Assembly (NCBI RefSeq): GCF_021228235.1
Contig: NZ_JAJQRG010000006.1
Location: 124,001-188,000, forward strand
Length of the DNA: 64,000 bases
From: Pseudophaeobacter flagellatus
GTDB lineage: Bacteria; Pseudomonadota; Alphaproteobacteria; Rhodobacterales; Rhodobacteraceae
Reading direction: 5' to 3'
A program made the position numbers and the translations under genes. Position 1 is the stretch's first letter; the number at the start of each line of letters is the position of its first letter. This document shows positions 1 through 64,000 of the stretch, in pieces. The notes beneath the pieces were generated by a model. The model saw only the letters and a program-made list of their open reading frames with translations. It was not told the DNA's origin and made no database searches.

Positions 1-525
1 GCCGCACTGAAGCGGCTGAGAGACGAGATGGGCTTTACTAATGTCATCGCGATGGTGCCCTTCTGTCGCTCCCCGGAAGAGGCGGACAAGGTACTGGAGG
101 TAATGGCTGCAAATGGCCTTCGACGCGGAGAGAAGGGTCTCGAAGTCTACGTGATGACCGAAATCCCGTCGAACGTGATCCGCGCCAAGGAATTCGCCGG
201 ACGTTTTGACGGCTTCTCAATCGGATCAAATGATCTGACCCAACTTACGCTGGGCATTGATCGCGATAGCGAAGCGTTGGCCGATGTGTTCCGTGAGCGT
301 GACCCGGCGGTGCTCTGGATGATCGAAACCGCCATTCTGCGTGCACACGAGTCTGGACGGAAGATCGGGCTCTGCGGTCAGGCACCCAGCAATGACCCGA
401 AATTCGCGCGCCTGCTGGTAAGCGCCGGAATCGACACGATCTCTGTGACGCCGGACAGTTTTTTGAACGTCAAACGCAATGTGGCGCAGGCCGAGAAGGG
501 TGACGTCAGCAATGGTCAGGCTTGA
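1..525 (+). CDS. ppsA: Phosphoenolpyruvate synthase, C-terminal fragment (5' end outside window)
   Basis: The reading frame is open from base 1 and ends at a TGA at 523-525, so only the last ~174 residues are visible. They match the C-terminal PEP-utiliser TIM-barrel domain of PEP synthase: VIAMVPFCRSPEEA, the stretch VYVMTEIPSNV, the substrate loop GSNDLTQLTLGIDRD and the IGLCGQAPSN segment carrying the proton-donor Cys. The enzyme makes PEP from pyruvate, ATP and water in the cytosol and primes gluconeogenesis. Truncation is by the window edge. PEP synthase heading a block of stress and energy genes suggests use of three-carbon acids under low oxygen; its promoter is not visible. The C-terminus after NVKRNVAQAE is short and divergent. 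Confidence 0.9.
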   Translation, partial: AALKRLRDEMGFTNVIAMVPFCRSPEEADKVLEVMAANGLRRGEKGLEVYVMTEIPSNVIRAKEFAGRFDGFSIGSNDLTQLTLGIDRDSEALADVFRERDPAVLWMIETAILRAHESGRKIGLCGQAPSNDPKFARLLVSAGIDTISVTPDSFLNVKRNVAQAEKGDVSNGQA

Positions 526-945
526 TTGGTCTCGTTGCAAGAAAATCAGTGGAACCAGTTAAGATCGTTTCGAACGACCATTTGATAGCTTTCTGAAGGC
601 TCACTCCACTTCGGTGCCAAGCGGAAATGCCTCAGCGCATCGTGAAAGAGCCTTGAACTGTCATTTAAAATCTGTCCGTGTCGTAACAAGAGGAAACGCG
701 ACGCCTGGGACACCTTGTGCCGCGAGCCTTGCGAACACCAGCAGCGTACGGTCCAACGCTTCTTTAGCCACCTGCATCCGAAGCACTATGCGTTCTGGTG
801 TATATTGCACGGTGGGCCGGAACTCGGGAACAGAAGAGACGGACGCCACGCTGAGGAGCGCATTGAACCAAAGCGCAACATCTATCGCAGACTGCAACTG
901 CGCCTCGCCCTCCGGCCAACCAGGTCAAACCCGTCTGGACCAGCA
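526..945. other. Intergenic stretch with no assignable gene
   Basis: These 420 bases lie between the ppsA stop and the stop of the leftward phasin-like gene. A leftward open stretch (about 661-915, no ATG start, at best a TTG at 897) gives about 85 residues, including PEFRPTVQYTPERIVLRMQV, with no family I recognise. It may be the tail of a decayed gene, or chance. A short palindrome TCGTTTCGAACGA sits at about 565-577. I see no promoter or RNA gene I can support. Confidence 0.4.
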
Positions 946-1374
946 TTACACTGCATCTGATTTTGTCGCGCTCGCGGCGTTGAAAGCACTGTTCATCGCC
1001 ATAGCAGACGTTTCCTCTAACTGCTGCTGAATGTCAGCTGTGGCCGCTCGTGCACCATTCGCATAGAGTTCGGTCAATCGGTCGACCTCCGCTGCGTAGT
1101 CTCGCTGTGCGGTCTGATAGAATTCAACCAACGCTGACCACGCTTCGGCAGGATCCTTCTTGTCCGCAAGGTCAGTGGACAGTTCACGATCCCGTTCCAG
1201 ACGCTGGTTCAGGAATTCAAGATACTCCTGGTTCATCCGCACCACCTGCTGCCATCCGCTTGCCTGAGCCTTTGTTATGGTTCCCAAAAGCTGGAGAAAG
1301 TTCAGCGGAGAATTGAACGGCGACGCTGTTTGTCCATTCGGACGCGCCCCGTGCCCCTGTTTTGTCTTTGTCAT
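946..1374 (-). CDS. Phasin-like protein (PHA granule-associated type)
   Basis: This is a 142-residue soluble protein, mostly helical and rich in Ala, Gln and Glu. The segment NFLQLLGTITKAQASGWQQV leads into long amphipathic helices with YQTAQRDYAAEVDRLTELYA and an Ala-rich tail. Size, composition and the FYQTAQRDY-type helix resemble phasins, which coat polyhydroxyalkanoate granules. I chose the ATG at 1374 because GGAGG lies just upstream on the minus strand; an earlier in-frame start would add 17 residues with no ribosome site. An FNR-like box (1429-1442) lies 54 nt upstream, so induction at low oxygen is inferred. Family assignment is by overall character rather than a decisive motif. Confidence 0.6.
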   Translation of the reverse strand: MTKTKQGHGARPNGQTASPFNSPLNFLQLLGTITKAQASGWQQVVRMNQEYLEFLNQRLERDRELSTDLADKKDPAEAWSALVEFYQTAQRDYAAEVDRLTELYANGARAATADIQQQLEETSAMAMNSAFNAASATKSDAV

Positions 1375-1428
1375 TGCTTTCCTCCTTTTTTCGCGAGTCG
1401 AACTTTGCAGGGTGCAGTTTCTCACGCA

Positions 1429-1442
1429 TTGACGGCGGACAA
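1429..1442 (-). promoter_or_regulatory. FNR-like box upstream of phasin-like gene
   Basis: Read leftward the sequence is TTGTC-CGCC-GTCAA, a near-palindrome of the FNR/DNR type. It ends 54 nt before the start codon at 1374. Confidence 0.6.
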
Positions 1443-1498
1443 CGCAATGCCGTCATTCAAGACCACTGAATGAAAAACTCGCTACGGGCGGACGCCCG

Positions 1499-1512
1499 TT
1501 GATTGCAGTCAA
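1499..1512 (+). promoter_or_regulatory. FNR-like box upstream of SPW protein gene
   Basis: The sequence is TTGAT-TGCA-GTCAA. It ends 62 nt before the ATG at 1575. With a class II arrangement (box at -41.5) this leaves a leader of about 25-30 nt. Confidence 0.7.
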
Positions 1513-1574
1513 TGAAGACTCGGCATTTCCAAAGGACAATGCGTGATCATGGCCTTTTACAGGAGGAAGAAATC

Positions 1575-1931
1575 ATGGAACGGATGCATTTTCAGGATGG
1601 TATCACGCTCGTTGCTGGTGTCGTACTTGTTGCGGTCCCCTTCGCTCTCGCCATCACACCGCCGGAGGGTACTGGCCTTACGCTGCTAATTGCAAACTTC
1701 GTGCTATCGGGTGTCGCCGCCATCATTCTCGGTGCGGCTGCTCTCTTCTATTTCCGGAAGTGGGAAGAGTGGCTCGACATCGTGCTTGGGGTCTGGCTTG
1801 TAGCCTCGCCATGGATCGTGGGATTCACCTATTCGCAGATGGCCATGTGGATTGCGATTGCCTGCGGCGTTGTGATCGCTGCCATGGGGATCTGGAGAAC
1901 CGTGGAGGAGAATGGCGAGCATGCCTACTGA
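1575..1931 (+). CDS. SPW repeat membrane protein
   Basis: A 118-residue inner-membrane protein with about four hydrophobic helices. It carries the WLVASPWIVGF signature of SPW-repeat proteins plus an equivalent N-terminal half (WLDIVLGV region), as expected of a two-repeat protein. Its biochemical role is unknown. The ATG at 1575 is chosen because AGGAGGAAGAAATC precedes it with good spacing; upstream in-frame codons lie in the promoter. It stands alone behind an FNR-like box at 1499-1512 and is divergent from the phasin-like gene, which has its own box, so both are probably switched together. Confidence 0.75.
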   Translation: MERMHFQDGITLVAGVVLVAVPFALAITPPEGTGLTLLIANFVLSGVAAIILGAAALFYFRKWEEWLDIVLGVWLVASPWIVGFTYSQMAMWIAIACGVVIAAMGIWRTVEENGEHAY

Positions 1932-2013
1932 CACCGTATTTGACATTTCCTTGCTCGATGGTCGGCTCTCCCGAGCGCTCAGTTGGGTTCGAGAGATTGT
2001 GGCCTAGGCACCG

Positions 2014-2037
2014 TATCACGGGAACCACGGTGTGATA
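2014..2037. repeat. Inverted repeat TATCAC-N12-GTGATA
   Basis: A 6-bp dyad with a 12-nt spacer lies between the SPW gene and the USP remnant, nested in a CACCG...CGGTG dyad. It could be an operator or a leftover of the decayed gene; nothing distinguishes these. Confidence 0.3.
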
Positions 2038-2190
2038 GTCCGCAGTCGCTTCCCGACTGCGATGGCAATGGGCCACCGGGGACTCGGCCCTGTGCGGGAA
2101 GTGCTGCTTGGTAGCGTATCACAAAAGCGACTGCACCACGCCAACTGCAAGGTGGTCATCGTTCCCTGCAACAAGCACTGGAGGCAACAA
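2032..2190 (+). pseudogene. Universal stress protein, C-terminal remnant
   Basis: In frame from the GTG at 2032 the translation contains GHRGLGPVREVLLGS followed by VSQKRLHHANCKVVIVP. This is the G-2x-G-9x-G(S) ATP-binding motif and last strand of UspA-fold proteins, complete to the usual C-terminal VVIVP. About 100 N-terminal residues expected of a single USP domain are missing: upstream the frame is closed and no matching fragment is visible in 1932-2031. The frame runs on past the domain end into the following phosphoribosyltransferase gene, so no native stop remains. I read it as a decayed usp gene. A functional mini-protein is conceivable but lacks a convincing ribosome site. Confidence 0.75.
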
Positions 2191-2195
2191 TCCGC

Positions 2196-4682
<2,487 letters not shown>

Positions 4683-4683
<1 letters not shown>

Positions 4684-4976
4684 TGTATGCTCAGGAACAA
4701 GAGAAGGCAGACGCCATCGCACGCAAGGCCGCACGCAAGCAGCACGCCGAGGAAAGCGGCAAGCGCCACACCATCTGGTTCGGGCTGGGTATGTTCGGGC
4801 TGATCGGCTGGGCTGTAGCGGTGCCGACGCTCCTGGGTGTCGCCGTAGGGGTATGGCTGGATCGCATAGCGCCAGGAGAGTTTTCCTGGACGCTCGCGCT
4901 CCTGCTGGGCGGCGTCGCACTGGGGTGCATCAACGCCTGGTGGTGGGTAAGCAAGGAGAGCGAACACGATGACTGA
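4683..4976 (+). CDS. atpQ: N-ATPase accessory membrane protein AtpQ
   Basis: A 97-residue protein with a charged N-terminus (EQEKADAIARKAARKQHAEE) and two predicted membrane helices (IWFGLGMFGLIGWAVAVPTL and LALLLGGVALGCINAWWWV). The topology resembles AtpZ/AtpI assembly factors, and position between epsilon and AtpR identifies it as AtpQ of N-ATPase operons. The ATG shares one base with the atpC stop. A role in c-ring assembly or ion access is inferred from family context. Confidence 0.85.
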
Positions 4977-5283
4977 CGAATTGACCCTTGGTGCAAGTCT
5001 GTCGCTGTCGCTGTTGTTGGGCGCAGGTTTCGGGGCGCTGTATTTCAGGCTGTTGTGGCGCGCCGCGCAGGGTCTGACCGGGATGCGTGGCCCGCCCTGC
5101 AACAGGCAACAGATCGGCGCAGGGCGACTGGTCCTCGGCTTTGCCATGCGCATGACCCTCACGCTGGTGGCTCTGGCATTGGCGCTGGCAGCCGGCGCGG
5201 AGGCCGCACACCTGCTGGCGGGCGTTCTTGGCTTCGGGCTTGTTCGTCACATCACGGCCGGACGGAAAAGGCGAAGGGGCTAA
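4969..5283 (+). CDS. atpR: N-ATPase accessory membrane protein AtpR
   Basis: A 104-residue hydrophobic protein with about three membrane helices (LGASLSLSLLLGAGFGALYF; LVLGFAMRMTLTLVALALAL; AHLLAGVLGFGLVRHI). It overlaps atpQ by eight bases and precedes subunit a by three. AtpR is a hallmark of N-ATPase operons and is not found in housekeeping F-ATPase clusters. Family work has proposed that its conserved intramembrane Arg interacts with the c-subunit carboxylate; one candidate Arg here lies in the FAMRMTLTL helix. Confidence 0.85.
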   Translation: MTDELTLGASLSLSLLLGAGFGALYFRLLWRAAQGLTGMRGPPCNRQQIGAGRLVLGFAMRMTLTLVALALALAAGAEAAHLLAGVLGFGLVRHITAGRKRRRG

Positions 5284-5286
5284 GCC

Positions 5287-5979
5287 ATGGGACTGACCCC
5301 CGACACATGGATAGTCGTGACGCTTGGCCCAGTGCCGATCAATGCGACGCTCTTTTTTACCTGGATCGTAATGGCGCTGCTCGTGCTTTCCGCCCTGGTG
5401 GTGCGCCTGCGCCTTTCGCAGACCGGCGATCTCACAGTTGCCCAAAACTTCTGGGAGACGCTTGTCGAGACCATGCGCACGCAGATCCGCGAGGTCAGCG
5501 GTCAGGAGGCAGGCCCCTATTTGCCCTTCGTAGGCACGCTTTTCGTATTCATTGCGGTGTCGAACATCCTGGCGGTGGTGCCCGGTTTCCAACCACCCAC
5601 CGGCTCGCTCTCGACCACCACGGCGCTGGCGCTCTGCGTGCTGTTCGCGGTGCCGCTCTTTGGGTTGGCGCGCAGGGGCGTTGGCACATATCTGCGCTCG
5701 TACCTTCAGCCGACACCGCTGATGGCGCCTTTCAACATTATTGGCGAAATATCACGCACGCTGGCGCTGGCGATCCGGCTATACGGAAACGTCATGAGCG
5801 GCAGCGTGATCGCCGGGATTCTGATCTCGATTGCCCCTTTCTTCTTTCCGATCCTGATGCAGCTCCTGGGACTGCTGACGGGGGTGATCCAGGCCTATAT
5901 CTTCGCCATCCTCGCAATGGTCTATATCGCATCTGCAACGCATGAACACCGCAACGCCGATGCCGCGAAAGGAGACTGA
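5287..5979 (+). CDS. atpB: N-ATPase Fo subunit a
   Basis: The 230-residue stator channel subunit. It is polytopic, with helix 4 carrying the essential Arg in LALAIRLYGNVMSGS (Arg about residue 164) and a final helix IQAYIFAILAMVYIASA that ends in the usual subunit-a pattern. Together with the c-ring it forms the ion path. It is shorter than typical proteobacterial subunit a, as expected for the N-type. It begins at ATG 5287, three bases after atpR, and is followed immediately by atpE. Confidence 0.93.
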   Translation: MGLTPDTWIVVTLGPVPINATLFFTWIVMALLVLSALVVRLRLSQTGDLTVAQNFWETLVETMRTQIREVSGQEAGPYLPFVGTLFVFIAVSNILAVVPGFQPPTGSLSTTTALALCVLFAVPLFGLARRGVGTYLRSYLQPTPLMAPFNIIGEISRTLALAIRLYGNVMSGSVIAGILISIAPFFFPILMQLLGLLTGVIQAYIFAILAMVYIASATHEHRNADAAKGD

Positions 5980-5980
5980 C

Positions 5981-6268
5981 ATGGCAGACGCGACCCTGAT
6001 CGCACTAATATCCATCCTCACCGCCGGGCTGACCATCGCCATCGGTTCGATTGGACCGGCAATTGGCGAAGCACGGGCCGCCGCTCAGGCCCTGGCCTCG
6101 ATCGCCCAACAACCGGACGAGGCCAATACGATCACCAGAACCTTGTTCGTCAGCCTCGCGATGATCGAATCCACCGCGATCTACTGTTTCGTCGTTGCGA
6201 TGATCCTGATTTTCGCCAATCCGTTCTGGGATGCCGCGATGCAGGCAGGGACCGCAGCAGGAGGCTAG
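5981..6268 (+). CDS. atpE: N-ATPase Fo subunit c (rotor ring)
   Basis: A 95-residue hairpin of two membrane helices. Helix 1 has GSIGPAIGEARAAAQAL with Glu30; helix 2 has AMIESTAIYCFVVAMIL with Glu63, Ser64, Thr65 and Tyr68. Against the Ilyobacter-type Na+ site (Gln32, Glu65, Ser66, Thr67, Tyr70) every helix 2 position is kept and Gln is replaced by Glu. A second carboxylate on helix 1 is a feature recalled for N-ATPase rings. Ion choice (Na+ or H+) cannot be decided from sequence. The start at 5981 is preceded by AAAGGAG; an in-frame upstream ATG lies inside atpB. Confidence 0.93.
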   Translation: MADATLIALISILTAGLTIAIGSIGPAIGEARAAAQALASIAQQPDEANTITRTLFVSLAMIESTAIYCFVVAMILIFANPFWDAAMQAGTAAGG

Positions 6269-6271
6269 GTG

Positions 6272-7048
6272 ATGCAAATCGACTGGATCACCGTCGCCGC
6301 CCAGATCGCGAACTTTCTGGTGCTGGTTTGGCTGCTTCAGCGGTTGCTCTATCGGCCAGTCGTTCGCGCCATGCGGAACCGGGAGGCGGCGATCCGCAGC
6401 CGGTTCGCCGAGGCCGAGAAGCGCGAAGCCAAGGCCGCCGGAGAAGTCGAGACGCTGAAACAGCAACAGTTGGAGTTCCAACAGCGGCGCGCGGCGCTGC
6501 TGGCACAGGCTCAACAAGAGGCGCAGGACCTGGAACACAGGCTGGAAGCGGAAGCGCGCGAGCGCGTTGCTGCGCAGCGCGCCGCCTGGGAGAGCCAGAT
6601 TGACCGAGAGACGGCAGCGTTCCTTGTTGATCTTCGGCGCGAGGCAGCTGGGCATGTTGGGCGGGTGGCACGCCGGGTCCTGAACGATCTTGCCGGCGCG
6701 CGTCTGGAAGAGGCGATGGCCGACACTTTCATTGCCCAGCTGAACGGGCTGACTGGCAAGAGCCTCGCCAGTCTGCGCGCCGAGACCACCTCTGGCGGCC
6801 GGATCACCGTGGCCAGCGCCTTCGATCTGCCTGATCCCCTGCGCAACCGTTTGCGCAAAGCGGTGCGTGCGGTGGTGTACGAAAATGCGCAGCCAGATTT
6901 CGTGCGAGACCCGCAGATCGGCTGCGGGATCCGGCTGAAGGTGCGCGGCCAGACCCTGCAGTGGAACGTGAGTGCCTATCTCGACGATCTGGAAAAAGAA
7001 ATCGGCGTGATGATTGGGCGCGAAGACAGGCAGGAGGCTGCAGAATAG
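6272..7048 (+). CDS. atpF: N-ATPase stator subunit b with delta-like C-terminal domain
   Basis: A 258-residue protein. An N-terminal membrane anchor ([20 protein letters not shown]) is followed by a long Arg/Glu/Gln-rich coiled coil (about residues 30-150). Ordinary b subunits end near residue 160. Here a further ~100 residues carry [37 protein letters not shown] and [11 protein letters not shown], which resembles the C-terminal domain of F1 delta/OSCP (iD-x-x-LiGGi-x-l pattern). A b-delta fusion would explain why the operon has no atpH. A GTG at 6269 is an alternative start; ATG 6272 follows AGCAGGAGGC. Confidence 0.88.
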
Positions 7049-7050
7049 CC

Positions 7051-8619
7051 ATGGGAGTGTTAGACGGCATCGCGAAGGATCTACTGGCCACGCTCGACAG
7101 CGGGCTCGACGCCCACAATGCGCGCCTGCGACATGAACAGATCGGCACGGTTGTCCGGGTGGGCGCAGCGGTTGCGGATGTCGAAGGCTTCACTGAACTG
7201 GGCGCAGACGAGCTGATTACCTTTCCTGGCGGGCTCATGGGTGCAGCCCTGGATATTGACGAAAAACGCGTCGGGGTGACCCTGCTCACCCCGGCCGCGG
7301 CGCTCGCCGTCGGGAGCGAGGCACGGCGTACCGGCCGCGCCATCGACGTTCCGGTGGGTCAGGCGCTTCTGGGGCGGGTGGTCGACGGGCTTGGCCACCC
7401 CATCGACGAAGCCGGCCCACTGCGTGCGGCAGAGCGTTGGCCGGTCGAACGCCCTGCCCCGGCGATCCTTGATCGTGCCCCGGTTGAAGTACCGCTGCAA
7501 ACCGGGGTCAAGGCCGTGGACGCCGCGATCCCCATTGGGCGCGGCCAGCGCGAATTGATCATCGGCGACCGTCAGACCGGCAAGACCGCCATCGCCGTCA
7601 GCGCCATGCTCAACCACCAGGCAGGGCGGCCCGGCGGTCAGGGACCGGCTGCCAAACCGGGGATCTGCGTTTATTGCGCCGTGGGGCAGCGCGCCTCGGC
7701 GGTTGCGCGGGTTATCGACACGCTTCGCCGCGGGGGCGCGCTGGACCGCACCGTGGTCGTCGTGGCGGGCAGCGAGGACACGCCGGGACTGCAGTTCATG
7801 GCCCCATATGCCGCCACTTCGATAGCCGAGTTCTTCATGGCCTGCGGCGAGGATGTCCTTGTTGTCTATGATGATCTCACCCGCCATGCCCGCGCCTATC
7901 GCGAACTGTCGCTGCTTTTGCGCCGACCGCCAGGACGCGAGGCCTATCCCGGCGATATCTTCTACATCCATTCGCGGCTTCTCGAGCGTGCGACCCATCT
8001 GCGCCCGGACCGGGGCGGTGGATCGCTGACCGCCCTGCCGATTGTCGAAACCCAGGCGCAGAACATCGCTGCCTATATCCCAACCAACCTGATCTCGATC
8101 ACCGACGGTCAGATATACCTGTCCCCGGTTTTGTTCGAAAAAGGCCTGCTGCCGGCGGTCGACCTTGGGCGGTCGGTCAGCCGGGTGGGAGCCAAAGCAC
8201 AGCTGCCCGCCTATCGCAGCGTTGCGGGCGACCTGTTTCTGTCCTTTGCCCAGTTCGAGGAACTGGAGGTGTTTTCGCGCTTCGGGACGCGACTGGACCA
8301 AGATACGCAGCTGAAACTCACGCGCGGCCGCCGTGTGCGCGCGGCGCTGCAACAACGCGAGCAGGCGCGGCCAGCGCCCCCTGAACAGATCGCAGTGCTC
8401 TTGGCCGCAACCCATGGCTTGATGGACACACTGCCGCTAGATCGCGTGGCCGATGCCGAGCGGGCCATATCCCGGGCGATCCGGGAGACGGCGGCCCCGC
8501 TCTGCCGCCGGATCGAGAATGGTGAGCCTTTTGCCGAAGACGATCGCACGGCCCTCATCTCGACCATCCGGCAGGCCCTTGCGCCATTGGCACAGGAGAG
8601 CGGCAATGGAGACGCTTGA
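7051..8619 (+). CDS. atpA: N-ATPase F1 subunit alpha
   Basis: The 522-residue non-catalytic alpha subunit. The nucleotide-binding P-loop [11 protein letters not shown] is at about residues 172-182, followed by the alpha signature [20 protein letters not shown] and [20 protein letters not shown]. The N-terminus ([19 protein letters not shown]) lacks the long delta-binding helix of ordinary alpha subunits but keeps an amphipathic start. ATG 7051 lies just after the atpF stop and is preceded by AGGAGGCTGCAGAATAGCC. The C-terminus overlaps atpG by 14 bases. Confidence 0.95.
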
Positions 8620-9496
8620 ACACCTTCAGCGCCGGATTGCCACGATGCGCGACCTGCAATCCATCGTGAGGACGATGAAGACACTGTCTTCGATCACGAT
8701 CCGGCGCTGCGAGCGCGCGGCCCAAGCAGTGCGTGCCTATGACGAAACCGTCGACTATGGCCTGCAGATCGTTCTACGCGACAAGGACGTCGCCGATGCC
8801 GCCATTGCCGCCTCCAAGGCAGAGCGGAAGACCGGGCCTGTGGGTCTGATCGTGTCGGGATCGGACCACGGGTTCTGCGGTCGATTCAACGAAGTTGTCC
8901 TAAACGCTGCCTTGGAAAACATCCTGTCTGGCCGGGCAGAAAATGTCGCTCTGGCCGCGATCGGCACCCGCGCCGCCGAATTGCTGACAGGCGCCGGCCA
9001 TACACCGGACGTAGTTCATGCCACGCCAGGTTCGGTCGAGGGGCTACGCGCGTCAACACGCAACCTGCTGGCCCTGGCCGATCACTGGCGTACGCAGCGA
9101 GGCATCGCCAGGCTGCGCATTGTCCACGCCGTCCAAACACCAGAGACCCCTGCCCGCCCGGTGACCATGTCGCTGTTACCGGTCTCGCCTGCCTATCTTT
9201 TCCATCAGGCCAATCGGACATGGCCATCGCGGCGCCTGCCCACCTATACCGAGGAGCGCAATATCGTTTTGACCAGTCTGATCCGCGAACATGTCTTTGT
9301 CCGTATCTTTCGTGCTCTGGCTGAAGCGCAGGCCTCCGAACACGCCTCGCGGCTGGCGGCCACGCAATCCGCCGAAAAGGGCATACGCGACCGGCTGGCA
9401 GAAATGAACGGTGCATTCCGGCTCCGGCGGCAAGAGCAGATTACCAGCGAAATGCTGGACGTGCTCGCAGGTGCAACCGCGCTGAACCGGCGTTAG
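8606..9496 (+). CDS. atpG: N-ATPase F1 subunit gamma
   Basis: The 296-residue central-stalk subunit. The N-terminal helix [20 protein letters not shown] continues into [20 protein letters not shown], the middle has [16 protein letters not shown] (the conserved GLCG-like segment), and the C-terminal helix reads [21 protein letters not shown]. It closes the atpDCQRBEFAG operon. The start lies inside atpA, 14 bases before that gene's stop. No terminator is evident in the following 106 bases. Confidence 0.92.
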
Positions 9497-9602
9497 AGAG
9501 CGCAGCGATGGTCGCGCCTGGAAGGTTAGCACGGGTGCCGCGTTGGGATGGAGCTGGTCACACGGTTTCGAAGTGCCAACCAAGAGATGCCCTGGGCGGC
9601 CG

Positions 9603-9616
9603 TTGTCCGGCGTCAA
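9603..9616 (+). promoter_or_regulatory. FNR-like box upstream of cytochrome c gene
   Basis: TTGTC-CGGC-GTCAA, ending 66 nt before the ATG at 9683. It resembles the box before the phasin-like gene, so the cytochrome probably has its own promoter. Confidence 0.6.
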
Positions 9617-9682
9617 TGCCGCCGCAAGGCAAGTCAGAGATGCTGGAGGCGCAACCCTGTTGGAAAAAAAGGAGAGCGCAAT

Positions 9683-10150
9683 ATGACACGCACAGCCGCA
9701 GTCCTGGCCATTTTGATCTTGGGGTCTGGAGCGCCATTGAAAGCACAGGGGCCGATAGAACGACCCCTGCCCTGGAAACCCGTGATCATCGAACCGACGG
9801 AACGGGAGTTCTTGAATTCCTGTGCGTCATGCCACGGCATGGACGGAACGGGCGCAGGCTTTCTGACTCGCCTGTTCCGCGGTGTCGACCCCGGCGACTT
9901 GACGCAGCTTTCGGTTCGCAATGATGGCACATTCCCGATTGAACGCGTCTTTTCGGTCATCGATGGCCGGGCCGAAGTAGCCGCGCATGGCGATCGCAAG
10001 ATGCCGGTCTGGGGTGACCGTTACATGAACGCCGCCATGTCTGAATACGGACCGGATGAAATCAACGAAACCCGCGTGCGCAACCGCATCTATGAACTGG
10101 TCCACTATCTGCAATCAATACAGGCCGTCGACGCAGAGCCAGAGAACTGA
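9683..10150 (+). CDS. Exported monohaem cytochrome c
   Basis: A 155-residue precursor. A Sec signal peptide (MTRTAAVLAILILGSGAPLKAQ) is followed by one CASCH haem site at about residue 51 (LNSCASCHGMDGTGAGF), and a candidate axial Met lies in DRKMPVWGDRYM. It should be a periplasmic class I electron carrier. The start has AAAAAAGGAGAG upstream. It sits 187 nt after the N-ATPase operon behind an FNR-like box, so it is probably made at low oxygen, perhaps feeding a terminal oxidase or reductase. The partner cannot be told from the sequence. Confidence 0.88.
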   Translation: MTRTAAVLAILILGSGAPLKAQGPIERPLPWKPVIIEPTEREFLNSCASCHGMDGTGAGFLTRLFRGVDPGDLTQLSVRNDGTFPIERVFSVIDGRAEVAAHGDRKMPVWGDRYMNAAMSEYGPDEINETRVRNRIYELVHYLQSIQAVDAEPEN

Positions 10151-10209
10151 CACTATCATCGTGCCTGCACCAACCTGATCCCGCAAGGTGGTGACGGTGT
10201 GGCTGACGG

Positions 10210-11796
10210 TCACTCTGTCCCCATGCCCACAAGAACCCGTGCGGCGCGTATCAGTACCATCGGGTCGCGTTCTGTGCGTGCGACAGGCGGCGGCGGATCG
10301 GCCTTACCGGTCAGGCTGGCCACGGCGGTGAGCGCAGATCGCACGGAGTACTCCACGGTAAAGACGCAATCGCGGGGCAGCTCGACATATTGCCCAATCA
10401 CTGCGAAGTTCCGGGCGCCCTGAGGGCGCACATCGGGGCGGTCGCCAAGGATGCGCGGCATGAACTGGCTGGTGATAAAGGGCATCCGGCAGGGTACGCA
10501 GCGGGCGTCTTTGAACCATTCTTTCTGTGCCGCCGTAAGGTTCAGATGCCCACAGAGTTCTTTGATAATCTCGTTGCCCGTGGCCTCCCACATCGGCTTG
10601 GACACGAAATCGCCCTCGCGGTCGCCACGCAGCCCATAGCCCCAGAAGACATAGCTGCCATGTTTTTGCCCGCGAAAATGCGGTTGATGCATGAGCACGA
10701 TAGAAAGCGTCCAGCCCGACGCAGCAAAGGTGAGCAGCCCGCCCGTACCCGTGCGGTTGTTGGTGAAATCCTCCATGAATTCAAAGAAGTCAGGGCTGTC
10801 CATCGTGACGGTGAAGGAATGCCAGGCGGTCTCGCTGGTGTCGCCGCAGAACGCTTCGGGGTTACCGAACCCTTCATGCTCTGCCGCAAGGCTGCGCCAG
10901 AGCGCCCATGCACCGCCCTCGTGATCCTCGAGACCGGGGGCCTCGGTGTTCGAGCCCAGAACCGAACCCTCGGTCATGGACCCCAGGGTGAGATAAACCC
11001 AGTCTGCCTCGCTGATCGGCACCCTCTCGTCACCAGCGAGGATCAGGGCGACGACGCAGCGATCCTGCCGGGTGCCCTCAATCCTTACGTTGGTGACCTG
11101 CGCGTCGGTCGCGATGTGAACGCCCCTGTCCTGAAGCCAGGTCACGATCGGCCCAATGAGCGAGTCATACTGATTGTAGCGCGTCCGCAAGATCCCGGCG
11201 ATCCGGGTGAACCCGGGAAACAGGTGGATGAAACGTCGCAGATAGCGCCGCATCTCGATGAGAGAATGCCAGGGTTGGAACGAGAACATTGTGGACCACA
11301 TCAGCCAGAAATTGCTGTCGAAGAATTCTGGCCGGAACCAGTCATTGATCTTCCGCGCGCCCAATGTGCGTTCCGAATGCAGAACCAGCCGGTTGATATC
11401 GACGATGTCGTGGGCGCTAAGCGTGAGATCGTAGCGATCCTCGGCGGGCTTTCCGTCACGCACGAGGCGACAATCGGACGAACCGGGCACCATCCTGTTG
11501 AAGGCCCGGATATCCTCACTAACCGTCAAGCCCGGATCGTCGGCAGAGGGAATCGTATCAAGCAGGTCGAAGGTGCAGGCGAAGTGTTTCTCGAACATCC
11601 GGCCGCCACGGACCACGTAACCGAGTTCGGCTGTACCCGCGCCGTCCAGCGACCCGCCGACGACATCGCATTGTTCGTAGATCTGGATACTCTGGCCCTT
11701 GACCCCGGCATCGCGGATCAGGAAGACCGCCGTGGCAAGACCGGCGATGCCGCCGCCGACGATATGGTGCTGCCCTTGGGCGTCGTCGGTCGGCAT
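10210..11796 (-). CDS. Oleate hydratase-family FAD protein
   Basis: A 528-residue member of the oleate hydratase (myosin-cross-reactive antigen) family, which adds water to cis double bonds of free fatty acids using bound FAD. Seen: the dinucleotide motif IVGGGIAGLATAVFL at residues 12-26, YEQCDVVGGSLDGAG, and family blocks near FVSKPMWEATGNEI and GNPEAFCGDTSETAWHSF. The usual RGGREM loop that supplies the catalytic Glu reads RGGRMFEKHF (residues 63-72), so Met67 stands where Glu is expected. ATG 11796 is used because GAGGAG lies 7-12 nt upstream. An FNR-like box (11857-11870) lies 60 nt upstream. Confidence 0.9.
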   Translation of the reverse strand: MPTDDAQGQHHIVGGGIAGLATAVFLIRDAGVKGQSIQIYEQCDVVGGSLDGAGTAELGYVVRGGRMFEKHFACTFDLLDTIPSADDPGLTVSEDIRAFNRMVPGSSDCRLVRDGKPAEDRYDLTLSAHDIVDINRLVLHSERTLGARKINDWFRPEFFDSNFWLMWSTMFSFQPWHSLIEMRRYLRRFIHLFPGFTRIAGILRTRYNQYDSLIGPIVTWLQDRGVHIATDAQVTNVRIEGTRQDRCVVALILAGDERVPISEADWVYLTLGSMTEGSVLGSNTEAPGLEDHEGGAWALWRSLAAEHEGFGNPEAFCGDTSETAWHSFTVTMDSPDFFEFMEDFTNNRTGTGGLLTFAASGWTLSIVLMHQPHFRGQKHGSYVFWGYGLRGDREGDFVSKPMWEATGNEIIKELCGHLNLTAAQKEWFKDARCVPCRMPFITSQFMPRILGDRPDVRPQGARNFAVIGQYVELPRDCVFTVEYSVRSALTAVASLTGKADPPPPVARTERDPMVLIRAARVLVGMGTE

Positions 11797-11856
11797 GGCG
11801 CGAGGCTCCTCTTCAGTCTGGTTCCGCTCATCTTGGACGATGTAAGGCAGGGTGCG

Positions 11857-11870
11857 TTGACCAGGATCAA
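11857..11870 (-). promoter_or_regulatory. FNR-like box upstream of oleate hydratase gene
   Basis: TTGAC-CAGG-ATCAA (leftward TTGAT-CCTG-GTCAA), both half-sites intact, 60 nt before the start at 11796. Confidence 0.75.
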
Positions 11871-11959
11871 TGGCGAGAGCCTTTGGTGTCGGCATTCGAT
11901 ATATGCCGCATCGCCTGTAGCGGGGAAACGTCGGAGACTGCGGCCCAGGGAAGGCCGGG

Positions 11960-12295
11960 TTATCCGCCTGGCCCGCCAAAGAGCGACACCCGCATCAGCT
12001 TTGCAACGTCGTGAAGGCTGTCGGAGCGATCCGATCGCTGGCCGCCATCTGACAGGCGTTTGATCCTGCGCGGAGAGACTCCGAAGTACCTAGCGATCTC
12101 GTCGTCGTTCAACCCTAGGTCGTGAAAGGTCTCAACCGTCCGTTCGGGATGCGGGCCGAGCAGATCGTCGACATCGTTTCGGCAATTCTGGTATTCGCTA
12201 TGCCGCATTGGGAAAAGAATCCAAGGTTTACTCTCGGGCGCGAGGACCGATGGGTCATTCGCTTTGATTGTCGCATCGTCATTGAATCTCATCAT
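11960..12295 (-). CDS. Small conserved-looking protein with helix-turn-helix-like segment
   Basis: A 111-residue protein I do not recognise. The N-terminal half includes WILFPMRHSEYQNCRNDVDD. The C-terminal half has HDLGLNDDEIARYFGVSPRR and then IKRL, spaced like a small helix-turn-helix (helix DDEIARYFGV, turn, helix SPRRIKRL), so DNA binding is possible but unproven. The start is one of two adjacent ATGs (12295 or 12292) behind GGAGGGGGC. It has its own FNR-like box at 12357-12370, which argues that it is a real gene of the same programme. It lies between the hydratase and ftsH genes, all leftward. Confidence 0.65.
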   Translation of the reverse strand: MMRFNDDATIKANDPSVLAPESKPWILFPMRHSEYQNCRNDVDDLLGPHPERTVETFHDLGLNDDEIARYFGVSPRRIKRLSDGGQRSDRSDSLHDVAKLMRVSLFGGPGG

Positions 12296-12599
12296 CGCGT
12301 AGCCCCCTCCAAAAGCAGCAACCCGGTGGAGTATGGAGATTCGCAGATTCGCCACATTGTCAGCCGTCAACGGGGATGGATTCCCGCGCCGTTGAACCAT
12401 GTTGCATTGGCCAAATTCCGCGTATCTACGCGCGTCAGCTGCCCGGAGACAATCCCAGTCAATCCGATAAGCCGGGCTTTGGCGTCAATAGCGGGCTTTT
12501 TCAGGATTTGATGGCGCCGTGCGTCCTCCCATCAAGGCGGAGGTGGCCGATTAGGGGACGGAATATCCGACCGGTTCGGATGGTGCCATTGTGTCCTGT
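12296..12599. other. Intergenic region carrying one FNR-like box
   Basis: The stretch between the ftsH stop and the small HTH-like gene. Apart from the box at 12357-12370 I see no gene, RNA or clear terminator. Confidence 0.5.
12357..12370 (-). promoter_or_regulatory. FNR-like box upstream of the small HTH-like gene
   Basis: TTGTC-AGCC-GTCAA (leftward TTGAC-GGCT-GACAA), 61 nt before the start at 12295. Confidence 0.65.
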
Positions 12600-14513
12600 T
12601 CACGTCTCGCATTCGTTGTCATCGTTCTTGCGCGGCAGCGGCCTGACCACGGATACGACCGGTTTCAGACAGGTCTCGATTTCCTTGAACTCCAGCACCT
12701 CCTTGCTCTCCAACGCGTCGATCAGCGCACGGACCTCTTTTTCGTGGCGGGTGATAATGCCGGTTGCATCTGCCTCTGCCTGTTTGAGAAGCGTCGATAC
12801 CGCATCATCAACCCGTGCGGCGGTTTTGTCGGCGTGTTCGCGCGGCTGGGCCATCGACTGGCCGAGGAAGGGATGATCCTCGCTCTGACGCAGGTCCACC
12901 GGGCCTATGTCGTCGCTCATACCCCAACGGGCGACCATCGATCGGGCCAGCTCGGTGGCGCGTTTGATGTCGTCGTCGGCGCCGGAGCTGACGCCGCCGA
13001 GCAGGTGCTTTTCGGCCGCGCGCCCGGCCAGCAGGATGGTCAACTGGCTGCGAAGGTAAACCTCGGACAGGGTGTGATGCTCTTCGCGCCCGAGCATATG
13101 CGTCCCACCCAGGCTGCGCCCGCGCGGGATGATCGTCACCTTGTAGAGCGGATCGGCCCCCGGCGTGTAAAATGCCGCCGCTGTATGACCCGCCTCATGC
13201 ACGGCCAGGCGGTGTTTTTCCTCGGGCTGGATTGCCAGCGTGCGCACGGTGCCCATCATCACCTTGTCGCGGGCCTCCTGAAGGTCCGCCATAGTGATAG
13301 ATGCAGCGCTTCGGCGGGCGGCCTGGATCGCGGCCTCGTTCAGCAGGTTTTTCAGATCGGCACCCGAAAAGCCCGGGGTGCCATCCGCGATCGCACCCAG
13401 ATCCGCAGGATCGGCAAGCGGCAGCACCCTGGCATGAATGTCGAGGATTGCCCGTCGGTCCAACCGGTCGGGCAGATTGAGCACAACATGCCGATCAAAG
13501 CGCCCGGGGCGCAGAAGCGCAGGGTCAAGCACATCGGGCCGGTTGGTCGCGGCCAAGACCACGACGGCCTCCTTGCCCTCAAACCCGTCAAGCTCGGCCA
13601 GAATCTGGTTCAGCGTCTGTTCGCGCTCATCGTGTCCGCCGCCAAGCCCGGTGCCCCGGGTGCGGCCGATGCTGTCCAACTCGTCGATGAAGATGACCGC
13701 CGGGGCAGCCTTGCGCGCGGCCTCGAACATCTTGCGCACACGGCCAGCACCGACACCGACAAAAACCTCGATGAACTCGGAGCCCGATGTCGAAAAGAAC
13801 GCAACATCAGCCTCGCCCGCCAGCGCTTTGGCCAGAAGCGTCTTGCCGGTGCCGGGTGCGCCCATCAAAAGCACCCCGTGCGGCACTTCGGCGCCCACGC
13901 GTTGGAAACGTTCGGGTTCGCGCAGGAACTCGACCAGTTCGGCCACCTCCTTCTTGGCCTGGTCCTGACCAGCCACATCAGCGAAGGTTGTCCGGGTTCC
14001 GCTTTCGTTGGGCCGGGAAAACCGTCCGCTGAACAGGCCCCCCAAGCCGCCCGGGCCAAGCCCACCCGCTCCAAATCCGCCCCCCATCTGACTCAGCATC
14101 CGCCGCTGGAACCAGAAATAGACCGCGAGGATCAGAATCCACGGCAGGAGATAGCTGAGAACCGACACTCCCCGGGGTTCTTCGGCGGTGATCTCGACGC
14201 CATGCGCCTCCAGCAGCGGCAGAAGCTCGGGATCGCCCTGGGACGGTGTAACCGCGCGGAACCGCGGCACTGCGGTGGTAACGTCAGCCTCGCCCGAGAC
14301 CGTTATCGCGTGCTCCTGCAGAAGCGCCTGACCAACTTCACCGTTGTTAATCATCTGCTTGATTTCACTGTAGGAAACGATCTGGACCCTGGAATCAACA
14401 TTGCTGAGGGACGCAAAGGTATAAGCCGCAAAAAGCACTGCCCAGAGAGCGAAAATCATCCATCGATTCTGGGCGTCGTCATATGGCGGTTTGCGAGGCG
14501 GATCATTTGGCAT
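12600..14513 (-). CDS. ftsH: ATP-dependent membrane zinc protease FtsH (accessory copy)
   Basis: A 637-residue membrane AAA+ metalloprotease. Two N-terminal membrane helices ([19 protein letters not shown] and [20 protein letters not shown]) flank a periplasmic loop. The AAA module has Walker A GAPGTGKT, Walker [11 protein letters not shown] and the RPGRFDRHV arginine-finger region. The zinc site is HEAGH, with the third ligand in the [15 protein letters not shown] region. FtsH removes damaged membrane proteins. A Gly-rich stretch ([17 protein letters not shown]) links membrane and AAA parts. The neighbourhood suggests a stress-specific paralogue rather than the housekeeping copy. Upstream at 14575-14588 only one FNR half-site (ATCAA) is present at the right distance. 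Confidence 0.95.
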
Positions 14514-14584
14514 TCGCTATCCTTCCTGACTTCGTCCGGTGTCGCGGCAATGATGGCCCGTTTGACTGATCCCGAGGCTCCCGA

Positions 14585-15118
14585 TCAATGTCGCCGCCGC
14601 GCCCTGATAATGCCTTGCCCGGGCGACCACTTGGTCGGCGTTCGGATTTCCGCATCACGCAGGTGGTAGATGGCCAACCGTGTGCGGGTCAGGCAGGTGA
14701 CAACACCATAGGTGGTCAGCAGGGTGCGACTTGGTGGCGCGATTGTCTGCGACACCCACAACAGCATGAGGACCCGGATACATGCTGCCCCCGCGAACAC
14801 ACAGTCGATCCCCAGCCCGTCGAATTCGAAGAATGGATCGGCCAGTCGGACATCGTGATCGACTTCCACGCGGTCGAAGACCACCGGCGGGTTGGTCAGA
14901 CAGACATGTTCGGCGCGCAGGTCGCCGTGGCCTTCGCTCAAGAAGCCCCGACACGCCCGCGCGATGATTTCCCCACGGCAGGATTCGGGTGCCGGAGGGG
15001 GACAAAATCCAGCACGTCGGCGCGCAGCGGGCTGCCCAAATGTCCTTCAGAGACACCTCGACAGGATCACATTCCGTTTGAACCAGGGTGCCGACGGGCA
15101 AAGACATGCAGCCTACGC
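14585..15118 (-). pseudogene. Aminoglycoside phosphotransferase-fold (COG2187-type) gene, frameshifted remnant
   Basis: Leftward, one frame contains FLSEGHGDLRAEHVCL and then PPVVFDRVEVDHDVRLADPF, the catalytic loop (HGDLR-x-EH) and metal-binding region (fDriEf) of COG2187 APH-fold proteins, ending with TRTRLAIYHLRDAEIR. In the same frame ARACRGFLSEG extends upstream, but no in-frame start survives. The likely N-terminal part (LVQTECDPVEVSLKDIW) is in another frame, and the ATP-binding domain of the usual bifunctional protein is absent. I infer at least one frameshift plus truncation. It sits downstream of the DUF2267 gene in the same direction, probably once co-transcribed. Confidence 0.65.
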
Positions 15119-15541
15119 CTATTCCCAAAGTTCCTGAACAGGTTTACGCATGGCGTGCTTGACCTGCTCGAATTCGCCCCAGGATACATGTCGGCGCAAA
15201 AGGTCGATGACCGCCACCACGGCCCGGTCCGGTTCATCCAGAGGCTCTTTCTGAAACCGCGATGCAACCCGCTCGATCAGGTCACTCTTATTGCGTGGCT
15301 TCGCCGGGGTTTTCGAAGGGTTCCAGCCTTCAAAATACACCCCGCGCACCAGCACCGGAAGCTGCGCTGCCAGATCTGCGGCTTCATCAACCGTCAGAAA
15401 ATCACGAATGGCGTGCAACGTCTCGTGCAGAAGCATGTATGCCCGTGGCTTTGAAAACCCGAGATCATCGCAGAGTTCATTCAGCCATTCGGCAAAAACC
15501 TGCGGGGCATGATCGAGCGTGGCGATACCGGTTGTGGTCAT
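15119..15541 (-). CDS. DUF2267-like protein
   Basis: A 140-residue cytosolic helical protein. Features seen: FAEWLNELCDDLGFSKPRAY, LLHETLHAIRDFLTVDEAAD, LAAQLPVLVRGVYFEGWNPS and the C-terminal LLRRHVSWGEFEQVKHAMRK. The ordered pattern (one ~60-residue helical unit with LPVLVRG-x-YF-x-GW, then a second) fits DUF2267. Function is unknown; such genes often accompany usp and hsp20 genes. The ATG at 15541 is preceded by GGCAGG, and an FNR-like box lies 61 nt upstream (15603-15616). It is divergent from the CBS gene. Confidence 0.8.
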   Translation of the reverse strand: MTTTGIATLDHAPQVFAEWLNELCDDLGFSKPRAYMLLHETLHAIRDFLTVDEAADLAAQLPVLVRGVYFEGWNPSKTPAKPRNKSDLIERVASRFQKEPLDEPDRAVVAVIDLLRRHVSWGEFEQVKHAMRKPVQELWE

Positions 15542-15602
15542 GAAGCACCTGCCGCTTGAATATGGTTGAACTGCATGATGGGCGGTAATCTCGTGCAGTG
15601 CA

Positions 15603-15616
15603 TTGATGGCCGTCAA
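15603..15616 (-). promoter_or_regulatory. FNR-like box upstream of DUF2267 gene
   Basis: TTGAT-GGCC-GTCAA (leftward TTGAC-GGCC-ATCAA), 61 nt before the start at 15541. Confidence 0.75.
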
Positions 15617-15782
15617 TGCCGCGACGTTCCCAGCCCGCGATGAAGTGGCATGCTTTTCTTTGCGCTCAACAGATCCGATAGGCTGGGCCGACAGGTTGCC
15701 CGGATCGGAGGATTCGAAATCGCCCGGAACGAAGGCATGAATTCGACGGTGGAGAAGCGCCCGGAGTGCTGCCAAAGTGCGT

Positions 15783-15991
15783 ACCATCGCGGCGCATGAT
15801 CTGCTCACGAATGCGGCGATCTCGGCCTTCTCTCAGACCACTCTGGTCGACACCATCACCCTGACCGACAGCATTGCTGCTGTTGCGGCACCCAGTGGCA
15901 ACCTAGCCGACCGTATGCGCATCCTGACATGTGCCCCCTGATTGCCGATGCAATCAAGCGATTGCATCATCCGCTTGACGGCAGTCAATGA
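15783..15991 (+). pseudogene. PRPP synthetase-like C-terminal remnant with frameshift
   Basis: One frame reads TIAAHDLLTNAAISAF then TTLVDTITLTDSIAAV and RMRILTCAP, stopping at TGA 15939-15941. From base 15938, in another frame, PLIADAIKRLHHPLDGSQ follows and stops at 15989-15991. Joined, these match the end of ribose-phosphate pyrophosphokinase: (A)THGL, then the (V)TDT loop, then I-L-s-v-APLiAeAI-r-iH. A single-base loss in the C run at 15934-15938 explains the break. Upstream bases (about 15750-15782, RSARSAAKV) may extend it, but most of the gene including the ATP site is gone. Its last codons contain the FNR-like box of the CBS gene. Confidence 0.65.
15975..15988 (+). promoter_or_regulatory. 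FNR-like box upstream of CBS-domain gene
   Basis: TTGAC-GGCA-GTCAA, 62 nt before the ATG at 16051. It lies inside the last codons of the PRPP synthetase remnant. Confidence 0.75.
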
Positions 15992-16050
15992 AACCGGCGC
16001 GCCATAGCCCCTATCATGTACCCAAAGCGACGCAGAAAGGAGTCCCCCAA

Positions 16051-16470
16051 ATGGAAGTTGCCGCAGCAATGCACCAACAGGCCGATTGGGCCAGTGCCGA
16101 CACGCCCGTCAGCGAGGTGGCGAAGATAATGCAGAAAAACGATATAGGCGCGATCCCGGTCGGCAAGGATGACAAGCTGATCGGCATGGTCACCGACCGT
16201 GATATCGCGCTTCGGGTGGTCGCGGAAGGACGAGATCCGGCAAAAACAACCGCCGAGGAGATCATGACGAAGGGCATCGTCTATTGCAGGACGACCGAGA
16301 CGGTGGAAGACACCATTCATCTCATGGATCAGAAGAAGATCCGCCGTCTTCCGGTCATCGACGATGACAAGCGGCTCGTGGGAATGCTGAGCCTCGGCGA
16401 CATTTCCCACGCGGTTGGCAGGGAATTGTCCGGCGAGCTTCTACATGCCGTGGCAGATCACCATCCCTGA
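16051..16470 (+). CDS. CBS-pair domain protein
   Basis: A 139-residue cytosolic protein made of two CBS motifs and little else. CBS1 includes VSEVAKIMQKNDIGAIPV and KLIGMVTDRDIALRVVAEG; CBS2 includes VEDTIHLMDQKKIRRLPVID and RLVGMLSLGDISHAVG. Such stand-alone pairs bind adenine nucleotides and may report energy state; the output partner is unknown. The start has AGAAAGGAGT at good spacing. It probably forms an operon with the hibernation factor gene 54 nt downstream and is led by the FNR-like box at 15975-15988. Confidence 0.9.
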   Translation: MEVAAAMHQQADWASADTPVSEVAKIMQKNDIGAIPVGKDDKLIGMVTDRDIALRVVAEGRDPAKTTAEEIMTKGIVYCRTTETVEDTIHLMDQKKIRRLPVIDDDKRLVGMLSLGDISHAVGRELSGELLHAVADHHP

Positions 16471-16524
16471 TCCGCAGCGCTAACGTGCTCGATTTCCGTG
16501 ACGTCCGCAATCCGGGGCCTCAAG

Positions 16525-17076
16525 ATGCAGATTGAACCGATCATCTCCTATCACAATGTGGATCACTCGTTGGCGGTCGAGAATCTCGTGCGCCGACGCA
16601 TCAAGATGCTGGAGCGGCGGGACAACCGCATCACCGAATGCGAGGTGACGATGGAGGCACCACAGAAAAGGAAACCGCACGGGCGCGTCTTCAAGGTTCG
16701 GCTCAACCTGCATTTGCCCGGCCCTGATTTGTCGATTTCCCGGGAAATCGCCCAAGGCAGCGCGCAAGACGATTTGATTCTGGCCGTGAACCGCGCGTTC
16801 ACCGCCGCCGAGAAGGCATTGAAAAAGCGCAAAAAGAAGATGGACGGCATTGAGGTAAAGCACCATCCGCCCGTGCTTCACGGAGAAATCGCCGAACTGG
16901 AGCCTGAACTTGGATATGGCTGGGTCCAGGCCGACAATGGCCGAAAGGTATATTTTCAGCGCGACAGCCTGACCTCTGACGACTGGGAGCGTCTGGACAA
17001 AGGTACCCGGCTCCGGTTCCGCGAGATGCAGGGCGACAAGGGGGCCTACGCCGCGTCGGTGACGATTGCGGATTGA
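16525..17076 (+). CDS. Ribosome hibernation factor (HPF/RaiA family) with cold-shock-like C-terminal domain
   Basis: A 183-residue protein. Residues 1 to about 115 form the S30AE/HPF fold: ISYHNVDHSLAVENLVRRRI, ECEVTMEAPQKRKPHGRVF and the basic helix AFTAAEKALKKRKKKMDGIE, which fits binding at the 30S decoding region. Residues about 122-183 do not look like the HPF dimerisation tail. They read GEIAELEPELGYGWVQADNG, VYFQRDSLTSDDWERLDKG and LRFREMQGDKGAYAASV, a cold-shock/OB-type pattern (G-x-I, GyGFI-like, vFfh-like). It likely stalls ribosomes during energy limitation. ATG 16525 is the first ATG; GTG 16498 is an alternative. Confidence 0.85.
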   Translation: MQIEPIISYHNVDHSLAVENLVRRRIKMLERRDNRITECEVTMEAPQKRKPHGRVFKVRLNLHLPGPDLSISREIAQGSAQDDLILAVNRAFTAAEKALKKRKKKMDGIEVKHHPPVLHGEIAELEPELGYGWVQADNGRKVYFQRDSLTSDDWERLDKGTRLRFREMQGDKGAYAASVTIAD

Positions 17077-17148
17077 GGGCGATCAGCGTTGGCGGCATCC
17101 CAGACGCCCGAAAACCCGCCGCGATCCGGGCTGACCTCTGGACATTGG

Positions 17149-17922
17149 TCAGTGCTCGGGGCGATGGTTCTTCAAAAGATCCTGAAGGGTGGAAATGGCC
17201 TCGATTTCGTCGACGTCAGCCGCTAACGCCAAGGCTTTCGTGTCTCGGATCAAAATGCGGTCGGGTTCGAGAATGTCGATAACCCCTTGATCTCTTAGCG
17301 AATGCAGTGAGCGAGAGATCGATTCCGGTCGGGTGCCCAACAGGTGGGCCAGATCGGCCCGGTTGATCGGTATCTTGACCTCTATGCCCTCTGGGCTTGG
17401 CTGCAGAATATGGTCGATATCGCGAAAGCGAGAGCACAACAGCAGCAAAAATCCGGAAATTCGCCCCGCGATCTTCTGGTTTGACAGAATGATCAGCCAC
17501 TCCCGCGCCCGATCCAATTCATTGGTGATGTTCAACAGGATCGCGCGTTCAAGGTCGGGCGCCCGCGTCATAAGGGCCTCAAATTTCGTCCGGGGGAATG
17601 CGCAAAATTCCGCGTCTGTCGCCGCCTCGATGGTAAACTCTGCCGCGCCGTCGAACACCCTTCCGAATGTGTCCCCTTCGACAAGAAGCCCGACGATATG
17701 CTCTCTCCCATCGGCCAAAGTCTTTTGCATACGCAAGATGCCAGACAGAACGCAGCCGATGAAACCTGAATGCTCCTGCGCATGAATGACTGTTTGTCCC
17801 GCGCGATAGCTTTTCGCACGGCACATCGCTTCCAGTGCATCCCGTGTTTCGGGACGAAGCTGCGAGAACGCCGTCGATCCAGACAAGGCCAGGCGCGTCC
17901 CTTTGCGAGTCTTTCCCGTCAT
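17149..17922 (-). CDS. CRP/FNR-family regulator lacking the N-terminal Cys cluster
   Basis: About 257 residues. The effector domain contains YRAGQTVIHAQEHSGFIGCV, SGILRMQKTLADGREHIVGL and VEGDTFGRVFDGAAEFTIEA. The winged helix has INRADLAHLLGTRPESISRS, where E-S-I-S-R matches the recognition helix of FNR (E-x2-SR) that reads TTGAT half-sites. There is no CxxC cluster, so it may sense NO, haem or another signal, as DNR/NnrR types do. The start is uncertain: ATG 17922 has GGAG very close upstream; GTG 17985 would add 21 residues. It is divergent from the host-attachment/FNR operon across the box at 18056-18069. Confidence 0.88.
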   Translation of the reverse strand: MTGKTRKGTRLALSGSTAFSQLRPETRDALEAMCRAKSYRAGQTVIHAQEHSGFIGCVLSGILRMQKTLADGREHIVGLLVEGDTFGRVFDGAAEFTIEAATDAEFCAFPRTKFEALMTRAPDLERAILLNITNELDRAREWLIILSNQKIAGRISGFLLLLCSRFRDIDHILQPSPEGIEVKIPINRADLAHLLGTRPESISRSLHSLRDQGVIDILEPDRILIRDTKALALAADVDEIEAISTLQDLLKNHRPEH

Positions 17923-18055
17923 ATCTCCAGTGCCCCCCGATTGCCTGGCCAAGTTAGCGAGTCGCGCCACCTTCGCCTTGATCACCAGTATCTGATCAGT
18001 ACCACACTTTCACCCCTACGGCCACGAGCGGCAAACCGCTGAACCGGGGTCGGCA

Positions 18056-18069
18056 TTGATAGGTATCAA
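18056..18069 (+). promoter_or_regulatory. Consensus FNR box between divergent regulator transcripts
   Basis: TTGAT-AGGT-ATCAA, a full match to the FNR consensus and the best site in the window. It ends 63 nt before the ATG at 18133. It could also affect the leftward CRP-type gene (71 nt from its GTG at 17985). Confidence 0.85.
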
Positions 18070-18132
18070 TGACCTTCCGGTGTAGATCGGCTTCCATACT
18101 AAGAGCGCAACTTGTGCACAGTGGAGGATGTG

Positions 18133-18585
18133 ATGCGTCACAAGACATGGGCCCTGATAAGTGATGGCGTCCGTGCCCGTATTTTGCGGGAACTCGAAGA
18201 CGGCGATTCTCAGGACCCGATAGAACTCGTCAGCAAGGCAAAATCGACCCATCTGCGCGATTATCTCTCCGACAAGGCGGGCCGCAGCTTTGCATCGGGT
18301 GCCGACGGGCGGCGTTCTGCCATGGAACCCGGATCTGACCCGGTCCTGCGCGACATGCAGGATTTTGCACAGGAGACCCTAAGCGTTCTGGAAGATTACT
18401 TTCGCAAGGGGCATCTGACCCGGCTGGCGATTTTTGCCGCACCAAAAATGCTGGGGGTCTTGCGCCGCGAAATCCCCGCATCCCTGAACAGTGCGGTGAT
18501 CCTCGAACGCGATCTCAACCTCATCAACCTACCCGAGGCGGATCTGCGCGACGCCGTGCGCCGGGCAATTAGAAAGGAGCCATAA
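18133..18585 (+). CDS. Host attachment family protein
   Basis: A 150-residue soluble protein. The N-terminal strand TWALISDGVRARIL is the typical start of the 'protein required for attachment to host cells' family, which belongs with the peptide-release-factor-like baeRF folds. HLRDYLSDKAGRSF, LEDYFRKGHLTRLAIFAAPK and MLGVLRREIPASL follow in the expected order. Its role is not established; a translation- or ribosome-rescue link is possible from fold kinship. ATG 18133 is chosen for GGAGG at 18123-18127. It is followed two bases later by the FNR-type regulator gene and shares its promoter box. Confidence 0.8.
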   Translation: MRHKTWALISDGVRARILRELEDGDSQDPIELVSKAKSTHLRDYLSDKAGRSFASGADGRRSAMEPGSDPVLRDMQDFAQETLSVLEDYFRKGHLTRLAIFAAPKMLGVLRREIPASLNSAVILERDLNLINLPEADLRDAVRRAIRKEP

Positions 18586-18587
18586 AC

Positions 18588-19550
18588 ATGATTCAGACTG
18601 CACGTGATTTGGGGATGGGTGTGTCTTGGCCCCGAACCGAAATCCACGCAGCATTTAAAGCATGTCGCAGATGCAAGTTACGTGGTTCTCAACTCTGCCG
18701 CATCATCAAGGATGCGCCTGTTTTCGGCACTCATCCGCCAATTCTGCGCCGTTTTGGCCGCGGACAGCGAATTTTCGAACAAGGTAAGAGCAGCGGCTTT
18801 CTCGGAGTTGTCCGACGCGGTTATGCACGAAGATCAGTGATAAAGGTGAGCGGTAAACGTATTCTGGTGGGCCTGGTGATACCCGGCGACATCGTTGGCG
18901 GGCTTCTCGGTCAGGAGCATGGCTATGATTTAGAGGCCGCCACTGACATCGAAATCTGCTTTTACGACAGTGCGACAGTCAAGCGGCAACTGGAAATCAA
19001 TCAGCCTTTCCGAAAGTCGCTGCTGCAGGAAATGGACCATCAGCACCAACGGCTTTTGGACTCGCTTTGGCACAATGGTTCGTTGACCAGCCGCGAGCGG
19101 ATCATTGGCTTCCTCATCAGGGCGGTCGAGTTCATGCCGACCGAGCCGCTCCCCGACGGGGGCCTCGTTTTGAGCATGGAAATCGACCGGGGCGACTGGG
19201 CGGACCTGACCAATACCGCCGTCGAGACGATCAGCCGGACGTTGCGATATCTGGAAGGGAAAAAGCTGATCACCTGCCTTACCCCCTACCGGTTCCGGAT
19301 TCACGATCTCGACTTGCTCGCGACCATTGCGGGCGTGGAACCGCCCGCTCGTCACGCGGCAGAGGGTGACCACTCAAAGCGGATGGAAACCTGCTTCAGG
19401 TCACTGAAATCTGACAACCGGATGACCGCCGTCAATGCACTGGCGCACGGTGCAAATAGATTAAACGCTGTCATGAAATCCATGTCCGTGCAGAAGCGCG
19501 GCCTTGCCAAAAGGAGACCTGAGGATGTCCAAGAAGAAGTCCGAGATTGA
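18588..19550 (+). CDS. FNR-type oxygen-sensing regulator with C-terminal extension
   Basis: A 320-residue CRP/FNR protein. The N-terminal cluster FKACRRCKLRGSQLC supplies Cys26, Cys29 and Cys37, and Cys124 (TDIEICFYD) sits where FNR has its fourth ligand, so a [4Fe-4S] oxygen sensor is predicted. The DNA-binding helix is NTAVETISRTLRYLEGK, with the E-x2-SR residues for TTGAT. FNR proteins usually end near residue 250; here about 65 further residues follow the winged helix, low in recognisable structure, and overlap the hsp20 start by 26 bases. The gene has AAAGGAGC upstream and follows the host-attachment gene by two bases. Positive autoregulation via 18056-18069 is likely. Confidence 0.9.
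   Translation: MIQTARDLGMGVSWPRTEIHAAFKACRRCKLRGSQLCRIIKDAPVFGTHPPILRRFGRGQRIFEQGKSSGFLGVVRRGYARRSVIKVSGKRILVGLVIPGDIVGGLLGQEHGYDLEAATDIEICFYDSATVKRQLEINQPFRKSLLQEMDHQHQRLLDSLWHNGSLTSRERIIGFLIRAVEFMPTEPLPDGGLVLSMEIDRGDWADLTNTAVETISRTLRYLEGKKLITCLTPYRFRIHDLDLLATIAGVEPPARHAAEGDHSKRMETCFRSLKSDNRMTAVNALAHGANRLNAVMKSMSVQKRGLAKRRPEDVQEEVRD
19422..19435 (+). promoter_or_regulatory. Imperfect FNR-like box before hsp20
   Basis: ATGAC-CGCC-GTCAA, one mismatch in the first half-site. It lies inside the FNR gene's C-terminal extension, 89 nt before the hsp20 start, somewhat farther than other boxes. Confidence 0.45.
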
Positions 19551-20052
19551 AGTTCGCAGAGAGACGCCACCAGCGACCGTCGAGGGGTGGCCATCAATGC
19601 TTTCGCTCAGAAACGAGATTGATCGGTTGTTCGACGATTTCGGCACAGGGTTCTGGCGGCAACCGCTGCTGCCGCGCCGGGTACATTCATTGTTCCCCGA
19701 AAGTGTCGAATGGACGCTGCAGCCGGCAACGGAACTCGTGGAATGTGACGGTGAATACCGGGTCACAGCCGAATTGCCGGGAATGACCGCCGAGGACATC
19801 GACATCAAGCTGAGTGATGGAACGATGACCATTCGCGGTGAAAAATCGGAGGCGAAGAAAGAGGAGAAGGAGGACTACCTCGTCAGTGAACGCCGCTACG
19901 GGGAATTCCAGCGCATCCTTTCCATGCCCTCCGGCATCGACGCCGAGGCCGTTTCTGCAGATTTCGCCAACGGCGTGTTGACCGTGACGTTACCAAAGAC
20001 TCCGGAAGCGAAACAGAAAGAACGCAAGGTGGAGGTGAAATCCGCCGCCTGA
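19525..20052 (+). CDS. Hsp20 small heat-shock chaperone
   Basis: A 175-residue protein with an alpha-crystallin domain at about residues 65-165: VTAELPGMTAEDIDIKLSDG, MTIRGEKSEAKKEEKEDYLV, RRYGEFQRILSMP and the hallmark ANGVLTVTLPK. The N-terminal part (SLRNEIDRLFDDFGTGFW) is the usual substrate-binding and oligomerisation arm. The C-terminus lacks a clear IxI motif but is Lys/Glu rich. It holds unfolding proteins during stress. The start at 19525 follows AAAAGGAGACCTGAGG. A terminator-like hairpin follows at 20108-20166. Confidence 0.93.
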   Translation: MSKKKSEIEVRRETPPATVEGWPSMLSLRNEIDRLFDDFGTGFWRQPLLPRRVHSLFPESVEWTLQPATELVECDGEYRVTAELPGMTAEDIDIKLSDGTMTIRGEKSEAKKEEKEDYLVSERRYGEFQRILSMPSGIDAEAVSADFANGVLTVTLPKTPEAKQKERKVEVKSAA

Positions 20053-20107
20053 GCGAACTGCGCAGTCCAAATCCCCGCGCCTCCCCCCACATGGAGGCGC
20101 ATTACGG

Positions 20108-20166
20108 CCCCGGCAGCCTTGTCCCAGGCCTGTCCCTCGACTGCCTACTGCCGGGGTTTTCTTTTT
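20108..20166 (+). terminator. Probable intrinsic terminator after hsp20
   Basis: CCCCGGCAG at 20108-20116 pairs with CTGCCGGGG at 20148-20156 across a 31-nt loop and is followed by TTTTCTTTTT. The long loop lowers certainty. Confidence 0.6.
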
Positions 20167-20321
20167 GATCACCTTGCGGATCTGGTCAAAGGCCATGGTC
20201 GCGCATTCAGCCATGGCTGAACCGGGGTTTTATGCCGCAGGGATATTCAAGACGACTGGCCCGCCAGATTTTCGTCCCCCCCCATCTAGCAGCCAACCCA
20301 AATCAGAGAAAGGCCCGACCC

Positions 20322-20615
20322 ATGCCCGCAGCCAACGTCTCGAACGTTAACGAGCAACCCATTAGAACCTGCTCCCGTTGCAACGGGTATGACCTCATCG
20401 AATGCGAAACCACGACATCAATCTGGAGCGGGGAAAAGCCTTATGTAATAGAGCGGATACCCGCACTGCGTTGTGCAACCTGTTCAGAAATCCTGATCGA
20501 CTACGAAACAGCAGAGACCTTGAAGCAGATCGGTCATGAAGTTCTGAACGGAGGCAGCATGACCGAGCGCAAGATCGAGGTGCCGGTGATTACCTTCCCG
20601 GCGGCCGCCTTCTAA
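20322..20615 (+). CDS. YgiT-type zinc-finger protein
   Basis: A 97-residue protein with two Cys pairs, CSRC (residues 17-20) and CATC, separated by a strand-rich segment (YVIERIPALRCATCSEILID). This is the N-terminal zinc-binding module seen in MqsA antitoxins and YgiT-type proteins. The C-terminal helix-turn-helix of full MqsA is missing; the chain ends after VPVITFPAAAF, and no toxin gene adjoins it, so a toxin-antitoxin role is doubtful. The start is ATG 20322, with AGAGAAAGG upstream. Its stop overlaps the end of the convergent gene that carries an amber codon. Confidence 0.7.
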   Translation: MPAANVSNVNEQPIRTCSRCNGYDLIECETTTSIWSGEKPYVIERIPALRCATCSEILIDYETAETLKQIGHEVLNGGSMTERKIEVPVITFPAAAF

Positions 20616-21127
20616 GCGGCGCGTGTTTCCGCCACGCCGACGACATAATTCTTGCCATAGGCTTTCGCGTAACGCGGCCAGATCGTCTAGAAAAAATAGA
20701 TATCGCCCGGCGAGCCGCCGCGCTCGCGGACCAGATTCTGCATCTCCCGATACCAGTTGCGGGCCTCGCGATAGGGTCCCTCAAAGACCTTGGTGACAAA
20801 GTCCCCGGACAGCGTGGTCATCTCCTCGTTTTCAACCGGCTTTCTGACGGAAAAGTAGTGTTCGCTGGCCCAGGGCGAGGTGTCCTGGGTCAACACGATG
20901 CAGTCGTCTGGATCAAACGCACCGGCATTCTTGATGTGGCCTTGCACACGGGAAAACACCCGGCCCATATTCAGCGGCACATGCATGACCGACATCGTCA
21001 CCGCCCGTATCATGGGCTTGTTGCGGAAATGCAGATCCTGCCCGTCCCATCCCTCGGGATTGAACTTTGGACAACATCCTGTCGTGTTGATCGACATGTC
21101 GTAGTGTGGCAATTCATTGATCTGCAT
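20612..21127 (-). pseudogene. Small conserved soluble protein interrupted by an in-frame amber codon
   Basis: The frame from ATG 21127 (GGAGAGAGG upstream) gives 146 residues (MQINELPHYDMSINTTGCCP to GDIYFF) and stops at TAG 20687-20689. The same frame stays open beyond the TAG and encodes TIWPRYAKAYGKNYVVGVAE before a second stop at 20612-20614. From memory, relatives of this hydrolase-like family continue YFFYT-CPKC-AKAYGKNYVVG, so the TAG replaces a Tyr codon and both Cys of a CPKC pair have become Trp and Tyr. I read this as a decayed 3' end; the first 146 residues may still be made. An FNR-like box lies 57 nt upstream. Function unknown. Confidence 0.7.
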
Positions 21128-21184
21128 CGGCCTCTCTCCTCCATCATGTGTTGTATCAGAATAGACAAATCGGCACGTTCGGCA

Positions 21185-21198
21185 TTGATGGTGTGCAA
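21185..21198 (-). promoter_or_regulatory. FNR-like box upstream of the amber-interrupted gene
   Basis: TTGAT-GGTG-TGCAA (leftward TTGCA-CACC-ATCAA). One half-site is exact and the other has two changes. It lies 57 nt before the start at 21127, within the region just past the glucan synthase stop. Confidence 0.5.
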
Positions 21199-21206
21199 GC
21201 GGGCAT

Positions 21207-24200
21207 TCATACCCTCGCGCTGGCCTGTCGCCTACGCGCGATGCTCCCACGGCGGACTTGCACGCAAACCTGGCGGGTCGATCCGTCGGTTGGAAACTCC
21301 ACGATCATCCCGTCTTCACCGTTCCCATCCTGTGTGTTGGCGGCACCGTCGTCGCTACAATCAACTTGCTGCACCGTTATCGCAATGGACCCGGCCTGTC
21401 CCCGCACCGTCGCGCGGTAACCGGTCCAGTCCGACGGAAGGCAGGGGGCGATGCGCAAAGCACCGCCCCGCAGTTCCAGCCCAAGGATCCCTTCGACCGC
21501 CAGACGCCACCCCCAGGCTGCGGCACCGGTATACCAGGTCCATCCAGCCCGGCCTTCAAACGGCGCAGCACCACCCACATCTGCCGGTATGGCGTAGGGC
21601 TCACCACGGTAGATGCGCATGTCCTCGGGGCGCGCGCTGCGGCGCGCGGGGTTGATCAGGTCGAATATCCGATACGCTTCATCGCCGTCGCCGAGCCGCG
21701 CAAAGGCCAGCCCGAGCCACGTGGCCGCATGGGTATACTGGCCACCGTTCTCGCGGACCCCCGGCGGGTAGGCGCGAATGTAACCGGGATCGCGTGGCGT
21801 CTTGTCGAAGGCCGGTGTCAAAAGCCGCACAAGCCGGTGTTCGGGATCGATCAGGTGGGCGGCCGCCGACCGGAGCGCCTGTTCGGCACGTGCCCGGTTC
21901 GGAGCACCCGCCAGAACCGCCCAGGACTGGGCGATGCTGTCGATCCGACACTCGTCATTCTGCGCCGCCCCCCACGGCACACCGTCATCGTCAAAGGCGC
22001 GTAGATACCAGTCACCGTCCCAGGCGCAGGTTTCCGCAGCCTGCCGCAATTCCCCTGCACGCTGGCGCCAGAACCCCGCCTCATCCGCCCGGTCGGACAG
22101 ATCGGCCAGATCGGCACAGGCATCGCCGCAATACGCCGCGAACCATGCCAGCCAGACACTTTCACCGCGGCCCCGGCAGCCAACCCGGTCCATGCCGTCG
22201 TTCCAGTCACCGCTGCCGATCAGTGGCAAGCCGTGCGCCCCCTTGGTGGCGCCGCGCTGCATCGCACGAAGGCAGTGATCAAGCAGCGTGGATGATTGCC
22301 CGATCTCGAAGGCGGCATAGCGGTCCTCTTCGTCTTCGGCCAATGGCGGGGCGGAAAGAAAAGGCACCTGCTCCGTCAGGATGGATGTGTCGCCGGTGGC
22401 GCGGACATAGGTATGGGTGGCGTAGACCAGCCAGAGCATATCGTCCGAACAGCGGGTCCTGACACCGCGCTCCTCTGGTGGATGCCACCAGTGCAGCACA
22501 TCGCCCTCTTCAAATTGATGGCCTGCGCAATCAAGGATATGGGCCCGCACGCGTTGCGGCTCGGACAGCAGGAACGCCATCATGTCCTGCAGCTGATCGC
22601 GGAACCCGACGCCGCCGCTGGCCTGCTGGAACCCGGCACGGGCGAGGATACGGGAGGCATAGGACTGGTACGGCAGCCAGCGGTTCACCATCAGGTCGAA
22701 GGCCTCATCCGGTGTCTCGACCCGGATCGCACCAAGACGGTGCTGCCAGACATCCGCCACAGCCTGAGTGGCCGCAGCCGCCTTGTCCGGTGCCGCGAAT
22801 GTCGCGGCGAGGGTTTCTATCTCGGCCAGGCTGGTGGCAGCCCCAAGCACAAAAACCACCTTTTCCGTCGCGCCAGGCGCGATATCGAGATGCACCTGGT
22901 AGGCCGCGCAGGCGTCCTCCACCGAATCTGTTCGCCCCCAGGGGCTCCAGCGCCGCAGACCTTCGGGCATTGCAGTGCCGCCAGGGCCAAGAAAAGCCGC
23001 ACGGTCACAGGTCATCGCATGTGCCTGCCGACTGGCGGTCAGGAACGCGATCTGACCGGCAAACGACGGTGACCAGCCGCTTTGCGCGATCAGCGCCCCG
23101 ACCGCTTCGTGATAGCCTGTCCTGACATTCGGCTTGGCGGTCGATGGCGTCGCCCCAAGTTGCCACTCTGCATAACAGGTCGCGGTTATACGCCGCTGGC
23201 CTGTCGTGGTGTTCGTCAACTCCAGGCTGATCACCTTAACCGGTGCATTCTGTGGCACCGAAATCGAAAGCCGCTGCGCAAGTCCCTGCGATGACCGCTG
23301 CCAAACCGTCTCGCCCGCCCGGTGGGTGACGCGGCATTGTGTCAGATCACCCGTTGGCAATGGCGTGACCGTCCAGACCTGCGCGGTTTCCTCGTCTCGC
23401 AGATAGATCGCTTCGCCCTGCATGTCTGTGACCGGATCGTTTGACCATGGCGTCAGACGGAATTCCCCGCTGTTGAGGCTCCAGGTGAACCCCAGCCCGG
23501 ATTCCGTGACGATGGTGCCGAAGTCGTCGTTGGCAATGACATTGCACCACGGCACCGGGGTGGTTTGGCCAGGGCCGATCTGCATGAGATAGTCGCCATT
23601 GTCGGGGATAAAGCCCCCGAGGCCGTTGTCACAAACCAGGTCCTGGGGTCGCTTCAATGGCTCGATCGCCTCGGTCATCGGGTGGCCGCCGGGGTCGAAG
23701 ACCGGTGGTTTGACGGTGTCTTCCTGCGGTGTCGGCAGCGCCGCCTCCAGCGTCGGCGCGGCACCATCGAGCGTTACCCGCGCAAGCGTCTCAAGCGCGC
23801 GCACCTGAGCAGGTGAGATCCGGTCAACACTGTGCAGATGAACCCCGCCGTCGCCGCCAAGTCCCTCGGCGAGTCCGGCATCGCGCAGAGCGTCGCGCAG
23901 TCTCGCGGCGATCGGCTCTTCGTAGCTCGAGGCCTTCGTGCCGAGAACCACAAGATCGGAGCGCAGACCATTTCGTCTGAGCCAACGCTGCGCGCGCACG
24001 ATGGGCGGCAGCAGATCGGCGCTGTCAGCGTCCGCAACCTCGACGAGCATGATCGGGTAATCACCGGAAACGCCAAGACCCCACAGGTCAGGTTGTCCCG
24101 GTCCTGCGGTCTCGCCGTTTGCGGCAACCCGTGCAGCCGGCCTGAGCAGGCGGGTGGCCAGGAGCTGTGTATCGGCCATATCCGATGGCGCCAGACCGAC

Positions 24201-27200
24201 ACGATTTGCCTCAACCGCAGCCGAGCGGGCAGCATCCTCGAAGGCCCAGTCCAGTGCGGGAGCGGTCGCGTAGCGTTCTGCCGTGTCGATTGCCGACTGC
24301 CGCGAACCCGCCGCGATCATGAGATATGCAAATGTCGCACGCTGTCCCGGTGCAAGACTGACCCGCGCCCGCAGCGCCGCCACCGGATCGAGGGTCCAAC
24401 CTGCCGCACCCGTCATTTCCGCATCTGCGGCAGCGAGACAAGTTCCATGACGACCGACCAGCGCCCGCCTGTCGGTCTCGGCGCCTGCGGCGACCACGCC
24501 CCGATCCTCGCATAAAAGCCGGTGCAGCATCACCGAAGGTGCATCTTCGGGCCGCCGTGGTCGCCGGGTGAAAAGCACTCCGTCCATGTCTGGCAAGATC
24601 TCGCTCCTGACGAAGAGCTTGCTAAAGGCAGGATGGCGTTCATGCGCCGCATGCGGTGCAAGAACCGGTTCCGCATAGCTTGTAACGTCGACCACCCGGT
24701 GGCGGTCGTCATGATTGACCAGCGTAACGCGCCGGATCTCCACGTCATCCGCCGCAGCGACGCAAATCTCCTGTGTTGCGGCGATTTCGTGGTGCTGCAG
24801 GTGGAAGGACGCTTTTTCGGCGTGAAACATTACATCCACCCATTGTTCGGGTGTGCGCCGGAATTCCCATGTCGCGCCATCCTCGGCATCACGTAGTAAA
24901 AGCCGCGCTGCGCCGTTGTCGATGACGGGATCGCCGCTCCAACGGGTTAGCGACTGCCCGTGCCGCCAGATACTCCCCGTTGCCGCGCTCGACAGCCAGA
25001 CCGAGAGATGGCCATTCCCGACCGTGTGGATCTGCGGTACATCTGTGTCCTCGGCGGACCAGCCGTGCAGCGGAAGAACGCGTCGTTCAATCTGTTCTGG
25101 AAGCGTCGACCCCGCGTCCGGCAACGGCTCCGGGATATATTCCCACGGCACCCGTTCATGCATTAGCAGATCAATGGCTGAAATGCGCGCATCGCGGTTG
25201 AAGCGACGCACAAAAACGCTGTCGCCCAATGCGTTGCCAATGGCGGACAGAAGCATGCCTTGATGGTGCGCCATATAGGTAAAAACCGGCACATGGGTGG
25301 CTGTTTCAGGTAACCGCAAAGGTGTGAAGTCAACTGCATCATAGAACCCGTAGTGCCCGCGGATGCCAAGCGCCTCGAGCCGACGTAGATTGCGCACGGC
25401 TGCCCCCGGTCGGACCGAAAGCGCAAGCGCGCTTGCATAGGGTGCGACCACATAATCCTCCGCAAGTCCCTGGCGCATGCCCAGCCCGGCCACGCCGAAG
25501 GCGCGATACTGGTAGTTCTGTGCGGTGTCCCGTGCGGCGAATGCGGCTTCCGACACCCCCCATGGCAAGCCGAGCCTGTCCCCGTAGCGCCGCTGAATAT
25601 CGACGGCGGCCTGCTCGCTCTGGCCCAGCAACTGACCCGGAGCACTGCGGATCAGAAGCGTCGGCATCAGGAACTCGAACATGGATCCGTTCCATGACAG
25701 GACCGTCAGCGGACCCGAGGACCGCGAGATTGGCCGCCCCAGATGGAACCAGTGTTCTGCCGGAACATCGCCCTTGGCAATGGCGATGTAGCTGGCCAGC
25801 CGCGCCTCGGACGCGAGCAGATCGTAGCGGTGCTCGTCCATCCGATCGAAGCTGAGATTGTAGCCGATAAAGAACGTCCGGGTTTCCCGATCATAAAGGA
25901 ACGAGAAGTCCATTCCCATCGCGAGCCTGCCAGCCTCCTGAGCAAGGGTCAACAGGGTGTCGCGCATAGCCACCTGTGCAGTCTGTCCGGCGGAAATGGC
26001 GGTCTGTAGTTCCGCACCCTCAAGCCCGGTTTTCGCAAGACTTTGGGTGCCATCCTGGATGCATCCCAACACATCATCAAGCTGCCCGAGCGCTATGTCC
26101 GGGCGCAGCCTTTTGGCGATCTCGGCGGCGTTTTCCTCGACCTCCATCCAACCGTCGATCGCCAGCCACGGGCAAAGGGCGTCGAGATCACGCAGGAAGC
26201 TTGCCGCGTGATGGCGGCTGCGCTCGAACCAGAAATGCAATTCGCCCGGAGCGGCGCCGGGCGTGGCATCTATGGCGTTCAGGATGGCCCCGGACAGCTT
26301 GGGCAAGTCTTCTTCAAGACTCCGACAAAGAGCGCCGCGCCACCCGGCCGGATCATCCCGAGCCGCTTCGGCATTGTCGCTGAGGGTGCGGATCCGCGCC
26401 CGTATCACCTGTGAATGTTCGGCCGGCAGATCTCCGGTTGCCTCTGCCAACACGCCAAGCGTGTCGATGAACCCGTCCCAGAGCGCGCGCGACAGCGCCG
26501 GACCATTCGCAACCTCAATGAGGCCTTCGCGCAGTGTCAGAAGTGACACCGCGAGATTGCCACTGTCCACTGTCGAGACATAGCGAGGCTCCAGCGGCAG
26601 AAGGGTGCGCGTCTCGAACCAGTTCACGAGATGCCCTTGGTGGCGCTCGATCCGTTCCAGCGCCTCAAGTGCAAATTCTGTCCGCTGCGCGAGGTCGCGC
26701 AGCCCGACATGCCCGAGATCAAGTGCGGTCATGGACGACAAGAATTGCATCCCGACATTCGTGGGCGAAGATCGGTGGGCGATTTTCGCCTTGGGTTCGG
26801 TCTGGTAATTGTCGGGCGCCAGCCAGTTGTCCTCGGGTCCGGCGAAGGTCTCGAAATAGGCCCATGTGCGCCGTGCGATGTGGCGAAGCCACGCAACGTC
26901 GGTGTCCGAAAAACTGTCCTCTGTGGGGTGCCATGGTCGGCATATCAGGTAGGCGATTTCTGGCGACAGAATCCAAAGTAGCAGCAGCGGCAGTGCTCCG
27001 GGCAAAGCAGCAGGGGCCAGAACGGCCAGTGTGGCCGTGATGACGAGACAAAGCAGGGGTGCGCCCGCCATGTCGATCCAGAAACGCGCCCGCGTATTGG
27101 CACCCGTCGCGGCAACATGGGCGGCGGTCGACCATTCCAGCATGTTGCGCCGCGACACGGTGAGCCGCCATAGCGCACGTCCGATGGCGTCGAGACAGAT

Positions 27201-29627
27201 GACCGCCTCATTCGCCATGAACGCGATTTCCAGAAGCCACCGGCCAACGTGGTCGCGCAATTGTCGCCAGCGGTCCTGCACGGCGCCGCGACGACGCCCG
27301 CGCGAGATACCCGTGACGATGTAGGTCACCAGATAGCTGCCCGGAGCCGCCACGGTCAGCAGCGTCCAGATCAGTGCCGCCTCGGGGATCACGAGCCAGC
27401 CGCAAAGAGCCAGCAGCACAAGGGACGGAGCGATCAGACTCCGGCGGAGATTGTCAACGATCTTCCAACGATCGAGTGCAGACAGAGGGTTGCGCAACCG
27501 ATCCCCGCTGCGCCCCGGTGCCTGTCGGCCAAGCCAGGGCAACAATTGCCAGTCCCCGCGAATCCAGCGGTGCATGCGGCGTGTGAAATCCGGATACCGC
27601 GCTGGAAACCCTTCGTAGAGCACAATATCGGATGCCAGAGCCGCCCGCCCGTGGAGCCCCTCGAACAGGTCGTGACTGACCAGCGCGTTTTCCGGAACCC
27701 GGTTCCCGAGGCTGCGCCGAAAGGCCAGAGCATCATAAGCCCCCTTTCCGGTGAAAATCCCTTCGCCAAAAAGGTCCTGGTAAATGTCGGATACCGCGCG
27801 GCTGTAAATGTCGATGGCCGTGTCGCCGGTGTAGAGCCGCGTAAACGGCGAAACTGCCCCCGCTTCCGGGGATATCTCGATCCTGGGCTGGATGAAGGTG
27901 TAGCCCGCGATGACACGCTCTCCGTCCTCGTCGAATTCAGCGCGATTGAGCGGATGGGCCAGCGCGCCAAGAAGGCTGTGCACCGCGCCCGGGGGGGCAA
28001 TTGTGTCGGCATCAAGCGTCACGATATACCGCGCGGCACGCAATCCTTCGACATCCCCCTCGGTCAGGGGAAAGGCATCCGTGACCCCGTCATGCAGGAC
28101 ATCGTTGAATGCCTCAATCTTGCCCCGTTTGCGCTCCCATCCCATCCAGATGCCGTCCACCTCGTTCCAGCTGCGTCGGCGATGGAGCAGGACGAAGGGC
28201 GCGGTCTTCTCGTATCGACGGTTCAACTCACGAATCCCGTCGACGAGTGCGGCCTCAAGCGCTTGGTCCCCATCCGTCACTTGTTGCGCGGCATCGGCAG
28301 GGTCGCTCAAAAGCGCATAGTGTATCTGCGGATCCGGGTTTGTCAGCATGTGACGTTCCAGTTGCGCAAGAACAGGAGCAACCTCGTCGGGACGTCGGAA
28401 AATGGCCGGGACAATGACGGCTGCGTCGACGCCTTCGGGCAGTCCCTTTTGGAAATCCATCTTGGGCAGAACCCGCGGCGGCACGGTTTGCGTGACAAGC
28501 CAATTGGTCACCGTCACCGCAATGATCGAAGCGGGCATCAGCAGCAGCAGACCACCAAGCGCAAGAGCGACGCCGCTTGCACCCCAAGTGATGAGCAGCG
28601 CCAGCGGGGCGGCAAGCCCCAATGCGGCAACTCCGACAAGGCCCAAGACGTAGACCCATCCCGGTCGGCGCAACGCCAGGCGGCGAAAGGCTTCGGTGCG
28701 CTTGCCCCGATAGCCCGTCAGCGCCTCGAACTCGGCGCGGCCACCATCGACCAACCACCATCCGACATGGTTCTGGCGTGACGATCCCCTATGGTCGCGC
28801 GACATACGAACCGCCTCGCGTGCGATGTCTGGCTCAGACTGCCCGGTCCCATCGGCAAGAACTTCGATCGCCTGCCGATACCGGTCTCGCGTGTCAAAAT
28901 CCATCTCGGGGTATAGCCCGTCGGGTGACCTGCGCAGGATTGCCTCGACATGGCTTGTCTCTTCGACAAATGCTTTCCAGTCGATCCGCTCAATTGCGGC
29001 AAGTGCCACGATCGCCCGCGACAGGGCATCGGTGGGATCCCGGTCTTGCCAGTTACCGGGCCTCTCCAGCTCTTGAAAGGGTGGCGCGAGTTCCGGGACA
29101 AGACAACAGAAGGTCGTCATGATTTCTTCGAGCGCCACGAGCCGAAGCATCGCAGGGAATGCCCATAGCTCGGCGAGGGAAAGCCCTTCCCCGCCTTGGA
29201 ACGCGTTCACGAAAGCTGTCGTAGTCGCCACGTCGATCTGCGCATGGCTTTCCTCAACGTAGCTGCGTGCTGCAAGAAATGCACGCGGGCTCCCCTGCGC
29301 CTCAGGCAAGGCGGATCGGGCGAGACGGCGATAGAAAGCCGGTGGCATATCCTCACGCACCTGACGTACCGCCCGACGCACATGATACTCGTTGTCAAGC
29401 AGCCACTCTGCCGCCTTCGAGGCTTCGGGTGGTGGCACGCGGCAGATGCACCGCGCCTCATCCAGCCAGGCGGGGATCCTGTCGAGGCGCTTCCATACGG
29501 GTACGGCCCGCGCAGGACCAGGGTGCACGCAATTGTGCCGTAACTGGGTTTCGGACGCAGCGGCGACCGGTTCCTGCAGCTGCGAGGAAGGCGGTGTCAC
29601 GGCTCTTGCCGCAAGGCAGCGGGCCAT
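21207..29627 (-). CDS. ndvB: Cyclic beta-1,2-glucan synthase (NdvB/ChvB type)
   Basis: A 2806-residue inner-membrane enzyme that polymerises UDP-glucose into beta-1,2-glucan, trims and cyclises it. Seen in order: membrane helices at about 325-385; a GT84 transferase core with YIVTLDADTIAPPGAV (about 537) and HRWIRGDWQLLPWL (about 687); further helices to about 900; a glycoamylase-like region (HRYDLLASEARLASYI, about 1266; YMAHHQGMLLSAIGNA, about 1450); and GH94-type phosphorylase modules with the catalytic GSGDWNDGMDRVG at about 2470. Length matches the family (about 2800). Start ATG 29627 lies inside the end of the USP gene (31-nt overlap), so both are probably one transcript. Cyclic glucans serve osmotic adaptation and host interaction. 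Confidence 0.92.
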   Translation of the reverse strand: MARCLAARAVTPPSSQLQEPVAAASETQLRHNCVHPGPARAVPVWKRLDRIPAWLDEARCICRVPPPEASKAAEWLLDNEYHVRRAVRQVREDMPPAFYRRLARSALPEAQGSPRAFLAARSYVEESHAQIDVATTTAFVNAFQGGEGLSLAELWAFPAMLRLVALEEIMTTFCCLVPELAPPFQELERPGNWQDRDPTDALSRAIVALAAIERIDWKAFVEETSHVEAILRRSPDGLYPEMDFDTRDRYRQAIEVLADGTGQSEPDIAREAVRMSRDHRGSSRQNHVGWWLVDGGRAEFEALTGYRGKRTEAFRRLALRRPGWVYVLGLVGVAALGLAAPLALLITWGASGVALALGGLLLLMPASIIAVTVTNWLVTQTVPPRVLPKMDFQKGLPEGVDAAVIVPAIFRRPDEVAPVLAQLERHMLTNPDPQIHYALLSDPADAAQQVTDGDQALEAALVDGIRELNRRYEKTAPFVLLHRRRSWNEVDGIWMGWERKRGKIEAFNDVLHDGVTDAFPLTEGDVEGLRAARYIVTLDADTIAPPGAVHSLLGALAHPLNRAEFDEDGERVIAGYTFIQPRIEISPEAGAVSPFTRLYTGDTAIDIYSRAVSDIYQDLFGEGIFTGKGAYDALAFRRSLGNRVPENALVSHDLFEGLHGRAALASDIVLYEGFPARYPDFTRRMHRWIRGDWQLLPWLGRQAPGRSGDRLRNPLSALDRWKIVDNLRRSLIAPSLVLLALCGWLVIPEAALIWTLLTVAAPGSYLVTYIVTGISRGRRRGAVQDRWRQLRDHVGRWLLEIAFMANEAVICLDAIGRALWRLTVSRRNMLEWSTAAHVAATGANTRARFWIDMAGAPLLCLVITATLAVLAPAALPGALPLLLLWILSPEIAYLICRPWHPTEDSFSDTDVAWLRHIARRTWAYFETFAGPEDNWLAPDNYQTEPKAKIAHRSSPTNVGMQFLSSMTALDLGHVGLRDLAQRTEFALEALERIERHQGHLVNWFETRTLLPLEPRYVSTVDSGNLAVSLLTLREGLIEVANGPALSRALWDGFIDTLGVLAEATGDLPAEHSQVIRARIRTLSDNAEAARDDPAGWRGALCRSLEEDLPKLSGAILNAIDATPGAAPGELHFWFERSRHHAASFLRDLDALCPWLAIDGWMEVEENAAEIAKRLRPDIALGQLDDVLGCIQDGTQSLAKTGLEGAELQTAISAGQTAQVAMRDTLLTLAQEAGRLAMGMDFSFLYDRETRTFFIGYNLSFDRMDEHRYDLLASEARLASYIAIAKGDVPAEHWFHLGRPISRSSGPLTVLSWNGSMFEFLMPTLLIRSAPGQLLGQSEQAAVDIQRRYGDRLGLPWGVSEAAFAARDTAQNYQYRAFGVAGLGMRQGLAEDYVVAPYASALALSVRPGAAVRNLRRLEALGIRGHYGFYDAVDFTPLRLPETATHVPVFTYMAHHQGMLLSAIGNALGDSVFVRRFNRDARISAIDLLMHERVPWEYIPEPLPDAGSTLPEQIERRVLPLHGWSAEDTDVPQIHTVGNGHLSVWLSSAATGSIWRHGQSLTRWSGDPVIDNGAARLLLRDAEDGATWEFRRTPEQWVDVMFHAEKASFHLQHHEIAATQEICVAAADDVEIRRVTLVNHDDRHRVVDVTSYAEPVLAPHAAHERHPAFSKLFVRSEILPDMDGVLFTRRPRRPEDAPSVMLHRLLCEDRGVVAAGAETDRRALVGRHGTCLAAADAEMTGAAGWTLDPVAALRARVSLAPGQRATFAYLMIAAGSRQSAIDTAERYATAPALDWAFEDAARSAAVEANRVGLAPSDMADTQLLATRLLRPAARVAANGETAGPGQPDLWGLGVSGDYPIMLVEVADADSADLLPPIVRAQRWLRRNGLRSDLVVLGTKASSYEEPIAARLRDALRDAGLAEGLGGDGGVHLHSVDRISPAQVRALETLARVTLDGAAPTLEAALPTPQEDTVKPPVFDPGGHPMTEAIEPLKRPQDLVCDNGLGGFIPDNGDYLMQIGPGQTTPVPWCNVIANDDFGTIVTESGLGFTWSLNSGEFRLTPWSNDPVTDMQGEAIYLRDEETAQVWTVTPLPTGDLTQCRVTHRAGETVWQRSSQGLAQRLSISVPQNAPVKVISLELTNTTTGQRRITATCYAEWQLGATPSTAKPNVRTGYHEAVGALIAQSGWSPSFAGQIAFLTASRQAHAMTCDRAAFLGPGGTAMPEGLRRWSPWGRTDSVEDACAAYQVHLDIAPGATEKVVFVLGAATSLAEIETLAATFAAPDKAAAATQAVADVWQHRLGAIRVETPDEAFDLMVNRWLPYQSYASRILARAGFQQASGGVGFRDQLQDMMAFLLSEPQRVRAHILDCAGHQFEEGDVLHWWHPPEERGVRTRCSDDMLWLVYATHTYVRATGDTSILTEQVPFLSAPPLAEDEEDRYAAFEIGQSSTLLDHCLRAMQRGATKGAHGLPLIGSGDWNDGMDRVGCRGRGESVWLAWFAAYCGDACADLADLSDRADEAGFWRQRAGELRQAAETCAWDGDWYLRAFDDDGVPWGAAQNDECRIDSIAQSWAVLAGAPNRARAEQALRSAAAHLIDPEHRLVRLLTPAFDKTPRDPGYIRAYPPGVRENGGQYTHAATWLGLAFARLGDGDEAYRIFDLINPARRSARPEDMRIYRGEPYAIPADVGGAAPFEGRAGWTWYTGAAAWGWRLAVEGILGLELRGGALRIAPCLPSDWTGYRATVRGQAGSIAITVQQVDCSDDGAANTQDGNGEDGMIVEFPTDGSTRQVCVQVRRGSIARRRQASARV

Positions 29628-30613
29628 CTCGGTGTTTTTCCGCCCGCGCGATGAGTGCTCATCTCCGCGTTCCGGATTAACAGAACTGGTGTCACGGCAC
29701 GGGAGAGAAGATACTCTGCGGTGCTCCCGATGGGCAGATCCGGATCGTTTCCCAGCCCGCGGGCCGAAAGGACCACAAGTTCGCCCCGTTCTTCGCAAAT
29801 CGCCTTCATCAGAGCCCTGCGTGGCTCATCGCCGCTGAGCCGACGGACGCGGTTGCCGTGTCTGTGGACAGGGAGCAATCGACGCAAACGCTGAAGCCGA
29901 TCTTCGACCGTGCGTGCCGCCTCCTCCTTGAGTTCACGCCAGAGCGCCTCATCTCCCTGTCCCGTCCGTCCAGTGCCGAACGAGCCGGCATGCGAAACAG
30001 CGTGAAGGATGACAAGTTCTGCCGCGCGGATCCGCGCAATCGCGGCGGCGAAGCGAAGCGCGGCTTCTGATAGCGGCGAACCGTCCATTGGAACTATGAT
30101 ACGACGGGTCCTGGGAGGCTCACCTGCAATTTCGTCCGGAACGAGCAGAACCGATCCGTGAAAGACCTCTGCAAGATGCCTGGCCGTCCCTCCGAGGCCC
30201 CATCGGCTTGGGGGTCCGAAGGTCCCGGTGCCCAAGACCAGAAGATCCGCCTCGCAGCGCAGCGCCTCTTCGTGGATGCACCGCCCGGCTGAACCGCACA
30301 CCACGATCGCACGTATGTCGGTGGTTGCCCCGGCGGTGTCGGACATCCGTATTAGATCGGCTGTCTCATCGCGTCTGGTCAATTCCCAATCGACGGGATC
30401 GGCGCAGCGAACCGTGGGCGGCCCGGCGGGCACGACTCGCATGGCCGTCAGGTCAGCCCCCGTTTGGTTCGCCAGCAATACGGCTTGTTCCAGTATGCGC
30501 GCGGCATCAGGGGACCGGTCGAGACAAACCAACACATGGCGCAAAAGGCGATCATCGCTCTCCTGCCCATGTGGTCGGTCCACGATGGCCGGCCCGGAAT
30601 GAATATCAGGCAT
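29597..30613 (-). CDS. Tandem universal stress protein
   Basis: A 338-residue cytosolic protein with two USP domains. Domain 1 (about 25-165) starts HVLVCLDRSPDAARILEQAV and has LVLGTGTFGPPSRWGLGGTA, a weakened nucleotide motif. Domain 2 (about 170-315) starts RIIVPMDGSPLSEAALRFAA and ends SARGLGNDPDLPIGSTAEYL, an intact G-2x-G-9x-G(S/T) ATP-binding loop, then AVTPVLLIRN. A basic tail follows. The start at 30613 has GGGAGG upstream. Two FNR-like boxes lie upstream (30693-30706 and 30762-30775), and the gene overlaps ndvB downstream. Tandem USPs under FNR/DNR control are known in anaerobic energy-stress survival. Confidence 0.88.
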   Translation of the reverse strand: MPDIHSGPAIVDRPHGQESDDRLLRHVLVCLDRSPDAARILEQAVLLANQTGADLTAMRVVPAGPPTVRCADPVDWELTRRDETADLIRMSDTAGATTDIRAIVVCGSAGRCIHEEALRCEADLLVLGTGTFGPPSRWGLGGTARHLAEVFHGSVLLVPDEIAGEPPRTRRIIVPMDGSPLSEAALRFAAAIARIRAAELVILHAVSHAGSFGTGRTGQGDEALWRELKEEAARTVEDRLQRLRRLLPVHRHGNRVRRLSGDEPRRALMKAICEERGELVVLSARGLGNDPDLPIGSTAEYLLSRAVTPVLLIRNAEMSTHRAGGKTPRWPAALRQEP

Positions 30614-30692
30614 GGCAACCTCCCGTCCAAATGGCGCTTCGTTGTTGCGTAAAGCTTGGGTCTACATGCTACCCACACAGGCCTGGGGTTCA

Positions 30693-30706
30693 TTGACGGG
30701 ACGCAA
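30693..30706 (-). promoter_or_regulatory. FNR-like box, proximal, upstream of usp-ndvB
   Basis: TTGAC-GGGA-CGCAA (leftward TTGCG-TCCC-GTCAA), 79 nt before the start at 30613. Confidence 0.5.
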
Positions 30707-30761
30707 TGCGCTCGCCCTGTGCCTGACACCGCCACAACGCGGCCAAAGAGGTCTGATGTCA

Positions 30762-30775
30762 TTGATAGCTGGCAA
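30762..30775 (-). promoter_or_regulatory. FNR-like box, distal, upstream of usp-ndvB
   Basis: TTGAT-AGCT-GGCAA (leftward TTGCC-AGCT-ATCAA), centred 69 bp from the proximal box. Confidence 0.45.
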
Positions 30776-31120
30776 CGAAGCGGTTTTGGCTGTGTTTAGA
30801 AAAGCAGTGATAGTAAGTGCAGACCTTGCTGTAGTGTTTCGCCCGAACGCATTCGCGGGCCGGAATGCGGGCCGTCTGTGGTCGTGAGAACGAATGCAGA
30901 CGGCTCTACACCAAGTTCCCGACCAGCCTCGCTGCTCGGCTGTCAAGAACACGCCGTCCCTGAGACCTAGCGCATCACCTCAGGCCTGATCACGGGGCCG
31001 GGCCGGGACGACCGCAGCGCAAAAGCGCCGGGGCCGAGGCCTTGATCAGCGCGACGAACTCGCAAATCAGCGAGCTCAAATCAGGCAAATAGCCGCGCCA
31101 TCCAGTTTGAAATGGAGCGG
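30776..31120. other. Intergenic stretch with nothing recognisable
   Basis: About 345 bases between the distal usp box and the BON-protein stop. Both strands have only short frames without family resemblance or ribosome sites. It may be decayed sequence, but I cannot name a source. Confidence 0.4.
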
Positions 31121-31768
31121 TCACTGCACCGCCAGATGATCGATGACGTTCGTCACCCCGGGGGCCGCCCAGGCCGCGCGCTCCGCGCTCCTGCGTTCGC
31201 CCAGATAGCGGACTTCGCCCTCAAGCGTTACGGTCCCGTCATGAACCACCACCCGGATTCCCGAGGCATCAAGTTCCGCATCGCGCACGAGGGTCTTCTT
31301 GATCCGCTCCGATACGTCCGAAACCTTTACCGACGGTCGGACCCTGAGATGGTTGTTGATGCCGGTTACACCCGTCATCCGACCGATCACCCGTTCTGCG
31401 GCATCACCCTGATATCGCCATTCCACATCACCCTCGAGGGTGACCCGGCCCTTGGCGACGGTGACATGGATCTTGTCTTCCGGTACCGATGTGTTCCACT
31501 TCAGCGAATTGGCGACGCGTTTCGCGATCTCATCGTCAGCTGTGATGTGGGCACCAATTGGCCGGACCTCGATTTCGTCGGCGATCGCACGGACGCCCAC
31601 GACGGTTTCAACGATGCCCAGCGTCGTGATCTTGTCGCTGTAGCTGCGGACATGCCCTGTCAGCGTTACGACAGCCTGATCGACCGCCACGCCAATGTCG
31701 GCAGCATCAATGCTTGGCTCGAAATCAAGTTCATCAATGATGTCCAGTCGTAGTTGCTTGTCAGTCAT
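31121..31768 (-). CDS. Triple BON-domain protein
   Basis: A 215-residue protein with three BON (OsmY/nodulation) domains and no signal peptide. Repeats: DIGVAVDQAVVTLTGHVRSY then VVGVRAIADEIEVRP; KIHVTVAKGRVTLEGDVEWR then MTGVTGINNHLRVRP; GIRVVVHDGTVTLEGEVRYL then APGVTNVIDHLAV. BON domains bind phospholipid or assist envelope stability; the lack of an export signal suggests a cytoplasmic or membrane-face role. The start at 31768 is chosen for GGAGGAAGAG immediately upstream. An FNR-like box (31828-31841) lies 59 nt upstream. It is the last intact gene of the island. Confidence 0.85.
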   Translation of the reverse strand: MTDKQLRLDIIDELDFEPSIDAADIGVAVDQAVVTLTGHVRSYSDKITTLGIVETVVGVRAIADEIEVRPIGAHITADDEIAKRVANSLKWNTSVPEDKIHVTVAKGRVTLEGDVEWRYQGDAAERVIGRMTGVTGINNHLRVRPSVKVSDVSERIKKTLVRDAELDASGIRVVVHDGTVTLEGEVRYLGERRSAERAAWAAPGVTNVIDHLAVQ

Positions 31769-31827
31769 CTCTTCCTCCACTTTGCAAACCACATCAAGGA
31801 CGATATCTTTGCGGATTTCTATTGACA

Positions 31828-31841
31828 TTGATGGCTCGCAA
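31828..31841 (-). promoter_or_regulatory. FNR-like box upstream of BON-protein gene
   Basis: TTGAT-GGCT-CGCAA (leftward TTGCG-AGCC-ATCAA), 59 nt before the start at 31768. Confidence 0.55.
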
Positions 31842-31940
31842 CGACGGATCCGAAAGGCGCTGGACAAGGATCTGACGGGAGGGGGGAAACCTGGGGATTG
31901 GTTGCTATGATGTAGCGGTTGTTCAAATAGGACGACCACC

Positions 31941-32087
31941 ATGGATATACGAATTGTTGTTGAAACGACTTTTGAAGATGGGAGGAAACGATCTCATCTG
32001 GCTGGCTGGCTGCTCGATTGGCCGAACCAAGGGCGACATCAGCACGGAACTGCACGCCACCTGCGCATGATTGCTATCAGGGCCTGA
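31941..32087 (+). pseudogene. Probable transposase N-terminal remnant (ISKra4-like)
   Basis: A 48-codon frame begins MDIRIVVETTFEDGRKRSH, which resembles the start of ISKra4-type transposases as I remember them, and then departs into LAGWLLDWPNQGRHQHG, consistent with a deletion or frameshift soon after codon 20. No catalytic domain or clear terminal inverted repeat remains. The fragment lies exactly where the stress island meets the phenylacetate genes. The assignment rests on about 19 residues, so it is tentative. Confidence 0.45.
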
Positions 32088-32125
32088 TGCCGCATCCGTA
32101 AGTTTGGGTCAAAGCCAACCCTACG

Positions 32126-32722
32126 CTAAAGCCCAGCCACCCCGGTAAGGGTGAGGTCGGCCACCAGATCTGCATAGTCTTCGCGGGCTTTTGATCCCGC
32201 GCCCGAATTCCACATGTAGTACCAGTTGAGCATACCAAAAACCGACATGGTCGTGGCGCGTAGCTTGCTGGGGTCCTTGGCAAACGCTTCGGGTGCGACG
32301 GTCTGCAGCGTATCGCTGAGATATTGCACCAATGCGCGCTGATAGGCCCGTAACAGTTTCTGCTGCTCTTCCGGCAGGGCCCCCATGGCGTTGGACTGCA
32401 CCTTATGTTCATCATCTGCCCCCTGATAGGCCAGCAGGATTTCAGCCACCACCCGTCGCAGACCTTCTTCGGGGGACAGGCCTGCGACGTCAACGCCGCA
32501 GACCCGGTCCCGCAGATCGCGCAGATAGGTTTCAAGCAGGCCGAAAAGCACGGCATCCTTGCTGTCATAGTAGTGATAGATGTTGGCCTTGGAGATCCCG
32601 CATTCGCGCGCCAGCTGGGTCATCGAGGCGCGATCATAGCCCGCCTCGGCAAAAACCCTGGCGGCAGATTTCAGAATCTGGCCGCGCTTTTCATCGTGAT
32701 CTTTTGCAATCGTGCGGGCCAT
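32126..32722 (-). CDS. TetR-family regulator of the phenylacetate genes
   Basis: A 198-residue repressor. The N-terminal HTH is ILKSAARVFAEAGYDRASMT followed by ARECGISKANIYHYYDSKDA, and the C-terminal ligand domain includes LSDTLQTVAPEAFAKDPSKL. Its close placement downstream of paaK (23 nt) and the phenylacetate neighbours suggest a PaaR-type repressor released by phenylacetyl-CoA; this is context, not motif, evidence. A palindrome in the paaG-paaZ intergenic region (35367-35380) is a candidate operator. It starts at ATG 32722, with GGGAGAGATGTGAGCCC upstream. Confidence 0.82.
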   Translation of the reverse strand: MARTIAKDHDEKRGQILKSAARVFAEAGYDRASMTQLARECGISKANIYHYYDSKDAVLFGLLETYLRDLRDRVCGVDVAGLSPEEGLRRVVAEILLAYQGADDEHKVQSNAMGALPEEQQKLLRAYQRALVQYLSDTLQTVAPEAFAKDPSKLRATTMSVFGMLNWYYMWNSGAGSKAREDYADLVADLTLTGVAGL

Positions 32723-32745
32723 GGGCTCACATCTCTCCCTGTCTG

Positions 32746-34053
32746 TTACGCATCGCGCTTGTCGATGACGCGCTTGGCCTTGCCCTGGCTGCGCTCTACT
32801 GTGCCGGGGTCGCCGACAATGACCTCGGTCGAGACGCCAACCATATCTTTGATCCGCTTGGTCAACATCCGCGCTGCGGCGGTTTTGGACAGTTCATCTG
32901 CGGCCTCTGGCGTTGCCTCAACAAAGACCCGCATCGCATCCATGCGGCCCGCCTTGTACAGCTCGATCTGATAATGCGGTGCCAAACCGCCGGTGGCCAT
33001 CAACTGTTCTTCGATCTGGCTGGGGAAGACATTCACCCCGCGCAGGATGATCATGTCATCCGAACGGCCGGTGATTTTTTCCATTCGCCGCATCGTGCGC
33101 GCCGTACCCGGTAGCAACCGGGTCAAATCACGGGTGCGGTAGCGCACCATCGGCAGGCCTTCTTTTGTCAGGGTGGTAAAGACCAGTTCGCCCATTTCAC
33201 CATCCGGCAGCACCTCGCCGGTGACCGGGTCGATGATTTCCGGCAGGAAGTGGTCTTCCCAAATGACCGGTCCGTCCTTGGTTTCCACGCATTCGCTGGC
33301 AACCCCCGGCCCCATGATTTCGGACAGCCCGTAGATATCAACCGCGTGCATGTCAAAGGCCGCCTCGACCTCGCGGCGCATGGCATCCGTCCAGGGTTCG
33401 GCACCAAAAACCCCCACCTGCAGCGAGCTGTCGCGCGGATCCAGGCCTATTTTATGGTATTGTTCCAGAATGTTGAGCATATAGGACGGTGTCACCATGA
33501 TGCCGTCAGGCTGGAAATCAGTAATAAGACCAACCTGTTTTTCGGTCTGGCCGCCAGACATCGGAACCACCGTAGCGCCAAGGCGTTCGATTCCATAATG
33601 CGCCCCGAGCCCGCCAGTGAACAACCCATAGCCATAAGCGTTGTGCACCATGTCACCTTTGCGCAGGCCCGCCGCACGCAAAGACCGTGCCACCAGATCA
33701 GCCCAATTGGAAATATCATTGGCGGTATAGCCGACCACGGTTGGCTTGCCCGTGGTCCCAGAGGACGCATGCAGGCGGATGATCTGCTCGCGTGGCACCG
33801 CAAAAAGCCCAAAGGGGTAGTTGTCGCGCAGGTCGTTTTTATAGGTGAACGGGAATTTCGACAGATCCGACAGCTGCTGCAAATCATCCGGGTGCACCCC
33901 AGCGGCATCAAAGCGCTCTTTGTACATGGGCACGTTGTCATAGGCATGGCGCAGCGACCACTTCAGCCGCTTGAGCTGTAGCGCGCGGATTTCATCAATC
34001 GAGGCAATCTCGATCGCATCAAGGTCGGCCTTGTTGGGGGTCAAATCTTTCAT
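32746..34053 (-). CDS. paaK: Phenylacetate-CoA ligase
   Basis: A 435-residue AMP-forming ligase that activates phenylacetate to phenylacetyl-CoA, the first step of the pathway. Motifs: the P-loop LHASSGTTGKPTVVGYT, the middle segment VDIYGLSEIMGPGVASECVE, and the C-terminal YRTRDLTRLLPG and ITGRSDDMIILRGVNVFPSQ hinge region. Length matches PaaK (about 430-440). It is the third leftward gene in the paaG-paaI-paaK-tetR order, 14 nt after paaI. Confidence 0.95.
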   Translation of the reverse strand: MKDLTPNKADLDAIEIASIDEIRALQLKRLKWSLRHAYDNVPMYKERFDAAGVHPDDLQQLSDLSKFPFTYKNDLRDNYPFGLFAVPREQIIRLHASSGTTGKPTVVGYTANDISNWADLVARSLRAAGLRKGDMVHNAYGYGLFTGGLGAHYGIERLGATVVPMSGGQTEKQVGLITDFQPDGIMVTPSYMLNILEQYHKIGLDPRDSSLQVGVFGAEPWTDAMRREVEAAFDMHAVDIYGLSEIMGPGVASECVETKDGPVIWEDHFLPEIIDPVTGEVLPDGEMGELVFTTLTKEGLPMVRYRTRDLTRLLPGTARTMRRMEKITGRSDDMIILRGVNVFPSQIEEQLMATGGLAPHYQIELYKAGRMDAMRVFVEATPEAADELSKTAAARMLTKRIKDMVGVSTEVIVGDPGTVERSQGKAKRVIDKRDA

Positions 34054-34067
34054 GGCGTTCTCCTCAC

Positions 34068-34511
34068 CTATTCGTCAAACAACTGGCCCTTGATCGCGCG
34101 CGAAAGCCCGCGAAAGGCGGCGATCATCTCGCCGTTCTGATTTTCCACCGCCACATCATAGATGCCGCTGCGCCCGGTCAAAGAAACCTCCGTCGCGCGG
34201 GCGATCAGCCGATCCCCCAACCTGCCAGCGGCGGTGAATGTGATAGAGTTGCTTTGCGCGACAGTCGATTGATTGCGGCTGTTGCAGGCAAAGGCAAAGG
34301 CACTGTCGGCCAACATGAAAGTCACGCCGCCATGGCAAATGCCATGGCCATTGCAGTGATGCGCCTTGACCGTCAATTCCAGCGTGGCGCGGCCCTCGTC
34401 CACGTCTGCAATCTCCATCCCGGCCCATTTCGAAGCCGCATCGCTGGCCCACATGGCCTCGGCGGATTTTTCGGCGCGTTGCTTTGATGTCAGATTTGCA
34501 CGCATGCTCAT
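34068..34511 (-). CDS. paaI: Hotdog thioesterase PaaI
   Basis: A 147-residue hotdog-fold acyl-CoA thioesterase. The signature GHGICHGGVTFMLADSAFAF includes the catalytic Asp and HGG loop of PaaI. It hydrolyses stalled or toxic hydroxyphenylacetyl-CoA intermediates and recovers CoA. The gene overlaps the end of paaG by four bases, so it is translationally coupled. The start may be 34511 (MSMRANL) or two codons later. Confidence 0.93.
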   Translation of the reverse strand: MSMRANLTSKQRAEKSAEAMWASDAASKWAGMEIADVDEGRATLELTVKAHHCNGHGICHGGVTFMLADSAFAFACNSRNQSTVAQSNSITFTAAGRLGDRLIARATEVSLTGRSGIYDVAVENQNGEMIAAFRGLSRAIKGQLFDE

Positions 34512-35293
34512 TTCCCCTGAAACCTGGGGGCGCGCTTTTCAAGGAAAGACGCGACGCCCTCGGCGTAATCGGCGCTTTCGCCGCAGGTCTTCATGGCATC
34601 TGCCTCTTGCTCCAGATGATCCTGCAGTGTCGCGACAGCGGCGTCCTGAATGCAGTGTTTGCTAAGCCCCAGACCAAGCGTTGGGCCATTGCCCAGCTGC
34701 TGCGCCATGGCGCGAGCCTCGGCCATCAGATCAGCGTCCGGCACCGCCTTCCAGATCAGGCCCCAGTCTTCGGCCTGCTTGGCGGGCAGTGGCTGCGCGG
34801 TAAAGGCCAGTCCCTTGGCGCGGGCTTCGCCCAGCAGGCGCGGCAGATGCCAGCTGCCGCCGGTGTCCGGGATCAGGCCAACCTTGGAAAAGGACTGGAT
34901 GAATTTGGCGCTTTCACCGGCAAAGACCATGTCGCAGGCCAGCGCGATATTAGCCCCGGCCCCGGCGGCGACACCATTCACCGCGCAGATCACCGGGAAG
35001 TTCAGCGACCGGATCAGGCGTACCAGCGGCGCGTAGAATGTGCGTACCGTGTTACCAAGATCAGGTGGGCCGTCCATCTTACTGGGATCGCGATCGCCAA
35101 GATCCTGCCCGGCGCAAAACCCGCGCCCGGCGCCTGTCAGCAGAATCGCCCGTGCCCCACCATCGCGTGCGGCCTCGATCGCGGCGCGCAGCGCATAGTG
35201 CATCTCATCATTGAAACTGTTGAGCCGATCGGGCCGATTCAGGGTGATCTCTACCCAGGTACCATGATCCGCCACCAGAATTGTCTCGGACAT
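34508..35293 (-). CDS. paaG: 1,2-epoxyphenylacetyl-CoA isomerase (crotonase family)
   Basis: A 261-residue crotonase-fold enzyme that converts ring-1,2-epoxyphenylacetyl-CoA to oxepin-CoA. It has ILLTGAGRGFCAGQDLGDRD (oxyanion region with the PaaG-like CAGQDL), VNGVAAGAGANIALACDMVF and SFSKVGLIPDTGGSWHLPRL with the catalytic Asp. ATG 35293 follows GAGAGAGAGATG; longer frames upstream run into the promoter. It begins the leftward operon and shares a 181-nt promoter region with paaZ. Confidence 0.94.
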   Translation of the reverse strand: MSETILVADHGTWVEITLNRPDRLNSFNDEMHYALRAAIEAARDGGARAILLTGAGRGFCAGQDLGDRDPSKMDGPPDLGNTVRTFYAPLVRLIRSLNFPVICAVNGVAAGAGANIALACDMVFAGESAKFIQSFSKVGLIPDTGGSWHLPRLLGEARAKGLAFTAQPLPAKQAEDWGLIWKAVPDADLMAEARAMAQQLGNGPTLGLGLSKHCIQDAAVATLQDHLEQEADAMKTCGESADYAEGVASFLEKRAPRFQGK

Positions 35294-35366
35294 CTCTCTC
35301 TCCCTCATCCAGCGCCCGGCCCCACCTGGGCTGCGGTCAAAGCTGTTGGACAAACTTCTTGCATAA

Positions 35367-35380
35367 ACCGACCGGACGGT
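35367..35380. promoter_or_regulatory. Candidate operator of the divergent paaG/paaZ promoters
   Basis: ACCGACCGGACGGT, an imperfect palindrome built on GACCG-GA-CGGTC, lies between the divergent starts. Its shape fits operators of TetR-type PaaR repressors as I recall them. It is the only strong dyad in this promoter region. Confidence 0.55.
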
Positions 35381-35474
35381 CAATATATCATGCAACGCAA
35401 ATCTGAGGCCCCGCCTCGGCGACTCGTCCTGCCAGCCGCCGACAGCGCCCCAACAGGAAAGCAAAGGACACAGC

Positions 35475-37505
35475 ATGAGCCTTCGAGATGTATCGAGTTT
35501 TGCCGCAGGTCAGTGGATCGCCCCAGGTGCGGGTGCCCGCAGCATCGCCAGCGCCATAACAGGCGCACCGCTGGCCCAGGCCGGCAATGACGCGCTGGAT
35601 GTGCAGGCCATGCTGTCCTACGCCCGCGACACCGGCGGCCCTGCCCTACGTGCCCTGACCTTTCATGATCGCGCCCGTATGCTCAAGGCGCTGGCGGCCC
35701 ATCTGGGCCAGCACAAACATGCGCTGTATGATCTGAGCTTTGAAACAGGCGCCACTCAGGCTGATCACATGATCGACATCGACGGCGGCATTGGCACCAT
35801 GTTTGTCTTTGCCTCCAAGGGGCGGCGCGAAATGCCCGATGCGCAGGTCTATCTGGACGGAGAGGTAGAGCAGCTGTCGCGCAACGGCACCTTTCTTGGC
35901 CAGCATATCTGCACGCCGATGCAGGGGGTTGCGGTGCATATCAATGCCTTCAACTTCCCGGTCTGGGGCATGCTGGAGAAACTTGCCCCGACGCTGCTGG
36001 CGGGGGTTCCTGCGATTGTGAAACCAGCCACCGCCACCTGCTATGTGACGGAATTGGCTGTGCGCCTGATGCTGGACAGCGGCATCCTGCCCGCTGGCGC
36101 ACTGCAACTGGTGTCTGGGGGGCTTGGCGATATGCTCGACCATCTGACGATGCAGGATATCGTTAGCTTCACCGGCTCGGCCCAGACCGCGCTGAAACTG
36201 CGCCAGACCCCGGTCATTCTGGAAAACTCGATCCGCTTTGTGGCGGAACAGGACAGCCTGAACGCGTCGATCCTGGGGCCGGATGCCACCCCCGGCACGC
36301 CGGAATTTGACCTTTTCATCAAAGAAGTCAGCCGCGAGATGACCACCAAGGCGGGGCAGAAATGTACCGCCGTACGCCGCATCATCACGCCCGAGGCCCA
36401 GACCGAGGCGGTAATCGAAGCCCTCTCGGCACGTCTGGCCAAAACCACCATTGGTGACCCCCGCCTGGAAAGCACCCGCATGGGCGCGCTGGTCTCCAAC
36501 GGGCAGAAACGTGACGTGCTGGAAAAGGCCGCGGTTCTGGCGACCGAGGCCACCCGCGTCTACGGCGATCCCGATGATTTCACCGTGGATGGTGCCGATG
36601 CCGAAAAAGGCGCCTTTGTGCCGCCGATGCTGTTCCACTGTGAAAACCCCGATGCGGCCAAGCGGGTACATGACACCGAAGCATTTGGCCCGGTTTCCAC
36701 CGTGATGGGCTATCGAGATCTGGATCACGCCGTAGCCCTAGCCAACCGCGGTGAAGGCTCGCTGGTGGCATCCTGCATCACCAACGATCCAGAGGTGGCC
36801 CGCAGCGTTGCCATGGGTTCGGGAGCCTATCACGGACGGATCTATTTCAACAACCGCGCCTCGATGCAGGAAAGCACTGGGCATGGTTCTCCCCTGCCGC
36901 ATATGGTGCATGGCGGCCCCGGACGGGCCGGCGGCGGCGAAGAGCTGGGCGGCATTCGCGGTGTAAAACACTATATGCAGCGCACCGCCATTCAGGGCAG
37001 CCCCGATATTCTGGCCGCAATTGGCCAGCAATGGGTGCCCGGCGGCACCGAAATCCCGGCCCCGGCGCATCCCTTCACCCGCAGGTATGGCGAATTGGCC
37101 ATTGGCGAGACCCTCAACAGCCCCGCGCGCGAGGTGACGCTGGACGATATCGAGCATTTTGCCAAGTTCACCGGCGATACCTTCTATGCCCATATGGATG
37201 ACGCAGCGGCGAAGCGGAATCCCTTCTTCCCCGGTCGCGTCGCGCATGGCTATCTGCTGCTCTCTTTTGCTGCCGGCCTGTTTGTCGAACCCAATGAAGG
37301 CCCCGTTCTTGCCAATACCGGTCTCGACAATCTGCGCTTTATGAAACCCGTCTCGGCGGGCGACAGCATCAAGGTGCGGCTTAGCGTCAAGAAAAAGACC
37401 CCCCGGAATGAAGACTACGGTGAGGTGCGCTGGCATGTCACCCTGACCAATCAGGACGATGAAAAGGTCGCGGAATACGAACTGCTGACCATGAATGCCT
37501 TCTAG
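35475..37505 (+). CDS. paaZ: Bifunctional oxepin-CoA hydrolase / semialdehyde dehydrogenase PaaZ
   Basis: A 676-residue fusion enzyme. Residues 1 to about 520 form an aldehyde dehydrogenase with the nucleophile in [13 protein letters not shown] (Cys about 297) and [20 protein letters not shown]. Residues about 540-676 form a MaoC-like hydratase with [20 protein letters not shown] and [15 protein letters not shown]. The hydratase opens oxepin-CoA and the dehydrogenase oxidises the resulting aldehyde with NADP+. ATG 35475 follows AAAGGACACAGC. It is divergent from paaG and followed by a strong hairpin (37523-37555). Confidence 0.95.
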
Positions 37506-37522
37506 GGCGACAGGGATCTTTT

Positions 37523-37555
37523 GCGCTCCGGGCTGGTCTATCCGCCCCGGAGCGC
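37523..37555 (+). terminator. Strong hairpin between paaZ and the PaaX-type gene
   Basis: GCGCTCCGGG (37523-37532) pairs perfectly with CCCGGAGCGC (37546-37555) over a 13-nt loop. Only a weak T stretch (CTATCTT) follows, so it may attenuate or protect a 3' end rather than fully terminate. Confidence 0.5.
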
Positions 37556-37568
37556 CTATCTTAAGCGC

Positions 37569-38372
37569 ATGAATAGCGCGCACTCCCAATGGTTTGAGAC
37601 AAGCATTGCCCAGTTGAACACCCTGCAAAACCTGCGGGTCTGGTCGATCATTGTCTCGCTGTTTGGCGATCTGGCGCAAAAACCCGGTGACCGCATCAAC
37701 GGCACCACCCTCACCCGGATCATCACGCCCATGGGCATCAAGCCCGAAGCAACCCGCGTCGCCCTGCACCGGCTGCGCAAGGACGGCTGGATCGAAAGCA
37801 CCCGCTCGGGCCGGGCCTCGGTGCATTACCTAACCGACTATGGCCGCAGCCAATCGGCCGCCGTGACCCCACGCATCTATGCCCGCGACCCCATCGCGCC
37901 ACAGGACTGGCATCTGCTGATCTGCGAAGACAGCAGTGGCTCGGCCGCGCTGGAGGCGGCGCTGCTGCTGCCGCAATATACCAGGGTCAACCGCTGCACC
38001 GCGCTGGGGTATGGTCCCCGCCCGGTATCCCTGGACGCGGAATTCTTTGTTGCCAGCCTGTCACAACCGCAGGTCCCCAATTGGCTGCAGGCCCGGATGT
38101 TTCCAAAGGACCTGATCACCAGCTGCCAGGCACTGCAACGGGCCTTGGCAGAGCTCTCTCCTCCTGCGGATCTGTCGCCGGTGCAGGTGGCCACACTGCG
38201 CACCTTGATCGTGCACCACTGGCGTAGAATCGCCCTGCGCCACCCCGCCCTGCCGCCAAGCTTTCACCCCGCCGACTGGACCGGCGAGACCTGTCGCACC
38301 CGTGTTTTTGACCTGCTTGACCAGCTGCCGCGCCCCAGCCTGTCAGCGCTGGATCCCGGCACTGTCAGCTAA
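37569..38372 (+). CDS. PaaX-family transcriptional regulator
   Basis: A 267-residue protein. The N-terminal winged-helix PaaX domain has RVWSIIVSLFGDLAQ, INGTTLTRIITPMGIKPEAT and RVALHRLRKDGWIESTRSGR. The C-terminal PaaX-type region includes PADWTGETCRTRVFDLLDQL. PaaX proteins repress phenylacetate genes and respond to phenylacetyl-CoA, so with the TetR gene this cluster has two regulators. ATG 37569 is preferred because a longer frame (start 37521) would run through the hairpin. Confidence 0.82.
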   Translation: MNSAHSQWFETSIAQLNTLQNLRVWSIIVSLFGDLAQKPGDRINGTTLTRIITPMGIKPEATRVALHRLRKDGWIESTRSGRASVHYLTDYGRSQSAAVTPRIYARDPIAPQDWHLLICEDSSGSAALEAALLLPQYTRVNRCTALGYGPRPVSLDAEFFVASLSQPQVPNWLQARMFPKDLITSCQALQRALAELSPPADLSPVQVATLRTLIVHHWRRIALRHPALPPSFHPADWTGETCRTRVFDLLDQLPRPSLSALDPGTVS

Positions 38373-38397
38373 ACCGCCCCGTTTCGGAGATAAGCCC

Positions 38398-39366
38398 ATG
38401 TCCGCTCTTAGCAGTCTTGCCATTCTGGCGCTTGCCGCCCCCGCTGCCCTGCTGGGCGCATCGCATCTGAAAACCCGGCAGCTGGCCCGCGAGGCGCGCG
38501 ACCTGGTGCCGCCCATTGGCCAGTTCTGCGCCACACCGCAGGGCAGAATACACTATATCGATATCGGGCCCCGCCAGGCCCAGCCGCTGGTTCTGATCCA
38601 CGGGCTCAGCGGTCAGTTGCAACATTTCACCTATGCGCTGGCAGATCGCCTGGCTAAAGATCACCGGGTGATCGTTCTTGACCGGCCCGGATGTGGCTAT
38701 TCAACCCGTACCAGTGACGCCATGGCCCGGCTGCCCGAACAAGCCAAGGCCCTGCTTGCGGTGCTGCAGAGCCTCGAGGTGAATCATCCTGTTCTGGTGG
38801 GCCATTCGCTGGGCGGTGCAGTGGCGCTGGCCATGGCGCTCGCAGCACCCGAGCGCATTGCCGGCCTGGCGCTGCTGTCGCCGCTGACCCACCCGGCAGA
38901 ACAGGGGCCAGAGGCTTTCAAAGGCTTGATCGTGCACAATAACATGATGCGGCGCCTGATGGCGCAGACCGTGGCCATCCCCACCGCCAAGCGCACTGCC
39001 ACCCCGGTTCTGAACCAAATCTTCGCCCCAGAGACCTGCCCCGATGACTTCCTGATCAAGGCTGGCGGTGCCCTTGGCCTGCGCCCCGAGAGCTTTGTCG
39101 CGGCCTCAGCGGATGCTTCCTTCCTCTATCCTGCGATTGAAACCCAGGCAGCGTGTTATGCCGCGCAGCTCAATACGCCCGGCGCGATTCTCTTTGGGTC
39201 AGAGGACGCCATTCTGGATCCGCTGACCCAGGGCAAAGTAATGGAGACCTATGGCCTTGACTGCCAGATCCTGCCGCAGCGAGGCCACATGCTGCCCATC
39301 ACCGCACCGCAGCCCTGCGAAGACTTTATCCGGGCCACGGTGAAAGCCCTGGACAAGCAATCGTAA
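38398..39366 (+). CDS. Alpha/beta hydrolase
   Basis: A 322-residue protein with an N-terminal hydrophobic segment (ALSSLAILALAAPAALLGAS; anchor or signal) followed by an alpha/beta-hydrolase fold. It has the oxyanion strand VLIHGLSGQLQHF, the nucleophile elbow VLVGHSLGGAVALAMALAA (Ser), an acid candidate in LFGSEDAILDP and the catalytic His in QRGHMLPI. Substrate unknown. It starts at ATG 38398 after GTTTCGGAGATAAGCCC and may be co-transcribed with the PaaX-type gene (25 nt gap). Confidence 0.85.
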   Translation: MSALSSLAILALAAPAALLGASHLKTRQLAREARDLVPPIGQFCATPQGRIHYIDIGPRQAQPLVLIHGLSGQLQHFTYALADRLAKDHRVIVLDRPGCGYSTRTSDAMARLPEQAKALLAVLQSLEVNHPVLVGHSLGGAVALAMALAAPERIAGLALLSPLTHPAEQGPEAFKGLIVHNNMMRRLMAQTVAIPTAKRTATPVLNQIFAPETCPDDFLIKAGGALGLRPESFVAASADASFLYPAIETQAACYAAQLNTPGAILFGSEDAILDPLTQGKVMETYGLDCQILPQRGHMLPITAPQPCEDFIRATVKALDKQS

Positions 39367-39487
39367 CAAACTGAAGAAATCCGGCATTTTCCACCGGCGG
39401 CAAAAAAAACTGCCAAAAGAAGGTTTCTTCTGCAATTGCGCCTTGACCCCACGCGCCCCATTCCGTAAATCGCCCCTCACAGAAGAT

Positions 39488-39564
39488 GGCGCGGTAGCTC
39501 AGTTGGTTAGAGCGATCGACTCATAATCGATAGGTCGGGAGTTCAAGTCTCCCCCACGCCACCA
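39488..39564 (+). tRNA. tRNA-Met (CAT anticodon), elongator type
   Basis: 77 nt including an encoded CCA. The anticodon arm ATCGA-CTCATAA-TCGAT has CAT in the loop, the D arm AGCTC-AGTTGGTTA-GAGC and the T arm GGGAG-TTCAAGT-CTCCC are canonical. The acceptor pairs GGCGCGG with CCACGCC, with one C-A mismatch at the fifth pair. A G-C first pair and the body resemble elongator Met; tRNA-Ile with lysidine is the less likely alternative. Confidence 0.9.
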
Positions 39565-39727
39565 CTTCTTTTCTGTCCCACCCCGAAGATACCCCCATAG
39601 ATGACTGTTGCGCGGAAATGTTTCCGTCTGAACCGCCGATCTTGCCGCTATCGGCTCTGACCGATTGCTGCTCCACCTTATTTCGCGGCCCCCACCCCCT
39701 GCGTGGCCCGGTCAAAGCCCACCATGG

Positions 39728-40636
39728 CTAATCCCCAAGTGATGTAAGCGGAGCCGTGCGGAACCACTGGGCGAGATGCTCAATCAGGGCGCGAATGCGC
39801 GCGGTGAGGTGGCGGCTTGGCGGATAAACCACATAGAGCGGCAGCGGCGCGTCTTCATGCGCGCACAACAGCAGCTGCAATTGCCCCGCCTCGACAAAGC
39901 GCTGAACGGTGTAATAGGGACAGCGCGCAATGCCCTGCCCGCCCAGCGCCATATAGGCCACCGCGCGGGGGGAATTGGCGCGAAAGCTGCCGCCGACGGC
40001 GACCTCTGTTGTCGCCGCGCCCTCGTGAAACCGCCAGTGATCCGGCTGGCCCGAAGGCTGCAGCAGCAGGCAATTGTGATCGGTCAGCGCCGCCGGGGTG
40101 GCCGGGGTGCCGTGACGCGCCAGATAGCCCGGTGCCGCCACCACCACCCGGCGCATATCGCAGAGCCTGCGTGCCACCAATGTCGAATCCTGCAATTGCC
40201 CAAAGCGAATGGCCAGATCAATGCCCTCTTCGACAATCGGCACGTGGTGATCCGACAGCTGCATTTCTATCTGCACCTTGGGATGCGCCTGCTGAAACGG
40301 CATCAGGGCCTGTACCAATTCGCGGCTGCCAAAGCCGGTTGGCGCCGTCAGCCGAATTAGGCCGCCCAGCTCCGACTGGCGTTCCTGGATGACGCCTTCC
40401 AGTTCATCAATCTGATCCAGCAGCGGCAGGCAGCGTTCTAGATAGGCCTGCCCCGTATCGGTCAAGGTGACCGACCGGGTGGTGCGGTGCAGCAACTGGG
40501 CGCCCAGATGTTCCTCCAGCCGGGCAACATATTTGCTGGCCAGTTTGGTGCTGATGCCAATCTGACGCGCCCCGCCGGTAAAGGAGCTTTGCCCCGCCAC
40601 CGCCGTAAAGGCACGCATGCATTGCAAAATATCCAT
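39728..40636 (-). CDS. LysR-family transcriptional regulator
   Basis: A 302-residue protein. The N-terminal HTH has MRAFTAVAGQSSFTGGARQI and ISTKLASKYVARLEEHLGAQ, then LLHRTTRSVTLTDTGQAYLE, typical of the CrgA-like LysR subgroup. The C-terminal substrate domain includes LIRLTAPTGFGSRELVQALM. It is divergent from the GST gene, with a TATAG-T-CTATA dyad at 40697-40707 between them that could be part of its site. It probably controls the GST gene; the inducer is unknown. Confidence 0.9.
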   Translation of the reverse strand: MDILQCMRAFTAVAGQSSFTGGARQIGISTKLASKYVARLEEHLGAQLLHRTTRSVTLTDTGQAYLERCLPLLDQIDELEGVIQERQSELGGLIRLTAPTGFGSRELVQALMPFQQAHPKVQIEMQLSDHHVPIVEEGIDLAIRFGQLQDSTLVARRLCDMRRVVVAAPGYLARHGTPATPAALTDHNCLLLQPSGQPDHWRFHEGAATTEVAVGGSFRANSPRAVAYMALGGQGIARCPYYTVQRFVEAGQLQLLLCAHEDAPLPLYVVYPPSRHLTARIRALIEHLAQWFRTAPLTSLGD

Positions 40637-40832
40637 CCCTACGCCTCCCTGGGTTCCGCTTTGATCAGGGCACCCATTACCCCCATAGCGTACATATATA
40701 GTCTATAAAGTGATCAATTATAACCTGAACGTTCTGAATGTATCTATCCCCTATCACTGCGGCCGGGCCAAAGGCCCTAGGTCGCATTGCTCATAGTCAC
40801 CGCGCATGCGCGGCCTCAGATAGGAATATCTC

Positions 40833-41456
40833 ATGTCTACAACACTCCGCATTCACAGCTTTCCGCTCTCTGGTCACGGCCACCGGGTTGAGCTCTTCGC
40901 CAGGCTGGCAGGCATCCCGCATGAGGTGGTGCATGTTGATCTGGCCAAGGGTGCCCAAAAGACCGACAGCTTTCTGGCATTGAACCCCGCCGGCCAGGTG
41001 CCGGTGGTCGAAGATGGTGCGGTGGTGATCAGCGATTCCAATGCCATTTTGGTCTATCTCGCCCGTAAATATGCCCCCAGCTATCTGCCCAGTGATCCCG
41101 TCAAAGAAGCCCAAGTGCAAAAGTTCCTCAGCCTGGCAGCAGGAGAGCTGGCCTTTGGCCCTGCGGCGGCGCGGCTGATAAATGTGTTTAACGCACCGCT
41201 GGATGCCGAGTTCTGCAAATCCGTCGCCACGCGCCTGCTGGCCAAGCTGGAACCCCATCTGGAGGGGCGCGATACCCTGGTTGACGACGGCGTCACCATC
41301 GCAGATGTGGCGCTCTATTCCTATCTGGCCCATGCGCCCGAAGGCGATATCTCGCTAGAACCCTTCCCGAATGTGCGCCGCTTCCTGGCCAAAATCGAAG
41401 GCCTGCCGGGTTTCAAGCCGATGCCCGCCACCCCGGTCGGCCTGTCTGCCGCCTGA
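40833..41456 (+). CDS. Glutathione S-transferase
   Basis: A 207-residue cytosolic protein with an N-terminal thioredoxin-like domain (LRIHSFPLSGHGHRVELFAR; LNPAGQVPVVEDGAVVISDS with the conserved cis-Pro and the glutathione-binding Asp-Ser) and an all-helical C-terminal domain (VDDGVTIADVALYSYLAHA). It probably conjugates or reduces small electrophiles. It is divergent from the LysR gene and followed by the PNPOx-like flavoprotein in the same direction. Confidence 0.9.
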   Translation: MSTTLRIHSFPLSGHGHRVELFARLAGIPHEVVHVDLAKGAQKTDSFLALNPAGQVPVVEDGAVVISDSNAILVYLARKYAPSYLPSDPVKEAQVQKFLSLAAGELAFGPAAARLINVFNAPLDAEFCKSVATRLLAKLEPHLEGRDTLVDDGVTIADVALYSYLAHAPEGDISLEPFPNVRRFLAKIEGLPGFKPMPATPVGLSAA

Positions 41457-41574
41457 TCGCCGCCTATCTGGCACCAGGTGGAAATCGCAGCATCCAAAAT
41501 GTCCCGGTCGCATCGCTGGCCGGGGCTGGAAACCTACGCGCCCCCTACCCTGCCCCCCCCCCATGAGGCCCGAG

Positions 41575-42555
41575 ATGCCCAAGACCATCCCCCCAACTGC
41601 AGCGCCCGTCACTGCAGTGCAGCCAGATCCCGGCCCCTCCCCCTTTCACGCGGGGGAGCAGGCGCTGCAGCGCGCAAATGGCAGCCGCGACAGGATAGAG
41701 ATGTTTGGTCGCCGGGCGATACGCCCATATCTGCCAGACCAGCACCGCGCCTTTTTTGCCCAGCTCCCCTTTGTGGCAGTGGCGGCAGTTGACGGGGATG
41801 GCCGCCCCTGGGCCAGCCTGTTTCCCGGCCCGCCCGGCTTTGTTCACACGCCTGATGAATACCACCTGGATCTTGCCTTGCATGGTGCTGCAGCCGACCC
41901 GGTGCGCCAGGCCCTGCAACCGGGTGCAGCGATTGGCCTGCTCGGGATCGAGATGCACAGCCGCCGCCGCAATCGGCTGAACGGGCGGATTAAATCGCTG
42001 GATATCAATCACATACGACTGCGGGTTGATCAGAGCTTTGGCAATTGCCCTAAATACATCAAGCGCCGCCAGCTGACCCCGTCGCGCCCCGCAACAGACA
42101 GTAGCCCCGCCAGGGTCTCTGCCCGATTTACCCAGTTGACCGGGGCGGTCCGTGACCAGATCGTGGCGGCTGAGGTGTTCTTTGTCGCCAGCGCCATCAA
42201 GGCGCAGGACAACCCCGTAATTCAGGGGGTTGATGTCTCTCATAGGGGAGGGCCTGTCGGATTTGTCAGGATCGACGGCAATAGCCTGATCATCCCCGAC
42301 TATCGCGGCAACAACCACTTTAACACCTTGGGAAACTTTCTTCTGAACCCCAGGGCTGGGCTGGTCTTTCCCGATTTTGACAGCGGCACACTGCTGCAAC
42401 TTACCGGGCGAACCGCCTTGCTGGCCCAAGATAGCCCCGAACTGCAGGGATTTGACGATGCTGTCGGCGGCTGGCGTTTTTCCCTGGATGAGGGGCTGTG
42501 CCTACAGGATGCCCTGCCCTTTCGCACCGATACCCAAACCCGAACTGACCAGTAG
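41575..42555 (+). CDS. Pyridoxamine-5'-phosphate-oxidase-like (FMN split-barrel) protein
   Basis: About 326 residues. Two split-barrel segments are visible: FFAQLPFVAVAAVDGDGRPW with ASLFPGPPGFVHTPDEYHLD, and the later FVRIDGNSLIIPDYRGNNHF with NTLGNFLLNPRAGLVFPDF, the latter typical of FMN-binding PNPOx-like oxidoreductases. Substrate unknown. The start is uncertain: ATG 41575 (GAGG upstream) or ATG 41563. It follows the GST gene by 118 nt and may share its control. Confidence 0.8.
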   Translation: MPKTIPPTAAPVTAVQPDPGPSPFHAGEQALQRANGSRDRIEMFGRRAIRPYLPDQHRAFFAQLPFVAVAAVDGDGRPWASLFPGPPGFVHTPDEYHLDLALHGAAADPVRQALQPGAAIGLLGIEMHSRRRNRLNGRIKSLDINHIRLRVDQSFGNCPKYIKRRQLTPSRPATDSSPARVSARFTQLTGAVRDQIVAAEVFFVASAIKAQDNPVIQGVDVSHRGGPVGFVRIDGNSLIIPDYRGNNHFNTLGNFLLNPRAGLVFPDFDSGTLLQLTGRTALLAQDSPELQGFDDAVGGWRFSLDEGLCLQDALPFRTDTQTRTDQ

Positions 42556-42596
42556 CCCCCGCGCTCTAGTCCCTGCAACATGGAGGATCCCAACCA

Positions 42597-43064
42597 ATGG
42601 ACACCCGCCCACCACTGCCGCCCTTTACCCAAGACAGCGCCCGCCACAAGGTCCGCCTGGCCGAAGATGGCTGGAACAGCCGCGATGCCGCCAAGGTGGC
42701 GCTTGCCTATACGCCCGACACCAGTTGGCGCAACCGGGCCTGCTTTGTCAGCGGGCGCGCCGAAGCGCAGCGCTTTCTCGCAGCAAAATGGACCAGAGAG
42801 CTGGAGTATCGCCTGATCAAGGAACTCTGGGCCTTCACCGAGAATCGCATTGCGGTGCGCTATGCCTATGAATGGCACGATGACAGCGGCAATTGGTTTC
42901 GCTCTTATGGCAATGAAAACTGGGAATTTACCGCAAATGGCCTGATGCAGAACCGCTTTGCCAGCATCAATGATCTGCCCATCAGCGCGCAGGAACGCAG
43001 GTTTCACTGGCCGCTTGGGCGCCGCCCGGATGATCATCCCGGTCTCTCTGATCTCGGGCTCTGA
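42597..43064 (+). CDS. DUF1348 / NTF2-like protein
   Basis: A 155-residue soluble protein. The pattern [60 protein letters not shown] and [20 protein letters not shown], ending [20 protein letters not shown], matches the DUF1348 family with an NTF2-like cone fold. No activity is known. ATG 42597 follows AACATGGAGGATCCCAACC. Confidence 0.88.
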
Positions 43065-43125
43065 TTTCCGGGCAGATAGCGGCAAAGGCAGGCGCTGAAA
43101 AAAATGTGCATCTACGATGTTATCT

Positions 43126-43139
43126 TTGATCTAGCTCAA
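43126..43139 (+). promoter_or_regulatory. FNR/NnrR-type box of the nos operon
   Basis: TTGAT-CTAG-CTCAA, ending 59 nt before ATG 43199. It has the same spacing as the island boxes, so nos expression and the island may respond to the same regulators. Confidence 0.75.
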
Positions 43140-43198
43140 ATAACTGGACCTGTCCTGTCGCTAGGGTCGCGCATATCCTGCAACGAATCTGGCGACAC

Positions 43199-43663
43199 AT
43201 GGTCCTGCCCCCTTTTCATACACAACTTCAGCGGCTTGGTGCAGTATTGCGCCAAGCCTTGGGGTATGGTCTGGGTGCTATACTGATCATGCAGCTGTTG
43301 CTGCCGGGCCTTGGCCGGGCAGAGGCGGCAGAAAACTGGATCGAGATCTGTGGCGAGGTCGGCGTAGTCCGCATCGACATCGCCGCAGAGACAGGCAACA
43401 CCCAGAACAAGGACTGCCCCGACTGCGGCACCTGCCTGATGTGTTTAGCGCAGATCACCCCCTCCCAGGCCACTGCGCCGACCCGGACCAAACCGGCCTA
43501 TCTGACAGGCACAAGCGGACAGGTGCCATCTCTTGAGGTGGCGTCCAACCCGGCTCAGTTCTGGCATGATGGCCGGGGGCCTCCACGCAAGCAGCAACAG
43601 AACATGACACGCGCGCGCGGCGCGTTCATGGCGCACACTCAATATAAGGAGGTGGCGCTGTGA
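43199..43663 (+). CDS. Cys-rich small membrane/exported protein preceding nosR
   Basis: A 154-residue protein with a basic N-terminus, one hydrophobic segment (YGLGAILIMQLLLPGLGRAE; signal or anchor) and the cluster CPDCGTCLMC (near residues 73-82), plus an earlier Cys in WIEICGEVGVV. It is reminiscent of DUF2946-type proteins but I cannot confirm this. The cluster could bind copper or another metal. The gene is first behind the FNR box, and its stop overlaps the nosR GTG by three bases, so it belongs to the nos operon. A role in copper handling for NosZ is inferred. Confidence 0.65.
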   Translation: MVLPPFHTQLQRLGAVLRQALGYGLGAILIMQLLLPGLGRAEAAENWIEICGEVGVVRIDIAAETGNTQNKDCPDCGTCLMCLAQITPSQATAPTRTKPAYLTGTSGQVPSLEVASNPAQFWHDGRGPPRKQQQNMTRARGAFMAHTQYKEVAL

Positions 43664-45855
43664 AGCTAATGCGCACCCTTTCCGGCTGGGTTACACCCCT
43701 GATGATCTCTCTCGTGGCATTCGCAGCCCCGAGCCTGGCGCAGGCCGACAGCCTTGCCTCCTTTCTGAGCGATCTTGCGCCAGCCGAGCTGATGCCCGGT
43801 GCCGATAGCTTTGGCCCGATCCGCGCGGATGTTCCCGTCGCGCCGATCCTGCAGGGCGGTGAGACCCTCGGTTATGCCTTTCTGACCTCTGATTTTGTTG
43901 GCACCACCGGATATTCCGGCAAGCCGATTCATGTGGTCGCCGGGATTGACCATGACGCGGTGCTGACCGGGGTCAAACTGGTCAAACACTCTGAGCCGAT
44001 TGTCCTGATCGGCATTCCCAATTCCAAAATGGTTGCGCTCACCGAGAGCTACGCCGGGATGGACCTGAAGGCCGAGGCCGCCACCGGCGGCGAGGCGCAT
44101 GACCTGGATATCATTTCCGGCGCTACCGTCACCATCATGATCATCGACGACAGTCTGGTCCGCGGCGGCATCAAGGTCGCACGCGCCCTGGGGCTGGGCG
44201 GGCTGGCCCCCAATCTCGCCACTGGCCCCAAGCGCGCCGTCGACATGACCCAGAGCGAAACCTACAACTGGCAGAGCCTGGCGGGTGATGGATCAACCCG
44301 GCGGATGACATTGGACATTGGCCAGATCAACGCCGCCTTTGAAGGGACCGGCGATGCCCGTGCCATCAAGCGCCCAGAACCGGGCAATCCCGACGACACC
44401 TATATCGACATGCATCTGGCGCTGGTTTCTGTACCGGCCATCGGTCGCAGCCTGCTGGGTGAGGCCGAATATCAAAACCTGTCCGACTGGCTGCAAGAGG
44501 GCGAAGAGGCCATTCTGGTACTGGGGCGTGGCGTCTATAGTTTTAAGGGATCCGGCTATGTGCGGGGCGGCATCTTTGACCGTATCCAACTGATCCAGGG
44601 TGACAATTCGGTGCGCTTCTTTGATAAACAGCATCGACGTCTAGGCGCATTGGCCACCGATGACAGCCCCAGTTTCAGCGAGCTGGACATCTTTAAGATC
44701 CCCGCCGATACCGAATTTGACCCGACCAAGCCCTTCCGCCTGCAACTCTTGGTACAGCGGTCGGTTGGTGCCATCGACAAGAGCTTTCTGACCTTTGATC
44801 TGGGGTACAAACTACCAGAATCATATCTGCAGCCACTGGCCCCGACCGCCCCCGTTGCCCTTAACAATGACAGCGACGAGGCCGCCGCCAAATCGGCGCT
44901 GTGGCAGCGGATCTGGCGTGACAAACAGGTCGAGATTGGCATTCTTGGCGCTATGCTTCTGGTGCTGACGGCGGTGTTTTTCTTCCAGTTCCAGTCCACC
45001 ATGAATGCGCGCGTCTTCTACTGGTTCCGCATTGGCTACCTCAGCTTTACCCTGGTATTTCTGGGGTGGTACGCCAATGCGCAGCTTTCCGTTGTCAACC
45101 TGATGGCACTGGCCAGCTCTCTGCGGTCTGGCTTCACCTGGGATGCCTTCTTGATGGATCCGCTGGTCTTTATCCAGTGGTTTGCCATCGCCGCCGCGCT
45201 CCTGTTCTGGGGCCGGGGTGCCTATTGCGGCTGGCTCTGCCCCTTTGGTGCCCTGCAAGAGCTGACAAACAAGCTGGCCCGCGCCCTGAAGGTGCCGCAG
45301 TGGACCCTGCCCTGGGGCCTGCATGAACGGCTCTGGCCGGTGAAATACATGATCTTCCTTGGGCTGTTTGGCCTGTCGATGGTCTCTATGCCGCTGGCAG
45401 AGACCTATGCCGAGGTCGAGCCCTTCAAGACCGCGATCATTCTGAAGTTTGTCCGCGACTGGCCCTTTGTGCTGTTTGCCTTGATCCTGCTTCTGGCCGG
45501 CCTGTTTGTCGAACGCTTCTACTGTCGCTACCTCTGCCCTCTGGGTGGGGCGCTGGCGATCCCGGCCCGGATCCGCATGTTCGACTGGCTCAAACGCTAC
45601 AAGGAATGTGGCAGCCCCTGTCAGACCTGCGCCAATGAATGCCCGGTTCAGGCCATTCACCCCACGGGTGAAATCAACCCGAATGAATGCGTCAACTGCC
45701 TGCATTGTCAGGTGCTTTACCAATCAGAAACCAAATGCCCGGTGGTGATCAAAAAGATCAAACGCCGCGCCAAGACTGGCAACCCCGGTCCTGATCTCGC
45801 CCTTGGCCGCCCACCGGCCAATCACCCCAACGCAGAAAAAGTATCTGTTTCCTGA
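43660..45855 (+). CDS. nosR: Nitrous oxide reductase regulator/electron donor NosR
   Basis: A 731-residue polytopic flavo-iron-sulphur protein. A signal sequence is followed by a periplasmic FMN-binding domain with the covalent flavin site in [14 protein letters not shown] (about residue 150). Membrane helices then carry [14 protein letters not shown] and [14 protein letters not shown], and the C-terminal ferredoxin part has [17 protein letters not shown] and [20 protein letters not shown]. It supplies electrons to NosZ and supports its activation. The GTG at 43660 has AAGGAGG at ideal spacing; ATG 43669 is an alternative. Confidence 0.95.
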
Positions 45856-45866
45856 AGGAGGACATC

Positions 45867-47780
45867 ATGTCTGAAGAAGAGAAAACAAACCTATCCGTAA
45901 CCCGTCGTGGCCTGCTGGGGGCAACCGCCACCGGTGCCGCCCTCGCCGCCACTGGCGTTAGCTCCTCGATGCTGGGCGCAGGCCCTGCCCAGGCCTCGGG
46001 CAACGAAGCCAGCCTGGCTCCGGGTGAGCTTGACGAATACTATGGCTTCTGGTCCTCGGGTCAGACCGGTGAGCTGCGCATCATGGGTGTGCCCTCCATG
46101 CGCGAATTCATGCGGGTGCCCGTGTTCAACCGCTGCTCTGCCACCGGCTGGGGCCAGACCAATGAATCGATGAAAATCCTGACCGAAGGCCTGCTGCCCG
46201 AGACCAAGGAATTCCTCGCGGCGAATGGCAAGAAAACCTACGACAACGGCGATTTGCACCACCCGCACATGTCCTTCACCGACGGGTCCTATGATGGTCG
46301 CTTTCTGTTCATGAACGACAAGGCCAATACCCGCGTGGCGCGGGTGCGCTGCGATGTCATGAAATGCGACAAGATCATCGAAGTCCCCAACGCGCATGAC
46401 ATCCACGGCCTGCGGCCGCAGAAATTCCCCCGCACCGGCTATGTCTTTGCCAATGGCGAACACGAAGCACCGCTGGTCAACGACGGCAAAGTGCTGGATG
46501 AGCCTTCGGAATATGTGAACATCTTCACCGCCATCGACGGCGACGAGATGGAAGTGGCCTGGCAGGTGATTGTCTCGGGCAACCTCGACAACACCGATTG
46601 CGACTACCAGGGCAAATATGCCTTCTCGACCTCCTACAACTCGGAAATGGGCATGAACCTGGCCGAGATGACCGAGAGCGAAATGGACCACGTCGTGGTC
46701 TTTAACCTGAAGGAAATCGAAAAAGGCATCGCAGCCGGCGATTATCAGGAATTGAAAGGCGTCAAGGTTGTCGATGGCCGCAAGGGCGCGGGCAACAAAT
46801 ACACCCGCTACATCCCGATCCCCAACTCCCCCCACGGTGTGAACGCAGCCCCCGACAAGCGCCACATCATGATCAACGGCAAACTGTCGCCCACCGTTTC
46901 AGTGATTGATGTCGAAAAGCTGGACGATCTGTTCAACAACGATGCCGACCCGCGTTCCGCTATCGTGGCCGAACCAGAGCTGGGCCTTGGGCCACTTCAC
47001 ACAGCCTTTGATAACAAGGGCCGCGCCTATACCACCCTGTTCCTCGACAGCCAGGTGGTGAAATGGGACATTGCCAAGGCGATTGAAGCCTATGCTGGCG
47101 GAGATGCCGACCCGATCCTTGAAAAGATCGACGTGCATTACCAGCCGGGCCACAACTCTACCTCGATGGGGGAAACCTCAGAGGCAGATGGCAAGTGGCT
47201 GATCTCGATGAACAAGTTCTCGAAAGACCGGTTCCTGAATGTCGGACCTCTGAAGCCCGAGAACGAGCAGCTCATCGACATCTCTGGCGATAAGATGAAG
47301 ATTGTCCACGATGGCCCAACCTTTGCCGAACCCCACGACAGCATCATCGTGCACCGCTCCAAGGTGAACCCGGTGAATGTCTGGGATCGGAACGACCCAA
47401 TGTGGGCCGATGCACGCGCCCAGGCCGAGGCAGACGGTGTGGATCTTGACGACTATCAGGAAGAGATCATCCGCGATGGCAACAAGGTCCGCGTCTATAT
47501 GTCGAGCCAGGCGCCAAACTTCAGCCTCGAGAGCTTTAGCGTCAAGCAGGGCGATGAGGTCACCGTCCACGTCACCAACCTGGATGATATCGACGACCTG
47601 ACACACGGCTTCTGCATGGCCAACTTTGGCGTCGCAATGGAGGTTGGCCCGCAGGCCACTGCCTCGGTCACCTTCATTGCCGAACGTCCTGGCGTGCACT
47701 GGTTCTATTGCCAGTGGTTCTGCCACGCACTGCACATGGAAATGCGCGGCCGGATGTTCGTAGAGCCTCGGGAGGCCTAA
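45867..47780 (+). CDS. nosZ: Nitrous oxide reductase (clade I, Tat-exported)
   Basis: A 637-residue periplasmic copper enzyme reducing N2O to N2. A twin-arginine signal ([18 protein letters not shown]) marks it as clade I. The beta-propeller CuZ site has its seven His across DLHHPH, AHDIHG, PHGVNA, GPLHTA, PGHNST and AEPHDS. The C-terminal cupredoxin holds CuA in [18 protein letters not shown]. All ligands expected are present. Ribosome site GAAGGAGGACATC precedes ATG 45867. Confidence 0.97.
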
Positions 47781-47785
47781 GCAAG

Positions 47786-49042
47786 ATGCGCTGGCTCCTG
47801 CTTATAACCCTGCTGATCGGAGGCGCCGCGCGCGCCGCCGACTGGCAGGTCCCCCATCGGGCGGGGGCCATCGCGGATACGCTCATGCAGGCGGCAGACG
47901 GGGATACCCTGTTTCTGGCGCCTGGCACCTACTATGAAAATCTGACCCTGGATCGTCCTGTCACGCTGGATGGCCAGGGCCACGCCACGCTGGATGGCAG
48001 CCGTCAGGGCAGCACCGTCACCGTCACCGGCCCCGGCGTCATCATACAGGGCGTCACGGTGCAGGGGTCCGGTTCGGACCATGAAACAATCGATAGCGGC
48101 ATTCAGCTGACCAAGACCGCCAAGGCCCCGGTGATCCGCAACAATATCCTGCTGGGAAACCTCTACGGAGTCGACATCCACGGGGCGCGCGATGCGCTGG
48201 TGCAGGACAATGTGATCGAAGGTCGCCAGGATCGCCACATGAACCGGCGCGGCAATGGTATCTATGTCTGGAATGCCCCCGGGGCGATCGTGGAAAACAA
48301 CGATATCCGCTGGGGGCGCGACGGCATTTTTGTCAATTCCTCCAAGCGCAATATCTTTCGCGGCAATCTGTTTCGCGACCTGCGTTTTGCGGTGCACTAC
48401 ATGTATGCCGACAATTCCGAAGTCTCGGGAAATGTCTCTATCGGCAACCATCTGGGCTATGCGGTGATGTTTTCCACCCGCGTCAAGATCACCAACAATG
48501 TGTCCCTGAATGACCGCGATCACGGCGTGATGCTGAACTACACCAACAAGGGCATTATCCGGGGCAACTACGTCAAGAACGCCCGCAACAAATGCACCTT
48601 TCTCTACAATTCCCACCAGAACGATTTCTCTGACAACTGGTTCCAGGGCTGCGCCATCGGCATCCATTTCACCGCCGGCAGCGAAGGCAATAAGATGGTC
48701 GGCAATGCCTTTGTTGGCAATCGCCATCAGGTCAAATATGTTGCCTCCAAATGGGTCGAATGGTCCCATGAAGGGCGCGGCAACTACTGGTCCGACAATG
48801 CTGGTTTTGACGTCGATGGTGACGGCATTTCCGATAGCCCTTACCGGCCCAATGACAGCATGGACCATGTGCTTTGGACCCAGCCAGCCGCCAAAATGCT
48901 GATGGGTTCGCCTGCGGTGCAGCTGGTGCGCTGGTCGCAATCCACCTTCCCGGCGCTGCTGCCCGGTGGCGTGATCGACAGCGCCCCCCTGATGCGCCCG
49001 GTGAAACCCGCAGTGGCCAACAAGGTTGAAGATAATGACTAA
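47786..49042 (+). CDS. nosD: NosD, periplasmic copper-cluster maturation protein
   Basis: A 418-residue exported protein. A signal peptide (MRWLLLITLLIGGAARA) is followed by a right-handed beta-helix of PbH1 repeats, for example APVIRNNILLGNLYGVDIHG, NGIYVWNAPGAIVENNDIRW and DGIFVNSSKRNIFRGNLF. NosD works with NosF and NosY in building the CuZ sulphide-copper cluster. ATG 47786 lies five bases after the nosZ stop; GGGAGGCCTAAGCAAG supplies the ribosome site. Confidence 0.95.
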   Translation: MRWLLLITLLIGGAARAADWQVPHRAGAIADTLMQAADGDTLFLAPGTYYENLTLDRPVTLDGQGHATLDGSRQGSTVTVTGPGVIIQGVTVQGSGSDHETIDSGIQLTKTAKAPVIRNNILLGNLYGVDIHGARDALVQDNVIEGRQDRHMNRRGNGIYVWNAPGAIVENNDIRWGRDGIFVNSSKRNIFRGNLFRDLRFAVHYMYADNSEVSGNVSIGNHLGYAVMFSTRVKITNNVSLNDRDHGVMLNYTNKGIIRGNYVKNARNKCTFLYNSHQNDFSDNWFQGCAIGIHFTAGSEGNKMVGNAFVGNRHQVKYVASKWVEWSHEGRGNYWSDNAGFDVDGDGISDSPYRPNDSMDHVLWTQPAAKMLMGSPAVQLVRWSQSTFPALLPGGVIDSAPLMRPVKPAVANKVEDND

Positions 49043-49946
49043 AACAGGCGCTTTCCCGGTTCTAGAGATCAAGGGGCTCGACAAGTTTCGCGGCAAAACC
49101 CAGGTTCTGCACGGCATTGACCTTTGCGTAAACGCCGGAGAGCGCCTGGCGCTTTTGGGCCATAACGGGGCTGGGAAATCCACCCTGATCAAGGCGGTTC
49201 TGGGGCTGATCCAGGCCGAAGGCGGCAGCATCCAGATCTGCGGTGCCCGCCCTGGCAGCGCGGCGGCGCGGGCAGATACCGCCTTTTTGCCCGAAGCGGT
49301 CAGCTTTCACCCCGCCCTGACAGGCCAGGAACAGCTGACGATGTTTGACCGGCTGATGGGCGCAGGCGGGGATGTAAGCGCCCTGTTGCAGCGGGTTGGC
49401 CTTGGTGACGCGATGCAGCGCCGCATCGACACCTATTCCAAGGGCATGCGCCAAAGGCTGGGCCTGGCGCAGGTGCTGCTGGGGCGGCCCAAACTGGCGC
49501 TACTGGATGAACCAACAAGTGGGCTGGACCCGATTTCCCGCCAGGACCTCTACGCCATCATTGATGAACTGGCCGCCAAAGGCACCGCCGTGCTAATTGC
49601 CTCGCATGCGCTGACCGAAGTGGAAGCGCGCACCGATCGCATTGCCATCCTGCGTCAGGGTGTCAAGGTGGCGGATGACACGCTAGACAACCTGTCCCGC
49701 AAGGCGGGCCTGCCGGTGAAGCTGCGGCTACAGACAACAGGGCCTGATGCCGATCAGATCGCGCGCGACACCGGCGGGCGGCGCATCAATGGCGCCTCGG
49801 TCGAGATCATCTGCGCGCCGCAAGACAAAATGGCCGAGCTGCGCCGCATTGCCAGCATGGGCGACACGGTGCTTGATATCGACATGCAGCCCCCGCGGCT
49901 GGAAGACCTCTATCGCTACTATTCAACCCAAGAGGAGCAAGGCTGA
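49035..49946 (+). CDS. nosF: NosF, ABC transporter ATPase
   Basis: A 303-residue ABC ATPase with Walker A GHNGAGKSTLIK, signature YSKGMRQRLGLAQ, Walker B LALLDEPTSGLDP and a switch His in IASHALTEVE. It powers NosDFY, which passes a sulphur species or copper for CuZ assembly. The start overlaps the nosD stop by eight bases, and its stop overlaps the nosY start by one. Confidence 0.95.
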   Translation: MTKTGAFPVLEIKGLDKFRGKTQVLHGIDLCVNAGERLALLGHNGAGKSTLIKAVLGLIQAEGGSIQICGARPGSAAARADTAFLPEAVSFHPALTGQEQLTMFDRLMGAGGDVSALLQRVGLGDAMQRRIDTYSKGMRQRLGLAQVLLGRPKLALLDEPTSGLDPISRQDLYAIIDELAAKGTAVLIASHALTEVEARTDRIAILRQGVKVADDTLDNLSRKAGLPVKLRLQTTGPDADQIARDTGGRRINGASVEIICAPQDKMAELRRIASMGDTVLDIDMQPPRLEDLYRYYSTQEEQG

Positions 49947-50764
49947 TGCGTATCCTCGCAATTTACCGCGCCGAAATGCTGATCCTGCGGCGCAATCTGT
50001 GGATTGTCATGGCCACGCTGATCATGCTGGCCTTTGCGCTGGCGCTGTCCTTTGCCGGCTCTGCGCCGACGGGCACGCTGGGGGTTGATATGCTCACAGT
50101 TTCGGTTGCTTCGATGACCACGCTCTCGGTCTATCTGGCACCACTCTTGGCGCTAATGATGGGGTTTGACGCCATTTCAGGCGACCGTGATCGCGGCTCA
50201 CTGGCGCTCTTGCTCAGCTATCCCGCCGGGCGTGCCGAAATCCTGTCCGGCAAGTTTCTGGCCCATCTGACCGCACTGAGCATTGCCATGATCATCGGCT
50301 TTGGCGCTGCCGGGGCCTGCGCGGCCTGGTTTGGCGGCGCGGGCACCGAAAGCCTGATCGCCCTGGCGCGCCTGGTCCTGACCTCGATCCTTCTGGGGGC
50401 GGTCTTTTTGATGCTGGGCTATTGCCTGTCGGCACTGGCCGGCAGCACAACAGCGGCGGCGGGTCTTTCGGCCGGGCTCTGGCTGGTCTTTGTGGTTCTA
50501 TACGATCTGGCCCTGCTGGGGGCGGTGGTGATGGACAGCGAAGGGATTTTCACCCAACAGCTGTTTCCCTGGGTAATGGTGGCCAACCCGGCCGACGCCT
50601 TCCGTCTGTGGAATATCGCCGCCTCTGAAAGCGTCGCCCTGACCAGTGGCATGGCCGGCGCCGCCGCCAGCCTGCCCGCCTGGGCCGCGCCGCTCTCGCT
50701 CCTGCTCTGGCCCGTGCTGGGCTTTGCCCTGGCCCGCACCGCATTCCAAAGGCTGGAACCATGA
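49946..50764 (+). CDS. nosY: NosY, ABC transporter permease
   Basis: A 272-residue inner-membrane protein with about six helices, for example WIVMATLIMLAFALALSFAG, LSVYLAPLLALMMGFDAISG and LVFVVLYDLALLGAVVMDSE. DAISGDRDRGSLALLLSYPA is the conserved first cytoplasmic loop of ABC-2-type permeases. It pairs with NosF. Overlaps by 1-4 bases on both sides imply tight coupling. Confidence 0.94.
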   Translation: MRILAIYRAEMLILRRNLWIVMATLIMLAFALALSFAGSAPTGTLGVDMLTVSVASMTTLSVYLAPLLALMMGFDAISGDRDRGSLALLLSYPAGRAEILSGKFLAHLTALSIAMIIGFGAAGACAAWFGGAGTESLIALARLVLTSILLGAVFLMLGYCLSALAGSTTAAAGLSAGLWLVFVVLYDLALLGAVVMDSEGIFTQQLFPWVMVANPADAFRLWNIAASESVALTSGMAGAAASLPAWAAPLSLLLWPVLGFALARTAFQRLEP

Positions 50765-51318
50765 AGCCACTTCAACACATCTCTGCCCGCCCCCTGACCC
50801 GTAACCTGTGTCTTGTGCTGGCCTGCCTGGCGCTTTCGGCCTGCCAGGAGGAAGAGGCCAAAGCAGCGCCAGAACCGGTCGCCCTGACCGAAACAGCGCT
50901 GAGCTATTTTTGCCAGATGAACATCGCCGAACATGGCGGCCCCAAGGGACAGGTTCACCTAAACGGGCATCCCGCGCCGCTGTTCTTTGCCCAGGTGCGC
51001 GATCTGCTGGCCTATCTCAAGGGACCCGAGCGCGAGGCCGATATCACAGCCGTTTATGTCAGCGATATGGGCGTCGCCAAGAACTGGGACAGCCCCGGCC
51101 CTGGCAACTGGATCGCTGCCGCTGACGCTATCTTTGTGATCGACAGCCCGGTGGCCGGCGGCATGGGGGCACCCGAGATCGTGCCCTTTGCCCAACGCGC
51201 CGACGCCACTGCCTTTGCCACCCGGTATGGCGGTTCCCTTGCGACCCTTGATGAAATCCCCGCCGAGACCGTCCTGGCCCCCGTCGATCTAGAGCTGATA
51301 CTGGAGACCCCCTCATGA
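50761..51318 (+). CDS. nosL: NosL, copper-binding lipoprotein
   Basis: A 185-residue lipoprotein. The lipobox LALSAC directs acylation at Cys (about residue 27). The mature chain has YFCQMNIAEHGGPKGQVHL (the Cys-x-Met pair characteristic of NosL Cu(I) binding) and DMGVAKNWDSPGPGNWIAA. NosL hands copper to NosZ and NosDFY. It overlaps nosY and nosX by four bases each. Confidence 0.94.
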   Translation: MKPLQHISARPLTRNLCLVLACLALSACQEEEAKAAPEPVALTETALSYFCQMNIAEHGGPKGQVHLNGHPAPLFFAQVRDLLAYLKGPEREADITAVYVSDMGVAKNWDSPGPGNWIAAADAIFVIDSPVAGGMGAPEIVPFAQRADATAFATRYGGSLATLDEIPAETVLAPVDLELILETPS

Positions 51319-52208
51319 CTTCCCGCCTGCCCCGCCGCCGGTTTCTTGCCATTTCCGCCGCCAGCCTGGCTGTCGGCCCGGTTGCCGCCGCAACACCTCA
51401 GGCGCGCTGGCAAGGCCGCGCCATGGGGGCTTCAGCCCATATGGTGATTTCCGGCCTGACCCAAAACGCCGCAGCACCGATTTTTGCCAAGGTCGAGGCC
51501 GAATTGCTGCGTCTGGAAGCCATCTTCAGCCTGTATCAGCCGGGCGCGCAATTGGTCCGGCTCAACGCGCAGGGCCGCCTGCGCGCCCCCGCACCAGAGC
51601 TGCTGGATGTGCTCAGCCTGTCGGCCAGCCTGAATACGGCAAGCCATGGTGCCTTTGATCCCAGCATTCAGCCGCTGTGGCAGGCGCTCGCCCTAGGACA
51701 AGAAACAACGACGGCACCGTTGGGCTGGCAACATCTGCGCTATAACAGCCAGGAAATCCGTTTTCTGCGTCCAGGCATGGCGCTGACGCTCAATGGTATT
51801 GCCCAGGGTTATATCACCGACAAAATTGCCGATTTGCTACGGGCCGAAGGACTGCAGAACCTGCTGCTAGACATGGGCGAGATTGCCGCCATGGGGCAGC
51901 GCCCCGAGGGACGCCCATGGCAGGCTGGTATTGTATCGCCAGATGGCGATCTGCGCGCCCGGCTCAGCCTGTCGGATCGTGCCCTGGCCACCTCGGCGGC
52001 GGCGGGCACACTGGTTGGCAACGGTACAAGCCATATTCTGGATCCGCGCAATGGCAAAGGTGCGCAGCCCAGCCGCCTGGTGTCAGTCAGCGCCCCTCGG
52101 GCGGCCTTGGCGGACGGGCTGTCAACCGCGCTCTGCCTGCTGCCAAAACCCGCCGCCCCGGCCATAATCGCCCAGTTCCCCGGTGCCAAATTGGAATACA
52201 GCAGCTAA
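51315..52208 (+). CDS. nosX: NosX, FAD:protein FMN transferase (ApbE family)
   Basis: A 297-residue protein with a twin-arginine-like signal (RLPRRRFLAISAASLAVG). ApbE features are ARWQGRAMGASAHMVISGL, LSASLNTASHGAFDPSIQPL, LTLNGIAQGYITDKIADLL and LLDMGEIAAMGQRPEG. It transfers FMN from FAD onto the Thr of NosR's SGATVT site, so it should act as NosR's flavinyl donor. It closes the nos operon. Confidence 0.93.
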   Translation: MTSRLPRRRFLAISAASLAVGPVAAATPQARWQGRAMGASAHMVISGLTQNAAAPIFAKVEAELLRLEAIFSLYQPGAQLVRLNAQGRLRAPAPELLDVLSLSASLNTASHGAFDPSIQPLWQALALGQETTTAPLGWQHLRYNSQEIRFLRPGMALTLNGIAQGYITDKIADLLRAEGLQNLLLDMGEIAAMGQRPEGRPWQAGIVSPDGDLRARLSLSDRALATSAAAGTLVGNGTSHILDPRNGKGAQPSRLVSVSAPRAALADGLSTALCLLPKPAAPAIIAQFPGAKLEYSS

Positions 52209-52252
52209 ACCGCATGGCCGGTGTCTAAGGGAGCGCAGATAGCGCAATCGCG

Positions 52253-52287
52253 CTGGCCAAGGGAAACCTGGCCAGTGCGCCGCACTG
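52253..52287. terminator. Two adjoining stem-loops after the nos operon
   Basis: CTGGCCA/TGGCCAG (52253-52259 and 52269-52275) and CAGTGCG-C-CGCACTG (52273-52287) overlap, so they are mutually exclusive. No T tract follows. A Rho-dependent or attenuating role is possible. Confidence 0.35.
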
Positions 52288-52302
52288 TTCCGGGCGTCAA
52301 TC

Positions 52303-52319
52303 TGTGCAATTTACGCACA
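52303..52319. promoter_or_regulatory. Dyad TGTGC-N7-GCACA upstream of the nucleoside importer
   Basis: A 5-bp dyad with a 7-nt spacer lies about 155 nt before the BMP gene start. It may be an operator; the regulator is unknown. Confidence 0.3.
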
Positions 52320-52473
52320 AACTCTGATACGGCCCTCCTTAATGCGCAACAAATGATCAATCTTTCCGATATGATGCAATAATAGGCAAAGCTTCCTTGC
52401 CTTAGCCGCCCGGAATTTTTACCCTTTGGACAAGATCCGCCAAGGGTCGGCCAATCAAACCGGGGATAGCTTT

Positions 52474-53499
52474 ATGTCAAAATCGACTTTGGGCGCAGTA
52501 TCGCGCCGTCATTTTCTAGCCACCAGCGCTGCCACAGCCCTGACTGCGGGTCTGGGCCTTTCTGCCAGCAAAGCCCTGGCGGCAGAGCCTATCAAAGTGG
52601 CCGGCATCTACACAGTTCCGGTGGAACAGCAGTGGGTCAGCCGCATCCATGTTGCCGCCCTCACCGCTCAGGACCGAGGCGACATCGCTTACAGCTATTC
52701 TGAAAATACCTCGAATTCTGACTATTCCCGCGTCATGCGAGAATATGCCGAAAGCGGCTACTCCATGATCATCGGCGAAATCTTTGGCGTCGAAGCCGAA
52801 GCGCGCGAAGTTATGGCCGATTACCCGGATGTTGCCTTCCTCATGGGCTCTTCCTTCAAGGAAGACGCGGCGGTGCCAAACCTCGCAGTTTTTGACAACT
52901 ACATCCAGGATGCCTCTTACCTGTCCGGCATCGTGGCAGGCGCCATGTCCAAGACCGGCAATATCGGCATGGTTGGCGGCTTTCCGATCCCCGAAGTCAA
53001 CCGCCTGATGCATGCCTTCATGTCCGGCGCGCGTGAAATGAACCCCGATATGAAATTCCAGGTCTCCTTCATCGGCTCCTGGTTCGATCCGCCAAAAGCC
53101 AAGGAAACCGCCTTTGCAATGATCGAGAACGGCGCGGATGTGCTCTATGCGGAACGGTTTGGCGTTTCGGATGCAGCCAAGGAAAAAGGCCTGCTGGCCA
53201 TTGGCAATGTGATCGACACCCAGTCGGACTACCCCGATACGGTTGCCGCCTCGGCGCTGTGGCATTTTGAACCGACGCTGGATGCCGCCATTGCAGCGGT
53301 CAAAACCGGGAGCTTCACCGCCAAGGACTACGGCCCCTATTCGTATATGGCCAAGGGCGGCTGTTCACTGGCCCCCTACGGCACCTTTGAAGGCAAGATC
53401 CCGCAAGAGGCGCTGGATCTGGTGGCCCAGCGCACCCAGGCGATCAAAGATGGCTCCTATGCGGTGGCCATCAATGACGAAGAGCCCAAATCCTCTTGA
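52474..53499 (+). CDS. BMP-family ABC transporter substrate-binding protein
   Basis: A 341-residue periplasmic protein. A Tat-like signal (SRRHFLATSAATALTAGL) is followed by the BMP/PnrA-type fold: IKVAGIYTVPVEQQWVSRIH, EYAESGYSMIIGEIFGVEAE, LAVFDNYIQDASYLSGIVAG and the C-terminal GGCSLAPYGTFEGKIPQEAL. BMP proteins bind nucleosides or purine bases. It heads a five-gene operon whose last gene is a deaminase-like enzyme, so a nucleobase ligand is plausible. ATG 52474 is used; an upstream frame start (TTG 52426) would precede the signal. Confidence 0.9.
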   Translation: MSKSTLGAVSRRHFLATSAATALTAGLGLSASKALAAEPIKVAGIYTVPVEQQWVSRIHVAALTAQDRGDIAYSYSENTSNSDYSRVMREYAESGYSMIIGEIFGVEAEAREVMADYPDVAFLMGSSFKEDAAVPNLAVFDNYIQDASYLSGIVAGAMSKTGNIGMVGGFPIPEVNRLMHAFMSGAREMNPDMKFQVSFIGSWFDPPKAKETAFAMIENGADVLYAERFGVSDAAKEKGLLAIGNVIDTQSDYPDTVAASALWHFEPTLDAAIAAVKTGSFTAKDYGPYSYMAKGGCSLAPYGTFEGKIPQEALDLVAQRTQAIKDGSYAVAINDEEPKSS

Positions 53500-53514
53500 T
53501 TTGGGCCTGATCGC

Positions 53515-55059
53515 ATGAACAACACAACAAAGGCGCAGGTTGTCCTGCGCCTTCAAGGTATTACCAAACGCTTTGGTCCGGTCACGGCCAATGAAGGCGT
53601 GAGCTTTGATTTGCATCGCGGCGAAGTCATTGCCCTGCTGGGCGAAAACGGTGCCGGCAAGACCACGCTGATGAACATCCTGTTTGGCCAGTACACCGCG
53701 GATGAAGGCACGGTTGAATTGTTTGGCCAGACGCTGCCCCCCGGCGCGCCCCGTGCGGCGCTGGATGCGGGTGTCGGCATGGTGCACCAGCATTTCACCC
53801 TGGCCGATAACCTGACCGTCTGGGAAAATATCGTGCTGGGGGTTGATCCCCTGACTGCGCCACGTCTCAAGCCTGCACAGGCCAAGGCCCGCATTCGCGC
53901 CCTGTCAGATCAGTTTCACCTGAAGGTGGACGCCAATGCCAAGGTGGGCCGCCTGACTGTGGGGGAACGCCAGCGGGTGGAAATCCTGAAAGCCCTGTAC
54001 CGGGATGCCAAGATCCTGATTCTGGATGAACCAACCGCCGTGCTGACCCCACAAGAAGCAGAGGCGCTGTTCGCCACCCTGCGCGAGGCCATCGCAACCG
54101 GGCTGTCTGTCATTTTCATCAGCCACAAATTGCACGAAGTCATGGCGATTTCGCACCGGGTTGTGGTGCTGCGCCACGGCAAGCTGGCAGCCGAACGCGC
54201 CACCAATCAGACCAATCGCGAAGATCTGGCGGCCCTGATGGTCGGCTCTGAAGTCAGCGCCCCCAGCATTGAAACCGGCGCGCCCGGCGCGTCGCTGTTA
54301 TCGCTACGCCGGGTCACCACCCCGGATCAGGGCGCCGCGCCCGGGCTGAAATCCCTGAACCTGGAACTGGCGGCAGGTCAGATCATCGGGTTGGCCGGGG
54401 TCTCTGGCAATGGGCAGGCCGCCCTGTCGGATCTGTTGTCAGGGCTGATCACCCCTACCAGCGGCGAGATGGAGATGAACGGCACAGCAGTCCAGCGCTG
54501 GACCCCGCGCACCGCCATTGCCAAGGGCATCGCCCGCATTCCCGAAGATCGCCACAAAACCGGCACCATTGCCGATTTCGACCTAACCGAGAACGCGATT
54601 CTGGAGACCTATGCCAGTCGCTTCAGCCGCCGAGGCTGGATGAACTGGGCACAGGCACGCGCCTTCACCAAGGATCTGATCAAAACCTACGATGTGCGCT
54701 GCCCCGGCCCCGATATTCGCATTCGCCTGCTGTCTGGCGGCAATATGCAAAAACTGATCCTGGGCCGCGTTCTGGAAGAGGCACCGCAGATCATTCTGGC
54801 CAACCAGCCAGTGCGCGGGCTAGATATTGGTGCGGTAAACTATGTACATGGCGCACTAGCCAAAGCCCGCGATCGTGGTGCGGCCGTGCTGTTGATATCC
54901 GAGGATCTGGATGAAATCATGCAACTTTCCGATGTGATCCATGTGATCTCAGAAGGGCGGCTCAGCCCCGGATTTGGCCGCGGCACCATGCGCGCCGAAG
55001 ATCTTGGGGCCTGGATGGCCGGCCATGGGTTTGACGCGGAGTCGCCCAATGCGACTTGA
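53515..55059 (+). CDS. Nucleoside-type ABC transporter ATPase (double NBD)
   Basis: A 514-residue double ATPase of the RbsA/YufO type. NBD1 has Walker A GENGAGKTTLMN, the signature LTVGERQRVEI and Walker B ILILDEPTAVLTP. NBD2 has GVSGNGQAALSD without the P-loop Lys, signature LLSGGNMQKLIL and a degenerate IILANQPVRGLD, so only one site should hydrolyse ATP, as is usual here. It drives the two permeases downstream; its end overlaps the first permease by 11 bases. Confidence 0.92.
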   Translation: MNNTTKAQVVLRLQGITKRFGPVTANEGVSFDLHRGEVIALLGENGAGKTTLMNILFGQYTADEGTVELFGQTLPPGAPRAALDAGVGMVHQHFTLADNLTVWENIVLGVDPLTAPRLKPAQAKARIRALSDQFHLKVDANAKVGRLTVGERQRVEILKALYRDAKILILDEPTAVLTPQEAEALFATLREAIATGLSVIFISHKLHEVMAISHRVVVLRHGKLAAERATNQTNREDLAALMVGSEVSAPSIETGAPGASLLSLRRVTTPDQGAAPGLKSLNLELAAGQIIGLAGVSGNGQAALSDLLSGLITPTSGEMEMNGTAVQRWTPRTAIAKGIARIPEDRHKTGTIADFDLTENAILETYASRFSRRGWMNWAQARAFTKDLIKTYDVRCPGPDIRIRLLSGGNMQKLILGRVLEEAPQIILANQPVRGLDIGAVNYVHGALAKARDRGAAVLLISEDLDEIMQLSDVIHVISEGRLSPGFGRGTMRAEDLGAWMAGHGFDAESPNAT

Positions 55060-56098
55060 ACCGATTGCCGCCCCCAGCCCCGCCCGTCGCATTGTGCCGC
55101 CCCTGCTGGCGCTGCTGGCCACCTTCACGGTTGCGACGCTGCTGGCACTGATCGCCGGGGGCAATCCCTTTTCTGTCTTTGGCCTGATCGTGAAAGGTGC
55201 CTTTGGCTCCAAATTCGCCCTGCTGGAAACGCTCAACAGTGCCACGCCGCTGATTTTCACCGGGCTGGCCATTGCCGTGGCCTTTCGCGCCAAACTGTGG
55301 AACATCGGTGCCGAGGCGCAGCTTTATGCCGGGGCGGTGCTGACCGTGGTACTGGGCACCGGGGCGTTGGGGCTGCCTGCCTATCTGATGCTGCCGCTTT
55401 GTGCCATTGCCGCAATGTTTGCCGGCGCCACCCTCTTGTTGGGACCGGCGCTGCTAAAAACCCGGCTAGGGGTAGATGAGGTGGTCACCACCCTGCTGTT
55501 CAACTTCATCTTCTTGCTGTTTGTTTCCTACCTGCTGGAAGGCCCGCTGAAGGACCCGATGGGCATGGGCTGGCCAAAATCGGCCCGGCTACTGCCTGAG
55601 GCCCGTTTGCCACGTCTGGTCGAAGGGCTGCGCATACACTGGGGCTTTGGCCTGGCCTTGGTCGCGGCGTTGCTGGTCTGGGTGATCAACACCCGCACCA
55701 CCCTTGGCTATGAGATGCGCGCTGTAGGCCAAAACGCCGAAGCCGCCAGGTTTGCAGGCATTCCGGTAACCCGCGTGATCCTGAAAACCGCGCTTTTGTC
55801 GGGTGGGCTTGCCGGTCTTGCAGGTTTTTCCGAGGTTTCGGGCCTCAAGGGGGCGCTGACCAGCGATCTGAGCCCCGGCTTTGGCTATACGGGCATCGTG
55901 GTGGCCATGCTGGCCCTGCTGCACCCCTTGGGCGTGGTACTGGCGGCGCTGTTTGTGGCGGCCATCTTTGTTGGCGCCGACAGTATGAGCCGGGCTGCCG
56001 GTGTACCCAGCTATATCGCCGATATCATGCTAGCCTCGGCGCTCTTGTTCATGGTGCTGGCAATCCTGCTGACCAAATTCCGCGTGCGGAGAGACTGA
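55049..56098 (+). CDS. Nucleoside-type ABC transporter permease 1
   Basis: A 349-residue inner-membrane permease of the YufP/BPD type 2 class: about eight to ten helices, with the conserved IGAEAQLYAGAVLTVVLG (reads NIGAEAQLY) and EMRAVGQNAEAARFAGIPV, the EAA-like coupling loop of this family. ATG 55049 lies inside the ATPase gene and has weak ribosome-site support but matches family N-termini. Confidence 0.9.
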   Translation: MRLEPIAAPSPARRIVPPLLALLATFTVATLLALIAGGNPFSVFGLIVKGAFGSKFALLETLNSATPLIFTGLAIAVAFRAKLWNIGAEAQLYAGAVLTVVLGTGALGLPAYLMLPLCAIAAMFAGATLLLGPALLKTRLGVDEVVTTLLFNFIFLLFVSYLLEGPLKDPMGMGWPKSARLLPEARLPRLVEGLRIHWGFGLALVAALLVWVINTRTTLGYEMRAVGQNAEAARFAGIPVTRVILKTALLSGGLAGLAGFSEVSGLKGALTSDLSPGFGYTGIVVAMLALLHPLGVVLAALFVAAIFVGADSMSRAAGVPSYIADIMLASALLFMVLAILLTKFRVRRD

Positions 56099-56099
56099 T

Positions 56100-57044
56100 A
56101 TGGATCTTTTTGACATTCTGCTCTCCGCCAGTTTCTGGGCCGCTGCCATCCGCATTGCATCGCCCTTGATCTTTGCGACCATCGGAGAGCTGATCTGCGA
56201 ACGAGCCGGGGTTTTGAACCTCGGCATCGAGGGCATCATGGTGGCCGGCGCCTTTGCCGGCTGGATCGCGGTCTGGGCCGGGCTGCCGCTTTGGGGCGGG
56301 GTTGCCGTGGCGATGCTGACGGGCATGATGCTGGGACTGGTGCATTCCATCTTCAGCGTGCCTTTCGGGCTTTCGCAGCATGTGGTGGGCATTGGTCTGA
56401 CCCTGCTGGCCACATCGCTGACGTTTTACACCTACCGCGTAGTCCTGCCCGAGGTCTCATCGCCGCCCAAGATCACCGCCTTTCAACCCTATGAAATCCC
56501 GTTACTGTCGGACCTCCCGCTGGTTGGCCCAGCGCTGTTTTCGCAAACCCCGCTGACCTATGCGGCCTTTGTACTGGCGGCGCTGACGGCGCTGGTGCTG
56601 TACCGCACCCCGCTGGGGCTGGCGGTGAGGGCGGCTGGGGAAAACCCATCGGCGGTGGCGGCGCAGGGCCTGTCGGTCACCGCAATCCGCATGGGGGCGG
56701 TCACGGTCGGGTCCGGTTTCATGGCCGTGGGCGGTGCCTTTCTGACCCTGTCGGCCTTTGACAGCTTCTTTTTTGACATGGTGAACGGGCGCGGTTGGAT
56801 CTGCATTGCCCTGGTGGTCTTTGGGGCCTGGAAACCCGGCAAGGCGGTGCTGGGTGCCATCCTGTTTGCCGCCTTTGACGCACTACAGATACGCCTGCAA
56901 CAAACCGGCATAGGTGCCGTCATTCCCTATCAGGTCTTTCTGATGATGCCCTATTTCCTGTCCATTCTGGCCCTTGTGGTCATGTCGCGCCGCGCTGAAA
57001 TCCCCAACGCCCTGATGGTGCCCTTCAACAAAGGCGAAAGATGA
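56100..57044 (+). CDS. Nucleoside-type ABC transporter permease 2
   Basis: A 314-residue inner-membrane permease of the YufQ class with about eight helices. It has ATIGELICERAGVLNLGIEG, the family hallmark, and GLAVRAAGENPSAVAAQGLS, the coupling loop. It forms a heterodimer with permease 1. Start ATG 56100 follows GGAGAGACTGAT; the last bases overlap the deaminase gene by four. Confidence 0.92.
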   Translation: MDLFDILLSASFWAAAIRIASPLIFATIGELICERAGVLNLGIEGIMVAGAFAGWIAVWAGLPLWGGVAVAMLTGMMLGLVHSIFSVPFGLSQHVVGIGLTLLATSLTFYTYRVVLPEVSSPPKITAFQPYEIPLLSDLPLVGPALFSQTPLTYAAFVLAALTALVLYRTPLGLAVRAAGENPSAVAAQGLSVTAIRMGAVTVGSGFMAVGGAFLTLSAFDSFFFDMVNGRGWICIALVVFGAWKPGKAVLGAILFAAFDALQIRLQQTGIGAVIPYQVFLMMPYFLSILALVVMSRRAEIPNALMVPFNKGER

Positions 57045-58324
57045 TGTTTGACCTGCTGATCAAGGGTGGCACCCTGCCCGACGGCACTGCGCGTGATATT
57101 GCCATTACCGGAAATCGCATTGCTGCAATCGAACCACGGATTGAGGCCAGCGCCAAAGAGGTGATCGACGCCACTGGTGACCTGGTCGCGCCCCCCTTTG
57201 TGGACCCGCATTTTCATCTGGACGCCACCCTGTCCTACGGTCTGCCACGGGTGAATGCCTCTGGCACCCTGCTGGAAGGCATTTCCCTCTGGGGAGAGCT
57301 GCGCGATCAGACATCGGTGGATGACATGGTGGACCGCGCCCTCAGCTACTGCGACTGGGCTGCCAGTCTGGGGCTGCTGTCGATACGTAGCCATGTCGAC
57401 ACCACGCCGGATCACCTGAACACCGTTACCGCCATGCTGGAGGTGCGCGAAAAGGTCAAAGACTACATCGACCTGCAACTAGTCGCCTTCCCGCAAGACG
57501 GGCTGTACCGCAGCCTCACCGGGCGCGAAAATCTTTTACGCGCACTGGATATGGGCGTCGAGGTGGTGGGCGGCATTCCGCATTTTGAACGCACCATGGC
57601 GGATGGTGCCGCTTCGGTACGGGATCTGTGTGAAATCGCTGCCGAACGGGGCCTGATGGTCGATATGCACTGCGACGAAAGCGATGATCCGATGTCGCGC
57701 CATATTGAAACCCTCGCCTATGAAAGCACGCGGCTAGGCCTGCAAGGCCGGGTGGCGGGGTCGCATCTGACCTCGATGCATTCGATGGACAATTACTACG
57801 TCTCAAAACTGCTGCCGCTGATTGCAGAGGCCGGGATTTCGGCCATCCCCAATCCGCTGATCAATATCGTGCTGCAGGGGCGCCACGACAGCTACCCTAA
57901 ACGGCGTGGCTTGACGCGGGTGAAGGAAATGCAGGCGCATGGTATCCTGGTTGGCTGGGGTCAGGATTGTGTGCGCGATCCCTGGTATTCCTTGGGCACC
58001 GGCGACATGCTGGATGTCGCCTTTATGGGGCTGCATGTGGCGCAGATGACCCATCCAGACGAAATGGCCCGCTGCTTTACCATGGTGACCGAAACCAATG
58101 CCCAGATCATTGGGGCCCAGGACTACGGACTAAAGGTCGGCGCGCAGGCCTCTTTGGTGGTGCTGGATGCGGGTGATCCAACGGAAGCGGTGCGCCTGCG
58201 CCCCGCCCGTCTGGCCGTGGTGGCCAAGGGACGGGTGATTTCGCGCAGCCCGCGTGGCGATGCGCAACTGTCGCTGCCCGGCCGTGGCGATACAGTCCGA
58301 CGCCGCCACCCTGTTGATGGCTAG
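57041..58324 (+). CDS. Cytosine deaminase-like metal amidohydrolase
   Basis: A 427-residue TIM-barrel amidohydrolase. Metal and substrate residues: PHFHLDATL (His about 57 and 59), MHCDESDDPM (His/Glu about 209-212), GSHLTSMHSM and WGQDCVRDPW (Asp about 308), the pattern of CodA-type deaminases. It likely deaminates a base or related N-heterocycle brought in by the adjoining importer; cytosine is a guess from kinship, and isoguanine or another ring is possible. It overlaps permease 2 by four bases. Confidence 0.85.
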   Translation: MMFDLLIKGGTLPDGTARDIAITGNRIAAIEPRIEASAKEVIDATGDLVAPPFVDPHFHLDATLSYGLPRVNASGTLLEGISLWGELRDQTSVDDMVDRALSYCDWAASLGLLSIRSHVDTTPDHLNTVTAMLEVREKVKDYIDLQLVAFPQDGLYRSLTGRENLLRALDMGVEVVGGIPHFERTMADGAASVRDLCEIAAERGLMVDMHCDESDDPMSRHIETLAYESTRLGLQGRVAGSHLTSMHSMDNYYVSKLLPLIAEAGISAIPNPLINIVLQGRHDSYPKRRGLTRVKEMQAHGILVGWGQDCVRDPWYSLGTGDMLDVAFMGLHVAQMTHPDEMARCFTMVTETNAQIIGAQDYGLKVGAQASLVVLDAGDPTEAVRLRPARLAVVAKGRVISRSPRGDAQLSLPGRGDTVRRRHPVDG

Positions 58325-58428
58325 GCGCTGGACCGGACCAGAGACCAGAGACATTCTTTATGCCTTGCTTCTGCGGTGCGCCTGACGCATCGTTGCTTGA
58401 CCAAAAATCAAATGCCGCCTAGACAATA

Positions 58429-58449
58429 GGCAGGCCGTAGACGCCTGCC
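58429..58449. terminator. Hairpin between deaminase and MATE genes
   Basis: GGCAGGC and GCCTGCC pair perfectly around a 7-nt loop, 105 nt past the deaminase stop. No T run; it may end the importer transcript. Confidence 0.35.
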
Positions 58450-58575
58450 ACCCGCAGACATTTGTCCCGGTAAAGCTCTACCCAGTTTGTTTTCTATTTC
58501 CTTTCCGCCAATCGCGTGGATGGCAATGCGGGTCCCCTTTCCGACAGACGCGATTTGACCAAAGGGATATGGGAC

Positions 58576-59964
58576 ATGACACAAAGCCCCCCAAACAGTT
58601 TTACCGATGGCCCGCTTGGCCTGATCTACCTTAAAACCGCGCTGCCTATCATCCTGGTGATGGGCATGAACGGGTTGCTTTCTGTAACAGACGCGCTGTT
58701 TCTTGGCATCTACGTCGGCCCAGAGGCCCTGGCCGCCGTCACCCTGATGTTTCCAATCTACATGTTGATCGTGGCGCTTTCGACACTGGTATCCAATGGC
58801 ATGTCCAGCCTACTGGCCCGCGCCTTCGGTGCCAATGACCACGCGCGGGCGCAGGGTATTTATGCGGGCGCGCATGGGCTGGCGCTCTGCCTTGGGCTAT
58901 TCCTTATCCTGCTGTTTATATTTCTGGGGCGGCCCATGGCGCTATTGGTGGCAGGAGGTTTGCAGGATCTGTCCGAGATGGGGACGATCTATCTGCGTAT
59001 CACCGTGTTGTTTTCACCGCTGCTGTTCATTCTATCGGTCAATTCTGACGCCCTGCGCAACGAGGGCCGTGTCGGCTTTATGGCCGCGATGAGCCTGCTC
59101 GTCTCGCTGGCGAATATAGGCTTCAACTATCTGCTGATTGCCAAATTCCACCTTGGCGTGGCGGGGTCGGCCTATGGTACCGCGGCCGCGCAGGCGCTGG
59201 CGTTTCTGATCATCCTGGGCTTTCGGTTTCGGGGCGCAACCCTGCTGCGCCCCACCTCGCTGATACAGTTTTCAATGCGCAAGAACTGGGGGCGGATCCT
59301 TGCCCTGGGCGCACCACAAAGTCTCAACTTTCTTGGCCTCGCACTTGGCTCTGCAGCCATTATCACAACCCTGCAATGGTTTGGTGGGCCTGAATATCCG
59401 GATATCGTTTCGGCCTATGGGATCATCACCCGCGTGATAACCTTTGCCTTCCTGCCGCTTTTGGGGCTGTCCTTTGCGATGCAGACGATCACCGGCAACA
59501 ACTACGGGGCGCAATTGTGGCTGCGTTCTGATGCCAGTCTGAAAATCGCGCTGACCACCTCCTTTGCCTATTGTACGCTGGTGCAGCTGCTGGTGACCCG
59601 CAGCCCCCGCTGGATTGCCAGTGCCTTTGTAGATGATCCGGCGGTGATCAGTGAAGTGGCCCGCATCCTGCCGGTGATGACCTGCGTGTTTTTCCTGATG
59701 GGGCCATTGATGATGCTGGCAGGCTATTTTCAGGCGATTGGATCCGCCACCAAGGCCGCCATTCTGGGGCTAAGCAAGACCTATGCCTTTGCCATCCCGC
59801 TGACCTTTCTGCTGCCGCTGCTGTTTGGTGAAATCGGTGTCTGGTATGCAGGACCAATGGCCGAAGTCATGCTGGCGGCACTCACCCTGCTGGTGCTGTG
59901 GAAACTGGCCCGGGACACGCAGCTGCGCTGGGGCCTGTTCCAGCCCAGAGACCGCCAGACCTGA
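58576..59964 (+). CDS. MATE-family efflux transporter
   Basis: A 462-residue inner-membrane protein with about twelve helices arranged as two MATE halves. The first begins TALPIILVMGMNGLLSVTDA, LFLGIYVGPEALAAVTLMF; the second begins LALGAPQSLNFLGLALGSAA. It should export cationic drugs or metabolites by Na+ or H+ exchange. The start at 58576 follows AAAGGGATATGGGAC. It has 250 bp of upstream DNA and is transcribed alone toward the liv genes. Confidence 0.9.
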   Translation: MTQSPPNSFTDGPLGLIYLKTALPIILVMGMNGLLSVTDALFLGIYVGPEALAAVTLMFPIYMLIVALSTLVSNGMSSLLARAFGANDHARAQGIYAGAHGLALCLGLFLILLFIFLGRPMALLVAGGLQDLSEMGTIYLRITVLFSPLLFILSVNSDALRNEGRVGFMAAMSLLVSLANIGFNYLLIAKFHLGVAGSAYGTAAAQALAFLIILGFRFRGATLLRPTSLIQFSMRKNWGRILALGAPQSLNFLGLALGSAAIITTLQWFGGPEYPDIVSAYGIITRVITFAFLPLLGLSFAMQTITGNNYGAQLWLRSDASLKIALTTSFAYCTLVQLLVTRSPRWIASAFVDDPAVISEVARILPVMTCVFFLMGPLMMLAGYFQAIGSATKAAILGLSKTYAFAIPLTFLLPLLFGEIGVWYAGPMAEVMLAALTLLVLWKLARDTQLRWGLFQPRDRQT

Positions 59965-59977
59965 GGCGATAGATGGA

Positions 59978-60004
59978 GCCATAGACAGGACTTCTGCCTA
60001 TGGC
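59978..60004. terminator. Stem-loop between convergent MATE and livF genes
   Basis: GCCATAG/CTATGGC flank an inner CAG/CTG pair, giving a hairpin between two converging genes. It may serve both directions. Confidence 0.4.
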
Positions 60005-60023
60005 CCCTGAAACAAATCAGGCC

Positions 60024-60713
60024 TCAAACCCCAAGGAAGCGATCGGTCAGATCCGGTGTCAGCGCCTGCATATCCCCGGCCCAGACCGTCTGTCCTTTAT
60101 TCAGGATCACCGCCTTATCGGCCACTTGCGCCAGTTCTTTCAGGGTTTTGTCCACCACCAGAATGGCCATGCCGGTTTGCGATTTCAACTGGGCTATGGC
60201 GGCCCAGATTTCCTGCCGCACCACCGGGGCCAGGCCTTCGGTGGCCTCGTCCAGGATCAACAAGCGCGGGTTGGTCATCAGCGCGCGACCAATCGCCAGC
60301 ATCTGCTGCTCGCCCCCCGACAAGGACGCCGCCTTTTGGCTGCGCCGTTCTGCCAGACGCGGAAACAGCGCCGCAACCTTGTCAAAGGTCCACTCGCCGG
60401 GGCGGGCGGCCGCAGTCAGGTTTTCCTCAACCGTCAGCGGTGCAAAACACCGCCGCCCCTCGGGCACCAGACCAATGCCCAGCCGGGCAATCCGATGCGA
60501 TTTCATCTGCCGCAGGTCAGCCCCGGCGAACTCCAGCTCGCCAGCAGAAGCCGCAAGCATGCCACAGATCACCTTGATTGTGGTACTTTTGCCCATGCCG
60601 TTGCGTCCCATCAGCGCCAGGACTTCGCCCTCTTCAAGGCACAGATCAACCCCAAACAACGCCTGCGAGGGACCATAAGAGGCGTTCAGCCCCTGAACTT
60701 TCAACAGGCTCAT
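60024..60713 (-). CDS. livF: Branched-chain amino acid-type ABC ATPase LivF
   Basis: A 229-residue ATPase with Walker A GRNGMGKSTTIK, signature LSGGEQQMLAIGRAL and Walker B LLILDEATEGLAP. The DEATEGLAP form is typical of LivF proteins. It works with LivG, LivM and LivH to import amino acids or amides. It overlaps livG by four bases. Confidence 0.93.
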   Translation of the reverse strand: MSLLKVQGLNASYGPSQALFGVDLCLEEGEVLALMGRNGMGKSTTIKVICGMLAASAGELEFAGADLRQMKSHRIARLGIGLVPEGRRCFAPLTVEENLTAAARPGEWTFDKVAALFPRLAERRSQKAASLSGGEQQMLAIGRALMTNPRLLILDEATEGLAPVVRQEIWAAIAQLKSQTGMAILVVDKTLKELAQVADKAVILNKGQTVWAGDMQALTPDLTDRFLGV

Positions 60714-61474
60714 GTCAGCTCCTCTTCGCCAAGATAGGCACGGCGCACCTCGGGATTGGTGCGAATTTCATCTGCAGTGCCGGTGGCGATGACCGTGCCG
60801 TAAACCAGCACCGAAATACGGTCCGCCAGGGCAAAGACGGCGTCCATATCATGTTCCACCAAGAGGATCGGTGCCTCTCGGCGCAGGTCGTCGAGAAACC
60901 CGGTGAGCTCTTTCGAGCCACTGGCCCCAAGCCCCGCCATGGGTTCATCCATCAGGAACAATCGTGGTTTCAGAGTCAGCGCCACGGCCACCTCTAGCTG
61001 GCGGCGCTGCCCATGGGACAGATCGGCGGTGCGCGCCTGTGCAGCGGTTTCCAGACCCACTCGCGCCAGGGATTCATGCGCGGTATCAAGCAGCGCCGTG
61101 TCCTTCATCACATTGCGAAACAGCCCCAAGCGACCGCCGCGTGCCCGCCGCGCACCCAGAGCCCCCAGCACCGCGTTTTGCAGCACCGAAAATTCCATTG
61201 CCAAGGATGAGATTTGAAAGGTGCGCCCCAGCCCCATGCGCGCCCGCGCCACGGTATCCAGTGCGGTTACATCTCGGCCGAGCACCTCTATCCGGCCGGC
61301 ATCCGGGGTCAATCCGCCCGAGATCTGCTTGATCAGGGTGGATTTCCCTGCGCCATTGGGTCCGATCAGCGCATGGATTTCTCCGGGGCGCAGATCCAGT
61401 GACACATCATTGCTGGCTTTCAGCGCGCCAAAGCTTTTGCACAGGTTGTGGACCTGCAGAACCGGATCAGTCAT
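60710..61474 (-). CDS. livG: Branched-chain amino acid-type ABC ATPase LivG
   Basis: A 254-residue ATPase with Walker A GPNGAGKSTLIK, signature LSHGQRRQLEVAVAL and Walker B LFLMDEPMAGLGA, with the LivG-specific GLGRTFQISSLAMEFSVLQN. The start at 61474 overlaps livM by eight bases; an earlier frame start lies within livM. Confidence 0.93.
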   Translation of the reverse strand: MTDPVLQVHNLCKSFGALKASNDVSLDLRPGEIHALIGPNGAGKSTLIKQISGGLTPDAGRIEVLGRDVTALDTVARARMGLGRTFQISSLAMEFSVLQNAVLGALGARRARGGRLGLFRNVMKDTALLDTAHESLARVGLETAAQARTADLSHGQRRQLEVAVALTLKPRLFLMDEPMAGLGASGSKELTGFLDDLRREAPILLVEHDMDAVFALADRISVLVYGTVIATGTADEIRTNPEVRRAYLGEEELT

Positions 61475-62450
61475 GCGCCACCTCCCGGCCCAAAAGCGCG
61501 CCAATCAGCCCGCCACGGGCAAACAGCACCATGCCCAGCAGCAAAAGCCCTAGAAAGATCTGCCAATATTCGCTGATCCCACCAAGAAGATGCTCCAGCA
61601 GGATATAGACTGCCGCGCCAACCAGCGGACCATACAGCCGCCCAACCCCGCCAAGGATGACAAAGATCATAATCTCGCCGCTGGTGTGCCAGCTGAGCAT
61701 GGTTGGGCTGACGAAACGGTTGAGATCAGCAAACAGCGCCCCCGCCAACCCGGTGATCGCGCCCGAGATGACAAAAGCCATAAGCCGCAGCTTGAACGGG
61801 GTCAGCCCCACGGTTTCCACCCGTTCTTGCGATTGGCGCGCTGCAGACAGTGCCAGCCCAAAGGCCGATTGCGCCAGACGCGCCGCGAACCACAGGGTCA
61901 AACAGAGGATGACAAAGGTGACAGCGAAAAACTGGATCGGATCAAGGGTATTCAGCCCCGGCATTTCATTGCGCACCCAGATCGACAGGCCATCCTCGCC
62001 GCCATAGGCAGACCAGCTAATGGCGAAGTAATACAACATCTGGCCAAAAGCCAAGGTGATCATGATGAAATAGACCCCCGAGGTGCGCAACGACAGCGCC
62101 CCGATCACCAGCGCCGCCGCCGCGCTTGCCAGCACGGCCACCAGCCAGATCAGCGGCATCTGATTGCTGCCCTCAAACAAAAAGGGCCAGCTAAACAGCG
62201 GCTCGTAATTCTGCGCATGCGAGGCCAGAATGCCCATGGCATAGCCGCCGATACCAAAAAACGCTGCGTGACCCAGGCTGACCAATCCGCCCAGACCCAG
62301 GGCGATGTTCAGCCCAACGCCCGCCAGCGCCAGGATGGCGACTTTGGTGGCCAGCGTGATGATAAAGGGCTCATCCAGCCCCCAGGCGAACAGCGGCACC
62401 GCCAGCAGGGCCAGCAACATAGCTGCGTTGAAAACTCTTTCGCGCCCCAT
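61467..62450 (-). CDS. livM: Branched-chain amino acid-type ABC permease LivM
   Basis: A 327-residue polytopic permease with the LivM pattern GVGLNIALGLGGLVSLGHAA, FFGIGGYAMGILASHAQN and AARQSQERVETVGLTPFKLR (coupling loop). It starts at ATG 62450, just after the livH stop. It pairs with LivH. Confidence 0.92.
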   Translation of the reverse strand: MGRERVFNAAMLLALLAVPLFAWGLDEPFIITLATKVAILALAGVGLNIALGLGGLVSLGHAAFFGIGGYAMGILASHAQNYEPLFSWPFLFEGSNQMPLIWLVAVLASAAAALVIGALSLRTSGVYFIMITLAFGQMLYYFAISWSAYGGEDGLSIWVRNEMPGLNTLDPIQFFAVTFVILCLTLWFAARLAQSAFGLALSAARQSQERVETVGLTPFKLRLMAFVISGAITGLAGALFADLNRFVSPTMLSWHTSGEIMIFVILGGVGRLYGPLVGAAVYILLEHLLGGISEYWQIFLGLLLLGMVLFARGGLIGALLGREVAHD

Positions 62451-62451
62451 G

Positions 62452-63372
62452 TTATGCGCTCCCTCCAAATAGGCCCGACGGGCGCACCAGCAGCACAGCC
62501 GCCATCAGGATATAGATCAGCATCGAAGCCAGCGACGCACCAACAGAGGCGGCAGCGGCAGGTTCCATCACAATGGAAAACAGCCGCGGCAGGAAGACCC
62601 CACCCAGCGTATCTGTCAACCCCACCAAAAGCGCGCCAACCAGGGCACCCTTGATCGAGCCGATACCGCCAATGACGATGACCACAAAGGCCAGGATCAG
62701 CACCGGCTCCCCCATGCCCACCTGCACCGACTGGATCGCGCCCACCAGCGCACCGGCCAGACCGGCAAGCGCGGCCCCCAGCGCAAAGACCAGCGTGTAG
62801 AGCTTGGAGATATCGACGCCCAGCGCTGCGATCATCTCACGGTCGGCCTCGCCAGCGCGGATCTGCACACCGATGCGCGTTCGCGCAATCAGCCAGAACA
62901 AGCCAGCACCGACCACCAGACCAATCACGATAATCGCCAGACGATAAAGCGGATACTGTATCCCCCCCGGCAGCATCACCGGGCCAGACAGATAGCTCGG
63001 CACATCCAGAAACAGCGGGAAGGATCCAAACAGCCAGCGGGTGCCTTCGGAAAAGATCAGGATCAGCGCAAAGGTCGCCAAAACCTGATCCAGATGGTCG
63101 CGATCATACAGGCGACGGATGACCGTGACCTCTACCAGCGCGCCTGCGGCAGCGGCAGCAGCAAGACTGGCCATCAGCGCCAGCACAAAGGAGCCGGTCC
63201 AGCCTGCCACAGCGGCGGCAGCAAAGGCCCCCACCATATACAGCGCACCATGGGCGAGGTTGATCAACCCCATGACGCCAAAGACCAGGGTCAGACCAGC
63301 AGCCATCAGGAAGAGCATGACCCCGAACTGTAAACCGTTCAGGACCTGCTCAAGAATGAGAATAAGAGACAT
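62452..63372 (-). CDS. livH: Branched-chain amino acid-type ABC permease LivH
   Basis: A 306-residue polytopic permease. Seen: MLFLMAAGLTLVFGVMGLIN, LAHGALYMVGAFAAAAVAG and RAGEADREMIAALGVDISKL, the LivH coupling loop. It is separated from the binding protein gene by 60 nt, which could hold a processing hairpin but shows no clear terminator. Confidence 0.92.
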   Translation of the reverse strand: MSLILILEQVLNGLQFGVMLFLMAAGLTLVFGVMGLINLAHGALYMVGAFAAAAVAGWTGSFVLALMASLAAAAAAGALVEVTVIRRLYDRDHLDQVLATFALILIFSEGTRWLFGSFPLFLDVPSYLSGPVMLPGGIQYPLYRLAIIVIGLVVGAGLFWLIARTRIGVQIRAGEADREMIAALGVDISKLYTLVFALGAALAGLAGALVGAIQSVQVGMGEPVLILAFVVIVIGGIGSIKGALVGALLVGLTDTLGGVFLPRLFSIVMEPAAAASVGASLASMLIYILMAAVLLVRPSGLFGGSA

Positions 63373-63432
63373 GGGGGTTTCTTTCCTTGGGTCGGGGCCA
63401 CGCCACAGCGCGGCCCCACCATTCAAGGTCTG

Positions 63433-64000
63433 TTACATGTTGCACTCGGATGCGTAGGCATCCGCGTGATTAGTCAGACCGGTGGCGATGATCTTGTTGG
63501 TAAAGACATCGCCTTCCTGGATCACTTCGCGCACATAGATGTTTTGCACCGGGTGATGATTGTTGCCAAACTTGAAGTCACCACGCACGGAGTCAAATTC
63601 AGCCGCTTCCAGGGCTGCCCGGAAAGCATCCTGATCCGAAACATCAGCCTTGTCCAAGGCGCTCAAGATCAGATTGGCGGTGTCAAAGCCCTGACTTGCA
63701 TAGAGCGAGGGAAGGCGGCCGTATTTCGCCTGGAAGTCGGCAACAAAGGCCACATTGGCCGCATTGTCGATATCCTTGTTCCACTGCGAGGTATTCTTGA
63801 TCCCCAGCGCGGCTGCACCAACTGCCTGCAGGATGCCTTGATCAAAGCTGAAGGCCGGGCCAACAACCGGCAGGTCCACACCGCTGTCAGCATATTGCTT
63901 GAGGAAGGAAATCCCCATGCCACCGGGCAGGAAGAAATAGACCGAGTCAGCACCCGATGCCCGGATCTGCGCGATCTCAGCCGCATAGTCGGTCTGGCCC
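63433..64000 (-). CDS. Liv-type substrate-binding protein, C-terminal fragment (5' end outside window)
   Basis: The frame is open to the window edge and ends at TAA 63433-63435, giving about 189 residues. GQTDYAAEIAQIRASGADSV, FFLPGGMGISFLKQYADSGV and FDTANLILSALDKADVSD match the second lobe of periplasmic LivK/amide-type binding proteins, ending in NKIIATGLTNHADAYASEC. Truncation is by the window end. Substrate (leucine-type, amide or aromatic) cannot be told. Confidence 0.88.
   Translation of the reverse strand, partial: GQTDYAAEIAQIRASGADSVYFFLPGGMGISFLKQYADSGVDLPVVGPAFSFDQGILQAVGAAALGIKNTSQWNKDIDNAANVAFVADFQAKYGRLPSLYASQGFDTANLILSALDKADVSDQDAFRAALEAAEFDSVRGDFKFGNNHHPVQNIYVREVIQEGDVFTNKIIATGLTNHADAYASECNM

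Follow-up and report, generated by a model that had tools for sequence, protein, structure and literature searches.

An 18-bp FNR-family operator recurs across a stress-gene island encoding two Crp/Fnr regulators in Pseudophaeobacter flagellatus

Boxes and genes of the island

The window, a 64,000-nucleotide stretch of the Pseudophaeobacter flagellatus genome, contains a series of palindromic boxes that precede genes for stress, storage and poorly understood proteins (Table 1). A preliminary description had treated 14 such sites, 13 in the island and one before nos, as a single 14-bp FNR-like box. All 14 sequences are found where it placed them; the form that it gave, TTG(A/T)(C/T)-N4-(A/G)TCAA or variants, is strict at eight (seven on the plus strand and 1429 on the minus strand) and variant at six, and a further strict match at 34031 is absent from its list. 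Its claim that one FNR-family box joins functionally diverse genes holds, and the two FNR-family regulators to which it pointed are encoded within the island by the neighbouring genes crp1 and crp2.

Table 1. Boxes, associated genes and regulators in the window, with box scores from the island matrix and distances from box to start codon
Feature	Coordinates	Strand	Bits	Distance (bp)	Context and basis of gene start
Island box	1427..1444		22.6	62	before phasin gene (946-1374, minus); start 1374 set by hand, gene finder 1236
Island box	1497..1514		24.2	69	before SPW-repeat protein (1575-1931, plus)
Island box	9601..9618		20.4	73	before cytochrome c-like gene (9683-10150, plus); start 9683 from hexamer gene finder, codon model 9839
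Island box	11855..11872		19.3	67	before MCRA/oleate hydratase family gene (10210-11796, minus)
Island box	12355..12372		23.2	69	before small conserved gene (11960-12295, minus), missed by gene finder; start set by hand
Island box, perfect 18-mer	15601..15618		27.1	68	before DUF2267 gene (15119-15541, minus)
Island box	15973..15990		20.5	69	before CBS gene (16051-16470, plus)
S30AE/cold-shock fusion	16525-17076	plus			after CBS gene, downstream of box 15973..15990
Crp1, Crp/Fnr regulator	17149..17985	minus			no N-terminal FNR cysteines; PESISR recognition helix
Island box	18054..18071		24.3	70 (to 18133)	between crp1 (minus) and baeRF12 gene plus crp2 (plus)
Host-attachment/baeRF12 protein	18112..18585	plus			between divergent box and crp2
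Crp2, Crp/Fnr regulator	18588..19550	plus			four FNR-type cysteines; VETISR recognition helix
Island box	19420..19437				inside 3' end of crp2, before hsp20 (19525-20052, plus)
Weak island box	21183..21200		11.8	64	before PF20603 hydrolase family gene (20687-21127, minus)
Island box	30691..30708		19.0	87	before universal stress protein gene (29597-30613, minus); start from ORF list
Second island box	30760..30777		22.6	156	before the same universal stress protein gene
Island box	31826..31843		20.0	66	before BON-domain gene (31121-31768, minus); start 31768 set by hand, gene finder's 31828 would be overlapped by box
General FNR/DNR-type box, not island class	43126..43139		-8.1		before nos region

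The hexamer gene finder missed many real genes, and a codon model was used instead. The small conserved gene has homologs at two other loci (L074 and L080), and relatives have boxes placed like the one in the 3' end of crp2 at four loci (L037, L038, L070 and L079). The weak box before the PF20603 gene drops to 7.0 bits once it is left out of training.

An operator with its own core

The island operator is an 18-bp palindrome, CATTGAYNGCNRTCAATG, that has the TTGA-N6-TCAA form of FNR-family operators and a core unlike that of FnrL-type boxes. The 13 island sites of the preliminary description themselves commonly have C at position -2, A at -1 and a central GC, and the description's motif length of 14 bp was too short, since the flanking C and A recur. 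When cores alone were tabulated, with sites not selected by their flanks, A at -1 was present in 62% of island-class half-sites versus 21% of FnrL-type ones, G at position 6 in 66% versus 10%, and T at position 4 in 27% versus 75%, the FnrL-type control being a small set of 24 sites picked by the analyst that takes in one site from a distant pair locus (L055) and one from a distant Crp1 relative (L056). The island set departs from the FnrL regulon box, where position 4 is T, the centre is not GC and A at -1 is not fixed. C at -2 was ruled out as a distinguishing base (60% of FnrL-type versus 65% of island-class sites).

The site before nos lies outside this family. It has T at position 4 and a central TA and scores far below the island boxes on a matrix trained on the 13 island sites; by eye, a -10-like TAGGGT stands at the spacing expected for class II. 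The single family that had been described stands for the 13 island sites, whereas the nos site belongs with the FnrL-type boxes, a class that differs from the island boxes in core and at position -1.

Enrichment and confinement of the boxes

The boxes are far more frequent than in randomised sequence. Exact TTGAN6TCAA occurs five times in the first 32.2 kb of the window (mean 0.5 and maximum 2 in 40 first-order Markov resamples), and CATTGAN6TCAATG with at most two mismatches 13 times (1.3, maximum 4, same stretch and resampling). The island begins ~11 kb upstream of the window, and its 46 kb contain 17 matrix sites of at least 14 bits, 12 of them training sites and five not, versus a mean of 0.45 and a maximum of 2 in 20 second-order resamples; the remaining 43.8 kb of the contig piece contain one. 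Outside the training set, five boxes of 20.7-26.4 bits precede genes of hemG-like, acs-like, adh-like and PEP synthase type; three more (20.8-27.1 bits) lie in a second, small box cluster on contig C26.

The enrichment that the preliminary description anticipated also survives a partial genome-wide check, which was run by pattern counts rather than by matrix. All eight genome matches to CATTGAYNGCNRTCAATG with at most one mismatch fall within the two box clusters, which together make up ~54 kb (1.3%) of the genome; this measure of confinement is partly circular in that the consensus was built partly from island sites. At two mismatches or fewer the clusters hold 15 of 23 matches, and at three or fewer a reversed-pattern control gave 11 matches versus 99. 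With the centre left free, CATTGAN6TCAATG with at most one mismatch places 12 of its 16 own-genome matches in the clusters; three of the four outside fall within genes.

The N-ATPase/phosphoribosyltransferase (PRTase) block and ftsH are without a box of their own: at 20-160 bp upstream, no box of at least 8 bits was found for the PRTase start that opens the block (best -5.3) or for ftsH (best 7.5).

Promoter geometry

At 10 of the 13 window sites the box lies 62-73 bp upstream of the start codon, six starts having been placed manually or taken from the ORF list. A -10 element is found at the offset required by a box centred at -41.5, and none on the box's other side; of 59 oriented boxes, 31 have A(-11) and 32 have T(-7). 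The 42 boxes of relatives repeat this asymmetry, with A(-11) in 21 and T(-7) in 24 reading toward the gene versus 6 and 7 reading away from it. As judged from predicted -10 positions, the geometry is that of a class II activator.

Two regulators and their relatives

Crp2 and its homologs mostly carry the pattern of an FNR-type sensor, CX2CX7C plus a central cysteine (14 of 17, the window's Crp2 included), and their cysteine columns align with the organism's own FnrL in five of five chosen rows. Crp2 is presumed to carry an oxygen-labile [4Fe-4S] cluster. CX2CX7C was found in none of 19 Crp1 rows. Both regulators share an E-xx-SR recognition helix with the FnrL-like protein (C23:190206, L021; LETVSR), whose counterpart in the three other Crp-like proteins of this organism is without the E in two and has SK in the third. 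In a tree, FnrL branches apart from Crp1 and from the main Crp2 clade, and Crp1 does not group with the lone Sinorhizobium meliloti row, labelled FixK-type by inference from its place on pSymA; branches are long.

A Crp2 match is present in 14 of 295 family genomes, and Crp1 adjoins it in 13. A class-wide draw of 385 genomes gave six Crp2 matches besides the window's own, at only 24-29% identity, and we therefore treat Crp2 as near-restricted to the family among sampled genomes. The Crp1 bait at 1e-30 recovered mostly matches of 30-35% identity, presumably FnrL.

Boxes were found at the crp1/crp2 locus in all 10 relatives read widely. The relatives' loci that were read contain 56 sites of at least 16 bits versus ~0.7 expected, 52 of which have a start at most 400 bp downstream. 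Among loci with the pair, that of Rhodobacter sp. CZR27 has no box of at least 14 bits in 24.6 kb, the small G263 locus (2.5 kb) none of at least 10 bits, and the G199 locus (3.6 kb) an FnrL-like site only. Across whole genomes, the strict consensus exceeds background only modestly in other pair genomes (11 matches in 13 versus 84 in 281), and G061 has three such matches yet no Crp2 match. With its centre left free, the exact 18-mer is most frequent in the organism's own genome (five, versus at most two in any other of the 295) and is also spread across 59 of the 281 genomes that lack a Crp2 match.

A candidate low-oxygen survival regulon

The island boxes are probably read by the two related regulators encoded among them, and the survival programme may thus run as a self-contained unit. 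Computation establishes here that there is such an operator, that it is concentrated in the island, how it is spaced relative to starts and -10 elements, and that it recurs at relatives' crp1/crp2 loci. On this sequence evidence we consider it reasonably likely that the island works largely on its own as a regulon for survival at low oxygen, in which CATTGAYNGCNRTCAATG, centred near -41.5, would be bound by Crp1, Crp2 or both. Acting as class II activators, they would induce the downstream units while the presumed cluster of Crp2 is intact. Crp2 would then sense oxygen, Crp1 would act with or against it, and the output would be survival under oxygen or energy shortage. The pair loci without island boxes, the modest consensus counts in other pair genomes and the boxless PRTase/N-ATPase block and ftsH weigh against this reading. 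More tentatively, with belief and doubt nearly in balance, we suggest a broader picture: a co-inherited FNR-family pair, one member mostly of the Fe-S type and one without, and a private operator would form a self-addressed island, insulated from the housekeeping FnrL circuit, that recruits changing stress, storage and energy genes across Rhodobacteraceae.

A refinement in which only one regulator, most likely Crp2, activates, and the other antagonises it at the same box or answers another signal such as NO, is a serious possibility, though we lean slightly against it. Sensor cysteines in Crp2 only, the recognition helix in both proteins and a box placed between crp1 and the unit that contains crp2, a position permitting mutual control, would all suit such an arrangement, as would the Dinoroseobacter shibae nap genes, described in the consulted part of PMC5398030 as repressed by DnrD, DnrE and DnrF and induced by FnrL. 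Against it, as against the main reading, the cysteine pattern is missing from the Crp2 homologs of three records (G125, G077 and CZR27); G125 and G077 nonetheless have boxes.

It is unlikely that FnrL simply reads these boxes as ordinary targets, with the island belonging to the general FnrL regulon and the differences reflecting drift or local base composition. The FnrL-like protein is present and, having the same recognition residues, could bind too, which counts against a dedicated regulon; TTGAC forms are among published FnrL sites, and in D. shibae and Rhodobacter the targets of FnrL include universal stress genes, according to the sections consulted (PMC5398030, PMC2908626, PMC4634722). 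However, island sites depart from FnrL-type ones in the core and at position -1, with a central GC in 8 of 13 versus 1 of the 26 Rhodobacter sphaeroides FnrL sites printed in PMC2908626. Moreover, Crp1-related matches, presumably mostly FnrL, occur in 136 of 295 family genomes, whereas box clusters were found at crp1/crp2 loci, and two loci with a Crp1 relative and no Crp2 seen have one and zero boxes. Chance sites in a G+C-rich region might account for single weak sites (21183, 12280, 17071), but as a general explanation they are highly improbable given the 17 island sites, the directional -10 element and the recurrence in relatives.

The pair's operator seems distinguishable, which would make the Crp1/Crp2 regulon readable from sequence. 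Low-oxygen control would then be likely for the poorly understood DUF2267, host-attachment/baeRF12, BON, SPW and oleate hydratase family genes, and the island lends itself to studying how insulation arises between related FNR proteins.

Comparison with known systems

The dormancy regulon of Mycobacterium DosR overlaps with the island in universal stress, CBS, Hsp20, PfkB, phosphoribosyltransferase and ribosome hibernation genes. DosR is a response regulator, unlike the regulators of the island, and the likeness drawn here is one of function.

The literature searched, largely open-access and including the accessible part of PMC8510549, yielded no description of the operator or the Crp1/Crp2 pair. 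The HcpR motif, wyTTGACnnnnGTCAArw, shares the TTGAC-N4-GTCAA core of the island box, but has a pyrimidine at -1 where the island has A, and its targets hcp/frdX, as given in the portion consulted (PMC1274295), were not seen among the box genes.

The Rhodobacterales FnrL/FnrN regulon resembles the island in its TTGA-N6-TCAA sites near -41.5, in the four-cysteine sensor common to most Crp2 proteins, and in universal stress genes among its targets (parts of PMC2908626, PMC4634722, PMC4999443 and PMC5398030). It differs in that 19 of 26 printed R. sphaeroides FnrL sites have a central CA, TG, CG or TA (PMC2908626), whereas the island has central GC and A at -1, and in that known targets, in the same excerpts, mainly concern respiration, heme and photosynthesis rather than a stress island. 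In alphaproteobacteria, the sites of FNR, FixK and DNR are described as virtually identical (in the part of PMC2908626 consulted), so that it is difficult to distinguish the three regulons.

The island also has a likeness in gene content to the FixK2 network of Bradyrhizobium diazoefficiens. Its microoxia-induced set, taken here as a whole, direct and indirect FixK2 targets alike, includes universal stress, host-attachment, CBS, DnaJ, PEP synthase, 1-phosphofructokinase family, phasin, Hsp20 and alcohol dehydrogenase genes (PMC6515984, in part). FixK lacks an Fe-S cluster (PMC4999443, in part), and Crp1 seems to do likewise. Unlike the FixK2 network, the island holds two FNR-family proteins, and its box has a core of its own. 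We propose that a dedicated Crp1/Crp2 low-oxygen survival regulon is a counterpart of FixK-type regulons in Rhodobacteraceae.

Island-type boxes are concentrated in the stress island

All 14 FNR-like sites listed by the preliminary description are present exactly as listed, and the enrichment over randomised sequence that it put forward as a check was confirmed in Markov resamples of the window. Within the first 32.2 kb, the 14-bp core occurs 5 times versus a mean of 0.5 and the 18-mer with at most 2 mismatches 13 times versus a mean of 1.3 (40 first-order resamples). A matrix trained on the 13 island sites in that description finds 17 sites of at least 14 bits in the 46-kb island and 1 in the rest of the contig piece; for the island, 20 second-order resamples average 0.45 such sites. 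When each site was left out in turn, 12 of the 13 scored 14.6–26.3 bits and the one at 21183 scored 7.0 bits. Of the 26 half-sites in this set, which had been selected on TTG..CAA, 23 have C at −2, 16 have A at −1 and 20 have G at the innermost position. Adding boxes from outside the window gave 22 sites (9 of them selected with flanks) and the consensus CATTGAYNGCNRTCAATG.

Across the genome (4.29 Mb, 28 contigs), all 8 matches to CATTGAYNGCNRTCAATG with at most 1 mismatch fall at 113–142 kb of contig C25 (207,297 bases; window at 124001–188000) or at 7.7 kb of contig C26. Allowing up to 2 mismatches raises the total to 23, of which 15 fall within the island or the C26 cluster. Both confinement figures are partly circular because the consensus was built partly from the same sites; relatives provide the cleaner test. 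The flank-only pattern CATTGAN6TCAATG, with at most 1 mismatch, places 12 of 16 matches there. Neighbours of the C26 cluster, named from sequence, are presumably universal stress, PolX-like, Lon and CBS genes, and the cluster may be part of a second island.

Features of the window and of contig C26
Feature	Position	Strand	Remark
PRTase and F-type ATPase cluster	2196–9496		N-ATPase style; within stress island; without own box
Small gene	11960–12400		box upstream; no Pfam match; homologs in crp1/crp2 loci L074, L080
Crp1	17149–17985	−	FNR-family regulator
Crp2	18588–19550	+	FNR-family regulator
hsp20 box	19420–19437		overlaps coding end of crp2; boxes in like position in several relatives
nos site	43126		TTGATCTAGCTCAA
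154-aa ORF	43199–43663		CPDCGTCLMC stretch; immediately before nosR-like gene; no Pfam match
C26 box cluster (L003)	C26:4424–7721		near contig start; second small cluster of island-type boxes

Gene content of the window and the island

Pfam scans of 40 selected window ORFs identified the end of a PEP-utilising enzyme, a phasin, an SPW protein, a PRTase, an F-type ATPase cluster (which we take to be an N-ATPase), an oleate hydratase family member, FtsH, DUF2267, CBS, an S30AE/cold-shock fusion, Crp1, host attachment/baeRF12, Crp2, Hsp20, a PF20603 hydrolase, a 2,863-aa GH94/glycosyltransferase protein, universal stress and BON; a cytochrome c match is weak. Beyond universal stress/BON follow presumed phenylacetate-type genes and a presumed nos region, both named from few domains. 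Left of the window, the island presumably encodes, judging by sequence, Hsp20, a HemG-like flavodoxin, acetyl-CoA-synthetase-like and pyruvate-dehydrogenase-like proteins, an acyl carrier, an alcohol dehydrogenase, a PfkB-like protein and PEP synthase. At a Roseivivax locus (L037), a box stands before the PRTase homolog, unlike the boxless PRTase/ATPase block of the window.

Island boxes differ from FnrL-type and nos sites

When sites are picked on the core irrespective of flanks, those of pair loci (65 sites) are clearly distinct from the FnrL type (24, of which 2 lie in loci with distant relatives of Crp1), both within the core and at −1. The preliminary description had also placed nos under the island box. 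This is not borne out, as the nos site has T at position 4 and a central TA, and its score with the island matrix is −8.1 bits. A count by eye places TAGGGT at the offset for class II. In D. shibae, a nosR2 promoter is reported to have an Fnr/Dnr site at −41.5 (PMC5398030). We take site 43126 for an ordinary denitrification box, which does not count as evidence for nos in the island programme. Of 26 R. sphaeroides FnrL sites from Table 2 of PMC2908626, one, the plasmid site TTGACagctGTCAA, shows the island-class central GC; the other 25 are without it.

A proposed dedicated regulator pair

HTH_Crp_2 matches number 16 in the genome; 6 yielded Crp-like proteins in the comparison, and three of these (the housekeeping FnrL, Crp1 and Crp2) have an E-xx-SR helix. 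CX2CX7C plus a central cysteine is found in 14 of 17 Crp2-type rows, the window's Crp2 counted (the exceptions being G125, G077 and Rhodobacter sp. CZR27), and in 0 of 19 Crp1 rows. In the tree, the 18 Crp1 rows (support 98/89) and the 11 rows of the main Crp2 clade (98/98) are each separate from FnrL. A second Crp2-type group comprises five more rows, the G199 row stands alone, and Crp1 and Crp2 subclades pair up genome by genome (judged by eye).

Crp2 matches at 1e-22 occur in 14 of 295 family genomes, with Crp1 close by in 13 and the two on separate contigs in the fourteenth (G012). Named Crp1 relatives in the genome collection were two, from Phycocomes zhengii (61%) and a Roseivivax MAG (68%), on which basis we place the organism in the Rhodobacteraceae/Roseobacteraceae group. 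Wide loci were read in 11 of the 14 genomes, our own counted, and boxes of at least 14 bits are present in all 10 relatives, as well as in the Roseivivax MAG and Phycocomes. For the remaining three, shorter loci were read: G012 has a single box, scoring 21.1 bits, G199 has an FnrL-like site scoring 16.4 bits, and G263 (2.5 kb) has none. Two loci in which a Crp1 relative but no Crp2 was seen hold 1 box and 0 boxes. Genome-wide, the strict consensus has 11 matches in the 13 other pair genomes versus 84 in 281, a modest enrichment, so the argument rests on clustering at the locus rather than on total count.

On an 860-kb plasmid of Rhodobacter sp. CZR27, a pair of Crp1/Crp2 type is accompanied by genes for Hsp20 and host attachment (L088). 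This locus has no box of at least 14 bits and its pair lacks the Crp2 cysteines; operator and sensing may have changed here.

Promoter architecture

Box centres lie 62–73 bp from the start codon at 10 of 13 window sites and 62–96 bp at 12 (7 distances use codon-model starts and 6 hand-set ones, where the finder gave another start or no gene). Among 59 oriented boxes, comprising 17 hand-listed from our genome (30760, 113306, 119191 and 7286 omitted) and 42 from relatives (at least 16 bits, start 45–135 bp away), 31 have A at −11 and 32 have T at −7 when the offset is the one that a box centred at −41.5 calls for, which is also the best of the offsets scanned. The relatives' boxes contribute 21 and 24, versus 6 and 7 reading away from the gene, and our own 10 and 8. 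The p-values for the −10 element (5.5e-6 and 7.8e-10) are indicative, as the relatives are not mutually independent. Box placement and −10 element together have the geometry of class II activation.

Comparison with known systems

Our literature searches brought up no account of the Crp1/Crp2 pair or of its operator. A 50-genome study reports FnrN as the sole FnrN/FixK-like protein in Rhodobacterales (PMC4999443). Alphaproteobacterial FNR, FixK and DNR sites are described, in PMC2908626, as virtually identical, and predicted FixK targets there include Hsp20, CBS, alcohol dehydrogenase and cytochrome c genes. Microoxia induces a gene set similar to the island's in B. diazoefficiens (PMC6515984). 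Because of these similarities the gene programme is of a known kind; what would be new is a dedicated pair with a distinguishable operator of its own.
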